NCBI RefSeq assembly: GCF_027942865.1
Contig: NC_134515.1
Location: 16,221,227 to 16,285,226 of the forward strand
Source: Odontesthes bonariensis
Lineage: Eukaryota; Chordata; Actinopteri; Atheriniformes; Atherinopsidae
Direction: 5' to 3'
DNA length: 64,000 bases
In this document: positions 1 through 64,000 of the stretch, in pieces
Numbering within the stretch: the stretch's first letter is position 1
Layout of the letters: every line of letters begins with the position of its first letter
Notes under the pieces: generated by a model
Told to the model about the DNA's origin: nothing
The model's database searches: none
What the model saw: the letters and a program-made list of their open reading frames with translations, nothing else
Position numbers and translations under genes: made by a program

Positions 1-440
1 ACTGAATAATTACAAATGTTGTCATATCAAGCTTCAATGAAGGTCTTTGAGGTGTAGAATCTTCATTTCATTGACTTGGATGTCAGCAGACACAGGAGTT
101 GTTTCTCTTTCTTCTGTGTTTTACACCATTGGATTATCTTGTCAACAGATGTGTCGTTCTATTTCAGTGTGTCATACTGATACAGCTGAAGTTCAATGCA
201 TGCAACAAACAAAAGACAGTCAGTATTAATCTAAACCAAAAACGTGTAGCAGGACAGTAACAGAGTCAGTAGAAGTGGGAAAAATACCAGCAACAACTGA
301 TATTTACTTCATTACACAGTCGTCATCTTTTTCTTCATTTTGGGTTTGTTTGTTGTCATATCTTATCAGAGATCCTGGGTGATTTACCTCGACAGGCACA
401 AGGACCCAGACTCCTTGCTCAGCTTGCAGTGTGTGCAGTG
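1..440. other. upstream flank of first WAP gene
   Basis: No gene is supported here. From about 360 onward the sequence aligns, with divergence, to the segment just upstream of the start codon in every array unit (for example 9430-9520). This part is therefore probably the proximal promoter inherited from a common ancestor. The first 300 bases show nothing recognisable. Confidence 0.5.
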
Positions 441-449
441 GGATATTTG
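441..449 (+). promoter_or_regulatory. candidate TATA-like element of first WAP gene
   Basis: A GATATTTGT motif lies about 54 bases before the ATG at 496. The array genes have TATATTTGT at the same distance (for example 9520-9528), with matching bases on both sides. Conservation between otherwise diverged paralogues and a clean leader without upstream ATGs make this a reasonable core promoter, but no transcript data support it. Confidence 0.35.
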
Positions 450-495
450 TTCCAACAGGAGCGCAGGAGCTCATCCTTATCTGCAATAACTCACC

Positions 496-1405
496 ATGGG
501 GACACACGAGTGTATGATAGGTGTGCTGCTTTTGTCATTTGGTGTATTTGTGCAGTCTTTTCTACCGTTTCATAGTAAGTACTGGATTTTTTCTCAGCTG
601 TGTTTAAATGAAACATTCGCTTTGTTCACCATTTGCTTGTTAAAAGTTTCTTATTGTTATTTATTAATGTTCACCCAGCTGAACTTTATGTTATGTGCTT
701 TGATGCCTCCTTCCATCAGTTGGCCACGTAAAACCAGGCCAATGCCCATCCCGCATTTACGGATTCCCATCACAAATAGGATGTGACTGCGATGGAGACT
801 GTCCTTATGACCACAAATGTTGTGAATTTCACTGTGGATCTGTCTGTGTGCCTCCTGTTTTCGGTAAGAGCCAAAACTGCTCACATATAGCATTTAACTC
901 TTTTGTTAAATCTCAGTGAATTTAGTGATGTGGATATCAAGCTTGGAGAGATTATCAAAGCTTAACTGTAATTTAATAAAAAATAAAATTATTTTCCAAA
1001 CTTTTTGTTTTAAACTCTGTGTTAAACTGTATTGCTGTTTTTTTCCCCTCAGTAAAGGCAGAGTGCCCCACCAAGCATTGGTCTGTGGGTCAATGTGTCC
1101 AGTTATGCTCTGATGACCATCACTGCCCATATGGTAAAAAATGCTGCTTCAATGGGTGTGGGTATGAGTGCATGACACCAAAAATAGGTGAGATGTGAAC
1201 AAAAAGATGTGGCAAAATCCCCACATACTCCTTCTAGAGTGCTTTGCAACTCAGAGGTTTTGTTTTTGGTGTACCAGAGAAGCCAGGCAAATGTGGTTTC
1301 CCAGGCTTGACATGCGAACATCCCTGCTCTGATGACAGTAATTGTGAAGGAAATAAAAAATGCTGTCCCGCATTGTGTGGTCATACCTGCAAACAGCCCC
1401 AGTAA
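496..1405 (+). CDS. secreted protein with three WAP domains (WFDC family)
   Basis: Four coding exons at 496-574, 720-863, 1053-1187 and 1278-1405, joined by phase-1 GT-AG introns. Exon 1 encodes a signal peptide with hydrophobic core GVLLLSFGVFVQS. Exons 2, 3 and 4 each encode one WAP (four-disulfide core) domain, and each has all eight cysteines, including the adjacent pair in KCC. The predicted protein is about 160 residues and would be secreted. Known WAP proteins inhibit serine proteases or kill bacteria. Here cysteines 2 and 3 are only 1 to 3 residues apart, against 8 in elafin, so classical elastase inhibition is not implied. An AATAAA near 1900-1905 is a likely polyadenylation signal. 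The start is chosen from the signal peptide and the match to the array genes. This gene is an intact, diverged relative of the ten array genes and shows their ancestral three-domain layout. No orthologue name is assigned. Confidence 0.88.
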
Positions 1406-4400
1406 TTGGACCATCAGCAAATGAGGTGGGTTGTTCATTCTAGCATGCACTTGTTTACAAAATGATTGATTGTGTTCTTACTTTATCACTTGATGTGTTT
1501 GTTTATGTACACACACATGCGGTGTGTGTGTGCATTCCTACAAAGTCAACTCCTACAGTGTCTTCAGATTGGTTAGCAAAATATATGTTTTCAATGTATC
1601 AACTTGGTGCTTGAAGGTTTTGGATTTTTAAAAAGAAATCTATTTTCTGGGCTTTTTAGGTTTGAGCCTGGCTGAACAAGCAGACGATAAAATTAGCCAA
1701 AAATGGAAACTGTTTATTCACAGTAAACAAGTTTACCCAAGGAAGTGACCAGAGTATGCTTTGGAGTTTTATCATCATTGTATTGGAACTTCAAATTGTG
1801 ACTCTACTTGTAATTGTGTAAAAATTTAAATTCCTATAAATAACTTTTAAAGTGTAATCAAACGTTTGACTGCTTAACAGAATACAGTGACACGTGCTTA
1901 ATAAAGTGAATGTTCTGTGACTGAACACTTTGAGGTTAACAGTTATTATCGATACAAGAAGAAGTTTTCAAATTGTTCTTCATGAAATGAGATCTAATCA
2001 TAATTTTCAACTCCATCTATGTGTAAAATTGTTATGTTATTGGAATAAAATTGAATTGGTGACATGAAGTTAGTTACACCAGAGATCAGATAATTTAGTA
2101 CAAGTAGAACTGTAAATACCAGCCATGCATGCCTTCTCATCTATCTAATATCTATATACTTTACATATACTTGATAGAAACATATATTTAAGGTTTTGTC
2201 TCACATCTGTGCAAACCTCCAAATTGCACACATAGTCAAAGTTCACTCTTATTTGTATTTGTAAGTGTCAGGACATAGAAGAAAAGAATAATTTTGTATA
2301 TTCCAGCTGTAAAACTTCACATTAACAACAACACATCACATATTACACTGCCATTGTTGATAAGTAAGCCAAACCGCAGAGAACGTGTGTAAAATAAAAT
2401 CACTCAGTGCACCTTTACTGCTTCCATATGAATTAAGAGGCTAAGTAGATACTGCTAATCAATATATTGAGCACCTCTACAAAAACAGAATCTTTGCTAA
2501 TCTGCTGGTGTGAAGCATTGACGTTATTGTAACTAAAACATGTTTGTTATGAGGGCTGTAGCCTGTTTTTAAAGGAAATTCTAACCAAACATCTTTGCTT
2601 GCTTAAGGATAAGTTTGCCTCTTAAAAATGTTTTTTTTTCCCAGCATTTTTCTGTGTGGATTCTCTCTATTCTCACATTTTAAATTGTGTATTAAACACA
2701 TGGCAAGTGATTAGAAATCGGCAAGGAGTCACTGAATAAAAGAAATATTTCTGTATTGTGTGTTCATTTATTGTTGGCTATTGGAGTTGACTTTACAGAG
2801 TGATGGCTGAGGTTTGACTGAATGTCATTTTGACAAAGTCACAGTGATTTAATGTGTCAATGTATCTTATCTCTCCTTGTAGAGAGATGGCAAACAACAG
2901 GTCAAAACAATTCAGGACAAGGCCAAAGGTATTCAGGACTGCAGATATATTATGGGGCAAATTAAGATCAAATAAGTCTTGGGAATTACAGACAGTTTAT
3001 TTTTTTTTACAAACAATTTACATCAGTGACAGTATGATAATGATGTCATATGGTTTTATACATCTTTAACACACTGGGTTTCTTCGTGCTATCCTGGCTT
3101 TTTGATTCAAACAGTGAGAGGTTTCATTTCATTGATTGCCACTATAAGATCAATCACTGAAGCTCCAAAGACATCACAGTGTATGACAGACTAGTTGAGC
3201 TGTGCTCTGGGGTCTGACCCCCTCATATTTCCACATTTAAACATGACATGCTTCTTGATAGATTCCCTTCAACACCCACGCAAGGAGAATGTAGGTGATA
3301 TGTTTTGATACACGATACATTTTATCAAAGGACATCATTTTTCTAACTGCTTTTGGTGTTTAGTTATTAGTTCATTCTCAAAGGGAAACAATTAAACTTC
3401 TGTGATCCAGGTCAAGGCCCTTGGCTGTACTTTTGTTTGATGACCATCCAGTAAAAACACCCAACTAGCTGTTACAAAGATATCATGAACTAAGACCCTG
3501 GATGTGGGCATACCTCAAAGATGTTCATCCCAACAAGGATTTTGCGTTTCACTGAGAAGGCAGAAATATGGTGGTACATAGCCTGTGTGAAAATCTCTGG
3601 GAACAAAACTACATGCTTTTATAAAGACCGGTAAAAGACATACACCCATCAGCCACAACTTTTAAACACCTTAAAAGTAATGAAAGTAAGACTGCATATC
3701 TTGCTACAGTGTGATGCTCTTCTGGGATCCAAATCAAGACCCTTCTTACTCTGAGGCTACAGCACATCTCCATGAAGCCCCCAGTTACAATCCCTTAAAC
3801 CTTATTTTGTTGCTTGGACGACAGCTCTGTCACTTGTCTCTGTATCTTGGCTCCCTTCAGTTCTGCAGTAAAGACAGCTCTAGGCACCTGTGGGATGAGT
3901 GTCAGGCTTTTGTGGAAAACAAAGTTTAATGAATTCACCCTTTTTTCTTTCTGCTGGTGCTTGTCGTCTCCAACATTTTATCCAAATAGTAGCAGTGAGC
4001 CAATCCTTTTTTCTGGGCAGAGAGATATTTGAGGAAGCTGAAAATGATCTGGCATTAGGGCAAACGTGACAGACTACTGATCCACTGCCAGCGTTTTCAA
4101 CCCCAGCTCATGAATGCCCTCAGATTTAAAAAATAAATAAATAAATGTCTTTATGCATTCCAGCTGGTCTGCTTACTGCAAAACCCCTGTTTTCAATCAA
4201 TGGATTACCTCTCACCTGCAGTCATTATACCCCTTTAACACATACTCCCTGGGTTTCAATTTTGTGTTGCCAGATTGTCTTTGAACCTTGTGTCAAGCTT
4301 TCCAGAAATTCTGTTTCCTATTACTCCTGCTGTTTATGATCTCTGCCTGATCCCTCACAACCAGAATACTTAAAAAAAAAAAACAACTCTGGATTGTGAG

Positions 4401-4804
4401 TAGCTGTGTGCGTCCCATATCATGAAAAGAGGGATTTGTGAATGTATGTGGCCCCTTACATGTCCGCATACGTTAAGCCCCTGCATTTGCGGTGGTAAAA
4501 GTGAAAACTTGGCCCAAGTTGTCGCAAATTGACCTGGCAACTGCTCCCCCATGCCCCCCTCCCCTCCCCTACTTAGGAGAGCCTTTAATATGTAAATGCC
4601 AGTGATCAGGCCGGGAGCTGCCACAGTCATTTTCAAGTGGGGTTGGGTGAGGTGAGGTGGGGGGTGGGCAGGCCTGTTTCTACACGTTCATCACCATCAC
4701 CTCCAACTCCAGCCAAGCTTGTTGCTGTGTTGTCTTGAAAAAGAAGAGGTGCTGCTGGTGACAGGTGATGCATATCTGTTTTTTTTCTCCCAAACACCTC
4801 TTTT
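1406..4804. other. 3' UTR and intergenic DNA
   Basis: The first 500 bases are the likely 3' UTR of the WAP gene. The segment 2823-2929 aligns to the conserved spacer of the array units (13081-13185 in unit A), so the gene and part of its flank belong to an older copy of the same unit. The rest holds short AT-rich or G-rich stretches (a C-rich and G-rich patch at about 4550-4670). I see no gene in it. Confidence 0.5.
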
Positions 4805-4814
4805 TTAACCGCTT

Positions 4815-5000
4815 TTTGTGGGCAAAATTCAAGGATTCAAGGATTCAAAGGTTTATTGTCATATGTGCAGTTAGAAACGTGTTTCCCCGAACAATGAAAT
4901 TCTTTTCTTTGTTGCCCGCACTGAATGTTCAAATGTATAATAATAAAGATAAGATAAAGATAAAATAAGCATGCAACAGCAATATTCTAAAAGGTTTCTT
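4815..5000 (-). mobile_element. 3' tail of a non-LTR retrotransposon or SINE
   Basis: Read on the minus strand, this stretch ends in an AT-rich tail with short repeats of a TTGAATCC-like motif, after a segment containing AATTTCATTGTTCGG and ACAATAAA. Such tails are common in fish LINE and SINE 3' ends. No coding part remains and the family is not certain. Confidence 0.4.
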
Positions 5001-5359
5001 AAATAAAATAGAAATATAGAAATAAAAATATAGAAATCTGGCCTGTATACATAATGTGCAGTAGTGCGCTCAGTGTTTTATTGTGTATGGCTTAAATCGG
5101 TGTCACAATGGTCACAATATCGCCGAGGTCTTTTCTTTGTCCTTGCAGAGTCCATTTTTGTGTCAAAACAGTGCAAATTGCCAGCTGTGGTCAGACAACA
5201 TTAAATAGCAAAAGGACGGGAGGTTGTCTCGCGAGTATTCCGTGTAATGACGTATACGCATATGATTGGTGGAGCTTAACGGCTCGCATAAGCTCTCGTT
5301 CAATCACGTATGAGAAACATTGTGTCGTGCAGTGTAAACAAAAAGTTTAAGGAGCAGAT

Positions 5360-6830
5360 CTGGCGGCAGAAAGGCAGACAGAGTCCCGTGCTGTGAAAAC
5401 TGACCTGGTTTGCGGAATACAATGGCTGGAAGACGACTTGCTTTCAACTCCCCAGCAACTCTCTGCGGGTCTACAGGTTTGTGAAGGCGGATACAGAATC
5501 CGAAAATCGCGGTAAGAGTAGGTTGTTGACTGTGGCTTTAGGCTAAACTCAACTTAATTGTGTCCATCACGTGAAAACCAGTGTGAGTTGCTTTATTTAA
5601 AAAAATGTATTTCGTGTTTTTAATTTATAGGAAGCAGTTCGCCGCCTGCATAACTCACCGTGGCATTATAATCCAGGTCAAGGGTAAGAATAAGTGAATG
5701 TTCTTCCAATATCTAGTTGAGTTGGACCCGATGTTACGTTACGTCAATGCAGTTTTTTTTATTAACCATAGGCCTGTTGTTTTTACAGGCTACTGTCACC
5801 TCACAATATGGATGTAACGAGTCGCTTGAAGGAGGCGGTGGCAAACAGTCCGAACTTCAGAGAGGCAGACGGGGACACTATCCAGGGTGAGCGGCTCTGA
5901 CTTTTACCACGGCTGGCACTGACACTTTTAAGCACTGGTCCTTTTATTCATTCCTCTTGTTGTTTTTTTCAGCTGCGTGACGGACCTGTGTGCTGTGCTA
6001 CAGGCGCGTCTTGAAGCCAACCCGAAATATTCTCAGTCTCACCACAGAAGAGTGAAAGAGAGTAAGAACATATACGCTGTCAGTATGACTTTTGTTACTT
6101 TATAGACAAGTTGTCAACATGCTGTGCACGGATAGACTATGTTTTGATTATTTATTGGTTATTCCAACTGTTGGAGCCATTTTCTATTTTTAAGTAATAT
6201 ATACATTCATGTGGTTAGATTTTATATTTAGGATTAATATTCTATTTAGTCAAATAGAAGTTTACCTAGATACTAGGTACTGTGGTGCATTTTGATTGGT
6301 TGCTGATTTAATATGAAAGCGTCAAGACGCATGAAGAACGTGAGTGGAGAAGCCGCGAGCCATAGGAGCATCACAGTCTTTTGACCGTCTCGTAACAGCT
6401 AATTATTTGGATATGAGTTAAGAATTCATCCTTTATTTTGTATGACTTTAAGTTTCACTAAAGAAAGACATCAAAATGGACTATTGGGTTCCGGACTTTT
6501 ATTTCTGTTATGGTCGCGTCCGAAAGTACTTCGAGGTTCAAAGCTAGTGAGTCACCTGCACTCACACCAACAGCTTCCAGAAGCCAGCTTCTGATCCAGG
6601 ATGAGGACGTCTGACAACTCCCGCAGACCCTGCAGGGACCGGAGTAATGCGGATTCCAAACGGCGGCGTTTAGGCTTATTGTGTATATTGTAGGCTCCAG
6701 CAGTGTGTGTATATAGTTTTCAATTCTTTATTATCAATGTGTTTCTTATTACGATGTAAGCTATGTACATTGTGTGGTGTGGCAATAAAAGCGCTTTAAA
6801 AAAAAAGTTTCCTTTTTCATTTCCTCAATA
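5360..6830 (+). other. unresolved spliced-transcript-like region
   Basis: A CpG-rich stretch with an inverted CCAAT motif (about 5263) is followed by several good splice signals. Donors lie near 5511 (CGCGGTAAGA), 5681 (AAGGGTAAGA), 5886 (CAGGGTGAGC) and 6061. Acceptors lie near 5630, 5789 and 5972. A segment at 5395-5511 is open in more than one frame, but no frame stays open across the inferred exons. AATAAA near 6784 is followed by an A run, which would suit a transcript end or an inserted cDNA. It could be a long noncoding RNA, a decayed gene, or part of a transposon. I do not recognise a protein. Confidence 0.3.
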
Positions 6831-7507
6831 GATTCACGTCATTCATGCCTGCATTAGCCTAGTCATAGTGCAGCTTATAAGAATGGCGTGAATATATGGA
6901 GTACACAAACATCCCAGGAATATTAGTAATCATAATCATAATTATTAATCATAATTGCTGAATCATATGCCCATATAAAGTATGCATATATTAACCTAAT
7001 TGGCCAATGGGCGGTCAGCTTTACAGGAGCTTTTTCATGTAATCACGTGCCTTTTTCGTCCAATACCAGCGAGGCTAGTGAGAGGTCCAGGCACTCTCAC
7101 AGCTGGGTACTAATGGCTCAGCGATTAGCACCCCGCTGTGAGAGCCCACCGCGAGTCGGGTTTGTTTCCGACGATTTTCTCGCTCAACAAACTTTGCAAC
7201 AAAGTTTGTCTGCCTGAGAGCGCCCAGGTGCGTCCGAAAATTAGGCAAATTCGCGGATGTTCACTGCCGTCCACAGTGACACAAATCCCTCTTTTCGTGC
7301 AGTCTGGGACCTTTCTCTTTCATTACCACAGGCAGGCCAGAGCTGACCAAAGGTGAGCTTTCTGAGGAGGCACTTTAGAAACTTTTTGTGCCCTCAGAAT
7401 GTGACGGAGGGTCTCCAGTCTGGTTATTTAGAGGGTTGTTCTGGCTCTGACTGAGGTCCTTGACATGCTTTTTCTAAAATGGAGCTGGCACTAATTCCTC
7501 TAGCCAG
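6831..7507. other. intergenic DNA left of the array
   Basis: No gene is supported. A ten-base inverted repeat, CTCTCACAGC at 7094-7103 and GCTGTGAGAG at 7135-7144, could fold into a hairpin. Homology to the array flank starts near 7508. Confidence 0.35.
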
Positions 7508-8690
7508 ACTGTTTTTCAAGATCCCAGACAGCATACAATCCAAGTACATTAGCGCCAACACTTTTTTTTTTTCTCACAGATAAATTCGTTTTAAAAAAGC
7601 CTTTACCACAAATTATCTCTGGACAATTAACGGGCTCACTTTTTTGGACACTGTGTTGATTAGAGTTTCCACACATATAATTCTTGTTTTTGCCAGAGTT
7701 TGGGAACCAATCACAGAACGGGGGGGGGTGTTAATCCAACATGGCAGCGGACACAAAGTTACCGTTCGATGCAGCCTTAGAAAGTGTTTCGGAGTAGATT
7801 CACCCTAGGGTCATTTGAACCGTGACATCCAGCCAAGTAGCCCACCCGAAGTTTTTCCGATATAGGCTGAACATCAGCTGAGTTACTGAGTTATCCCGAA
7901 TAGCTTCGTACAAGCGCTGACGGACCCTGGCAGTATCTCCAAAATGACCACACTCACTCACATCACATGCCATGACACCAAACTTCTACAGTAGTACAAA
8001 TATGGTCTGTACTCACAAAACGATGCATTTGGAAGTTTGTACATAGTCCAGGAGTTTATTATTATCATCAACACAAGCCTGATAGCTTTTCTGCTGCTAA
8101 AGCTGCGTCGACGTCACTTCTGGGAGCTTCAAAGTAAGATGAGGGTTGATCTACTACTGTAGACAACAAAGCAAGGCTGCTCAATTTCTCCATTATTAAA
8201 ATAAATTCACAACTCTACAACATAAAAATTCATGTAGAAAATAGCATATAGGCCTACTTTGTTGTCAATTTAAGTAGCTTAGAGCGCAAGTTTACTTTTA
8301 TTTTACTGTTTTTTCTTCTTCCTAGTCGAATTTCTGTCGTCATCTGGTATAAGTGATACAATTGGCTATGAATCGCGCGCAAAGCTGCATAGGAAGAACC
8401 TGACGTCATTTGATAGACATTCGTAGCGCCCAATAAACGGCTCTAGGCATTCGTAAACCACGCCTAAAATACGAGAAAATGCACACCTAGTTCCCAGACC
8501 ACCATCTCATCGAGATTGTGGACGCGTCAGCCAGGCTAATATAAGTCAGTCTCAGGAGGAGAAAAAGAAATTGGTTTATTCAAATAAGTAGAGGCTCCAT
8601 GGTAGAGTGTGCAGGAGAAAAGATTTGATGCAATATGTGACCGTGTAAAGGGTTCGTGATTTGTAAATAGACAATAGTGTCTCAAGCTAA
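7508..8690. repeat. left edge of the tandem array with an extra insert
   Basis: The segment 7508-7694 matches the DNA that follows the BEL/Pao fragments in units C and I (about 28771-28920 and 61320-61490), and 8538-8690 matches what comes next there. Between the matches, 7695-8537 holds about 840 bases absent at the other two sites. This extra piece has two TGACGTCA-like (CRE) motifs and imperfect matching ends, TTTGGGAAC on the left and GTTCCCAGA on the right. It may be an old DNA transposon, but I cannot name a family. Confidence 0.45.
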
Positions 8691-9227
8691 TCATTTGCTC
8701 TCCTGGACATCATGAAAAACCTTTTACTTGGGAACTAGCAGGGGGAAATGTCCACAATATCCTGTTGATTGACTTGTGCATATCTAAATTGTCAAGAAAA
8801 AATTCAAGGCTTCAGATAATACAGAATGTTAAAATGGCTTACATTGTTATTCCCTTTATTCTTAGCGTGACTTACGAGTCTGTCGTTTTATTCTCAGTTT
8901 TAATATAAAAGCAAGGAAATCAGAGTAAACACAAAAGAAGCCATTGACATTAAAGGATACAAACATCAGTAAACATAAAAATTTGAATACTATTTGAAAT
9001 ACAAAAAAAATAACGAAAAGAAATGAGATCCTTTTTTGAATAACTTTAGACCTTTAATAGACACAAGTATAAAGGAAACTATTAGTGTTAAGCAGCCAAC
9101 TTCAATGTATTAAGACAGAAAAAAAACACATTCAGCAGTAGTTGCAAAAAGGTGAAAAGAAAGACAAACATGTTATAAGCGCTCCACACTCAGCGGATTA
9201 TCTGATGACAGGTGAGGGTTTCGGGAT

Positions 9228-9235
9228 TATAAAAG
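9228..9235 (+). promoter_or_regulatory. conserved TATAAAAG motif upstream of unit A gene
   Basis: TATAAAAG lies 346 bases before the ATG and recurs at the matching place in every unit. A start site here would give a leader with several upstream ATGs, so it may be a distal promoter or an unrelated conserved motif. Confidence 0.25.
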
Positions 9236-9519
9236 ATGCATAAAATACATCTTTTGAAAAAAATGAGCTCTTTAATGGTCATGTTAACAAAGAAAACAAG
9301 TTACAGCTCAAAATTAATTATCACGACTTTCTCATTTCAACAATAAAAAAATCTTTTTCTTGTGCAACGAAGAACATTTTATAAAGTGCAACTGTACCAG
9401 TAAAAACAGCAAGAGGGCATCTGTTGTCACATCTTCCCAGAGATCTCGGGAGAATGTAACTAAACAGGCACAAGGGCCCAGCATCCTCTGTGCTGCTCAG
9501 CCTGAGGTTGGTGTAGTGG

Positions 9520-9528
9520 TATATTTGT
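9520..9528 (+). promoter_or_regulatory. candidate core promoter of unit A WAP gene
   Basis: TATATTTGT lies 54 bases before the ATG. It is present in all ten units and, as GATATTTGT, in the diverged gene at 496. The leader it would produce contains no ATG before the start codon. Confidence 0.35.
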
Positions 9529-9573
9529 CCCAACACGAGTACACGACCGCATTTTTGTCTGCAAAAGATATCC

Positions 9574-10399
9574 ATGGAGACATACTGGTCTACATTAGGT
9601 GCACTGTTTTTATTATTTGGTGTATTCAGGGACTCTTCTGCAGGTTTCTCTGAAGGACCTGGTATGCTAATTTTGTTCTACATATACACGTGTTTAATGT
9701 ATAATATACCGTGTTTGCTGTTTCCATCTAAAAATGCACATTTGCTTATTCAACCGAGTTAATAATCAGGCAGTTTAGTTCATGTTAAACCAGCTCATTT
9801 TCATGTGAGTGTCTGTCAAAATGGACCTGCCTGTGTGCCTCCTGTTATCAGTAAGACTAAGAATGTTCACTCGAGAATATGTTAAATCTTCCCAGGGAAT
9901 GAGGAGATGTAGAGCTCAAGCCTGGACAGTTTATCAATGAGCAACAAACAATGTCATTTACTCACAAGACATACTTTCTGTCTGAAATGTTAACTTCTAC
10001 TGCTGTTCTACAAGGCTTTGCATGTATTTCTTTCATTTTTCCCTAAGCAGAGATGCAGTGTCCCGTCCCATATCAGCCCATCAGTCATTGTGGTATACTT
10101 TGCTTTCATGACTTTGACTGTCCAGGTGGTCAAAAGTGCTGCTCCATTGGGTGTGGTGTAGAGTGCACTGAACCAATTTTAGGTAAGATATAATCAAACT
10201 GGTAACACCCCCAGATTCTCTCCCTATACTCCTACCAGAACATTTAGCAATTTAGTGCTTTCTGACAGTGAAACCAGGTGGCTGTGGTCCCAGCTCCCCA
10301 GTTGCTCGTGGGAGGTCCTGCTCTCACGATGGCGATTGTCCAGGACGCCTGAAGTGCTGCAAGTCAATCAACGGTCCTAAATGCAAAAACCCTCGATGA
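9574..10399 (+). CDS. unit A secreted two-WAP protein
   Basis: Three coding exons at 9574-9661, 10051-10182 and 10269-10399, with phase-1 GT-AG introns, give 116 residues. Exon 1 encodes a signal peptide (core LGALFLLFGVF, likely cleavage after DSSA). Exon 2 encodes a full eight-Cys WAP with first loop CPVPYQPISHC and the core QKCCSIGCGVEC. Exon 3 encodes a basic WAP-like domain with six cysteines: the second and seventh are gone (CCKSIN replaces CC-x3-C). In the WAP fold Cys2 pairs with Cys7, so three disulfides should remain. ATTAAA at 10467-10472, followed by a GT-rich stretch, is a likely polyadenylation signal. The protein is secreted; an antimicrobial or protease-binding role is inferred from the family. 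The start is fixed by the signal peptide. Confidence 0.87.
9801..9850 (+). pseudogene. relic of an ancestral first WAP exon
   Basis: This piece of intron 1 aligns to the 3' end of exon 2 of the gene at 496. It still reads GPACVPPV in the frame matching GSVCVPPV and keeps the splice donor GTAAGA. The 5' part of the exon, with its acceptor and first five cysteines, is missing. The intron on its right aligns to the matching intron of the older gene. The same relic sits in all other units (B 15506-15555, C 21222-21271, D 30058-30107, E 35779-35828, F 42303-42352, G 47127-47176, H 52826-52875, I 58523-58572, J 62768-62817). The loss therefore preceded amplification. Confidence 0.72.
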
Positions 10400-13300
10400 T
10401 TGGACAATGAGAAAATGCATCATGCATCCTTGGATGAACTTGTTTGGTTTCTCCAATGCTACATTGATTAAAATGTTTGTGCATTACTTATATGTGTGGG
10501 TGTTTTTCTGCTTTGCCATAAGGCTGACAATATGTATTTCATCTGTATCTGTAAATGGAAATGAGAGCACAGAGCAAGGTTGTCTTACAACTTTACATTC
10601 GGCTAGATCATCTTTCCCCATGCCTTTTCTGCTCAATCTCAACAGCAAATATGTAATAATTAAGTTGGGTCACTTTTAAATGTACTAGTGTCACAAATCT
10701 GTAGGTGCAAATAGTGAGATGGAAATGCAAAATGTCTGATACATTTTTTTTTTTAAATTTGCCCTCTATTAAGTCGTGTACATGTAAACTTCACTGAGTA
10801 CATCATTCAATTAAAACCTAAGCAATACTGTACACTTTTAACCATAATCATTCATGAGACTGGGTGGGAAGCAGAATTGTGCAGTATCTGGCCTTGATGA
10901 GTCTCAAAGTCCATGCTCTTGCACAAAGATACACAGATTTGCACCTCCTGCCACTACTTCCTTTCTGCTTGTAAGCATTTGTGGCCAAATGAGCATCTGG
11001 AAAGTGGGCACATTTCTGTATAAACACTTATTGTCACAAATTTCAAAACTTCAGCTGCATCTTTGTTGGATTGATATTAAACGAAACGATTGTTTTTGGA
11101 TTACAGCATCTCTGCATTAGATAAACTTATGAATATGTGCCCTTCCTGCATGTTTACACTTTAACGTGAAAATAACTAGACCAGCAGATACCTCCAGTGC
11201 CTAAGCAACCCGAAGTTGTTCACTCCCAGAAAGGCCAGTGAATCATGCCTATAAAGGTCATTCATCAATGTGACCTCTTTATGACTGACAACATCATTCC
11301 ACCTTAGGTCTGAAATATTGAGCAGTTGAGCAGAACTGCTCAATATGCTTGAGCAGTAGTAAATATCTGCTTTTTTTGCTCTTTGAGTGTGGACCATTTT
11401 ATTCATATTTTTACCAATTAACAAAACTGTTGCAATTCACATTTTCTGGAATATATTAACGATACATGCCTTAGCTTAATTGATAGACAAATTCATACAT
11501 ATCCTACGCTATTCTATTGGGTCAGTAACAGGGTCTTGAACTAACCTCCCAAGGATTAGCAGTGCCGGACCTTTTAATTGTTCCCTGAACAGCACATGCA
11601 AGCAATAATCTACAAAATGAACCAAAGGAGCTTTAATAACCAACATATAGAACAAAAAAAAAAAAAAATTGGTGCTTTTTGCACAATTGAATATGTTTAG
11701 GATCTCCAAAAGTTAGAATGTTTGAAGTAAATTTGTAGTAGAAATTAAACAACTGAGTTGCTCTTGGACTCACTGGGCACCAAAGTTTAGGAGGTTACTT
11801 TGGAACCCAGTGATGATGTTCCTCCACCCCATGGACATCAACTCTTCCTTCTCTTCATGCCAACATCATGGTTTGAGACTGATCTTTCTTGGTTCAGGGT
11901 GATCAATCTCTGATGGTCCTGTGGCAGCGGATGAATCACTCATGGAATCCTTATGGATCATGGAGTCGTTATAAAAGAAATCTTTTCCTTCACACTTTGC
12001 TACTTTGTTCGTTCTCTTGTTGAATAGCGCCCAACCTCTTCAAGGCCATACCTCTACAGAAAAGCAGATTTAGTCTGTCCTTATATGGAAAAAATGACAT
12101 CTATGTCTGAAGAAATCTACAGTCTCATCTTCTCGAACACCTGACTCTACTGGCTTTCGGTAAAGTCAGTAACATGGACACTCACATACGTTTTCCAGGC
12201 TTGGTTTGTTCAATCAAGATCAGAAGTAAAACTTTATTTATGTTATCAGTTTAATCACAGCGACAAAGATGACGACCACATGCCTCTTTATGGGGGATTA
12301 AAGTTCTGATAAATTAAGGGTTCAGAACCTTTTTTGTTGGCCATTTGCTTGAAAAACAAACAGCTTGCAGCTACCCAAATTTTCCCAATATGTGGAGTGC
12401 CGATTTAACTGTTGGGTTTGTTTTCTCTCAGTCTGGCAGAATTGGGAACATGTTTGTCTACACTAAAGTGGGAACTACGTAGGAAGTCAGTCATGTTTTA
12501 GCTCAGATGTGATTTATCACTGCCAGAAAACAGAACATAAATGTTTGTCACTTTATTAAAAATGCGATTATACTAAAGCTGAGTCACAGCAACTGTATAG
12601 ACTGTAACATTTCACATGCTAATCTCTCAGAATTAAGTTTAGAAGAGCATGACAGAGCACAGTGTCCAAAAACTCCAGTTACTATAAGATGAACTGAAAC
12701 CTCATTATCTGATGAGTTATTAATGATTGGTTTATTTCAACGAGCCAAAGCATTTTTATCATGGAAACGTTCAGACGGTGGCATATAACATTCAAGCATG
12801 CATCCAAAAGTCAGTTCAAATTATGTATGGGGGCCGTTTCCTTTTTTTTTTTTAAATATCAGTAGTTCAATATAAGCAATGTCTTTGCTTAAGGATATAG
12901 TCAGCAAAAAACAAACAAAAAACAATGTTCATGTCTTGTCAATAGTTTTGTCAGGTGGGCAATAAGAATCCACAAGGGACAGTTAAAAGGTCGGACTGTT
13001 AGTGCTTTTGGAAATGCAATGTTTGGCTTTTGGAAACCTGATCACCGAGTCTTGGCTGAGGTTGTTTTTAAAAAAGAAAATGTCATTCTGACAGAGTCAC
13101 TGTGACTTAATGTGCCATTATATCTTATCTCACTTGGTGGGGAGATGGCAAACAGCAGGTCAGAAGCACAGAGGAAGAGTAAAGGGAACAATCTTTCTGC
13201 ATAGGCTGAAACATGAGTGGAGATAAATTGGTCTCAACATAACTAGAGTAATTTACTTGTTTGAAACAGTAAAATTACGTCTCAGCAGTAAAGTTACTGT

Positions 13301-13666
13301 TTCAAAACATCCTCAAAACCATCAACCCAAAACACAGATTTAGTCACCACAGCATCTCATACAGCCTTAGTTCCTTCTACTCGTCAGAGAAATCCAAAGG
13401 TTTGACTTTCTATTGAAAGAAGACAAACATCCACTTTTTTTCTTTCTTTTTCCCCAATAAACCCAGCAGGAAATCATCCTGAATACATTAATATTGAAGA
13501 AAATGATTTGTCCTCTTCCATTTGAGGTGGGAAAAAAAACTCAAGTTGTTCTTTAAAACATTCAGTTTTTCAGTTCTTCCCTGAATATGAACTGTTCCAG
13601 TGGTTTCACCAAAAAGGAAAAGGGTTTTTTGAAGAAGAAGAAGTCAGTGGGCCCTATAATGCGAAC
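10400..13666. other. unit A spacer
   Basis: This is the 3' UTR and spacer, shared with units B, D, E, G and H. It holds a perfect 13-base-arm hairpin (11315-11327 with 11334-11346, six-base loop), a second one (13260-13272 with 13294-13306), a poly-A run near 11647, and the block 13081-13185 that also follows the older gene. The last 200 to 300 bases are probably the 3' UTR of the pigt copy on the minus strand. Short open frames here have no family match or coding signature that I recognise. Confidence 0.55.
11315..11346. repeat. conserved perfect hairpin
   Basis: Arms ATATTGAGCAGTT and AACTGCTCAATAT flank the loop GAGCAG. Identical arms occur at B 17019-17050, D 31574-31605, E 37295-37326, G 48637-48668 and H 54334-54365. 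Function unknown; it could be a small structured RNA element or chance carried along by duplication. Confidence 0.6.
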
Positions 13667-13826
13667 TCATAGCGGTGGTACACCCCTCATGTTGCGGATG
13701 ATGTTGGCTATCCGCTTCGCCAGGCCCGGTTTGGGCTCCTCTATCCGGAAGCTTCGGGTCAGTAGATTGTAGAGGGAGCCGTAGCCCACTGCCACAACAG
13801 TGCAGGTCAGGCAGATGACATTATAA
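13667..13826 (-). pseudogene. pigt: pigt last-exon fragment, unit A
   Basis: On the minus strand this encodes the C-terminus of PIG-T, the GPI transamidase subunit of the endoplasmic reticulum. It includes the membrane-segment motif [17 protein letters not shown] and the family's terminal RGVPPL before the stop at 13667-13669. Only the part from YNV onward remains, because an L2 LINE end abuts it at about 13827. The frame is open, but no other pigt exons are nearby, so this is a gene fragment. PIGT and WFDC2 are also neighbours in human 20q13, so the association reflects old synteny. Confidence 0.85.
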
Positions 13827-14296
13827 CAACTCAGAATACAACAGAGACCAGAGCGGTTTAGGCCCAAAATACATCTGTGATTTGTTCAGAGTATATAAAC
13901 CCAGCAGAGCTCTTAGATCCAAGGACTCAGGTCAGCTGGTCCAGTCCAGAGTCCAGACTAAACATGGAGAAGCAGCATTTAGCTGTTATGCTGCAAACAA
14001 GTGGAACAAACTGCCAGTGGAGATTAAACTTTCACCAAATGTAGACATTTTTAAATCCAGGTTAAAGACATTTCTTTTCTCATGTGTCTATGCATGAAAT
14101 ATCTTTTAACTTATCTAGACTGTTGCCAGTTTTTAAATTAATTTAAATGATTTTATTTGTTTCTCTTTATATTCTTTTATGTATTTTAATGCTTCTTGCA
14201 CTCCCTGCTGCCATGCTTTTATTTTATGTAAAGCACTTTGAATTGTTTGTACATGAAATGTGCGAAACAAATAAATTTGATTTGATTTGATTTGAT
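13827..14296 (+). mobile_element. L2-type LINE 3' end, unit A
   Basis: A 5'-truncated LINE. It encodes the C-terminus of the reverse-transcriptase ORF ([16 protein letters not shown], then NKLPVEIKLSPNVDIFKSRL, stop near 14095). An AT-rich 3' UTR follows, ending in TGTAAAGCACTTTGAATTG and a TTTGAT repeat. These are features of the L2 clade in fish. It joins pigt coding sequence on its left. Confidence 0.8.
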
Positions 14297-15278
14297 AGAG
14301 GCTCCACGGTAGAGTGTGCAGGAGAAAGGATTTGATGCAACATGTGACCGTGTAAAGGGTTCGTGATTTGTCAATAGACAACAGTGTCTCAAGCTAATCA
14401 TTTGCTCTCCTGGACATCATGAAAAACCTTTTACTTGGGAACTAGCAGGGGGAAATGTCCGCAATATCCTGTTGATTGACTTGTGCATATCTAAATTGTC
14501 AAGAAAAAATTCAAGGCTTCAGATAATACAGAATGTTAAAATGGCTTACATTGTTATTCCCTTTATTCTTAGCGTGACTTACGAGTCTGTCGTTTTATTC
14601 TCAGTTTTAATATAAAACCAAGGAAATCAGAGTAAACACAAAAGAAGCCATTGACATTAAAGGATACAAACAGCAGTAAACATAAAAATTTGAATACTAT
14701 TTGAAATACAAACAAAATAACGAAAAGAAATGAGATCCTTTTTTGAATAACTTTAGACCTTTAATAGACACAAGTATAAAGGAAACTATTACTGTTAAGC
14801 AGCCAACTTCAGTGTATTAAGACAGAAAAAAACACATTCAGCAGTAGTTGCAAAAAGGTGAAAAGAAAGACAAACATGTTATAAGCGCTCCACACTCAGC
14901 GGATTATCTGATGACAGGTGAGGGTTTCGGGATTATAAAAGATGCATACAATACATCTTTTGAAAAAATGAGCTCTTTAATGGTCATGTTAACAAAGAAA
15001 ACAAGTTACAGCTCAAAATTAATTATCACAACTTTCTCATTTCAACAATAAAAAAATCTTTTTCTTGTGCAACGAAGAACATTTTATAAAATGCAACTGT
15101 ACCAGTAAAAACAGCAAGAGGGCATCTGTTGTCACATCTTCCCAGAGATCTCGGGAGAATGTAACTAAACAGGCACAAGGGCCCAGCATCCTCTGTGCTG
15201 CTCAGCCTGAGGTTGGTGTAGTGGTATATTTGTCCCAACACGAGTACACGACCGCATTTTTGTCTGCAAAAGATATCC

Positions 15279-16104
15279 ATGGAGACATACTGGTCAACAT
15301 TAGGTGCACTGTTTTTATTATTTGGTGTATTCAGGGACTCTTCTGCAGGTTTCTCTGAAGAACCTGGTATGCTAATTTTGTTCTACATATACACGTGTTT
15401 AATGTATAATATACCGTGTTTGCTGTTTCCATCTAAAAATGCACATTTGTTTATTCAACTGAGTTAATAATCAGGCAGTTTAGTTCATGTTAAACCAGCT
15501 TATTTTCATGTGAGTGTCTGTCAAAATGGACCTGCCTGTGTGCCTCCTGTTATCAGTAAGACTAAGAATGTTCACTCGAGAATATGTTAAATCTTCCCAG
15601 GGAATGAGGAGATGTAGAGCTCAAGCCTGGACAGTTTATCAATGAGCAACAAACAATGTCATTTACTCACAAGACATACTTTCTGTCTGAAATGTTAACT
15701 TCTACTGCTGTTCTACAAGGCTTTGCATGTATTTCTTTCATTTTTCCCTTAGCAGAGATGCAGTGTCCCTTCCTACCTCTGCCCATCACTCATTGTGGTA
15801 TACTTTGCTATCATGACTTTGACTGTCCAAGTGGTCAGAAGTGCTGCTCCTTTGGGTGTGGTGTACAGTGCACTGAACCAATATTAGGTAAGATATAATC
15901 AAACTGGCAACACCCCCAGATTCTCTCCCTATACTCCTACCAGAACATTTAGCAATTTAGTGCTTTCTGACAGTGAAACCAGGTGGCTGTGGTCCCAGCT
16001 CCCCAGTTGCTCATGGGAGGTCCTGCTCTCACGATGGCGATTGTCCAGGACGCCTGAAGTGCTGTATGTCAATCTACGGTCCTAAATGCAAAAACCCTCG
16101 ATGA
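15279..16104 (+). CDS. unit B secreted two-WAP protein
   Basis: Exons at 15279-15366, 15756-15887 and 15974-16104 give 116 residues. The first WAP has all eight cysteines but a hydrophobic first loop, CPFLPLPITHC, quite unlike the unit A loop. Compared by eye with unit A, the 132-base exon differs at about a dozen positions, most of them changing the residue, whereas the following 86-base intron differs at one. The last domain has the six-Cys pattern with CCMSIY where Cys7 would be. Signal peptide identical to unit A apart from the last residues. Relic exon at 15506-15555. Confidence 0.86.
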
Positions 16105-19100
16105 TTGGACAATGAGAAAATGCATCATGCATCCTTGGATGAACTTGTTTGGTTTCTCCAATGCTACATTGATTAAAATGTTTGTGCATTACTTATATGT
16201 GTGGGTGTTTTTCTGCTTTGCCATATGGCTGACAATATGTATTTCATCTGTATCTGTAAATGGAAATGAGAGCACAGAGCAAGGTTGTCTTACAACTTTA
16301 CATTCGGCTAGATCATCTTTCCCCATGCCTTTTCTGCTCAGTCTCAACAGCAAATATGTAATAATTAAGTTGGGTCACTTTTAAATGTACTAGTGTCACA
16401 AATCTGTAGGTGCAAATAGTGAGATGGAAATGCAAAATGTCTGATACATTTTTTTTTTAAATTTGCCCTCTATTAAGTCGTGTACATGTAAACTTCACTG
16501 AGTACATCATTCAATTAAATCCCAAGCAATACTGTACACTTTTAACCATAATCACTCATGAGACTGGGTGGGAAGCAGAATTGTGCAGTATCTGGCCTTG
16601 ATGAGTCTCAAAGTGCATGCTCTTGCACAAAGATACACAGATTTGCACCTCCTGCCACTACTTCCTTTCTGCTTGTAAGCATTTGTGGCCAAATGAGCAT
16701 CTGGAAAGTGTGCACATTTCTGTATAAACACTTATTGTCACAAATTTCAAAACTTCAGCTGCATCTTTGTTGGATTGATATTAAACGAAACGATTGTTTT
16801 TGGATTACAGCATCTCTGCATTAGATAAACTTATGAATATGTGCCCTTCCTGCATGTTTACACTTTAACGTGAAAATAACTAGACCAGCAGAAACCTCCA
16901 GTGCCTAAGCAACACGAAGTTGTTCACTCCCAGAAAGGCCAGTGAATCATGCCTATAAAGGTCATTCATCAATGTGACCTCTTTATGACTGACAACATCA
17001 TTCCACCTTAGGTCTGAAATATTGAGCAGTTGAGCAGAACTGCTCAATATGCTTGAGCAGTAGTGAATATCTGCTTTTTTTGCTCTTTGAGTGTGGAGCA
17101 TTTTATTCATATTTTTACTAATTAACAAAACTGTTGCAATTCACATTTTCTGGAATATATTAACGATACATGCAATGCCTTAGCTTATTTGATAGACAAA
17201 TTCATACATATCCTACGCTATTCTATTGGGTCAGTAACAGGGTCTTGAACTAACCTCCCAAGGATTAGCAGTGCCGGACCTTTCAATTATTCCCTGAACA
17301 GCACATGCAAGCAATAATCTACAAAATGAACCAAAGGAGCTTTAATAACCAACATATAGAACAAAAAAAAAAAAAAAATTGGTGCTTTTTGCACAATTGA
17401 ATATGTTTAGGATCTCCAAAAGTTAGAATGTTTGAAGTAAATTTGTAGTAGAAATTAAACAACTGAGTTGCTCTTGGACTCACTGGGCACCAAACTTTAG
17501 GAGGTTACTTTGGAACCCAGTGATGATGTTCCTCCACCCCATGGACATCAACTCTTCCTTCTCTTCATGCCAACATCAAGGTTTGAGACTGATCTTTCTT
17601 GGTTCAGGGTGATCAATCTCTGATGGTCCTGTGGCAGCGGATGAATCACTCATGGAATCCTTATGGATCATGGAGTCGTTATAAAAGAAATCTTTTCCTT
17701 CACACTTTGCTACTTTGTTCGTTCTCTTGTTGAATAGCGCCCAACCTCTTCAAGGCCATGCCTCTACAGAAAAGCAGATTTAGTCTGTCCTTATATGGAA
17801 AAAATGACATCTATGTCTGAAGAAATCTACAGTCTCATCTTCTCGAACACCTGACTCTACGTGGCTTTCGGTAAAGTCAGTAACATGGACACTCACATAC
17901 GTTTTCCAGGCTCGGTTTGTTCAATCAAGATCAGAAGTAAAACTATATTTATGTTATCAGTTTAATCACAGCGACAAAGATGACGACCACATACCTCTTT
18001 ATGGGGGATTAAAGTTCTGATAAATTAAGGGTTCAGAACCTTTTTTGTTGCCCATTTGCTTGAAAAACAAACAGCTTGCAGCTACCCAAATTTTCCCAAT
18101 ATGTGGAGTGCCGATTTAACTGTTGGGTTTGTTTTCTCTCAGTATGGCAGAATTGGGAACATGTTTGTCTACACTAAAGTGTGAACTACGTAGGAAGTCA
18201 GTCATGTTTTAGCTCAGATGTGATTTATCACTGCCAGAAAACAGAACATAAATGTTTGTCAGTTCATTAAAAATGCGATTATCCTAAAGCTGAGTCACAG
18301 GAACTGTATAGACTGTAATATTTCACATGCTACTCTCTCAGAATTAAGTTTAGAAGAGAGCATGACAGAGCACAGTGTCCAAAAACTCCAGTTACTATAA
18401 GATGAACTGAAACCTCATTAACTGATGAGTTATTAATGATTGGTATATTTCAACGAGCCAAAGCATTTTTATTATGGAAACGTTCAGACGGTGGCATATA
18501 ACATTCAAGCATGCATCCAAAAGTCAGTTCAAATTATGTATGGGGGCCGTTTCCTTTTTTAAAAAAAAATGTGAGTAGTTTAAAATAAGCAATGTCTTTG
18601 CTTAAAGATATGGTCAGCAAAAAACAAACAAAAAACAATGTTCATGTCTTGTCAATAGTTTTGTCAGGTGGGCAATAAGAATCCACAAGGGACAGTTAAA
18701 AGGTCGGACTGTTAGTGCTTTTGGAAATGCAATGTTTGGCTTTTGGAAACCTGATCACCGAGTCTTGGCTGAGGCTGTTTTTACAAAAAAAAAATGTCAT
18801 TCTGACAGAGTCACTGTGACTTAATGTGCCATTTTATCTTATCTCACTTGGTGGGGAGATGGCAAACAGCAGGTCAGAAGCACAGAGGAAGAGTAAAGGG
18901 AAGAATCTTTCTGCATGGGCTGAAACATGAGTGGAGATAAATTGGTCTCAACATAACTAGAGTAATTTACTTGTTTGAAACAGTAAAATTACGTCTCAGC
19001 AGTAAAGTTACTGTTTCAAAACATCCTCAAAACCATCAACCCAAAACACAGATTTAGTCACCACAGCATCTCATACAGCCTTAGTTCCTTCTACTCGTCA

Positions 19101-19385
19101 GAGAAATCCAAAGGTTTGACTTTCTATCGAAAGAAGACAAACATCCACTTTTTTTCTTTCTTTTTCCCCAATAAACCCAGCAGGAAATCATCCTGAACAC
19201 ATTAATATTGAAGAAAATGATTTGTCCTCTTCCATTTGAGGTGGAAAAAAAAAAACCTGAAGTTGTTCTTTAAAACATTCAGTTTTTCAGTTCTTCCCTG
19301 AATATGAACTGTTCTCCAGTGGTTTCACCAAAAAGGAAAAGTGTTTTTTTTTGAAGAAGAAGTCAGTGGGCCCTATTATGCGAAC
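16105..19385. other. unit B spacer
   Basis: Nearly the same as the unit A spacer, with the hairpin at 17019-17050 and no supported gene. Confidence 0.55.
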
Positions 19386-19545
19386 TCATAGCGGTGGCAC
19401 ACCCCTCATCTTGCGGATGATGTTGGCTATCCGCTTCGCCAGGCCCGGGTTGGGCTCTTCTATCTGGAAGCTTCGGGTCAGTAGATTGTAGAGGGAGCCG
19501 TAGCCCACTGCCACAACAGTGCAGGTCAGGCAGATGACATTATAA
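19386..19545 (-). pseudogene. pigt: pigt last-exon fragment, unit B
   Basis: Same fragment as in unit A, reading from YNVICL to RGVPPL on the minus strand, with the sequence [13 protein letters not shown] in place of [13 protein letters not shown]. It breaks off at the same L2 junction. Confidence 0.83.
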
Positions 19546-20008
19546 CAACTCAGAATACAACAGAGACCAGAGCGGTTTAGGCCCAAAATACATCTGTGAT
19601 ATGTTCAGAGTATATAAACCCAGCAGAGCTCTTAGATCCAAGGACTCAGGTCAGCTGGTCCAGTCCAGAGTCCAGACTAAACATGGAGAAGCAGCATTTA
19701 GCTGTTATGCTGCAAACAAGTGGAAACTGCCAGTGGAGATTAAACTTTCACCAAATGTAGACATTTTTAAATCCAGGTTAAAGACATTTCTTTTCTCATG
19801 TGTCTATGCATGAAATATCTTTTAACTTATCTAGACTGTTGCCAGTTTTTAAATTAATTTAAATGATTTTATTTGTTTCTCTTTATATTCTTTTATGTAT
19901 TTTTAATGCTTCTTGCACTCCGTGCTGCCATGCTTTTATTTTATGTAAAGCACTTTGAATTGTTTGTACATGAAATGTGCGATACAAATAAATTTGATTT
20001 GATTTGAT
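19546..20008 (+). mobile_element. L2-type LINE 3' end, unit B
   Basis: Copy of the unit A insertion with the same junction. The short ORF C-terminus has one codon fewer at the NKWK position. The tail is two TTTGAT repeats, one fewer than unit A. Confidence 0.78.
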
Positions 20009-20994
20009 AGAGGCTCCACGGTAGAGTGTGCAGGAGAAAGGATTTGATGCAATATGTGACCGTGTAAAGGGTTCGTGATTTGTCAATAGACAATAGTGTC
20101 TCAAGCTAATCATTTGCTCTCCTGGACATCATGAAAAACCTTTTACTTGGGAACTAGCAGGGGGAAATGTCCACAATATCCTGTTGATTGACTTGTGCAT
20201 ATCTAAATTGTCAAGAAAAATTTCAAGGCTTCAGATAATACAGTATGTTAAAATGGCTTACATTGTTATTCCCTCTATTCTTAGCGTGACTTACGAGTCT
20301 GTCGTCGTTTTATTTTCAGTTTTAATATAAAACCAAGGAAATCAGAGTAAACACAAAAGAAGCCATTGACATTAAAGGATACAAACATCAGTAAACATAA
20401 AAATTTGAATACTATTTGAAATACAAACAAGATAAAGAAAATAAATGAGATCCTTTTTTGAATAACTTTGGACCTTTAATAGACACAAGTATAAAGGAAA
20501 CTATTAGTGTTAAGCAGCCAACTTCAATGTATTAAGACAGAAAAAAACACATTCAGCAGTAGTTGCAAAAAGGTGAAAAGAAAGACGAACATGTTATAAG
20601 CGCTCTACACTCAGCGGATTATCTGATGACAGGTGAGGGTTTCAGGATTATAAAAGATGCATACAATACATCTTTTGAAAAAATTTAGCTCTTTAATGGT
20701 CATCTTAACAAAGAAAACAAGTTACAGCTCAAAATTAATTATCACAACTTTCTCATTTCAACAATAAAAAAATCTTTTTCTTGTGCAACGAAGAACATTT
20801 TATAAAATGCAACTGTACCAGTAAAAACAGGAAGAGGGCATCTGTTGTCACATCTTCCCAGAGATCTCGGGAGAATGTAACTAAACAGGCACAAGGGCCC
20901 AGAATCCTCTGTGCTGCTCAGCCTGAGGTTGGTGTAGTGGTATATTTGTCCCAACACGAGTACACGAACGCATTTTTGTCTGCAAAAGATAACC

Positions 20995-21817
20995 ATGGAG
21001 ACATACTGGTCTACATTAGGTGCACTGTTTTTATTATTTGGTGTATTCAGGGACTCTTCTGCAGGTTTCTCTGGAGAACCTGGTATGCTAATTTTGTTCT
21101 ACATATACACGTGTTTAATGTATAATATACCGTGTTTGCTATTTCCATCTAAAAGTGCACATTTGTTTATTCAACCGAGTTAAAAATCAGGCAGTTTAGT
21201 TCATGTTAAACCAGCTTATTTTCATGTGAGTGTCTGTCAAAATGGACCTGCCTGTGTGCCTCCTGTTATCAGTAAGACTAAGAATGTTCACTCGAGAATA
21301 TGTTAAATCTTCCCAGGGAATGAGGAGATGTAGAGCTCAAGCCTGGACAGTTTATCAATGAGCAACAAACAATGTCATTAACTCACAAGACATACTTTCT
21401 GTCTGAAATGTTAACTTCTACTGCTGTTCTACAAGGCTTTGCATGTATTTCTTTCATTTTCCCCTAAGCAGAGATGCAGTGTCCTGTCCCAGATGGGCCC
21501 AGTCATTGTGGTATATTTTGCTCTCATGACAGTGACTGTCCAGGTGGTCAGAAGTGCTGCTCCATTGGGTGTGGTGTAGACTGCACTGTACCAATATTAG
21601 GTAAGATATAATCAAACTGGCAACACCCCCAGATTCTCTCCCTATACTCCTACCAGAACATTTAGCAATTTAGTGCTTTCTGACAGTGAAACCAGGTGGC
21701 TGTGGTCCCAGCTTCTACGTTGCTTATGGGAGGTCCTGCTCTCATGATGGTGATTGTCCAGGAGAACAGAAGTGCTGCAAGTCAATCTACGGTCTGAAAT
21801 GCAAATACCCTCAATAA
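20995..21817 (+). CDS. unit C secreted two-WAP protein
   Basis: Exons at 20995-21082, 21472-21600 and 21687-21817 give 115 residues. The first WAP has a one-residue shorter first loop, CPVPDGPSHC, and CSHDSDC between cysteines 3 and 4. It is of the same type as units G and I. The last domain is the second version found in the array ([24 protein letters not shown]), again without Cys2 and Cys7. The gene looks intact. The BEL/Pao fragment starts 660 bases after the stop, so the normal distal spacer and the pigt piece are absent from this unit. Confidence 0.86.
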
Positions 21818-22476
21818 CTGGACAATGAGAAAATGCAACATGCATCCTTGGATGAACTTGTTTGGTTTCTCCAATGCTACATTGATTAAAATGTTTGTGC
21901 ATTACTTATATGTGTGTGGGTGTTTTTCTACTTTGCCATATGGCTGATAATATGTATTTCATCTGTATCTGTAAATGGAAATGAGAGCACAGAGCAAGGT
22001 TGTCTTACAACTTTACATTCGGCTTGATCATCTTTCCCCATGCCTTTTCTGCTCAGTCTCAACAGCAAATATGTAATAATTAAGTTGGGTCACTTTTAAA
22101 TGTACTAGTGTCACAAATCTGTAGGTGCAAATAGTGAGATGGAAATGCAAAATGTCTCATACTTTTTTTTTTTTTTAATTTGCCCTCTATTAAGTCGTGT
22201 ACATGTAAACTTCACTGAGTATATCATTCAATTAAAACCCAAGCAATACATACACTTTTAACCATAATCATTCATGGGACTGGGTGGGAAGCAGAATCGT
22301 GCAGTATCTGGCCTTGATGAGTCTCAAAGTGCATGCTCTTGCACAAAGATACACAGATTTGCACCTCCTGCCACTACTTCCTTTCTGCTTTTAAGCATTT
22401 GTGGCCAAATGAGCATCTGGAAAGTGGGCACATTTCTGTATAAACACTTATTGTCACAAATTTCAAAACTTCAGCT

Positions 22477-23429
22477 TCAAAGATAACTTCAAATGATCAT
22501 ACCACGCTGCTGTGTGCCTGCTGACTTTGGAAAAGTGGTAAAAAGGGAGCGACATCACTTCTCAGACGCAAGCACACAAGGTTATGGCCAGTGCTCGTAC
22601 TTGAGACATGTAAATGAGGCTGGAGATGTTCATCGTACTCTGATCATGGGAAAATCCAGAGTAACTCCAATTAAGGTGACGACTATTCCCAGGCAACAGT
22701 TGACAGCTGCCGTTGTGTCAGTTGCAGCAAGCAACACCTTGAAAGAGGAACTTGGATTGGCAGACATTGATGAATATTTCTGGACCTATTCCAAAGTGGT
22801 TCTGGGATATGTAAATAATGAGGCACGTCGTTTCCACACATTCGTGTCAAACCGGATACAGAAAATACATCTGAGTACAACTCCTTAGCAGTGGAGATAC
22901 GTCTCTACTAATGAGAACCCTGCAGACCTTGCGTCAAGATGTTCAACTGCAAATGAGATTCTCACATCCAACTGGCTCACAGGACCTCAGTTTCTATGGA
23001 AGAAGGAGCTACAACCAGCTGTAGATGTCATCACAGAAATGCAGATCGGAGATCCTGAAGTCAAAAGGATCCAGACACTAAACACACAAACAGTAGAGAA
23101 AATGAGGCTTATAGATCGACTTTCAAAGTTTTCTTCATGGTCAAAAGTCACTCTGTTGCTCGTCTCATCCGTTGTGCTAGAGGAGATAAGTCAACAGATC
23201 TTAGCAGAGTACAAGAACGAGAGGATGCACAGTGTGTCATTATAAAAGACTTACAGAGACAAGTGTACTCAGAAGAGATACGGTTGCTGAGTAAGAAGAC
23301 TCAACTTTCTCCTCAGAGCAAACTTTACAAGATGGATGCCTTTCTTGATCAGGATGGACTCCTCAGGGTGGGAGGAAGACTGAAAAATGCATCTCTCCCT
23401 ACCACAGTCAAGCATCCAGTGATAATCCC
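22477..23429 (+). mobile_element. BEL/Pao element fragment, left part (unit C)
   Basis: Encodes pieces resembling the RNase H region and the zinc-binding start of the integrase of BEL/Pao LTR elements (for example FSDASTQGYGQ and NPADLASR). It is a broken fossil fragment with no LTR of its own visible. The junction with unit DNA at about 22477 is the same as in unit I (59777), so both came from one event spread by duplication. A second element interrupts it after 23429. Confidence 0.8.
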
Positions 23430-23792
23430 TGTGTTGTCCTCACTGCAGTGTATTAACTGAAGCTATCCAACAAGTTAAAATCTGATGCAATAACCAGGAG
23501 TCTGTACTGTAGTTAACATTTCACTGTTGTTTACTTGAAGAATCCAGCATCACATGGCAGAGTGAAAATTGCAACAAACAAAGTTTGACTGTTTTTAACA
23601 TAAAGTTTAGCTTGACATGAAGTCTCATGAAATATCCTTGTAAGTACATGTAAATAAAAACGATCTTTTAAACCTATTTATTACCTTCTCTTTCAACTTT
23701 ATACTTAACTTAATCCATTAATTATTTAACTTGAATAATGAAATTTAGTTACGACTTTACTTCTAGCATCGTTCACGGTCAGGAATACTTAA

Positions 23793-24810
23793 AGTGGAAT
23801 TCACCTTTAGCCATCGTGCACTATTAACATGGATAATGTACTCTTACTTGGTATTTTACTTTAAAAAAAAAAAAAGATTTTGCGTTATTTTGTAAAATTG
23901 TATACAATTGCGTCTTGAGCCGTAATTTTCACTACTGTATTGATTGGCTCAACTAACCAGAATGCATTGCGTGTAACCAGGCCGTTGCCAACTTGCCATA
24001 CCAACGCGACAAGCCGAAGCAACTTGCAGAGCGGAGAGACAGCGATAGAGACAGCGATAGAGAGATAGAGACAGCGAGATAGATAGATAGATAACGCGGA
24101 CCACGCCAAGATCCGTATATGCAGTGAACACTTCAGCCAGGAAGACTACGATGACTGCTTTTCAGCTCAGCTGTTGGGTAATGCCGGTTCGCAGTCCAGA
24201 AAACTGAAACCAGGTGCGTTACCCAGGATTGCCATGGCTACATTATTAAAGTTGAGTTTTACCATAGAGTTGCGCACAGTCATCACGGTGCACTTAGGAG
24301 AAAGATGGGGATGAAACTTTGGTCATTTCGATGGCGAGATGATATTGCCTGTGTTCGATGGACGAGTAGCCTACGGCAAGTCAAAATGTGAATTCATTGT
24401 GCTCCTCCGCGATCTTGTAGCCATTTTCGGCATATTTATTTGAGGCAAAAATGAACCATTGTCATCCTCCACAACCACAACAGTTGGACTTTACACGCAT
24501 CAATGCGAATTGCACACACAAATATCCGACTACGGATAGTCCAGTGTGTCAAAATACATTATGTACATCCATACTGCCATCATTTGTATGTGTTCTTGCG
24601 CCCTCTTGTGTCATCAAAGTGACATAACCGTTGTAGTTTGTTATTTTTTCTTCCGGTGATTTCATGACGCATCAAATCACCATTTCTAAAAAATGAAAAG
24701 GTTTTATATTTAATATGAAGACATAATACCCAGTGGTAGCACAATTCACTATTATATTATGGTCAAATATAGTGATTGGGCACGATGTTGTTTAAAGGGT
24801 GAATTCCACT
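23793..24810. mobile_element. TTAA-flanked DNA transposon with a THAP exon (Kolobok-like)
   Basis: Inserted in the left LTR and flanked by TTAA at 23789-23792 and 24811-24814. The right LTR has the empty TTAA at 26779-26782. Terminal inverted repeats start AGTGGAATTCACC. At about 24105-24212 the plus strand encodes RICSEHFSQEDY and later LKPG before a GT splice site, which is the second half of a THAP zinc-finger domain. TTAA targets plus THAP domains are known from the Kolobok superfamily. At 1.0 kb it is too short for a transposase, so it is nonautonomous. A GATA/GACA microsatellite lies at about 24029-24092. piggyBac also uses TTAA and is the main alternative. Confidence 0.68.
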
Positions 24811-26818
24811 TTAAGTAGAAACCGTTTTTGGCACATCTGAACTGAGTAGGAAGTAACTGATGACAAGGCAGGAAGTGGTAAGGAAGTTACAGGAAACCGT
24901 ATCAAAATAAAAGGTGTCATTATAAAGGTCTTTATATATATATATATATCGCCCTAATGGCGACACACTCCCCGCCTGACCACTGTGAGGTCACTACACA
25001 AGCATTAACATTAAACTCAACTAAGAACTGCATCTGAAACATCAGTCCTTGCGCAGAAGCAAAACAGTTTCGGTCACTGGTCTAAGGTAAGTTTTTGATT
25101 GTCCTTGTTTTGCTGTCTTTAATTCCACCTTACGGACTCTTCCATCTGTTCCTGGAATAGCCTTTGTGACTACTGCCAAAGGCCAGTTGTTGCGGACAAC
25201 TTGGTTGTCTTTGAGGAGGACGATGTCACCGTCTTGCAGACTCTGGTGGGACCTTGTCCATTTCTTGCAGCCTTGTAGGGTTGACAGGTACACTTGTCTC
25301 CAACGGTTCCAGAACAAGTTGGATAAGGCTTGTACTTGTCTCCACTGCTTAGTGAGGAAGTCCCTGTCTGTGAAGTCACCTGGAGGTGGTGGGACGCTGA
25401 CTTTCTGCGTTAACAGCATCGATGGTGTGAGGATGTATGGATTCTCTGGATCATTCGATACTGGAACTAATGGTCTTGCATTCAGAATTGCAGTCGCTTC
25501 TGCCATTAGTGTGCACAGAACCTCATGAGTTAGGCGAGTGCTGTGATCACGGAGCATTGAATCCAGGATTCTTTGAGCTACCCCAATGAGGCACTCCCAT
25601 GAACCCCCCATGTGTGAGGCATGAGGCGGGTTAAACACCCAGGAGCATCCTTGTTGGTGCAGGTACCTCTGCATCGCGCTGTCTGGTTGATCTGCACTCA
25701 GCCCGAGTTCTTTACAGGCCACAATAAAATTTGTGCCGCAGTCTGACCTCAGTTGTTTGGCTGGCCCTCTTATGGCTAAGAAACGCCTGCGTTTATGCAG
25801 CTTGAGGTGTCCATTGAGGTAATCACCTCGACGTGAACTGCTCTGGAGCTCATGCAGCAGAATAGTATGGCCCAGCACTTGCTCTCAGGTTGCGTCCCTC
25901 TGGTGCGTCTGGTGTGAACATGCCAAGGTCCGAAGACATCCAGGCCCACATACGTGAAGGGAGGGCAGGTTGTAAGGCGCTCTGCGGGCAAATCTGCCAT
26001 TTGTTGTTCCTGCATCCGTCCTCTAAGTCTGAGACAGGTGATGCACTTGTGAATAGTTGAGTTAACAAGCCGCTTGCCTCCCAGGATCCAGAGCCCAGCA
26101 GCTCGTACAGCACCTTCTGTTAAATGCCCAAGTAACTGCTGACTCCCAGACAGCTGCTACGGCTTCAGCTTCTGCTGCTTCACGGCATATGGCTAGTGTT
26201 TCAATCTCAGTCTCTTTTTTAACTTTTTCTATCCTAGCTTTGGCTTCTTGCTCAGCATATTCGGCACGCACTTTTGCAGCTGCTGCTTTTGCTCGTGCGC
26301 AAAGTAAAGCATTGGTTGATGAGGCAGATGAATGAAAGCTGCTTCCACTTCTGCTTGATTTATTAGATCTAGTTTCCATCTTGACTCGATGTTCAATGCT
26401 AACTTCAAAGTCTTTTCACTGTGTTGTCTTCACTGCAGTGTATTAACTGAAGCTATCCAACAAATTAAACTCTGATGCAATAACCAGGAGTCTGTACTGT
26501 AGTTAACATTTCACTGTTGTTTACTTGAAGAATCCAGCATCACATGGCAGAGTGAAAACTGCAACAAACAAAGTTTGACTGTTTTTAACATAAAGTTTAG
26601 CTTGACATGAAGTCTCATGAAATATCCTTGTAAGTACATGTAAATAAAAACGATCTTTTAAACCTATTTATTACCTTCTCTTTCAACTTTATACTTAACT
26701 TAATCCATTAATTATTTAACTTAAATAATGAAATTTATTTACGACTTTACTTCTAGCATCGTTCACGGTCAGGAATACTTAAGTAGAAACCGTTTTTGGC
26801 ACATCTGAACTGAGTAGG

Positions 26819-27875
<1,057 letters not shown>

Positions 27876-28003
27876 ACTGAGTAGGAAGTAACTGATGACA
27901 AGGCAGGAAGTGGTAAGAAAGTTACAGGAAACCGTATCAAAATAAAAGGTGTCATTATAAAGGTCTTTATATATATATATCGCCCTAATGGCGACACAAT
28001 CCC

Positions 28004-28770
28004 AAAGGATCATCACATTTCCAGAACAATAATAGCTCATTGTCATGAAAAGGTGCAACATCAAGGCAAAGGTATGACTATTAATGAGCTCAGAACACAG
28101 GGATATTGGGTTCAAGGAATGAACAGAGCTGTGGCAACTTACCTTCATCAGTGTGTTCGATGCAGAAAACTCAGAAGGTTCACAGAGGAATAGCAGATGG
28201 CAGATCTACCATCAGAGCGTGTGGATCCATCACCACCATTCACCTACTGTGGAATGGATTGTTTCGGTCCATTTCTCACCAAACAAGGACGCAAAGTGCA
28301 AAAACGATATGGTCTCCTTATCACATGCCTCAGCTGTCGAGCCATCCACATCGAAATGTTGGATGACATGTCAACTGATTCCTTCATTAACGGACTGCGT
28401 TGTTTTATTGCCATAAGAGGGGCAGTGCGTCAGATAAGATCTGATCAAGGAACTAATTTCATGGGAGCAAAGAATGAACTAAAAGAAGCTCTCAAACAAG
28501 TGGATGCTGATCATCTGACCACGTTTTTAGCAGAGAAACAATGTGATTTTCTCATGAACACTCCCCATGCTAGCCATGTAGGAGGTGTTTGGGAACGACA
28601 GATCAGGACAGTGAGAAATGTTCTCCGTTCCACTCTCTCACTCTCATCAAGCAGACTAGACGATGCCTCTCTGCGAACATTCTTTTATGAAGCTATGGCT
28701 ATTGTGAAGAGTCATCCATTGACGGTTAACAATCTGAGCGATCCAAATAGTCCAGACTGTTTATCAAGAT
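28004..28770 (+). mobile_element. BEL/Pao element fragment, right part (unit C)
   Basis: Continuation of the fragment interrupted at 23429. It encodes integrase-like sequence (GMDCFGPF, SDQGTNFMGAKNE, HASHVGGVWERQI) typical of the DDE core of BEL/Pao. Fossil and broken. The shared unit flank follows it. Confidence 0.8.
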
Positions 28771-29089
28771 CCTAGAATGCTTATAATCCTAGTACATTAG
28801 CTCCTACACTTTTTTTTTTTCTCACTGATAAATTTGTTTTAAAAAAGTCTCTTCCACAAATTATCTCTGGACAATTAACTTCTTTGGACACTGTGTTGAT
28901 TAGAGTTTCCACACATGTAATTCACATCAGGAGGCCATATAAGTCAGTCTCAGGAGTAGAAAAAGAAATTGGTTTATTCAAACAAGTAGAGGCTCCACGG
29001 TAGAGTGTGCAGGAGAAAGGATTTGATGCAATATGTGACCGTGTAAAGGGTTCGTGATTTGTCAATAGACAATAGTGTCTCAAGCTAAT
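28771..29089. repeat. shared flank between BEL/Pao fragment and unit D
   Basis: Matches 61320-61654 before unit J and, apart from the extra insert, 7508-8690 before unit A. It holds a poly-T run and no gene. The last 100 bases, from AGAGGCTCC onward, are also what follows the L2 tail in the other unit ends. Confidence 0.55.
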
Positions 29090-29830
29090 AATTTTCTCTC
29101 CTGGACATCATGAAAAACATTTTACTTGGGAACTAGCAGGGGGAAATGTCCACAATATCCTGTTGATTGACCTGTGCATATCTAAATTGTCAAGAAAAAT
29201 TTCAAGGCTTCAGATAATACAGTATGTAAAAATGGCTTACATTGTTATTCCCTCTATTCTTAGTGTGACTTACGAGTCTGTCGTTGTTTTATTTTCAGTT
29301 TTAATATAAAATCAAGGAAATCAGAGTAAACACAAAAGAAGCCATTGACATTAAAGGATACAAACATCAATAAACATAAACATTTGAATACTATTTTAAA
29401 TACAAACAAAATAACAAAAAGAAATTAGATCCTTTTTTGAATAACTTTGGATTAACTGATGACAGGTGAGGGATTCAGGATTAGTATAAAAGATGCATGA
29501 AATACATCTTTTGAAAAAATTTAGCTCTTTAATGGTCATCTTAACAAAGAAAACAAGTTACAGCTCAAAATTAATTATCACAACTTTCTCATTTCAACAA
29601 TAAAAAAATCTTTTTCTTGTGCAACGAAGAACATTTTATAAAATGCAACTGTACCAGTAAAAACAGCAAGAGGGCATCTGTTGTCACATCTTCCCAGAGA
29701 TCTCGGGAGAATGTAACTAAACAGGCACAAGGGCCCAGCATCCTCTGTGCTGCTCAGCCTGAGGTTGGTGTAGTGGTATATTTGTCCCAACACGAGTACA
29801 CGACCGCATTTTTGTCTGCAAAAGATATCA

Positions 29831-30656
29831 ATGGAGACATACTGGTCTACATTAGGTGCACTGTTTTTATTATTTGGTGTATTCAGGGACTCTTCTGCAG
29901 GTTTCTCTGGAGAACCTGGTATGCTAATTTTGTTCTACATATACACGTGTTTAATGTATAATATACCGTGTTTGCTGTTTCCATCTAAAAATGCACATTT
30001 GTTTATTCAACTGAGTTAATAATCAGGCAGTTTAGTTCATGTTAAACCAGCTTATTTTCATGTGAGTGTCTGTCAAAATGGACCTGCCTGTGTGCCTCCT
30101 GTTATCAGTAAGATTAAGAATGTTCACTCGAGAATATGTTAAATCTTCTCAGGGAATGAGGAGATGTAGAGCTCAAGCCTGGACAGTTTATCAATGAGCA
30201 ACAAACAATGTCATTAACTCACAAGACATACTTTCCGTCTGAAATGTTAACTTCTACTCCTGTTCTACAAGGCTTTGCATGTATGTCTTTCATTTTCCCC
30301 TAAGCAGAGATGCAGTGTCCTGTCCCAGATCAGCCCTTCAGTCATTGTGGTATACTTTGCTATCATGACTTTGACTGTCCAGGTGGTCAGAAGTGCTGCT
30401 CCATTGGGTGTGGTGTACAGTGCACTGTACCAATATTAGGTAAGATATAATCAAACTGGTAACACCCCCAGATTCTCTCCCTATACTCTTACCAGAACAT
30501 TTAGCAATTTAGTGCTTTCTGACAGTGAAACCAGGTGGCTGTGGTCCCAGCTCCCCAGTTGCTCGTGGGAGGTCCTGCTCTCACGATGGCGATTGTCCAG
30601 GACGCCAGAAATGCTGCAAGTCAATCTACGGTCCTAAATGCAAAAACCCTCGATGA
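29831..30656 (+). CDS. unit D secreted two-WAP protein
   Basis: Exons at 29831-29918, 30308-30439 and 30526-30656 give 116 residues. First WAP loop CPVPDQPFSHC, then CYHDFDC and GCGVQC; this is the unit A/B type with single differences. The last domain is also the A/B version (SSPVARGRSC, GRQKCCKSIYGPKC). The upstream region is about 150 bases shorter than in other units (a gap around 29450), which may matter for distal regulation but leaves the proximal promoter intact. Confidence 0.86.
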
Positions 30657-33600
30657 TTGGACAATGAGAAAATGCATCATGCATCCTTGGATGAACTTGT
30701 TTGGTTTCTCCAATGCTACATTGATTAAAATGTTTGTGCATTACTTATATGTGTGTGGGTGTTTTTCTGCTTTGCCATAAGGCTGACAATATGTATTTCA
30801 TCTGTATCTGTAAATGGAAATGAGAGCACAGAGCAAGGTTGTCTTACAACTTTACGTTCGGCTAGATCATCTTTCCCCATGCCGTTTCTGTTCACTCTCA
30901 ACAGCAAATATGTAATAATTAAGTTGGGTCACTTTTAAATGTACTAGTGTCACAAATCTGTAGGTGAAAATAGTGAGATGGAAATGCAAAATGTCTGATA
31001 CATTTTTTTTTTTAAATTTGCCCTCTATTAAGTCGTGTACATGTAAACTTCACTGAGTACATCATTCAATTAAAACCCAAGCAATACTGTACACTTTTAA
31101 CCATAATCATTCATGGGACTGGGTGGGAAGCAGAATCGTGCAGTATCTGGCCTTGATGAGTCTCAAAGTGCATGCTCTTGCACAAAGATACACAGATTTG
31201 CACCTCCTGCCACTACTTCCTTTCTGCTTGTAAGCATTTGTGGCCAAATGAGCATCTGGAAAGTGGGCACATTTCTGTATAAACACTTATTGTCACAAAT
31301 TTCAAAACTTCAGCTGCATCTTTGTTGGATTGATATTAGACGAAACGATTGTTTTTGGATTACAGTATCTCTGCATTAGATAAACTTATGAATATGTGCC
31401 CTTCCTGCATGTTTACACTTTAACGTGAAAATAACTAGACCAGCAGATACCTCCAGTGCCTAAGTAACCGGAAGTTGTTCACTCTCAAAAAGGCGACTAA
31501 ATCATGCCTGTAAAAGTCATTCATCAATGTGACCTCTTTATGACTGACAACATCATTCCACCTTAGGTCTGAAATATTGAGCAGTTGAGCAGAACTGCTC
31601 AATATGCTTGAGCAGTAGTAAATATCTGCTTTTTTTGCTCTTTGAGTGTGGAGCATTTTATTCATATTTTTACCAATTAACAAAACTGTTGCAATTCACA
31701 TTTTCTGGAATATATTAACGATACATGCATTGCCATAGCTTATTTGATAGACAAATTCATACATATCCTACGCTATTCTATTGGGTCAGTAACAGGGTCT
31801 TGAACTAACCTCCCAAGGATTAGCAGTGCCGGACCTTTTAATTGTTCCCTGAACAGCACATGCAAGCAATAATCTACAAAATGAACCAAAGGAGCTTTAA
31901 TAACCAACATATAGAACAAAAAAAAAAAAAAAATGGTGCTTTTTGCACAATTGAATATGTTTAGGATCTCCAAAAGTTAGAATGTTTGAAGTAAATTTGT
32001 AGTAGAAATTAAACAACTGAGTTGCTCTTGGACTCACTGGGCACCAAACTTTAGGAGGTTATTTTGGAACCCAGTGATGATGTTCCTCCACCCCATGGAC
32101 ATCAACTCTTCCTTCTCTTCATCCCAACATCGAGGTTTGAGACTGATCTTTCTTGGTTCAGGGTGATCAATCTCTGATGGTCCTGTGGCAGCGGATGAAT
32201 CACTCATGGAATCCTTATGGATCATGGAGTCGTTATAAAAGAAATCTTTTCCTTCACACTTTGCTACTTTGATCGTTCTCTTGTTGAATAGCGCTCAACC
32301 TCTTCAAGGCCATGCCTCTACAGAAAAGCAGATTTAGTCTGTCCTCATATGGAAAAAATGACATCTATGTCTGAAGAAATCTACATTCTCATCTTCTCCA
32401 ACACCTGACTCTACGTGGCTTTCGGTAAAGTCAGTAACATAGACACTCACATGCGTTTTCCAGGCTCGGTTTGTTCAATCAAGATCAGAAGTAAAACTAT
32501 ATTTATGTTATCAGTTTAATCACAGCGACAAAGATGAAGACCACATGCCTCTTTATGGGGGATTGAAGTTCTGATAAATTAAGGGTTCAGAACCTTTTTT
32601 GTTGGCCATTTGCTTGAAAAACAAACAGCTTGCAGCTACCCAAATTTTCCCAATATGTGGAGTGCCGATTTAACTGTTGGGTTTGTTTTCTCTCAGTCTG
32701 GCAGAATTGGGAACATGTTTGTCTGCACAAAAGTGGGAACTACGTAGGAAGTCAGTCATGTTTCAGCTCAGATGTGATTTATCACTGCCAGAAAACAGAA
32801 CATAAATGTTTGTCAGTTTATTAAAAATGCGATTATACTAAAGCTGAGTCACAGGAACTGTACAGACTGTAACATTTCACATGCTACTCTCTCAGAATTA
32901 AGTTTAGAAGAGCATGACAGAGCACAGTGTCCAAAAACTCCAGTTACTATAAGATAAACTGAAACCTCATTAACTGATGAGTTATTAATGATTGGTATAT
33001 TTCAACGAGCCAAAGCATTTTTATTATGGAAACGTTCAGACGGTGGCATATAACATTCAAGCATGCATCCAAAAGTCAGTTCAAATTACATGTATGTATG
33101 GGGGCCGTTTCCTTTTTTTTTTTTTTTTTAAATATCAGTAGTTCAAAATAAGCAATGTCTTTGCTTAAAGATATGGTCAGCAAAAAACAAACAAAAAACA
33201 ATGTTCATGTCTTGTCAATAGTTTTGTCAGGTGGGCAATAAAAATCCACAAGGGACAGTTAAAAGGTCGGACTGTTAGTGCTTTTGAAATGCAATGTTTG
33301 GCTTTTGGAAACCTGATCACCGAGTCTTGGCTGAGGCTGTTTTTACAAAAAGAAAATGTCATTCTGACAGAGTCACTGTGACTTAATGTGCCATTTTATC
33401 TTATCTCACTTGGTGGGGAGATGGCAAACAGCAGGTCAGAAGCACAGAGGAAGAGTAAAGGTAACAATCTTTCTGCATGGGCTGACACATGAGTGGAGAT
33501 AAATTGGTCTCAACATAACTAGAGTAATTTACTTGTTTGAAACAGTAAAATTACGTCTCAGTTATGGTATGAACTAAAGTTACTGTTTTAAACATCCTCA

Positions 33601-33952
33601 AAACCATCAACCCAAAACACAGATTTAGTCACCACAGCATCTCATACAGCCTTTGTTCCTTCTACTCATCAGAGAAATCCAAAGGTTTGACTTTCTATCA
33701 AAAGAGGACAAACATCTTTCTTTTTTTCTTTCTTTTTTCCCAATAAACCCAGCAGGAAATCATCCTGAATACATTAATATTGAATAAAATGATTTGTCCT
33801 CTTCCATTTGAGGTGGGAAAAAAAAACTCAAGTTGTTCTTTAAAACATTCAGTTTTTCAGTTCTTCCCTGAATATTAACTGTTTTCCAGTGGTTTCACCA
33901 AAAAGGAAAAAGTGTTTTTTTTTAAGAAGTCAGTGGGCCCTATTATGCGAAC
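30657..33952. other. unit D spacer
   Basis: Same content as the unit A spacer, with the hairpin at 31574-31605. No supported gene. Confidence 0.55.
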
Positions 33953-34662
33953 TCATAGCGGTGGCACACCCCTCATCTTGCGGATGATGTTGGCTATCCA
34001 CTTCGCCAGGCCCGGGTTGGGCTCTTCTATCTGGAAGCTTCGAGTCAGTAGATTGTAGAGGGAGCCGTAGCCCACTGCCACAACAGTGCAGGTCAGGCAG
34101 ATGACATTATAAGGCATGCTGAAGTCTGGAGTAGGCAAGTTGACCAGCAGAGGCTCCGTGTAGACACGCACAAAGTAGCTAGACTCCTCTTTACAAGGGA
34201 AACTGGTGGGAGATGAGGAACCTCAATGGTTATTTGATTTTCCAGACAAAAAGTGCACAAATAGCAAGCAGCAAAAAGTATTTCCACGAGTCAAAAAAAA
34301 TAAAACTATACTTACAAGCTGCTGAAAAGTGGTTGTTCCTGAGTGATGTTTGTATCCATGGCGACAGCGCTTGGTACAAGAGAGCTGATAATTGAGGACC
34401 TAAATGTAAAGAAACAAATTTTTCTTGTTTTGAATGTCAGTAAGTCAACACTTTTTACTAAAAATCCCCATATCAGAACTATATATTCATATGTCGCTTC
34501 AAAGACAAAATTTCAAGATGAAGTTCAAACATGTGTCTGGAAACAGTCAAAAAATGCATACCCAACATAGAAGCCATGGTTGGGATCTGGTGTGTACTCA
34601 GTCCATTTAAGCAGAGCCCTCTCAAACTGCACCGTAACCTCGGTAACGGAGTGAGGTTACGG
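33953..34662 (-). pseudogene. pigt: pigt fragment with three terminal exons, unit D
   Basis: Minus-strand exons at 34562-34662 (partial; ends DPNHGFYVG), 34316-34399 ([16 protein letters not shown] to QPLFSS) and 33953-34202 ([19 protein letters not shown] to RGVPPL and stop). They join in frame through GT-AG introns and match the C-terminal third of the lumenal and membrane part of PIG-T. The first exon is cut at the unit junction, so the rest of the gene is absent and no complete protein can be made. Units D and E are the only ones to keep this longer form without an L2 insertion. The copy appears undamaged where present, which implies a recent origin from a functional gene. Confidence 0.85.
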
Positions 34663-35551
34663 TCATTTGCTCTCCTGGACATCATGAAAAACATTTTACT
34701 TGGGAACTAGCAGGGGGAAATGTCCACAATATCCTGTTGATTGACCTGCGCATATCTAAATTGTCAAGAAAAATTTCAAGGCTTCAGAGAATACAGTATG
34801 TAAAAATGGCTTACATTGTTATTCCCTCTATTCTTAGTGTGACTTACGAGTCTGTCGTTGTTTTATTTTCAGTTTTAATATAAAACCAAGGAAATCAGAG
34901 TAAACACAAAAGAAGCCATTGACATTAAAGGATACAAACATCAATAAACATAAAAATTTGAATACTATTTTAAATACAAACAAAATAACGAAAAGAAATG
35001 AGATCCTTTTTTTGAATAACTTTGGACCTTTAATAGACACAGGTATAAAGGAAACTATTAGTGTTAAGCAGCCAACTTCAATGTATTAAGACAGAAAAAA
35101 ACACATTCAGCAGTAGTTGCAAAAAGGTGAAAAGAAAGACGAACATGTTATAAGCGCTCTACACTCAGCGGATTATCTGATGACAGGTGAGGGTTTCAGG
35201 ATTAGTATAAAAGATGCATGAAATACATCTTTTGAAAAAACGTAGCTCTTTAATGGTCATCTTAACAAAGAAAACAAGTTACAGCTCAAAATTAATTATC
35301 ACAACTTTCTCATTTCAACAATAAAAAAATCTTTTTCTTGTGCAACGAAGAACATTTTATAAAATGCAACTGTACCAGTAAAAACAGCAAGAGGGCATCT
35401 GTTGTCACATCTTCCCAGAGATCTCGGGAGAATGTAACTAAACAGGCACAAGGGCCCAGAATCCTCTGTGCTGCTCAGCCTGAGGTTGGTGTAGTGGTAT
35501 ATTTGTCCCAACACGAGTACACGACCGCATTTTTGCCTGCAATAGATATCA

Positions 35552-36377
35552 ATGGAGACATACTGGTCTACATTAGGTGCACTGTTTTTATTATTTGGTG
35601 TATTCAGGGACTCTTCTGCAGTTCCCCCTGGAGAACCTGGTATGCTAATTTTGTTCTACATATACACGTGTTTAATGTATAATACACCGTGTTTGCTGTT
35701 TCCTTCTAAAAGTGCACATTTGTTTATTCAACCGAGTTAATAATCAGGCAGTTTAGTTCATGTTAAACAAGCTTATATTCATGTGAGTGTCTGTCAAAAT
35801 GGACCTGCCTGTGTGCCTCCTGTTATCAGTAAGATTAAGAATGTTTACTCGAGAATATGTTAAATCTTCCCAGGGAATGAGGAGATGTAGAGCTCAAGCC
35901 TGGAAAGTTTATCAATGAGCAACAAACAATGTCATTAACTCACAAGACATACTTTCAGTCTGAAATGTTAACTTCTACTCCTGTTCTACAAGGCTTTGCA
36001 TGTATTTATTTCATTTTCCCCTAAGCAGAGATGCATTGTCGCAACACAATTGGGCCCCCAGGGGGGTGTGTTGATCTTTGCTCTAATGACAGTGACTGTT
36101 CAGATGGTAAGAAGTGCTGCCCCACTGCGTGTTGGTATCAGTGCGTTGTACCAACATCAGGTAAGATATAATCAAACTGGCAACACCCCCAGATTCTCTC
36201 CCTATACTCCTACCAGAACATTTAGCAATTTAGTGCTTTCTGACAGTGAAACCAGGTGGCTGTGGTCCAAGCTTCTACGTTGCTTATGGGAGGTCCTGCT
36301 CTCATGATGGTGATTGTCCAGGAGAACAGAAGTGCTGCAAGTCAATCTACGGTCTTAAATGCAAATACCCTCAATAA
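35552..36377 (+). CDS. unit E secreted two-WAP protein
   Basis: Exons at 35552-35639, 36029-36160 and 36247-36377 give 116 residues. The signal exon ends SSAVPPGEPG, unlike the SSAGFS of the others. The first WAP is the most divergent type: first loop CRNTIGPPGGC, CVDLC between cysteines 2 and 3, and ACWYQC near the end, where other units have GCG. It keeps all eight cysteines. Only unit J shares this type. The last domain is the FYVAYG version, identical in protein to that of unit C. Confidence 0.85.
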
Positions 36378-38151
36378 CTGGACAATGAGAAAATGCATCA
36401 TGCATCCTTGGATGAACTTGTTTGGTTTCTCCAATGCTACATTGATTAAAATGTTTGTGCATTACTTATATGTGTGTGGGTGTTTTTCTACTTTGCCATA
36501 TGGCTGATAATATGTATTTTATCTGTATCTGTAAATGGAAATGAGAGCACAGAGCAAGGTTGTCTTACAACTTTACGTTCGGCTTGATCATCTTTCCCCA
36601 TGCCTTTTCTGCTCAGTCTCAACAGCAAATATGTAATAATTAAGTTGGGTCACTTTTAAATGTACTAGTGTCACAATCTGTAGGTGCAAATAGTGAGATG
36701 GAAATGCAAAATGTCTCATAAATTTTTTTTTTTTTAATTTGCCCTCTATTAAGTCGTGTACATGTAAACTTCACTGAGTACATCATTCAATTAAAATCCA
36801 AGCAATACTGTACACTTTTAACCATAATCATTCAAGGGACTGGGTGGGAAGCAGAATCGTGCAGTATCTGGCCTTGATAAGTCTCAAAGTGCATGCTCTT
36901 GCACAAAGATACACAGATTTGCACCTCCTACCACTACTTCCTTTCTGCTTGTAAGCATTTGTGGCCAAATGAGCATCTGGAAAGTGGGCACATTTCTGTA
37001 TAAACACTTATTGTCACAAATTTCAAAACTTCAGCTGCATCTTTGTTGGATTGATATTAGACGAAACGACTGTTTTTGGATTACAGCATCTCTGCATTAG
37101 ATAAACTTATGAATATGTGCCCTTCCTGCATGTTTACACTTTAACTTGAAAATAACTAGACCAGCAGATACCTCCAGTGCCTAAGTAACCGGAAGTTGTT
37201 CACTCTCAAAAAGGCGACTAAATCATGCCTGTAAAAGTCATTCATCAATGTGACCTCTTTATGACTGACAACATCATTCCACCTTACGTCTGAAATATTG
37301 AGCAGTTGAGCAGAACTGCTCAATATGCTTGAGCAGTAGTAAATATCTGCTTTTTTTGCTCTTTGAGAGTGTGGAGCATTTTATTCATATTTTTACCAAT
37401 TAACAAAACTGTTGCAATTCACATTTTCTGGAATATATTAACGATACATGCATTGCCTTAGCTTAATTGATAAACAAATTCATACATATCCTACGCTATT
37501 CTATTGGGTCAGTAACAGGGTCTTGAACTAACCTCCCAAGGATTAGCAGTGCCGGACCTTTTATTGTTCCCTGAACAGCACATGCAAGCAATAATCTACA
37601 AAATGAACCAAAGGAGCTTTAATAACCAACATATAGAACAAAATAAATAAATTGGTGCTGTTTGCCCCATTGAATATGTTTAGGATCTCCAAAAGTTAGA
37701 ATGTTTGAAGTAAATTTGTAGTAGAAATTAAACAACTGAGTTGCTCTTGGACTCACTGGGCACCAAACTTTAGGAGGTTACTTTGGAACCCAGTGATGAT
37801 GTTCCTCCACCCCATGGACGTCAACTCTTCCTTCTCTTCATCCCAACATCGAGGTTTGAGACTGATCTTTCGTGGTTCAGGGTGATCAATCTCTGATGGT
37901 CCTTTGGCAGCGGATGAATCACTCATGGAATCCCACTTCTGACAGTCATTATAAAAGAAATCATTTCCTTCACACTTAGCTACTTTGTTCGTTCTCTTGT
38001 TGAATAGCGCCCAACCTCTTCAAGGCCATGCCTCTACAGAAAAGCCGATTTAGTCTGTCCTTATATGGAAGAAATGACATCTGTCTGAAGAAATCTACAT
38101 TCTCATCTTCTCCAACACCTGACTCTACGTGGCTTTCGGTAAAGTCATTAA
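36378..38151. other. unit E spacer, left part
   Basis: Standard spacer with the hairpin at 37295-37326. No supported gene. Confidence 0.5.
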
Positions 38152-38522
38152 AGGTGGGGTATGAGATCTTGGAAAAACGGTTCCTGCAAGCTATATTTTT
38201 GAAAATACACAACCTTGCCTCTCCCTTCAGCCCACCCCTCGAAACCATGCCTTCAAAACACATGAACGAGTCACGAGTCTGTGAACGCGCAGGGGGGAGG
38301 GGGGAGGGGGGCTGACGGTTGATTGGCATGTCAGAATCCAATAGAAGTAACTCTCATCATTACTTCTATTGGTCAGACATTTCCTCTTGCTACACCCTCT
38401 ACAATGGACTAAAATATTTATTTTTTTCCAAACATTCTATTTTAGTGGGTGCAATGGGGTCGTGAGGAGGTTTTCAGACAATATGATAAAAAATGCTCCA
38501 GAAAACATCTCATACCCCACCT
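38152..38522. mobile_element. nonautonomous TTAA-flanked DNA transposon (MITE)
   Basis: About 371 bases between TTAA at 38148-38151 and TTAA at 38523-38526. The ends are perfect inverted repeats of 16 bases, starting AGGTGGGGTATGAGAT. Units without it read GTCAGTAACATAG at this place, so the insertion is specific to unit E. It carries a GC-rich GGGGAGG patch and no coding sequence. The target and size suggest a piggyBac-like or Kolobok-like MITE. Confidence 0.75.
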
Positions 38523-38526
38523 TTAA

Positions 38527-39497
38527 CATAGACACTCACATACGTTTTCCAGGCTTGGTTTATTCAATCAAGATCCGAAGTAAAACTATATTTATGTTAT
38601 CAGTTTAATCACAGCGACAAAGATGAAGACCACATGCCTCTTTATGGGGGATTAAAGTTCTGATAAATTAAGGGTTCAGAACCTTTTTTGTTGCCCATTT
38701 GCTTGAAAAACAAACAGCTTGCAGCTATCCAAATTTTCCCAATATGTGGAGTGCCGATTTAACTGTTGGGTTTGTTCTCTCTCAGTCTGGCAGAATTGGG
38801 AACATGTTTGTCTGCACAAAAGTGGGAACTACGTAGGAAGTCAGTCATGTTTCAGCTCAGATGTGATTTATCACTGCCAAAAAACAGAACATAAATGTTT
38901 GTCAGTTTATTAAAAATGCGATTATACTAAAGCTGAGTCACAGGAACTGTACAGACTGTAACATTTCACATGCTACTCTCTCAGAATTAAGTTTAGACGA
39001 GCATGACAGAGCACAGTGTCCAAAAACTCCAGTTACTATAAGATAAACTGAAACCTCATTAACTGATGAGTTATTAATGATTGGTATATTTCAACGAGCC
39101 AAATCATTTTTGTTATGGAAACGTTCAGACGGTGGCATATAACATTCAAGCATGCATCCAAAAGTCAGTTCAAATTACATGTATGTATGGGGGCCGTTTC
39201 CTTTTTTTTTTTTTTAAATATCAGTAGTTCAAAATAAGCAATGTCTTTGCTTAAAGATATGGTCAGCAAAAAACAAACAAAAAACAATGTTCATGTCTTG
39301 TCAATAGTTTTGTCAGGTGGGCAATAAAAATCCACAAGGGACAGTTAAAAGGTCGGACTGTTAGTGCTTTTGGAAATGCAATGTTTGGCTTTTGGAAACC
39401 TGATCACAGAGTCTTGGCTGAGGCTGTTTTTACAAAAAAAAAAGTCATTCTGACAGAGTCACTGTGACTTAATGTGCCATTTTATCTTATCTCACTT
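38527..39497. other. unit E spacer, middle part
   Basis: Standard spacer sequence continues between the two insertions. No supported gene. Confidence 0.5.
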
Positions 39498-39955
39498 AAT
39501 AATAATAATAATAATAAATTTTATTTATAAGGCACTTTACATTTACAATAAAATCTCAAAGTGCTACAGTGGGATAAAAGACAAATATTCGGTTCAAAAG
39601 CAGGGACAGTAAAATGCAAATAAAATACACAAATAAAAGTAGTGAGTCCTTTAAATGCTAAAACGAAATAAATACAGGACAGAGCATTCAAAGGGAGATC
39701 ATTAAAAACATTGGGTAAAAAGAAAGGTTTTCAGGCCTGTTTTAAAGTGTTCCACAGTCTGTGGAGCCCTCAGATGTGGAGGCAGAGCGTTCCACAGCCG
39801 AGGGGCAGCGCAGGAAAAGGCCCGGTCTCCCATGGTGCGGAAGCCAGTTCTGGGAGTGTGAAGAAGGTTGGTGTTGGAGGAACGGAGAGAGCGTGAAGGA
39901 CAGTGAAGGGTGAGAAGGTCTTTTAAGTAAGATGGAGCATTACCATGCAGGCAGT
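39498..39955 (-). mobile_element. L2-type LINE 3' end, minus strand
   Basis: A 5'-truncated LINE found only in unit E. On the minus strand it encodes the reverse-transcriptase ORF C-terminus (GDRAFSCAAPRLWNALPPHL, then EHFKTGLKTFLFTQCF and stop at 39702) followed by a 3' UTR ending in an ATT repeat. It splits unit sequence between CTCACTT and GGTGGGGAG. A different L2 subfamily from the TTTGAT-tailed copies. Confidence 0.82.
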
Positions 39956-40498
39956 GGTGGGGAGATGGCAAACAGCAGGTCAGAAGCACAGAGGAAGAGT
40001 AAAGGTAACAATCTTTCTGCATGGGCAGACACATGAGTGGAGATAAATTGGTCTCAACATAACTAGAGTAATTTACTTGTTTGAAACAGTAAAATTACGT
40101 CTCAGTTATGGTATGAACTAAAGTTACTGTTTTAAACATCCTCAAAACCATCAACCCAAAACACAGATTTAGTCACCACAGCATCTCATACAGCCTTTGT
40201 TCCTTCTACTTATCAGAGAAATCCAAAGGTTTGACTTTCTATCAAAAGAGGACAAACATCTTTCTTTTTTTCTTTCTTTTTTCCCAATAAACCCAGCAGG
40301 AAATCATCCTGAATACATTAATATTGAAGAAAATGATTTGTCCTCTTCCATTTGAGGTGGAAAAAAAAAACTCAAGTTGTTCTTTAAAACATTCAGTTTT
40401 TCAGTTCTTCCCTGAATATTAACTGTTTTCCAGTGGTTTCACCAAAAAGGAAAAAGGTTTTTTTTGAAGAAGAAGTCAGTGGGCCCTATTATGCGAAC
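39956..40498. other. unit E spacer, right part
   Basis: Standard spacer leading into the pigt 3' end. No supported gene. Confidence 0.5.
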
Positions 40499-41195
40499 TC
40501 ATAGCGGTGGCACACCCCTCATCTTGCGGATGATGTTGGCTATCCGCTTCGCCAGGCCCGGGTTGGGCTCTTCTATCTGGAAGCTTCGAGTCAGTAGATT
40601 GTAGAGGGAGCCGTAGCCCACTGCCACAACAGTGCAGGTCAGGTAGATGACATTATAAGGCATGCTGAAGTCTGGAGTAGGCAAGTTGACCAGCAGAGGC
40701 TCCGTGTAGACACGCACAAAGTAGCTGGACTCCTCTTTACAAGGGAAACTGGTGAGAGATGAGGAACCTCGATGGTTATTTGACTTTCCAGACAAAAAGT
40801 GCACAAATAGCAAGCAGCAAAAAGTATTTCCACGAGTCAAAAAAAATAAAACTATACTTACAAGCTGCTGAAAAGTGGTTGTTCCTGAGTGATGTTTGTA
40901 TCCATGGCGACAGCGCTTGGTACAAGAGAGCTGATAATTGAGGACCTAAATGTAAAGAAACAAATTTTTCTTGTTTTGAATGTCAGTAAGTCAACACTTT
41001 TTACTAAAAATCCCCATATCAGAACTATATATTCATATGTCGCTTCAAAGACAAAATTTCAAGATGAAGTTCAAACATGTGTCTGGAAACAGTCAAAAAA
41101 TGCATACCCAACATAGAAGCCATGGTTGGGATCTGGTGTGTACTCAGTCCATTTAAGCAGAGCCCTCTCAAACTGCAACGTAACCTCGGTAACGG
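40499..41195 (-). pseudogene. pigt: pigt fragment with three terminal exons, unit E
   Basis: Exons at 41108-41195 (partial), 40862-40945 and 40499-40748, as in unit D, with the same splice sites and open frames. YNVICL reads YNVIYL here. The junction with the next unit is the plain AACGG to TCATTTGC join; unit D has a 14-base local repeat at this point. Confidence 0.85.
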
Positions 41196-42084
41196 TCATT
41201 TGCTCTCCTGGACATCATGAAAAACATTTTACTTGGGAACTAGCAGGGGGAAATGTCCACAATATCCTGTTGATTGACCTGCGCATATCTAAATTGTCAA
41301 GAAAAATTTCAAGGCTTCAGAGAATACAGTATGTAAAAATGGCTTACATTGTTATTCCCTCTATTCTTAGTGTGACTTACGAGTCTGTCGTTGTTTTATT
41401 TTCAGTTTTAATATAAAACCAAGGAAATCAGAGTAAACACAAAAGAAGCCATTGACATTAAAGGATACAAACATCAATAAACATAAAAATTTGAATACTA
41501 TTTTAAATACAAACAAAATAACGAAAAGAAATGAGATCCTTTTTTGAATAACTTTGGACCTTTAATAGACACAGGTATAAAGGAAACTATTAGTGTTAAG
41601 CAGCCAACTTCAATGTATTAAGACAGAAAAAAAACACATTCAGCAGTAGTTGCAAAAAGGTGAAAAGAAAGACGAACATGTTATAAGCGCTCTACACTCA
41701 GCGGATTATCTGATGACAGGTGAGGGTTTCAGGATTAGTATAAAAGATGCATGAAATACATCTTTTGAAAAAACGTAGCTCTTTAATGGTCATCTTAACA
41801 AAGAAAACAAGTTACAGCTCAAAATTAATTATCACAACTTTCTCATTTCAACAATAAAAAAATCTTTTTCTTGTGCAACGAAGAACATTTTATAAAATGC
41901 AACTGTACCAGTAAAAACAGCAAGAGGGCATCTGTTGTCACATCTTCCCAGAGATCTCGGGAGAATGTAACTAAACAGGCACAAGGGCCCAGCATCCTCT
42001 GTGCTGCTCAGCCTGAGGTTGGTGTAGTGGTATATTTGTCCCAACACGAGTACACGACCGCATTTTTGCCTGCAATTGATATCA

Positions 42085-42901
42085 ATGGAGACATACTGGT
42101 CTACATTAGGTGCACTGTTTTTATTATTTGGTGTATTCAGGGACTCTTCTGCAGGTTTCTCTGGTATGCTAATTTTGTTCTACATATACACGTGTTTAAT
42201 GTATAATACACCGTGTTTGCTGTTTCCTTCTAAAAGTGCACATTTGTTTATTCAACCGAGTTAATAATCAGGCAGTTTAGTTCATGTTAAACCAGCTTAT
42301 TTTCATGTGAGTGTCTGTCAAAATGGACCTGCCTGTGTGCCTCCTGTTATCAGTAAGATTAAGAATGTTTACTCGAGAATATGTTAAATCTTCCCAGGGA
42401 ATGAGGAGATGTAGAGCTCAAGCCTGGACAGTTTATCAATGAGCAACAAACAATGTCATTAACTCACAAGACATACTTTCAGTCTGAAATGTTAACTTCT
42501 ACACCTGTTCTACAAGGCTTTGCATGTGTTTCTTTCATTTTCCCCTAAGCAGAGATGCAGTGTCCCTACATACATGGGCGGCCCGTGCATTGTGCTGAAC
42601 TTTGCTTTCGTGACAGTGACTGTCCACGTCGTCAGAAGTGCTGCTCCAATGGGTGTGGGCATCAGTGCACTGTACCAATATCAGGTAAGATATAATCAAA
42701 CTGGCAACACCCCCAGATTCTCTCCCTATACTCCTACCAGAACATTTAGCAATTTAGTGCTTTCTGACAGTGAAACCAGGTGGCTGTGGTCCCAGCTTCC
42801 CAGTTGCTCGTGAGAGGTCCTGCTCTCACGATGGTGATTGTCCAGGACGCCAGAAGTGCTGCAAGTCATTCTACGGTCTTAAATGCAAACACCCTCAATG
42901 A
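42085..42901 (+). CDS. unit F secreted two-WAP protein
   Basis: Exons at 42085-42163, 42553-42684 and 42771-42901 give 113 residues. The signal exon is nine bases shorter (no GEP codons), with the reading frame kept. First WAP: loop CPYIHGRPVHC, CAELC, then [14 protein letters not shown], a type shared only with unit H. The last domain is a mixture: SFPVARERSC and GRQKCC resemble units A, B and D, whereas GLKCKHPQ resembles the others. This suggests exchange between copies. Cys2 and Cys7 are missing as elsewhere. Confidence 0.85.
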
Positions 42902-43632
42902 CTGGACAATGAGAAAATGCATCATGCATCCTTGGATGAACTTGTTTGGTTTCTCCAATGCTACATTGATTAAAATGTTTGTGCATTACTTATATGTGTG
43001 TGGGTGTTTTTCTACTTTGCCATATGGCTGATAATATGTATTTTATCTGTATCTGTAAATGGAAATGAGAGCACAGAGCAAGGTTGTCTTACAACTTTAC
43101 ATTCGGCTAGATCATCTTTCCCCATGCCTTTTCTGCTCAGTCTCAACAGCAAATATGTAATAATTAAGTTGGGTCACTTTTAAATGTACTAGTGTCACAA
43201 TCTGTAGGTGCAAATAGTGAGATGGAAATGCAAAATGTCTGATACATTTTTTTTTTTTAAATTTGCCCTCTATTAAGTCGTGTACATGTAAACTTCACCG
43301 AGTACATCATTCAATTAAAACCCAAGCAATACTGTACACTTTTAACCATAATCATTCATGGGACTGGGTGGGAAGCAGAATCGTGCAGTATCTGGCCTTG
43401 ATGAGTCCCAAAGTGCATGCTCTTGCACAAAGATACACAGATTTGCACCTCCTGCCACTACTTCCTTTCTGCTTGTAAGCATTTGTGGCCAAATGAGCAT
43501 CTGGAAAGTGGGCACATTTCTGTATAAACACTTATTGTTACAAATTTCAAAACTTCAGCTGCATCTTTGTTGGATTGATATTAGACAAAACGATTGTTTT
43601 TGGATTACACCATCTCTGCATTAGATAAACTT

Positions 43633-43942
43633 AAATGGTAAATGGTAAATGGACTGTACTTGTATAGCGCTTTTCTAGTCTAGCTGACCACTCAAAGCGC
43701 TTCTAACTACATGCCACATTCACCCATTCACACACACTCATACAGCACGTCTATGTCTATACACACACTACGTGCTTTCTAATCATTCACACACACATTC
43801 ATACACCGATGGATTTATCGGTAGGCAACGTGGGGTTCAGTGTCTTGCCCAAGGACACTTCGACATGTAGCCCGAGGAAGCCGGAGTCGAACCACCGACC
43901 TTCCGATTGGTGGGTGACTGCTCTTCCTCCTGAGCTACAGCC
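43633..43942 (-). mobile_element. tRNA-derived SINE (V-SINE-like)
   Basis: Read on the minus strand it begins GGCTGTAGCTCAGGAGGAAG (A box) with B box GGTTCGACTCC, continues into the CCTTGGGCAAGACACTGAA body common in fish SINEs, and ends in repeats of CCATTTA. It replaces about 1.3 kb of spacer in unit F. The unit sequence resumes at CATTTGCTTG, so insertion went with a deletion or the SINE was the site of a later recombination. Confidence 0.85.
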
Positions 43943-45284
43943 CATTTGCTTGAAAAACAAACAGCTTGCAGCTATCCAAATTTTCCCAATATGTGGAGTG
44001 CCGATTTAACTGTTGGGTTTGTTTTCTCTCAGTATGGCAGAATTGGGAACATGTTTGTCTACACAAAAGTGGGAACTACGTAGGAAGTCAGTCATGTTTC
44101 AGCTCAGATGTGATTTATCACTGCCAGAAAACAGAACATAAATGTTTGTCAGTTTATTAAAAATGCGATTATACTAAAGCTGAGTCACAGGAACTGTACA
44201 GACTGTAACATTTCACATGCTACTCTCTCAGAATTAAGTTTAAAAAAGCATGACAGAGCACAGTGTCCAAAAACTCCAGTTACTATAAGATGAACTGAAA
44301 CCTCATTAACTGATGAGTTATTAATGATTGGTATATTTCAACGAGCCAAAGCATTTTTATTATGGAAACATTCAGACGGTGGCATATAACATTCAAGCAT
44401 GCATCCAAAAGTCAGTTCAAATTACATGTATGTATGGGGGCCGTTTCCTTTTTTTTTAAAATATCAGTAGTTCAATATAAGCAATGTCTTTGCTTAAAGA
44501 TATGGTCAGCAAAAAACAAACAAAAAACAATGTTAATGTCTTGTCAATAGTTTTGTCAGGTGGGCAATAAAAATCCACAAGGGACAGTTAAAAGGTCGGA
44601 CTGTTAGTGCTTTTGGAAATGCAATGTTTGGCTTTTGGAAACCTGATCACCGAGTCTTGGCTGAGGCTGTTTTTACAAAAAGAAAATGTCATTCTGACAG
44701 AGTCACTGTGACTTAATGTGCCATTTTATCTTATCTCACTTGGTGGGGAGATGGCAAACAGCAGGTCAGAAGCACAGAGGAAGAGTAAAGGGAAGAATCT
44801 TTCTGCATGGGCTGACACATGAGTGGAGATAAATTGGTCTCAACATAACTAGAGTAATTTACTTGTTTGAAACAGTAAAATTACGTCTCAGTTATGGTAT
44901 GAACTAAAGTTACTGTTTCAAAACATCCTCAAAACCATCAACCCAAAACACAGATTTAGTCACCACAGCATCTCATACAGCCTTTGTTCCTTCTACTCGT
45001 CAGAGAAATCCAAAGGTTTGACTTTCTATCGAAAGAAGACAAACATCCACTTTTTTTCTTTCTTTTTCCCCAATAAACCCAGCAGGAAATCATCCTGAAT
45101 ACATTAATATTGAAGAAAATGATTTGTCCTCTTCCACTCAAGGTGGAAAAAAAAAACCTGAAGTTGTTCTTTAAAACATTCAGTTTTTCAGTTCTTCCCT
45201 GAATATTAACTGTTCTCCAGTAGTTTCACCAAAAAGGAAAAGGTTTTTTTTGAAGAAGAAGTCAGTGGGCCCTATAATGCGAAC
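43943..45284. other. unit F spacer remainder
   Basis: Distal part of the standard spacer. The first conserved hairpin is lost with the deleted segment. No supported gene. Confidence 0.5.
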
Positions 45285-45444
45285 TCATAGCGGTGGCACA
45301 CCCCTCATCTTGCGGATGATGTTGGCTATCCGCTTCGCCAGGCCCGGGTTGGGCTCTTCTATCTGGAAGCTTCGGGTCAGTAGATTGTAGAGGGAGCCGT
45401 AGCCCACTGCCACAACAGTGCAGGTCAGGCAGATGACATTATAA
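45285..45444 (-). pseudogene. pigt: pigt last-exon fragment, unit F
   Basis: Same short fragment as unit B, from YNV to RGVPPL, ending at the L2 junction. Confidence 0.83.
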
Positions 45445-45912
45445 CAACTCAGAATACAACAGAGACCAGAGCGGTTTAGGCCCAAAATACATCTGTGATA
45501 TGTTCAGAGAATATAAACCCAGCAGAGCTCTTAGATCCAAGGACTGAGGTCAGCTGGTCCAGTCCAGAGTCCAGACTAAACATGGAGAAGCAGCATTTAG
45601 CTGTTATGCTGCAAACAAGTGGAAACTGCCAGTGGAGATTAAACTTTCACCAAATGTAGACATTTTTAAATCCAGGTTAAAGACATTTCTTTTCTCATGT
45701 GTCTATGCATGAAATATCTTTTAACTTATCTAGACTGTTGCCTGTTTTTAAATTAATTTAAATGATTTTATTTGTTTCTCTTTATATTCTTTTATGTATT
45801 TTTAATGCTTCTTGCACTCCCTGCTGCCATGCTTTTATTTTATGTAAAGCACTTTGAATTGTTTGTACATGAAATGTGCGAAACAAATAAATTTGATTTG
45901 ATTTGATTTGAT
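45445..45912 (+). mobile_element. L2-type LINE 3' end, unit F
   Basis: Copy of the pigt-joined L2 end, with three TTTGAT tail repeats as in unit A. Confidence 0.78.
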
Positions 45913-46899
45913 AGAGGCTCCACGGTAGAGTGTGCAGGAGAAAGGATTTGATGCAATATGTGACCGTGTAAAGGGTTCGTGATTTGTAAATAGACAATAG
46001 TGTCTCAAGCTAATCATTTGCTCTCCTGGACATCATGAAACACATTTTACTTGGGAACTAGCAGGGGGAAATGTCCACAATATCCTGTTGATTGACCTGT
46101 GCATATCTAAATTGTCAAGAAAAATTTCAAGGCTTCAGATAATACAGTATGTTAAAATGGCTTACATTGTTATTCCCTTTATTCTTAGTGTGACTTACGA
46201 GTCTGTCGTCGTTTTATTTTCAGTTTTAATATAAAACCAAGGAAATCAGAGTAAACACAAAAGAAGCCATTGACATTAAAGGATACAAACATCAGTAAAC
46301 ATAAAAATTTGAATACTATTTGAAATACAAACAAAATAACGAAAAGAAATGAGATCCTTTTTTGAATAACTTTGGACCTTTAATAGACACAAGTATAAAG
46401 GAAACTATTAGTGTTAAGCAGCCAACTTCAATGTATTAAGACAGAAAAAAAACACATTCAGCAGTAGTTGCAAAAAGGTGAAAAGAAAGACAAACATGTT
46501 ATAAGCGCTCTACACTCAGCGGATTATCTGATGACAGGTGAGGGTTTCAGGATTATAAAAGATGCATAAAATACATCTTTTGAAAAAACTTAGCTCTTTG
46601 ATGGTCATCTTAACAAAGAAAACAAATTACAGCTCAAAATTAATTATCACAACTTTCTCATTTCAACAATAAAAAAATCTTTTTCTTGTGCAACGAAGAA
46701 CATTTTATAAAATGCAACTGTACCAGTAAAAACAGCAAGAGGGCATCTGTTGTCACATCTTCCCAGAGATCTCGGGAGAATGTAACTAAACAGGCACAAG
46801 GGCCCAGAATCCTCTGTGCTGCTCAGCCTGAGGTTGGTGTAGTGGTATATTTGTCCCAACACGAGTACACGAACGCATTTTTGTCTGCAAAAGATAACC

Positions 46900-47722
46900 A
46901 TGGAGACATACTGGTCTACATTAGGTGCACTGTTTTTATTATTTGGTGTATTCAGGGACTCTTCTGCAGGTTTCTCTGGAGGACCTGGTATGCTAATTTT
47001 GTTCTACATATACACGTGTTTAATGTATAATATACCGTGTTTGCTATTTCCATCTAAAAGTGCACATTTGTTTATTCAACCGAGTTAATAATCAGGCAGT
47101 TTAGTTCATGTTAAACCAGCTTATTTTCATGTGAGTGTCTGTCAAAATGGACCTGCCTGTGTGCCTCCTGTTATCAGTAAGACTAAGAATGTTCACTCGA
47201 GAATATGTTAAATCTTCCCAGGGAATGAGGAGATGTAGAGCTCAAGCCTGGACAGTTTATCAATGAGCAACAAACAATGTCATTTACTCACAAGACATAC
47301 TTTCTGTCTGAAATGTTAACTTCTACTGCTGTTCTACAAGGCTTTGCATGTATTTCTTTCATTTTCCCCTAAGCAGAGATGCAGTGTCCTGTCCCAGATG
47401 GGCCCAGTCATTGTGGTATACTTTGCTCTCATGACAGTGACTGTCCAGGTGGTCAGAAGTGCTGCTCCATTGGGTGTGGTGTAGACTGCACTGTACCAAT
47501 ATTAGGTAAGATATAATCAAACTGGCAACACCCCCAGATTCTCTCCCTATACTCCTACCAGAACATTTAGCAATTTAGTGCTTTCTGACAGTGAAACCAG
47601 GTGGCTGTGGTCCCAGCTTCTACGTTGCTTATGGGATGCCCTGCTCTCATGATGGTGATTGTCCAGGAGAACAGAAGTGCTGCAAGTCAATCTACGGTCT
47701 GAAATGCAAATACCCTCACTAA
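46900..47722 (+). CDS. unit G secreted two-WAP protein
   Basis: Exons at 46900-46987, 47377-47505 and 47592-47722 give 115 residues. First WAP loop CPVPDGPSHC and CSHDSDC, differing from unit C by a single residue in this exon (GILC against GIFC). The last domain reads [10 protein letters not shown] and ends KYPH, with Cys2 and Cys7 absent. Intact gene with the usual signal peptide. Confidence 0.86.
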
Positions 47723-50700
47723 CTGGACAATGAGAAAATGCATCATGCATCCTTGGATGAACTTGTTTGGTTTCTCCAATGCTACATTGATTAAAATGTT
47801 TGTGCATTACTTATATGTGTGGGTGTTTTTCTGCTTTGCCATATGGCTGACAATATGTATTTCATCTGTATCTGTAAATGGAAATGAGAGCACAGAGCAA
47901 GGTTGTCTTACAACTTTACATTCGGCTAGATCATCTTTCCCCATGCCTTTTTTGCTCAGTCTCAACAGCAAATATGTAATAATTAAGTTGGGTCACTTTT
48001 AAATGTACTAGTGTCACAAATCTGTAGGTGCAAATAGTGAGATGGAAATGCAAAATGTCTGATACATTTTTTTTTTTAAATTTGCCCTCTATTAAGTCGT
48101 GTACATGTAAACTTCACTGAGTACATCATTCAATTAAACCCAAGCAATACTGTACACTTTTAACCATAATCACTCATGAGACTGAGTGGGAAGCAGAATT
48201 GTGCAGTATCTGGCCTTGATGAGTCTCAAAGTGCATGCTCTTGCACAAAGATACACAGATTTGCACCTCCTGCCACTACTTCCTTTCTGCTTGTAAGCAT
48301 TTGTGGCCAAATGAGCATCTGGAAAGTGGGCACATTTCTGTATAAACACTTATTGTCACAAATTTAAAAACTTCAGCTGCATCTTTGTTGGATTGATATT
48401 AGACAAAACGATTGTTTTTGGATTACAGCATCTCTGCATTAGATAAACTTATGAATATGTGCCCTTCCTGCATGTTTACACTTTAACGTAAAAATAACTA
48501 GGCCAGCAGATACCTCCAGTGCCTAAGCAACACGAAGTTGTTCACTCCCAGAAAGGCCAGTGAATCATGCCTATAAAGGTCATTCATCAATGTGACCTCT
48601 TTATGACTGACAACATCATTCCACCTTAGGTCTGAAATATTGAGCAGTTGAGCAGAACTGCTCAATATGCTTGAGCAGTAGTGAATATCTGCTTTTTTTG
48701 CTCTTTGAGTGTGGAGCATTTTATTCATATTTTTACTAATTAACAAAACTGTTGCAATTCACATTTTCTGGAATATATTAACGATACATGCATTGCCTTA
48801 GCTTATTTGATAGACAAATTCATACATATCCTATTCTATTGGGTCAGTAACAGGGTCTTGAACTAACCTCCCAAGGATTAGCAGTGCCGGACCTTTTAAT
48901 TATTCCCTGAACAGCACATGCAAGCAATAATCTACAAAATGAACCAAAGGAGCTTTAATAACCAACATATAGAACAAAAAAAAAAAAAAAATTGGTGCTT
49001 TTTGCACAATTGAATATGTTTAGGATCTCCAAAAGTTAGAATGTTTGAAGTAAATTTGTAGTAGAAATTAAACAACTGAGTTGCTCTTGGACTCACTGGG
49101 CACCAAACTTTAGGAGGTTACTTTGGAACCCAGTGATGATGTTCCTCCACCCCATGGACATCAACTCTTCCTTCTCTTCATGCCAACATCAAGGTTTGAG
49201 ACTGATCTTTCTTGGTTCAGGGTGATCAATCTCTGATGGTCCTGTGGCAGCGGATGAATCACTCATGGAATCCTTATGGATCATGGAGTCGTTATAAAAG
49301 AAATCTTTTCCTTCACACTTTGCTACTTTGTTCGTTCTCTTGTTGAATAGCGCCCAACCTCTTCAAGGCCATGCCTCTACAGAAAAGCAGATTTAGTCTG
49401 TCCTTATATGGAAAAAATGACATCTATGTCTGAAGAAATCTACAGTCTCATCTTCTCGAACACCTGACTCTACGTGGCTTTCGGTAAAGTCAGTAACATG
49501 GACACTCACATACGTTTTCCAGGCTCGGTTTGTTCAATCAAGATCAGAAGTAAAACTATATTTATGTTATCAGTTTAATCACAGCGACAAAGATGACGAC
49601 CACATGCCTCTTTATGGGGGATTAAAGTTCTGATAAATTAAGGGTTCAGAACCTTTTTTGTTGGCCATTTGCTTGAAAAACAAACAGCTTGCAGCTACCC
49701 AAATTTTCCCAATATGTGGAGTGCCGATTTAACTGTTGGGTTTGTTTTCTCTCAGTCTGGCAGAATTGGGAACATGTTTGTCTACACTAAAGTGTGAACT
49801 ACGTAGGAAGTCAGTCATGTTTTAGCTCAGATGTGATTTATCACTGCCAGAAAACAGAACATAAATGTTTGTCACTTTATTAAAAATGCGATTATACTAA
49901 AGCTGAGTCACAGCAACTGTATAGACTGTAACATTTCACATGCTAATCTCTCAGAATTAAGTTTAGAAGAGCATGACAGAGCACATTGTCCAAAAACTCC
50001 AGTTACTATAAGATGAACTGAAACCTCATTATCTGATGAGTTATTAATGATTGGTATATTTCAACGAGCCAAAGCATTTTTATTATGGAAACGTTCAGAC
50101 GGTGGCATATAACATTCAAGCATGCATCCAAAAGTCAGTTCAAATTATGTATGGGGGCCGTTTCCTTTTTTTTTTTTAAATATCAGTAGTTCAATATAAG
50201 CAATGTCTTTGCTTAAGGATATGGTCATCAAAAAACAAACAAAAAACAATGTTCATGTCTTGTCAATAGTTTTGTCAGGTGGGCAATAAGAATCCACAAG
50301 GGACAGTTAAAAGGTCGGACTGTTAGTGCTTTTGGAAATGCAATGTTTGGCTTTTGGAAACCTGATCACCGAGTCTTGGCTGAGGTTGTTTTTAAAAAAG
50401 AAAATGTCATTCTGACAGAGTCGCTGTGACTTAATGTGCCATTTTATCTTATCTCACTTGGTGGGGAGATGGCAAACAGCAGGTCAGAAGCACAGAGGAA
50501 GAGTAAAGGGAAGAATCTTTCTGCATGGGCTGAAACATGAGTGGAGATAAATTGGTCTCAACATAACTAGAGTCATTTACTTGTTTGAAACAGTAAAATT
50601 ACGTCTCAGCAGTAAAGTTACTGTTTCAAAACATCCTCAAAACCATCAACCCAAAACACAGATTTAGTCACCAAAGCATCTCATACAGCCTTAGTTCCTT

Positions 50701-50990
50701 CTACTCGTCAGAGAAATCCAAAGGTTTGACTTTCTATCGAAAGAAGACAAACATCCACTTTTTTTCTTTCTTTTTCCCCAATAAACCCAGCAGGAAATCA
50801 TCCTGAATACATTAATATTGAAGAAAATGATTTGTCCTCTTCCATATGAGGTGGAAAAAAAACTCAAGTTGTTCTTTAAAACATTCAGTTTTTCAGTTCT
50901 TCCCTGAATATGAACTGTTCCAGTGGTTTCACCAAAAAGGAAAAGGGTTTTTTTGAAGAAGAAGAAGTCAGTGGGCCCTATAATGCGAAC
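47723..50990. other. unit G spacer
   Basis: Standard spacer, closely matching unit A, with the hairpin at 48637-48668. No supported gene. Confidence 0.55.
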
Positions 50991-51150
50991 TCATAGCGGT
51001 GGTACACCCCTCATCTTGCGGATGATGTTGGCTATCCGCTTCGCCAGGCCCGGTTTGGGCTCCTCTATCCGGAAGCTTCGGGTCAGTAGATTGTAGAGGG
51101 AGCCGTAGCCCACTGCCACAACAGTGCAGGTCAGGCAGATGACATTATAA
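50991..51150 (-). pseudogene. pigt: pigt last-exon fragment, unit G
   Basis: Short fragment. It shares the [13 protein letters not shown] variant with unit A, which hints that units A and G derive from one another at this end. Confidence 0.83.
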
Positions 51151-51615
51151 CAACTCAGAATACAACAGAGACCAGAGCGGTTTAGGCCCAAAATACATCT
51201 GTGATATGTTCAGAGAATATAAACCCAGCAGAGCTCTTAGATCCAAGAACTCAGGTCAGCTGGTCCAGTCCAGAGTCCAGACTAAACATGGAGAAGCAGC
51301 ATTTAGCTGTTATGCTGCAAACAAGGGAACAAACTGCCAGTGGAGATTAAACTTTCACCAAATGTAGACATTTTTAAATCCAGGTTAAAGACATTTCTTT
51401 TCTCATGTGTCTATGCATGAAATATCTTTTAACTTATCTAGACTGTTGCCAGTTTTTAAATTAATTTAAATGATTTTATTTGTTTCTCTTTATATTCTTT
51501 TATGTATTTTTAATGCTTCTTGCACTCCGTGCTGCCATGCTTTTATTTTATGTAAAGCACTTTGAATTGTTTGTACATGAAATGTGCGATACAAATAAAT
51601 TTGATTTGATTTGAT
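51151..51615 (+). mobile_element. L2-type LINE 3' end, unit G
   Basis: Copy of the pigt-joined L2 end with two TTTGAT tail repeats. The remnant ORF is shifted relative to unit A near the CAAACAAGGG position. Confidence 0.76.
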
Positions 51616-52598
51616 AGAGGCTCCACGGTAGAGTGTGCAGGAGAAAGGATTTGATGCAATATGTGACCGTGTAAAGGGTTCGTGTTTTGTCAATAGACAA
51701 CAGTGTCTCAAGCTAATCATTTGCTCTCCTGGACATCATGAAAAACCTTTTACTTGGGAACTAGCAGGGGGAAATGTCCACAATATCCTGTTGATTGACT
51801 TGTGCATATCTAAATTGTCAAGAAAAAATTCAAGGCTTCAGATAATACAGAATGTTAAAATGGCTTACATTGTTATTCCTTTTATTCTTAGCGTGACTCA
51901 CGAGTCTGTCGTTTTATTCTCAGTTTTAATATAAAAGCAAGGAAATCAGAGTAAACACAAAAGAAGCCATTGACATTAAAGGATACAAACAGCAGTAAAC
52001 ATAAAAATTTGAATACTATTTGAAATACAAACAAAATAACGAAAAGAAATGAGATCCTTTTTTGAATAACTTTAGACCTTTAATAGACACAAGTATAAAG
52101 GAAACTATTAGTGTTAAGCAGCCAACTTCAGTGTATTAAGACAGAAAAAAACACATTCAGCAGTAGTTGCAAAAAGGTGAAAAGAAAGACAAACATGTTA
52201 TAAGCGCTCCACACTCAGCGGATTATCTGATGACAGGTGAGGGTTTCAGGATTATAAAAGATGCATACAATACATCTTTTGAAAAAAATGAGCTCTTTAA
52301 TGGTCATGTTAACAAAGAAAACAAGTTACAGCTCAAAATTAATTATCACAACTTTCTCATTTCAACAATAAAAAAATCTTTTTCTTGTGCAACAAAGAAC
52401 ATTTTATAAAATGCAACTGTACCAGTAAAAACAGCAAGAGGGCATCTGTTGTCACATCTTCCCAGAGATCTCGGGAGAATGTAACTAAACAGGCACAAGG
52501 GCCCAGAATCCTCTGTGCTGCTCAGCCTGAGGTTGGTGTAGTGGTATATTTGTCCCAACACGAGTACACGACCGCATTTTTGTCTGCAAAAGATATCC

Positions 52599-53421
52599 AT
52601 GGAGACATACTGGTCTACATTAGGTGCACTGTTTTTATTAGTTGGTGTATTCAGGGACTCTTCTGCAGGTTTCTCTGGAGAACCTGGTATGCTAATTTTG
52701 TTCTACATATACACGTGTTTAATGTATAATATACCGTGTTTGCTGTTTCCATCTAAAAATGCACATTTGCTTATTCAACCGAGTTAATAATCAAGCAGTT
52801 TAGTTCATGTTAAACCAGCTTATTTTCATGTGAGTGTCTGTCAAAATGGACCTGCCTGTGTGCCTCCTGTTATCAGTAAGACTAAGAATGTTCACTCGAG
52901 AATATGTTAAATCTTCCCAGGGAATGAGGAGATGTAGAGCTCAAGCCTGGACAGTTTATCAATGAGCAACAAACAATGTCATTTACTCACAAGACATACT
53001 TTCTGTCTGAAATGTTAACTTCTACTGCTGTTCTACAAGGCTTTGCATGTATTTCTTTCATTTTCCCCTAAGTAGATGTGCAGTGTCCCAACATAGATGG
53101 GCCCTTGCATTGTGCTGAATTTTGCGTTGATGACAGTGACTGTCCAGGTCGTCAGAAGTGCTGCTCCAATGGGTGTGGGCATCAGTGCACTGTACCAATA
53201 TTAGGTAAGATATAATCAAACTGGAAACACCCCCAGATTCTCTCCCTATACTCCTACCAGAACATTTAGCAATTTAGTGCTTTCTGACAGTGAAACCAGG
53301 TGGCTGTGGTCCAAGCTTCTACGTTGCTTATGGGATGCCCTGCTCTCATGATGGTGATTGTCCAGGAGAACAGAAGTGCTGCAAGTCAATCAACGGTCTG
53401 AAATGCAAATACCCTCACTAA
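52599..53421 (+). CDS. unit H secreted two-WAP protein
   Basis: Exons at 52599-52686, 53076-53204 and 53291-53421 give 115 residues. The acceptor before exon 2 reads AAGTAG instead of AAGCAG, and the exon starts DVQC rather than EMQC. First WAP: loop [28 protein letters not shown], the unit F type with further changes and a more acidic face. The signal core has LLVGVF instead of LLFGVF, a change shared with unit J. Last domain GMPC, CCKSIN, ending KYPH. Confidence 0.85.
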
Positions 53422-56400
53422 CTGGACAATGAGAAAATGCATCATGCATCCTTGGATGAACTTGTTTGGTTTCTCCAATGCTACATTGATTAAAATGTTT
53501 GTGCATTACTTATATGTGTGGGTGTTTTTCTGCTTTGCCATATGGCTGATAATATGTATTTCATCTGTATCTGTAAATGGAAATGAGAGCACAGAGCAAG
53601 GTTGTCTTACAACTTTACATTCGGCTAGATCATCTTTCCCCATGCCTTTTTTGCTCAGTCTCAACAGCAAATATGTAATAATTAAGTTGGGTCACTTTTA
53701 AATGTACTAGTGTCACAAATCTGTAGGTGCAAATAGTGAGATGGAAATGCAAAATATCTGATACATTTTTTTTTAAATTTGCCCTCTATTAAGTCGTGTA
53801 CATGTAAACTTCACAGAGTACATCATTCAATTAAACCCAAACAATACTGTACACTTTTAACCATAATCATTCATGAGACTGGGTGGGAAGCAGAATCGTG
53901 CAGTATCTGGCCTTGATGAGTCTCAAAGTGCATGCTCTTGCACAAAGATACACAGATTTGCACCTCCTGCCACTACTTCCTTTCTGCTTGTAAGCATTTG
54001 TGGCCAAATGAGCATCTGGAAAGTGGGCACATTTCTGTATAAACACTTATTGTCACAAATTTCAAAACTTCAGCTGCATCTTTGTTGGATTGATATTAGA
54101 CGAAACGATTGTTTTTTGATTACAGCATCTCTGCATTAGATAAACTTATGAATATGTGCCCTTCCTGCATGTTTACACTTTAACGTAAAAATAACTAGAC
54201 CAGCAGATACCTCCAGTGCCTAAGCAACACAAAGTTGTTCACTCCCAGAAAGGCCAGTGAATCATGCCTATAAAGGTCATTCATCAATGTGACCTCTTTA
54301 TGACTGACAACATCATTCCACCTTAGGTCTGAAATATTGAGCAGTTGAGCAGAACTGCTCAATATGCTTGAGCAGTAGTGAATATCTGCTTTTTTTGCTC
54401 TTTGAGCGTGGAGCATTTTATTCATATTTTTACCAATTAACAAAACTGTTGCAATTCACATTTTCTGGAATATATTAACGATACATGCATTGCCTTAGCT
54501 TATTTGATAGACAAATTCATACATATCCTACGCTATTCTATTGGGTCAGTAACAGGGTCTTGAACTAACCTCCCAAGGATTAGCAGTGCCGGACCTTTTA
54601 ATTGTTCCCTGAACAGCACATGCAAGCAATAATCTACAAAATGAACCAAAGGAGCTTTAATAACCAACATATAGAACAAAAAAAAAAAAAATGATGCTTT
54701 TTGCACAATTGAATATGTTTAGGATCTCCAAAAGTTAGAATGTTTGAAGTAAATTTGTAGTAGAAATTAAACAACTGAGTTGCTCTTGGACTCACTGGGC
54801 ACCAAAGTTTAGAAGTTACTTTGGAACCCAGTGATGATGTTCCTCCACCCCATGGACATCAACTCTTCCTTCTCTTCATGCCAACATCAAGGTTTGAGAC
54901 TGATCTTTCTTGGTTCAGGGTGATCAATCTCTGATGGTCCTGTGGCAGCGGATGAATCACTCATGGAATCCTTATGGATCATGGAGTCGTTATAAAAGAA
55001 ATCTTTTCCTTCACACTTTGCTACTTTGTTTGTTCTCTTGTTGAATAGCGCCCAACCTCTTCAAGGCCATGCCTCTACAGAAAAGCAGATTTAGTCTGTC
55101 CTCATATGGAAAAAATGACATCTATGTCTGAAGAAATCTACAGTCTCATCTTCTCGAACACCTGACTCTACGTGGCTTTCGGTAAAGTCAGTAACATGGA
55201 CACTCACATACGTTTTCCAGGCTCGGTTTGTTCAATCAAGATCAGAAGTAAAACTTTATTTATGTTATCAGTTTAATCACAGCGACAAAGATGAAGACCA
55301 CATGCCTCTTTATGGGGGATTAAAGTTCTGATAAATTAAGGGTTCAGAACCTTTTTTGTTGGCCATTTGCTTGAAAAACAAACAGCTTGCAGCTACCCAA
55401 ATTTTCCCAATATGTGGAGTGCCGATTTAACTGTTGGGTTTGTTTTCTCTCAGTCTGGCAGAATTGGGAACATGTTTGTCTACACTAAAGTGGGAACTAC
55501 GTAGGAAGTCAGTCATGTTTTAGCTCAGATGTGATTTATCACTGCCAGAAAACAGAACATAAATGTTTGTCACTTTATTAAAAATGCGATTATACTAAAG
55601 CTGAGTCACAGCAACTGTACAGACTGTAACATTTCACATGTTAATCTCTCAGAATTAAGTTTAGAAGAGCATGACAGAGCACAGTGTCCAAAAACTCCAG
55701 TTACTATAAGATGAACTGAAACCTCATTATCTGATGAGTTATTAATGATTGGTATATTTCAACGAGCCAAAGCATTTTTATCATGGAAGCGTTCAGACGG
55801 TGGCATATAACATTCAAGCATGCATCCAAAAGTCAGTTCAAATTATGTATGGGGGCCGTTTCCTTTTTTTTTTTTAAATATCAGTAGTTCAATATAAGCA
55901 ATGTCTTTGCTTAAGGATATAGTCAGCAAAAAACAAACAAAAAACAATGTTCATGTCTTGTCAATAGTTTTGTCAGGTGGGCAATAAGAATCCACAAGGG
56001 ACAGTTAAAAGGTCGGACTGTTAGTGCTTTTGGAAATGCAATGTTTGGCTTTTGGAAACCTGATCACCGAGTCTTGGCTGAGGTTGTTTTTAAAAAAGAA
56101 AATGTCATTCTGACAGAGTCGCTGTGACTTAATGTGCCATTTTATCTTATCTCACTTGGTGGGGAGATGGCAAACAGCAGGTCAGAAGCACAGAGGAAGA
56201 GTAAAGGGAAGAATCTTTCTGCATGGGCTGAAACATGAGTGGAGATAAATTGGTCTCAACATAACTAGAGTCATTTACTTGTTTGAAACAGTAAAATTAC
56301 GTCTCAGCAGTAAAGTTATTGTTTCAAAACATCCTCAAAACCATCAACCCAAAACACAGATTTAGTCACCACAGCATCTCATACAGCCTTAGTTCCTTCT

Positions 56401-56686
56401 ACTCGTCAGAGAAATCCAAAGGTTTGACTTTCTATTGAAAGAAGACAAACATCCACTTTTTTTCTTTCTTTTTCCCCAATAAACCCAGCAGGAAATCAAC
56501 CTGAATACATTAATATTGAAGAAAATGATTTGTCCTCTTCCATTTGAGGTGGGAAAAAAAACTCAAGTTGTTCTTTAAAACATTCAGTTTTTCAGTTCTT
56601 CCCTGAATATGAACTGTTCCAGTGGTTTCACCAAAAAGGATAAGGTTTTTTTCGAAGAAGAAGTCAGTGGGCCCTATAATGCGAAC
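53422..56686. other. unit H spacer
   Basis: Standard spacer with the hairpin at 54334-54365. No supported gene. Confidence 0.55.
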
Positions 56687-56846
56687 TCATAGCGGTGGCA
56701 CACCCCTCATCTTGCGGATGATGTTGGCTATCCGCTTCGCCAGGCCCGGGTTGGGCTCTTCTATCTGGAAGCTTCGGGTCAGTAGATTGTAGAGGGAGCC
56801 GTAGCCCACTGCCACAACAGTGCAGGTCAGGCAGATGACATTATAA
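56687..56846 (-). pseudogene. pigt: pigt last-exon fragment, unit H
   Basis: Short fragment of the unit B and F version ([13 protein letters not shown]), ending at the L2 junction. Confidence 0.83.
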
Positions 56847-57309
56847 CAACTCAGAATACAACAGAGACCAGAGCGGTTTAGGCCCAAAATACATCTGTGA
56901 TATGTTCAGAGAACATAAACCCAGCAGAGCTCTTAGATCCAAGGACTGAGGTCAGCTGGTCCAGTCCAGAGTCCAGACTAAACATGGAGAAGCAGCATTT
57001 AGCTGTTATGCTGCAAACAAGTGGAAACTGCCAGTGGAGATTAAACTTTCACCAAATGTAGACATTTTTAAATCCAGGTTAAAGACATTTCTTTTCTCAT
57101 GTGTCTATGCATGAAATATCTTTTAACTTATCTAGACTGTTGCCAGTTTTTAAATTAATTTAAATGATTTTATTTGTTTCTCTTTATATTCTTTTATGTA
57201 TTTTTAATGCTTCTTGCACTCCCTGCTGCCATGCTTTTATTTTATGTAAAGCACTTTGAATTGTTTGTACATGAAATGTGCGATACAAATAAATTTGATT
57301 TGATTTGAT
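56847..57309 (+). mobile_element. L2-type LINE 3' end, unit H
   Basis: Copy of the pigt-joined L2 end with two TTTGAT tail repeats. Confidence 0.77.
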
Positions 57310-58295
57310 AGAGGCTCCACGGTAGAGTGTGCAGGAGAAAGGATTTGATGCAATATGTGACCGTGTAAAGGGTTCGTGATTTGTCAATAGACAATAGTGT
57401 CTCAAGCTAATCATTTGCTCTCCTGGACATCAAGAAAAACATTTTACTTGGAAACTAGCAGGGGGAAATGTCCACAATATCCTGTTGATTGACTTGTGCA
57501 TATCTAAATTGTCAAGAAAAATTTCAAGGCTTCAGATAATACAGTATGTTAAAATGGCTTACATTGTTATTCCCTCCATTCTTAGCGTGACTTACGAGTC
57601 TGTCGTCGTTTTATTTTCAGTTTTAATATAAAACCAAGGAAATCAGAGTAAACACAAAAGAAGCCATTGACATTAAAGGATACAAACATCAGTAAACATA
57701 AAAATTTGAATACTATTTGAAATACAAACAAGATAAAGAAAATAAATGAGATCCTTTTTTGAATAACTTTGGACCTTTAATAGACACAAGTATAAAGGAA
57801 ACTATTAGTGTTAAGCAGCCAACTTCAATGTATTAAGACAGAAAAAAACACATTCAGCAGTAGTTGCAAAAAGGTGAAAAGAAAGACGAACATGTTATAA
57901 GCGCTCTACACTCAGCGGATTATCTGATGACAGGTGAGGGTTTCAGGATTATAAAAGATGCATACAATACATCTTTTGAAAAAATTTAGCTCTTTAATGG
58001 TCATCTTAACAAAGAAAACAAGTTACAGCTCAAAATTAATTATCACAACTTTCTCATTTCAACAATAAAAAAATCTTTTTCTTGTGCAACGAAGAACATT
58101 TTATAAAATGCAACTGTACCAGTAAAAACAGCAAGAGGGCATCTGTTGTCACATCTTCCCAGAGATCTCGGGAGAATGTAACTAAACAGGCACAAGGGCC
58201 CAGCATCCTCTGTGCTGCTCAGCCTGAGGTTGGTGTAGTGGTATATTTGTCCCAACACGAGTACACGACCGCATTTTTGTCTGCAAAAGATATCC

Positions 58296-59118
58296 ATGGA
58301 GACATACTGGTCTACATTAGGTGCACTGTTTTTATTATTTGGTGTATTCAGGGACTCTTCTGCAGGTTTCTCTGGAGAACCTGGTATGCTAATTTTGTTC
58401 TACATATACACGTGTTTAATGTATAATATACCGTGTTTGCTATTTCCATCTAAAAGTGCACATTTGTTTATTCAACCGAGTTAAAAATCAGGCAGTTTAG
58501 TTCATGTTAAACCAGCTTATTTTCATGTGAGTGTCTGTCAAAATGGACCTGCCTGTGTGCCTCCTGTTATCAGTAAGACTAAGAATGTTCACTCGAGAAT
58601 ATGTTAAATCTTCCCAGGGAATGAGGAGATGTAGAGCTCAAGCCTGGACAGTTTATCAAAGAGCAACAAACAATGTCATTAACTCACAAGACATACTTTC
58701 TGTCTGAAATGTTAACTTCTACTGCTGTTCTACAAGGCTTTGCATGTATTTCTTTCATTTTCCCCTAAGCAGAGATGCAGTGTCCTGTCGCAGATGGGCC
58801 CAGTCATTGTGGTATACTTTGCTTTCATGACAGTGACTGTCCAGGTGGTCAGAAGTGCTGCTCCATTGGGTGTGGTGTAGATTGCACTGTACCAATATTA
58901 GGTAAGATATAATCAAACTGGCAACACCCCCAGATTCTCTCCCTATACTCCTACCAGAACATTTAGCAATTTAGTGCTTTCTGACAGTGAAACCAGGTGG
59001 CTGTGGTCCCAGCTTCTACGTTGCTTATGGGATGCCCTGCTCTCATGATGGTGATTGTCCAGGAGAACAGAAGTGCTGCAAGTCAATCTACGGTCTGAAA
59101 TGCAAATACCCTCAATAA
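58296..59118 (+). CDS. unit I secreted two-WAP protein
   Basis: Exons at 58296-58383, 58773-58901 and 58988-59118 give 115 residues. First WAP loop CPVADGPSHC and CFHDSDC, close to units C and G. Last domain GMPC with CCKSIYGLKC and ending KYPQ. As in unit C, a BEL/Pao fragment starts about 660 bases after the stop, so the two units are sisters for their 3' half. Confidence 0.86.
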
Positions 59119-59776
59119 CTGGACAATGAGAAAATGCAACATGCATCCTTGGATGAACTTGTTTGGTTTCTCCAATGCTACATTGATTAAAATGTTTGTG
59201 CATTACTTATATGTGTGTGGGTGTTTTTCTGCTTTGCCATATGGCTGATAATATGTATTTCATCTGTATCTGTAAATGGAAATGAGAGCACAGAGCAAGG
59301 TTGTCTTACAACTTTACATTCGGCTTGATCATCTTTCCCCATGCCTTTTCTGCTCAGTCTCAACAGCAAATATGTAATAATTAAGTTGGGTCACTTTTAA
59401 ATGTACTAGTGTCACAATCTGTAGGTGCAAATAGTGAGATGGAAATGCAAAATGTCTCATACTTTTTTTTTTTTTTAATTTGCCCTCTATTAAGTCGTGT
59501 ACATGTAAACTTCACTGAGTATATCATTCAATTAAAACCCAAGCAATACATACACTTTTAACCATAATCATTCATGGGACTGGGTGGGAAGCAGAATCGT
59601 GCAGTATCTGGCCTTGATGAGTCTCAAAGTCCATGCTCTTGCACAAAGATACACAGATTTGCACCTCCTGCCACTACTTCCTTTCTGCTTGTAAGCATTT
59701 GTGGCCAAATGAGCATCTGGAAAGTGGGCACATTTCTGTATAAACACTTATTGTCACAAATTTCAAAACTTCAGCT

Positions 59777-61345
59777 TCAAAGATAACTTCAAATGATCAT
59801 ACCACGCTGCTGTTTTCCTGCTGACTTTGGAAGAGTGGTAAAAAGGGAGCAACATCACTTCTCAGACGCAAGCACACAAGGTTATGGCCAGTGCTCGTAC
59901 TTGAGACATGTAAATGAGGCTGAAGATGTTCATTGTACTCTGATCATGGGAAAATCCAGAGTAACTCCAATTAAGGTGACGACTATTCCCAGGCTAGGGT
60001 TGACAGCTGCCGTTGTGTCAGTTGCAGCAAGCAACACCTTGAAACAGGAACTTGGATTGGCAGACATTGATGAATATTTCTGGACCGATTCCAAAGTGGT
60101 TCTGGGATATGTAAATAATGAGGCACGTCGTTTCCACACATTCGTGTCAAACTGGATACAGAAAATACATCTGAGTACAACTCCTCAGCAGTGGAGATAC
60201 GTCTCTACTAATGAGAACCCTGCAGACCTTGCGTCAAGATGTTCAACTGCAAATGAGATTCTCACATCCAACTAGCTCACAGAACCTCAGTTTCTATGGA
60301 AGAAGAAGCTACAACCAGCTGTAGATGTCATCACAGAAATGCAGATCGGAGATCCTGAAATCAAAAGGATCCAGACACTAAACACACAAACAGTAGAGAA
60401 AATGAGGCTTATAGATCGACTTTCAAAGTTTTCTTCATGGTCAAAAGTCACTCTGTTGCTCGTCTCATCCGTTGTGCTAGAGGAGATAAGTCAACAGATC
60501 TTAGCAGAGTACAAGAACGAGAGGATGCACAGTGTGTGATTATAAAAGACTTACAGAGACAAGTGTACTCAGAAGAGATAAGGTTGCTGAGTAAGAAGAC
60601 TCAACTTTCTCCTCAGAGCAAACTTTACAAGATGGATGCCTTTCTTGATCAGGATGGACTCCTCAGGGTGGGAGGAAGACTGAAAAATGCATCTCTCCCT
60701 ACCACAGTCAAGCATCCAGTGATAATCCCAAAGGATCATCACATTTCCAGAACAATAATAGCTCATTGTCATGAAAAGGTGCAACATCAAGGCAAAGGTA
60801 TGACTATTAATGAGCTCAGAACACAGGGATATTGGGTTCAAAGAATGAACAGAGCTGTGGCAACTTACCTTCATCAGTGTGTTCGATGCAGAAAACTCAG
60901 AAGGTTCACAGAGGAACATCGAAATGTTGGATGACATGTCAACTGATTCCTTCATTAACGGACTGCGTTGTTTTATTGCCATAAGAGGGGCAGTGCGTCA
61001 GATAAGATCTGATCAAGGAACTAATTTCATGGGAGCAAAGAATGAACTAAAGGAAGCTCTCAAACAAGTGGATGCTGATCGTCTGACCACGTTTTTAGCA
61101 GAGAAACAATGTGATTTTCTCATGAACACTCCCCATGCTAGCCATATAGGAGGTGTTTGGGAACGACAGATCAGGACAGTGAGAAATGTTCTCCGTTGCA
61201 CTCTCTCACTCTCATCAAGCAGGCTAGACGATGCCTCTCTGCGAACATTCTTTTATGAAGCTATGGCTATTGTGAACAGTCGTCCATTGACGGTTAACAA
61301 TCTGAGCGATCCAAATAGGCCTGTTTATCAAGATCCTAGGCTGCA
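59777..61345 (+). mobile_element. BEL/Pao element fragment, unit I
   Basis: The same fossil fragment as in unit C, covering RNase H-like and integrase-like sequence, with the same left junction. It lacks the nested element, so it carries the pre-insertion site near 60725-60735. It is broken, with a few breaks. Confidence 0.8.
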
Positions 61346-61654
61346 TATAATCCTAGTACATTAGCTCCTACACTTTTTTTTTCTTTCTCACTGATAAATT
61401 TGTTTTAAAAAAGCCTCTTCCACAAATTATCTCTGGACAATTAACTTCTTTGGACACTGTGTTGATTAGAGTTTCCACACATGTAATTCACATCAGGAGG
61501 CCATATAAGTCAGTCTCAGGAGTAGAAAAAGAAATTGGTTTATTCAAACAAGTAGAGGCTCCACGGTAGAGTGTGCAGGAGAAAGGATTTGATGCAATAT
61601 GTGACCGTGTAAAGGGTTCGTGATTTGTCAATAGACAATAGTGTCTCAAGCTAA
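61346..61654. repeat. shared flank between BEL/Pao fragment and unit J
   Basis: Matches the flank before unit D almost base for base. No gene. Confidence 0.55.
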
Positions 61655-62540
61655 TCATTTGCTCTCCTGGACATCATGAAAAACATTTTACTTGGGAACT
61701 AGCAGGGGGAAATGTCCACAATATCCTGTTGATTGACCTGTGCATATCTAAATTGTCAAGAAAAATTTCAAGGCTTCAGATAATACAGTATGTTAAAATG
61801 GCTTACATTGTTATTCCCTTTATTCTTAGCGTGACTTACGAGTCTGTCGTTGTTTTATTTTCAGTTTTAATATAAAACCAAGGAAATCAGAGTAAACACA
61901 AAAGAAGCCATTGACATTAAAGGATACAAACATCAATAAACATAAAAATTTGAATACTATTTGAAATACAAACAAAATAACAAAAAGAAATGAGATCCTT
62001 TTTTTAATAACTTTAGACCTTTAATAGACACAAGTATAAAGGAAACTATTAGTGTTAAGCAGCCAACTTCAATGTATTAAGACAGAAAAAAAACACATTC
62101 AGCAGTAGTTGCAAAAAGGTGAAAAGAAAGACGAACATGTTATAAGCGCTCTACACTCAGCGGATTATCTGATGACAGGTGAGGGTTTCAGGATTATAAA
62201 AGATGCATAAAATACATCTTTTGAAAAAAATTAGCTCTTTAATGGTCATGTTAACAAAGAAAACAAGTTACAGCTCAAAATTAATTATCACAACTTTCTC
62301 ATTTCAACAATAAATAAATCTTTTTCTTGTGCAACGAAGAACATTTTATAAAATGCAACTGTACCAGTAAAAACAGCAAGAGGGCATCTGTTGTCACATC
62401 TTCCCAGAGATCTCGGGAGAATGTAACTAAACAGGCACAAGGGCCCAGAATCCTCTGTGCTGCTCAGCCTGAGGTTGGTGTAGTGGTATATTTGTCCCAA
62501 CACGAGTACATGACCGCATTTTTGTCTGCAAAAGATAACC

Positions 62541-63393
62541 ATGGAGACATACTGGTCTACATTAGGTGCACTGTTTTTATTAGTTGGTGTATTCAGGGAC
62601 TCTTCTGCAGGTTTCTCTGGAGAACCTGGTATGCTAATTTTGTTCTACATATACACGTGTTTAATGTATATTATACCGTGTTTGCTGTTTCCATCTAAAA
62701 ATGCACATTTGTTTATTCAACCGAGTTAATAATCAGGCAGTTTAGTTCATGTTAAACCAGCTTATTTTCATGTGAGTGTCTGTCAAAATGGACCTGCCTG
62801 TGTGCCTCCTGTTATCAGTAAGACTAAGAATGTTCACTCGAGAATATGTTAAATCTTCCCAGGGAATGAGGAGATGTAGAGCTCAAGCCTGGACAGTTTA
62901 TCAATGAGCAACAAACAATGTCATTAACTCACAAGACATACTTTCTGTCTGAAATGTTAACTTCTACTCCTGTTCTACAAGGCTTTGCATGTATTTATTT
63001 CATTTTCCCCTAAGCAGAGATGCAGTGTCCCAACACAGATGGGCACGTAGGGCCCTTAGGGCCCGTAGGGCCCGTAGGGCGGTGTGTTGATCTTTGCTCT
63101 CGTGACAGTGACTGTTCAGATGGTAAGAAGTGCTGCTCCACTGCGTGTTGGTATCAGTGCGTTGTACCAATATTAGGTAAGATATAATCAAACTGGCAAC
63201 ACCCCCAGATTCTCTCCCTATACTCCTACCAGAACATTTAGCAATTTAGTGCTTTCTGACAGTGAAACCAGGTGGCTGTGGTCCCAGCTTCTACGTTGCT
63301 TATGGGATGTCCTGCTCTCATGATGGTGATTGTCCAGGAGAACAGAAGTGCTGCAAGTCAATCTACGGTCTGAAATGCAAATACCCTCAATAA
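62541..63393 (+). CDS. unit J secreted two-WAP protein with an expanded loop
   Basis: Exons at 62541-62628, 63018-63176 and 63263-63393 give 125 residues. The first WAP is of the unit E type (CVDLC, ACWYQC). Its first loop is lengthened to 18 residues between cysteines 1 and 2 by repeats of a nine-base unit (GGGCCCGTA-like, 63041-63079) that encode GPL, GPV, GPV. The frame and all eight cysteines are kept. Other units have 8 or 9 residues there. The last domain is the GMSC, KYPQ version. The expansion could change what the loop binds, or it may simply be tolerated slippage. Confidence 0.85.
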
Positions 63394-64000
63394 CTGGACA
63401 ATGAGAAAATGCAACATGCATCCTTGGATGAACTTGTTGGGTTTCTCCAATGCTACATTGATTAAAATGTTTGTGCATTACTTATATGTGTGTGGGTGTT
63501 TTTCTGCTTTACCATAAGGCTGACAATATGTATTTCATCTGTATCTGTAAATGGAAATGAGAGCACAGAGCAAGGTTGTCTTACAACTTTACATTCGGCT
63601 AGATCATCTTTCCCCATGCCTTTTCTGCTCAGTCTCAACAGCAAATATGTAATAATTAAGTTGGGTCACTTTTAAATGTACTAGTGTTACAATCTGTAGG
63701 TGCAAATAGTGAGATGGAAATGCAAAATGTCTGATACATTTTTTTTTTTAATTTGCCCTCTATTAAGTCGTGTACATGTAAACTTCACTGAGTACATCAT
63801 TCAATTAAAACCCAAGCAATACATACACTTTTAAGCATAATCATTCATGGGACTGGGTGGGAAGCAGAATCGTGCAGTATCTGGCCTTGATAAGTCTCAA
63901 AGTGCATGCTCTTGCACAAAGATACACAGATTTGCACCTCCTGCCACTACTTCCTTTCTGCTTGTAAGCATTTGTGGCCAAATGAGCATCTGGAAAGTGG
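63394..64000. other. unit J spacer, cut by the window end
   Basis: Start of the standard spacer. No supported gene. Confidence 0.5.

Follow-up and report, generated by a model that had tools for sequence, protein, structure and literature searches.

Divergent exons between uniform introns in a tandem array of ten WAP genes beside PIGT in Odontesthes bonariensis

Mammalian trappins are tandem WAP genes in which exon 2 encodes a transglutaminase-substrate domain ahead of a single WAP domain and exon 3 is noncoding. Their exon 2 is reported to evolve faster than noncoding DNA by a factor of 4.4 in armadillo, 3.1 in cow and 12 in pig (JC rates), a pattern that is absent in elephant, hyrax and guinea pig (PMC2831891). 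The same study describes synonymous sites as accelerated too in armadillo and pig, for which the authors invoke unknown mechanisms, and the acceleration as limited to nonsynonymous sites in cow; it places a WFDC12 pseudogene inside trappin intron 1, and its text does not mention gene conversion. The premise of a first-pass annotation of the present locus, that mammalian trappins show faster exon than intron change, is on record for some species. According to two other reports, regions of high divergence persist amid gene conversion in red/green opsins, as described by a "peak of divergence" model (PMC3924837), and in copepod GOT1 duplicates (PMC3728101). Among the open-access search results listed, none dealt with a WAP array in a teleost.

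WFDC2 (HE4) has two WAP domains, the second of them with eight cysteines, and elafin and SLPI possess a longer segment between cysteines 2 and 3 that carries the inhibitory loop. Mammalian WFDC2 adjoins PIGT and is called single-copy (PMC3426482). The 64,000-nt stretch analysed here (the window, whose positions are used throughout) comes from one Odontesthes bonariensis genome (GCF_027942865.1, NC_134515.1 16,221,227-16,285,226, forward strand) and holds ten intact tandem WAP-gene units, A to J, all on the + strand. These are unit A at 9574..10399 (exons 9574-9661, 10051-10182 and 10269-10399), B at 15279..16104 (15279-15366, 15756-15887, 15974-16104), C at 20995..21817 (20995-21082, 21472-21600, 21687-21817), D at 29831..30656 (29831-29918, 30308-30439, 30526-30656), E at 35552..36377 (35552-35639, 36029-36160, 36247-36377), F at 42085..42901 (42085-42163, 42553-42684, 42771-42901; exon 1 shortened at its end by an in-frame 9-base deletion), G at 46900..47722 (46900-46987, 47377-47505, 47592-47722), H at 52599..53421 (52599-52686, 53076-53204, 53291-53421), I at 58296..59118 (58296-58383, 58773-58901, 58988-59118) and J at 62541..63393 (62541-62628, 63018-63176, 63263-63393; in-frame 27-base insert in the Cys1-Cys2 loop). 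Every unit, A included, has an open frame with ATG and stop codon, interrupted by GT-AG introns in phase 1-1; the encoded proteins are all distinct, and none of the ten copies carries a premature stop or a frameshift. All ten also retain a TATATTT, which starts 54 bases 5' of the ATG, and an ATTAAA, which starts 68 bases 3' of the stop. A DNA search of the 945-Mb genome recovered ten copies, all inside the window, and no further unit outside it, the count being a lower bound.

Exon 2 (10051..10182 in unit A, + strand) encodes the hypervariable first WAP domain and has eight cysteine codons in 10/10 units, from which a four-disulfide core is predicted. Exon 3 (10269..10399, + strand) encodes a second WAP domain with six cysteine codons, again in all ten units; WAP-pattern positions 2 and 7 are missing from it, in contrast with the upstream gene described below, and it departs from the eight-cysteine form. 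The mature proteins thus have fourteen cysteines in every unit, and judged by an N-terminus that is hydrophobic by eye they are predicted to be secreted. The joined unit A protein matches the Pfam WAP model with E 1.6e-16, all four of the whole proteins scanned (A, E, H and J) lie above the curated PF00095 cut-off, and a PF00095 profile search of the genome matches exon 2 in all ten units and exon 3 in nine.

Like WFDC2, the fish genes have two WAP domains and PIGT as a neighbour, but the array is multi-copy and the second domain has six cysteines instead of eight. They differ from trappins in that exon 3 codes for a second, six-cysteine WAP domain and in that exchange between units is demonstrated (below); transglutaminase-substrate repeats were seen in none of the ten translations, inspected by eye. 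A WAP fold is predicted in common with elafin and SLPI, but their long Cys2-Cys3 inhibitory segment is replaced by three residues in 10/10 units of the alignment. Nawaprin also has three residues at this position, although the snake waprins (nawaprin, omwaprin) are venom proteins with one WAP domain and no sign of venom use was seen in the fish. A PDB sequence search returned nawaprin as best match (E 1.3e-5), and Foldseek with a model of exon 2 alone placed omwaprin first of 12 (E 0.014, none below 0.001); the model itself (pLDDT 77, pTM 0.48) is too weak for mapping sites in three dimensions. Mature-protein net charge spans -3 to +6, which does not point to an antimicrobial peptide that is cationic throughout the family. 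The exon 2 cysteine codons are identical across the ten units at 8/8 positions, and in exon 3 one of six varies, in one unit; expected changes were judged too few for these counts to carry meaning, and no position-specific conservation of cysteine codons is claimed.

Mean pairwise difference over the 45 pairs is 2.3% in exon 1, 2.2% in intron 1, 17.7% in exon 2, 0.8% in intron 2, 8.9% in exon 3 and 1.7% in the 3' flank. Exon 2 shows 0.543 minimum changes per site and exon 3 shows 0.214, the latter about three times the noncoding background (mean 0.070, maximum 0.134 in 147 overlapping 131-bp windows). Both this background and the trees omit the initial 130 alignment columns of the 5' flank (about 8600-8700), because E and F differ there in their upstream sequence and windows also reach 0.2. 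In sliding windows the divergence peaks end at the borders of exons 2 and 3. As in the trappins of some species, the coding exon is far more diverged among paralogues than the noncoding DNA. The strong variation of exon 2 beside near-identical introns that the first-pass annotation had described is borne out, together with its two examples: A and B differ by 12 changes over the 132 bases of the exon, of which 10 are nonsynonymous and 2 synonymous, and by one in the 86-base intron, and E and F by 23.5% in exon 2, 1.5% in intron 1 and 0% in intron 2. Its placing of the diversity in one exon holds insofar as exon 2 is the most divergent, but exon 3 diverges too, as does the mature N-terminus encoded by the exon 1 tail (9643..9661 in unit A, + strand; cleavage point assumed), with 6 changes in 19 bases versus 2 in 69 in the signal-peptide part.

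Intron 2 (10183..10268 in unit A, + strand; 86 bases) lies between two variable exons and is nearly invariant, with 3 minimum changes among the ten units, being as uniform as the distant flanks.

Minimum changes in exon 2 comprise 57 replacement and 5 synonymous ones (binomial p 0.007). Codon tests, made with our own code and assuming one tree per exon, so that within-exon exchange would disturb them, gave an M0 omega of 2.29 (dN/dS 2.3; p 0.018, bootstrap 0.037), and site models gave p values from 0.0017 to 5e-5 (M1a/M2a 0.0017; M8a/M8 3.6e-4), with candidate selected sites spread beyond one loop. Amino-acid changes in the first domain have outpaced the synonymous changes of exon 2 while every cysteine was kept, and their rate exceeds that of changes in introns and flanks about 7- to 9-fold. 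The coding changes, taken without the intron yardstick, support the view that diversifying selection has probably acted on the first WAP domain. For exon 3 alone, 17 replacement and 6 synonymous changes (p 0.78) with an omega of 0.91 revealed no significant positive class. Diversifying selection, as proposed from the sequence at the outset, is thus upheld for exon 2 and not for exon 3 taken alone; neither exon 2 divergence equal to that of the introns nor dN/dS at or below 1 throughout, the outcomes named there as contrary, was found.

Cross-tests (AU) among exon 2, exon 3, the 5' side and the 3' flank rejected the other region's topology in 12 of 12 cases (p below 0.001 in ten, highest 0.034) with bare topologies, and trees with branch lengths gave the same outcome. 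Mosaics are visible at informative sites, counted in unit A coordinates. Unit E, with F-like flanks and J-like exons, is F-like and not J-like at 33/35 sites in 8684-9999, J-like at 25/28 in 10000-10182 and at 13/15 in exon 3, and F-like again at 11/15 beyond. Unit G is mostly C-like to the stop codon (C-like and not B-like at 59/68 sites up to 10400) with a B-like 3' flank (13/13 beyond), and unit H combines a B-like 5' side (B-like and not F-like at 84/89 sites up to 10026), an F-like exon 2 (23/26 in 10027-10182) and a G-like exon 3 (G-like and not B-like at 22/22 sites in 10183-10400). Stretches of a few hundred bases containing exon 2, exon 3 or both have been swapped between units. Because of these exchanges the histories of the units are not tree-like, and a faster change of exon than of intron therefore mixes selection with sequence exchange.

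Synonymous sites diverge at three to four times the intron level, with synonymous tree lengths of 0.345 in exon 2 and 0.260 in exon 3 versus 0.086-0.094 in introns and flanks. Forcing the synonymous length to 0.085 is rejected (p 0.0024 for exon 2, 0.0115 for exon 3), and parsimony counts 11 synonymous changes against an expectation of 3.95 based on intron 1 (p 0.0026); with two-base changes allowed the excess becomes weaker and borderline (p 0.053 and 0.030, respectively). Neither GC-biased conversion nor a transition hotspot is supported: AT-GC differences are not overrepresented in exons 2 and 3 (Fisher p 0.40), and the share of transitions is not shifted (p 0.23).

The explanation that we consider probable, taken as a whole, is that the array is a young tandem set of a two-WAP-domain gene at a teleost PIGT-WFDC locus, shaped by positive selection on the first WAP domain and by exchange between units. 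Recurrent positive selection would favour novel protein surfaces while the disulfide scaffold stays fixed. Variants would spread among slots, and the noncoding DNA be kept alike, through gene conversion or unequal crossing-over, and exchanges that erase useful exon differences would be selected against. The driver might perhaps be a changing extracellular partner, be it a microbe, a protease or a reproductive counterpart, in line with proposals made for WAP proteins of mammals. The synonymous excess counts against this explanation, since it does not follow from selection acting only on replacements. That excess, and the exchange between units, speak for the rival "peak of divergence" reading, in which the exons are not fast and gene conversion homogenises introns and flanks while selection only preserves old exon differences. 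We regard this as unlikely, since on its own it does not yield the excess of replacement over synonymous changes seen in exon 2, and the uniform intron 2 would demand conversion tracts of less than about 86 bases; were the exon haplotypes old and protected, intron 2 should look old, yet it has its 3 changes versus 17 expected (P 3e-5). In opsins and GOT1 differences are mainly preserved, whereas in the fish array they also accumulate, with dN/dS above 1.

A mutational cause without selection, through clustered or multi-base mutation or GC-biased conversion in these exons, gains from the better fit of exon 2 with a two-base-change term (p 1.4e-4) but is very unlikely, because omega is still above 1, at 2.46 (p 0.030; M2a p 0.006), when the term is included, the AT-GC and transition comparisons give it no footing, frames and cysteines are kept in all ten units and the intron between the exons is spared. 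The deep splits among exon 2 groups (EJ, FH and the remainder) would suit divergent blocks that older WAP genes elsewhere, perhaps a lost donor, passed to the array by conversion. This is highly improbable given that the PF00095 search of the genome gave at least 5 matches outside the window, none of them close relatives (three we take to be anosmin-type, one WFDC1-like and one another domain), and that this search and the DNA search, both first-look with counts as lower bounds, revealed no donor loci elsewhere. Recent copies are often redundant and could drift under relaxed constraint, but drift should stay at or below the noncoding rate, which exon 2 exceeds nearly eightfold, and the lack of stops and frameshifts likewise makes this scarcely credible.

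A more tentative and rather doubtful possibility is that the array serves as a cassette reservoir, with exons 2 and 3 each moving as an independent module among ten promoter-intron slots that can stand in for one another, where multi-base patches, point replacements and short exchanges would make variants and the introns, including the 86-base one, would be constantly evened out. Such a process, if true, would also account for the synonymous acceleration of mammalian trappins. The fish case, with ten copies and independent of those genes, repeats the published pattern including that acceleration, and its alternation of divergent exons and uniform introns, together with visible exchange stretches, makes selection, conversion and multi-base change separable.

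The array adjoins PIGT, pieces of which lie in the right flank, and runs toward the PIGT 3' end. Seven spacers contain fragments of the PIGT last exon by tblastn, at 13670..13825 (- strand) in the unit A spacer and at 19389-19544, 33956-34162, 40502-40708, 45288-45443, 50994-51149 and 56690-56845. This link to PIGT suggests that PIGT-adjacent WFDC genes underwent separate expansion and diversification in fishes and in mammals. An older paralogue lies upstream at 496..1405 (+ strand), with PF00095 matches on its three WAP exons at about 720-863, 1053-1187 and 1278-1405 (ends by eye). Intron 1 of unit A holds a WAP-exon relic (9780..9855, + strand, limits by eye) whose acceptor and middle are deleted; it is similar in units C, E, H and J when the five units are aligned with the upstream gene's live exon, and recalls the WFDC12 pseudogene reported in trappin intron 1.

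The ten WAP gene units (A to J) are arranged head to tail, and each consists of a 3-exon gene in which exon 1 encodes a putative signal peptide and a short mature N-terminus, exon 2 the first WAP domain and exon 3 the second. All ten retain an open frame and GT-AG splice sites and encode ten different proteins; in every unit TATATTT starts 54 bases 5' of the ATG and ATTAAA starts 68 bases 3' of the stop. A DNA search of the genome (945 Mb, 187 contigs) with most of exon 3 and the 3' flank of a unit as query recovered at least 10 matches, all within the window, a lower bound given by a first-look search.

Mean pairwise difference among units (45 pairs) was 17.7% in exon 2, 8.9% in exon 3, 2.3% in exon 1, 2.2% in intron 1, 0.8% in intron 2 and 1.7% in the 3' flank. 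Minimum changes per site amounted to 0.543 in exon 2 and 0.214 in exon 3 versus a noncoding mean of 0.070 (maximum 0.134; 147 overlapping windows), bearing out the exon-biased divergence proposed in the first-pass annotation. This background excludes the initial 130 alignment columns on the 5' side (∼8600-8700), where units E and F carry other sequence and differences reach up to 0.2. Within exon 1, at least 2 changes occurred in the 69 bases of the signal-peptide part and 6 in the 19 bases of the mature N-terminus. Given that exon 2, exon 3 and the mature N-terminus have all diverged, it is the mature peptide that is variable; the proposed diversity of exon 2 thus stands, but not its restriction to that exon.

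Minimum changes in exon 2 comprise 57 replacement versus 5 synonymous changes (binomial p 0.007), and those in exon 3, 17 versus 6 (p 0.78). Summed NG86 dN/dS was 2.83 in exon 1, from few changes, 2.17 in exon 2 and 0.73 in exon 3. Maximum-likelihood codon models, run with our own code and not cross-checked against PAML, yielded an omega of 2.29 for exon 2 (p 0.018; parametric bootstrap of the average omega, 80 sets, p 0.037) and 0.91 for exon 3. Site models favored positive selection in exon 2 (M1a/M2a p 0.0017; M7/M8 p 5.5e-5; M8a/M8 p 3.6e-4), M2a assigning an omega of 4.0 to 57% of codons; the corresponding p values for exon 3 were 0.15, 0.14 and 0.052. Allowing two-base changes within codons improved the exon 2 fit (p 1.4e-4) and gave an omega of 2.46 (p 0.030); M2a was still favored in exon 2 (p 0.0059; exon 3, p 0.25), upholding the diversifying selection suggested earlier for the first WAP domain. 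Of the twelve exon 2 codons with posteriors >0.9 (naive empirical Bayes), five lie in the Cys 1-2 interval and two each in Cys 3-4 and Cys 7-8, while Cys 2-3, Cys 6-7 and the part 3' of Cys 8 contribute one each.

Synonymous sites are also more diverged than noncoding DNA, with tree lengths of 0.345 (exon 2) and 0.260 (exon 3) versus 0.086-0.094 outside. Forcing the synonymous length to 0.085 was rejected (p 0.0024 and 0.0115, respectively), and by parsimony 11 synonymous changes were observed versus 3.95 expected (p 0.0026). Old exons shielded against conversion could generate such an excess, yet intron 2, lying between both exons, shows 3 changes versus the 17 predicted by the synonymous rate. 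Part of the excess looks like multi-base change; with two-base changes allowed it becomes borderline (p 0.053 and 0.030). The array is a counterpart of the pattern known from trappins, mammalian WAP genes with exon-biased divergence. The trappin study (PMC2831891) describes the same synonymous excess in armadillo and pig, its mechanism being termed unknown by the authors, and acceleration in cow at nonsynonymous sites only. The fish array makes this open synonymous question testable.

The earlier interpretation is silent on exchange between units. In AU cross-tests of four regions (5' side, exon 2, exon 3 and 3' flank), the topology of the other region was rejected in 12 of 12 cases (p <0.001 in 10), most weakly for the 5' topology when tested with data of the 3' flank (AU p 0.034, SH p 0.098); agreement was confined to two overlapping regions, the 5' side and intron 1. 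Informative-site counts (unit A coordinates) revealed three mosaics. Unit E is F-like in 8684-9999 (33/35 sites), J-like in 10000-10182 (25/28), starting ∼50 bases inside intron 1, and in exon 3 (13/15), and F-like again in 10400-10990 (11/15). Unit G is C-like up to 10400 (59/68) and B-like beyond (13/13), and unit H is B-like up to 10026 (84/89), F-like in 10027-10182 (23/26) and G-like in 10183-10400 (22/22). Since minority sites occur within these stretches, the patterns are not clean single events; exchange may have proceeded by conversion or by unequal crossing-over, in either direction.

Just upstream (496-1405) lies an older paralogue comprising three WAP exons, the last of which has all eight Cys. 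In the five units aligned, intron 1 holds a decayed copy of its first WAP exon, with the donor end kept and the acceptor and middle deleted. In the units, exon 3 encodes six Cys, those corresponding to Cys 2 and Cys 7 of the upstream gene being absent. These two are disulfide partners in WAP domains, so that one whole disulfide seems to have been lost. PIGT is located to the right of unit J and of the window, on the opposite strand, and tblastn detected fragments of its last exon, duplicated along with the units, in seven spacers (reverse strand; 13670-13825, 19389-19544, 33956-34162, 40502-40708, 45288-45443, 50994-51149 and 56690-56845), an early duplication therefore having included its end. 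WFDC2 adjoins PIGT in mammals (PMC3426482). Broken retroelement pieces with integrase-like domains (22487-23457, 27885-28772 and 59787-61361; one below the Pfam cut-off), which we would guess to be of BEL/Pao type, occur in the spacers of both C and I, which fits a sister relationship of these two units. The C-D spacer also harbors an intronless Ras-family frame (26841-27515; Pfam Ras 5e-48), which resembles Ran and is probably a retrocopy.

The unit proteins are WAP by fold and by sequence, with a waprin/HE4-like Cys2-Cys3 spacing, unlike elafin, and a mature net charge of -3 to +6. This spacing and charge range do not point to a canonical elastase inhibitor or to a uniformly cationic killer; by analogy with relatives, a role in defence or reproduction may be suggested. 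In exon 2 of unit J (63018-63176), a 27-base in-frame insert yields a Gly-Pro-rich GPLGPVGPVG in the Cys1-Cys2 loop. Between Cys7 and Cys8, exon 2 of E (36029-36160) and J encodes Trp-Tyr (CWYQC), the other eight units having Gly-Val or Gly-His, and this may represent a small compensated frame slip.
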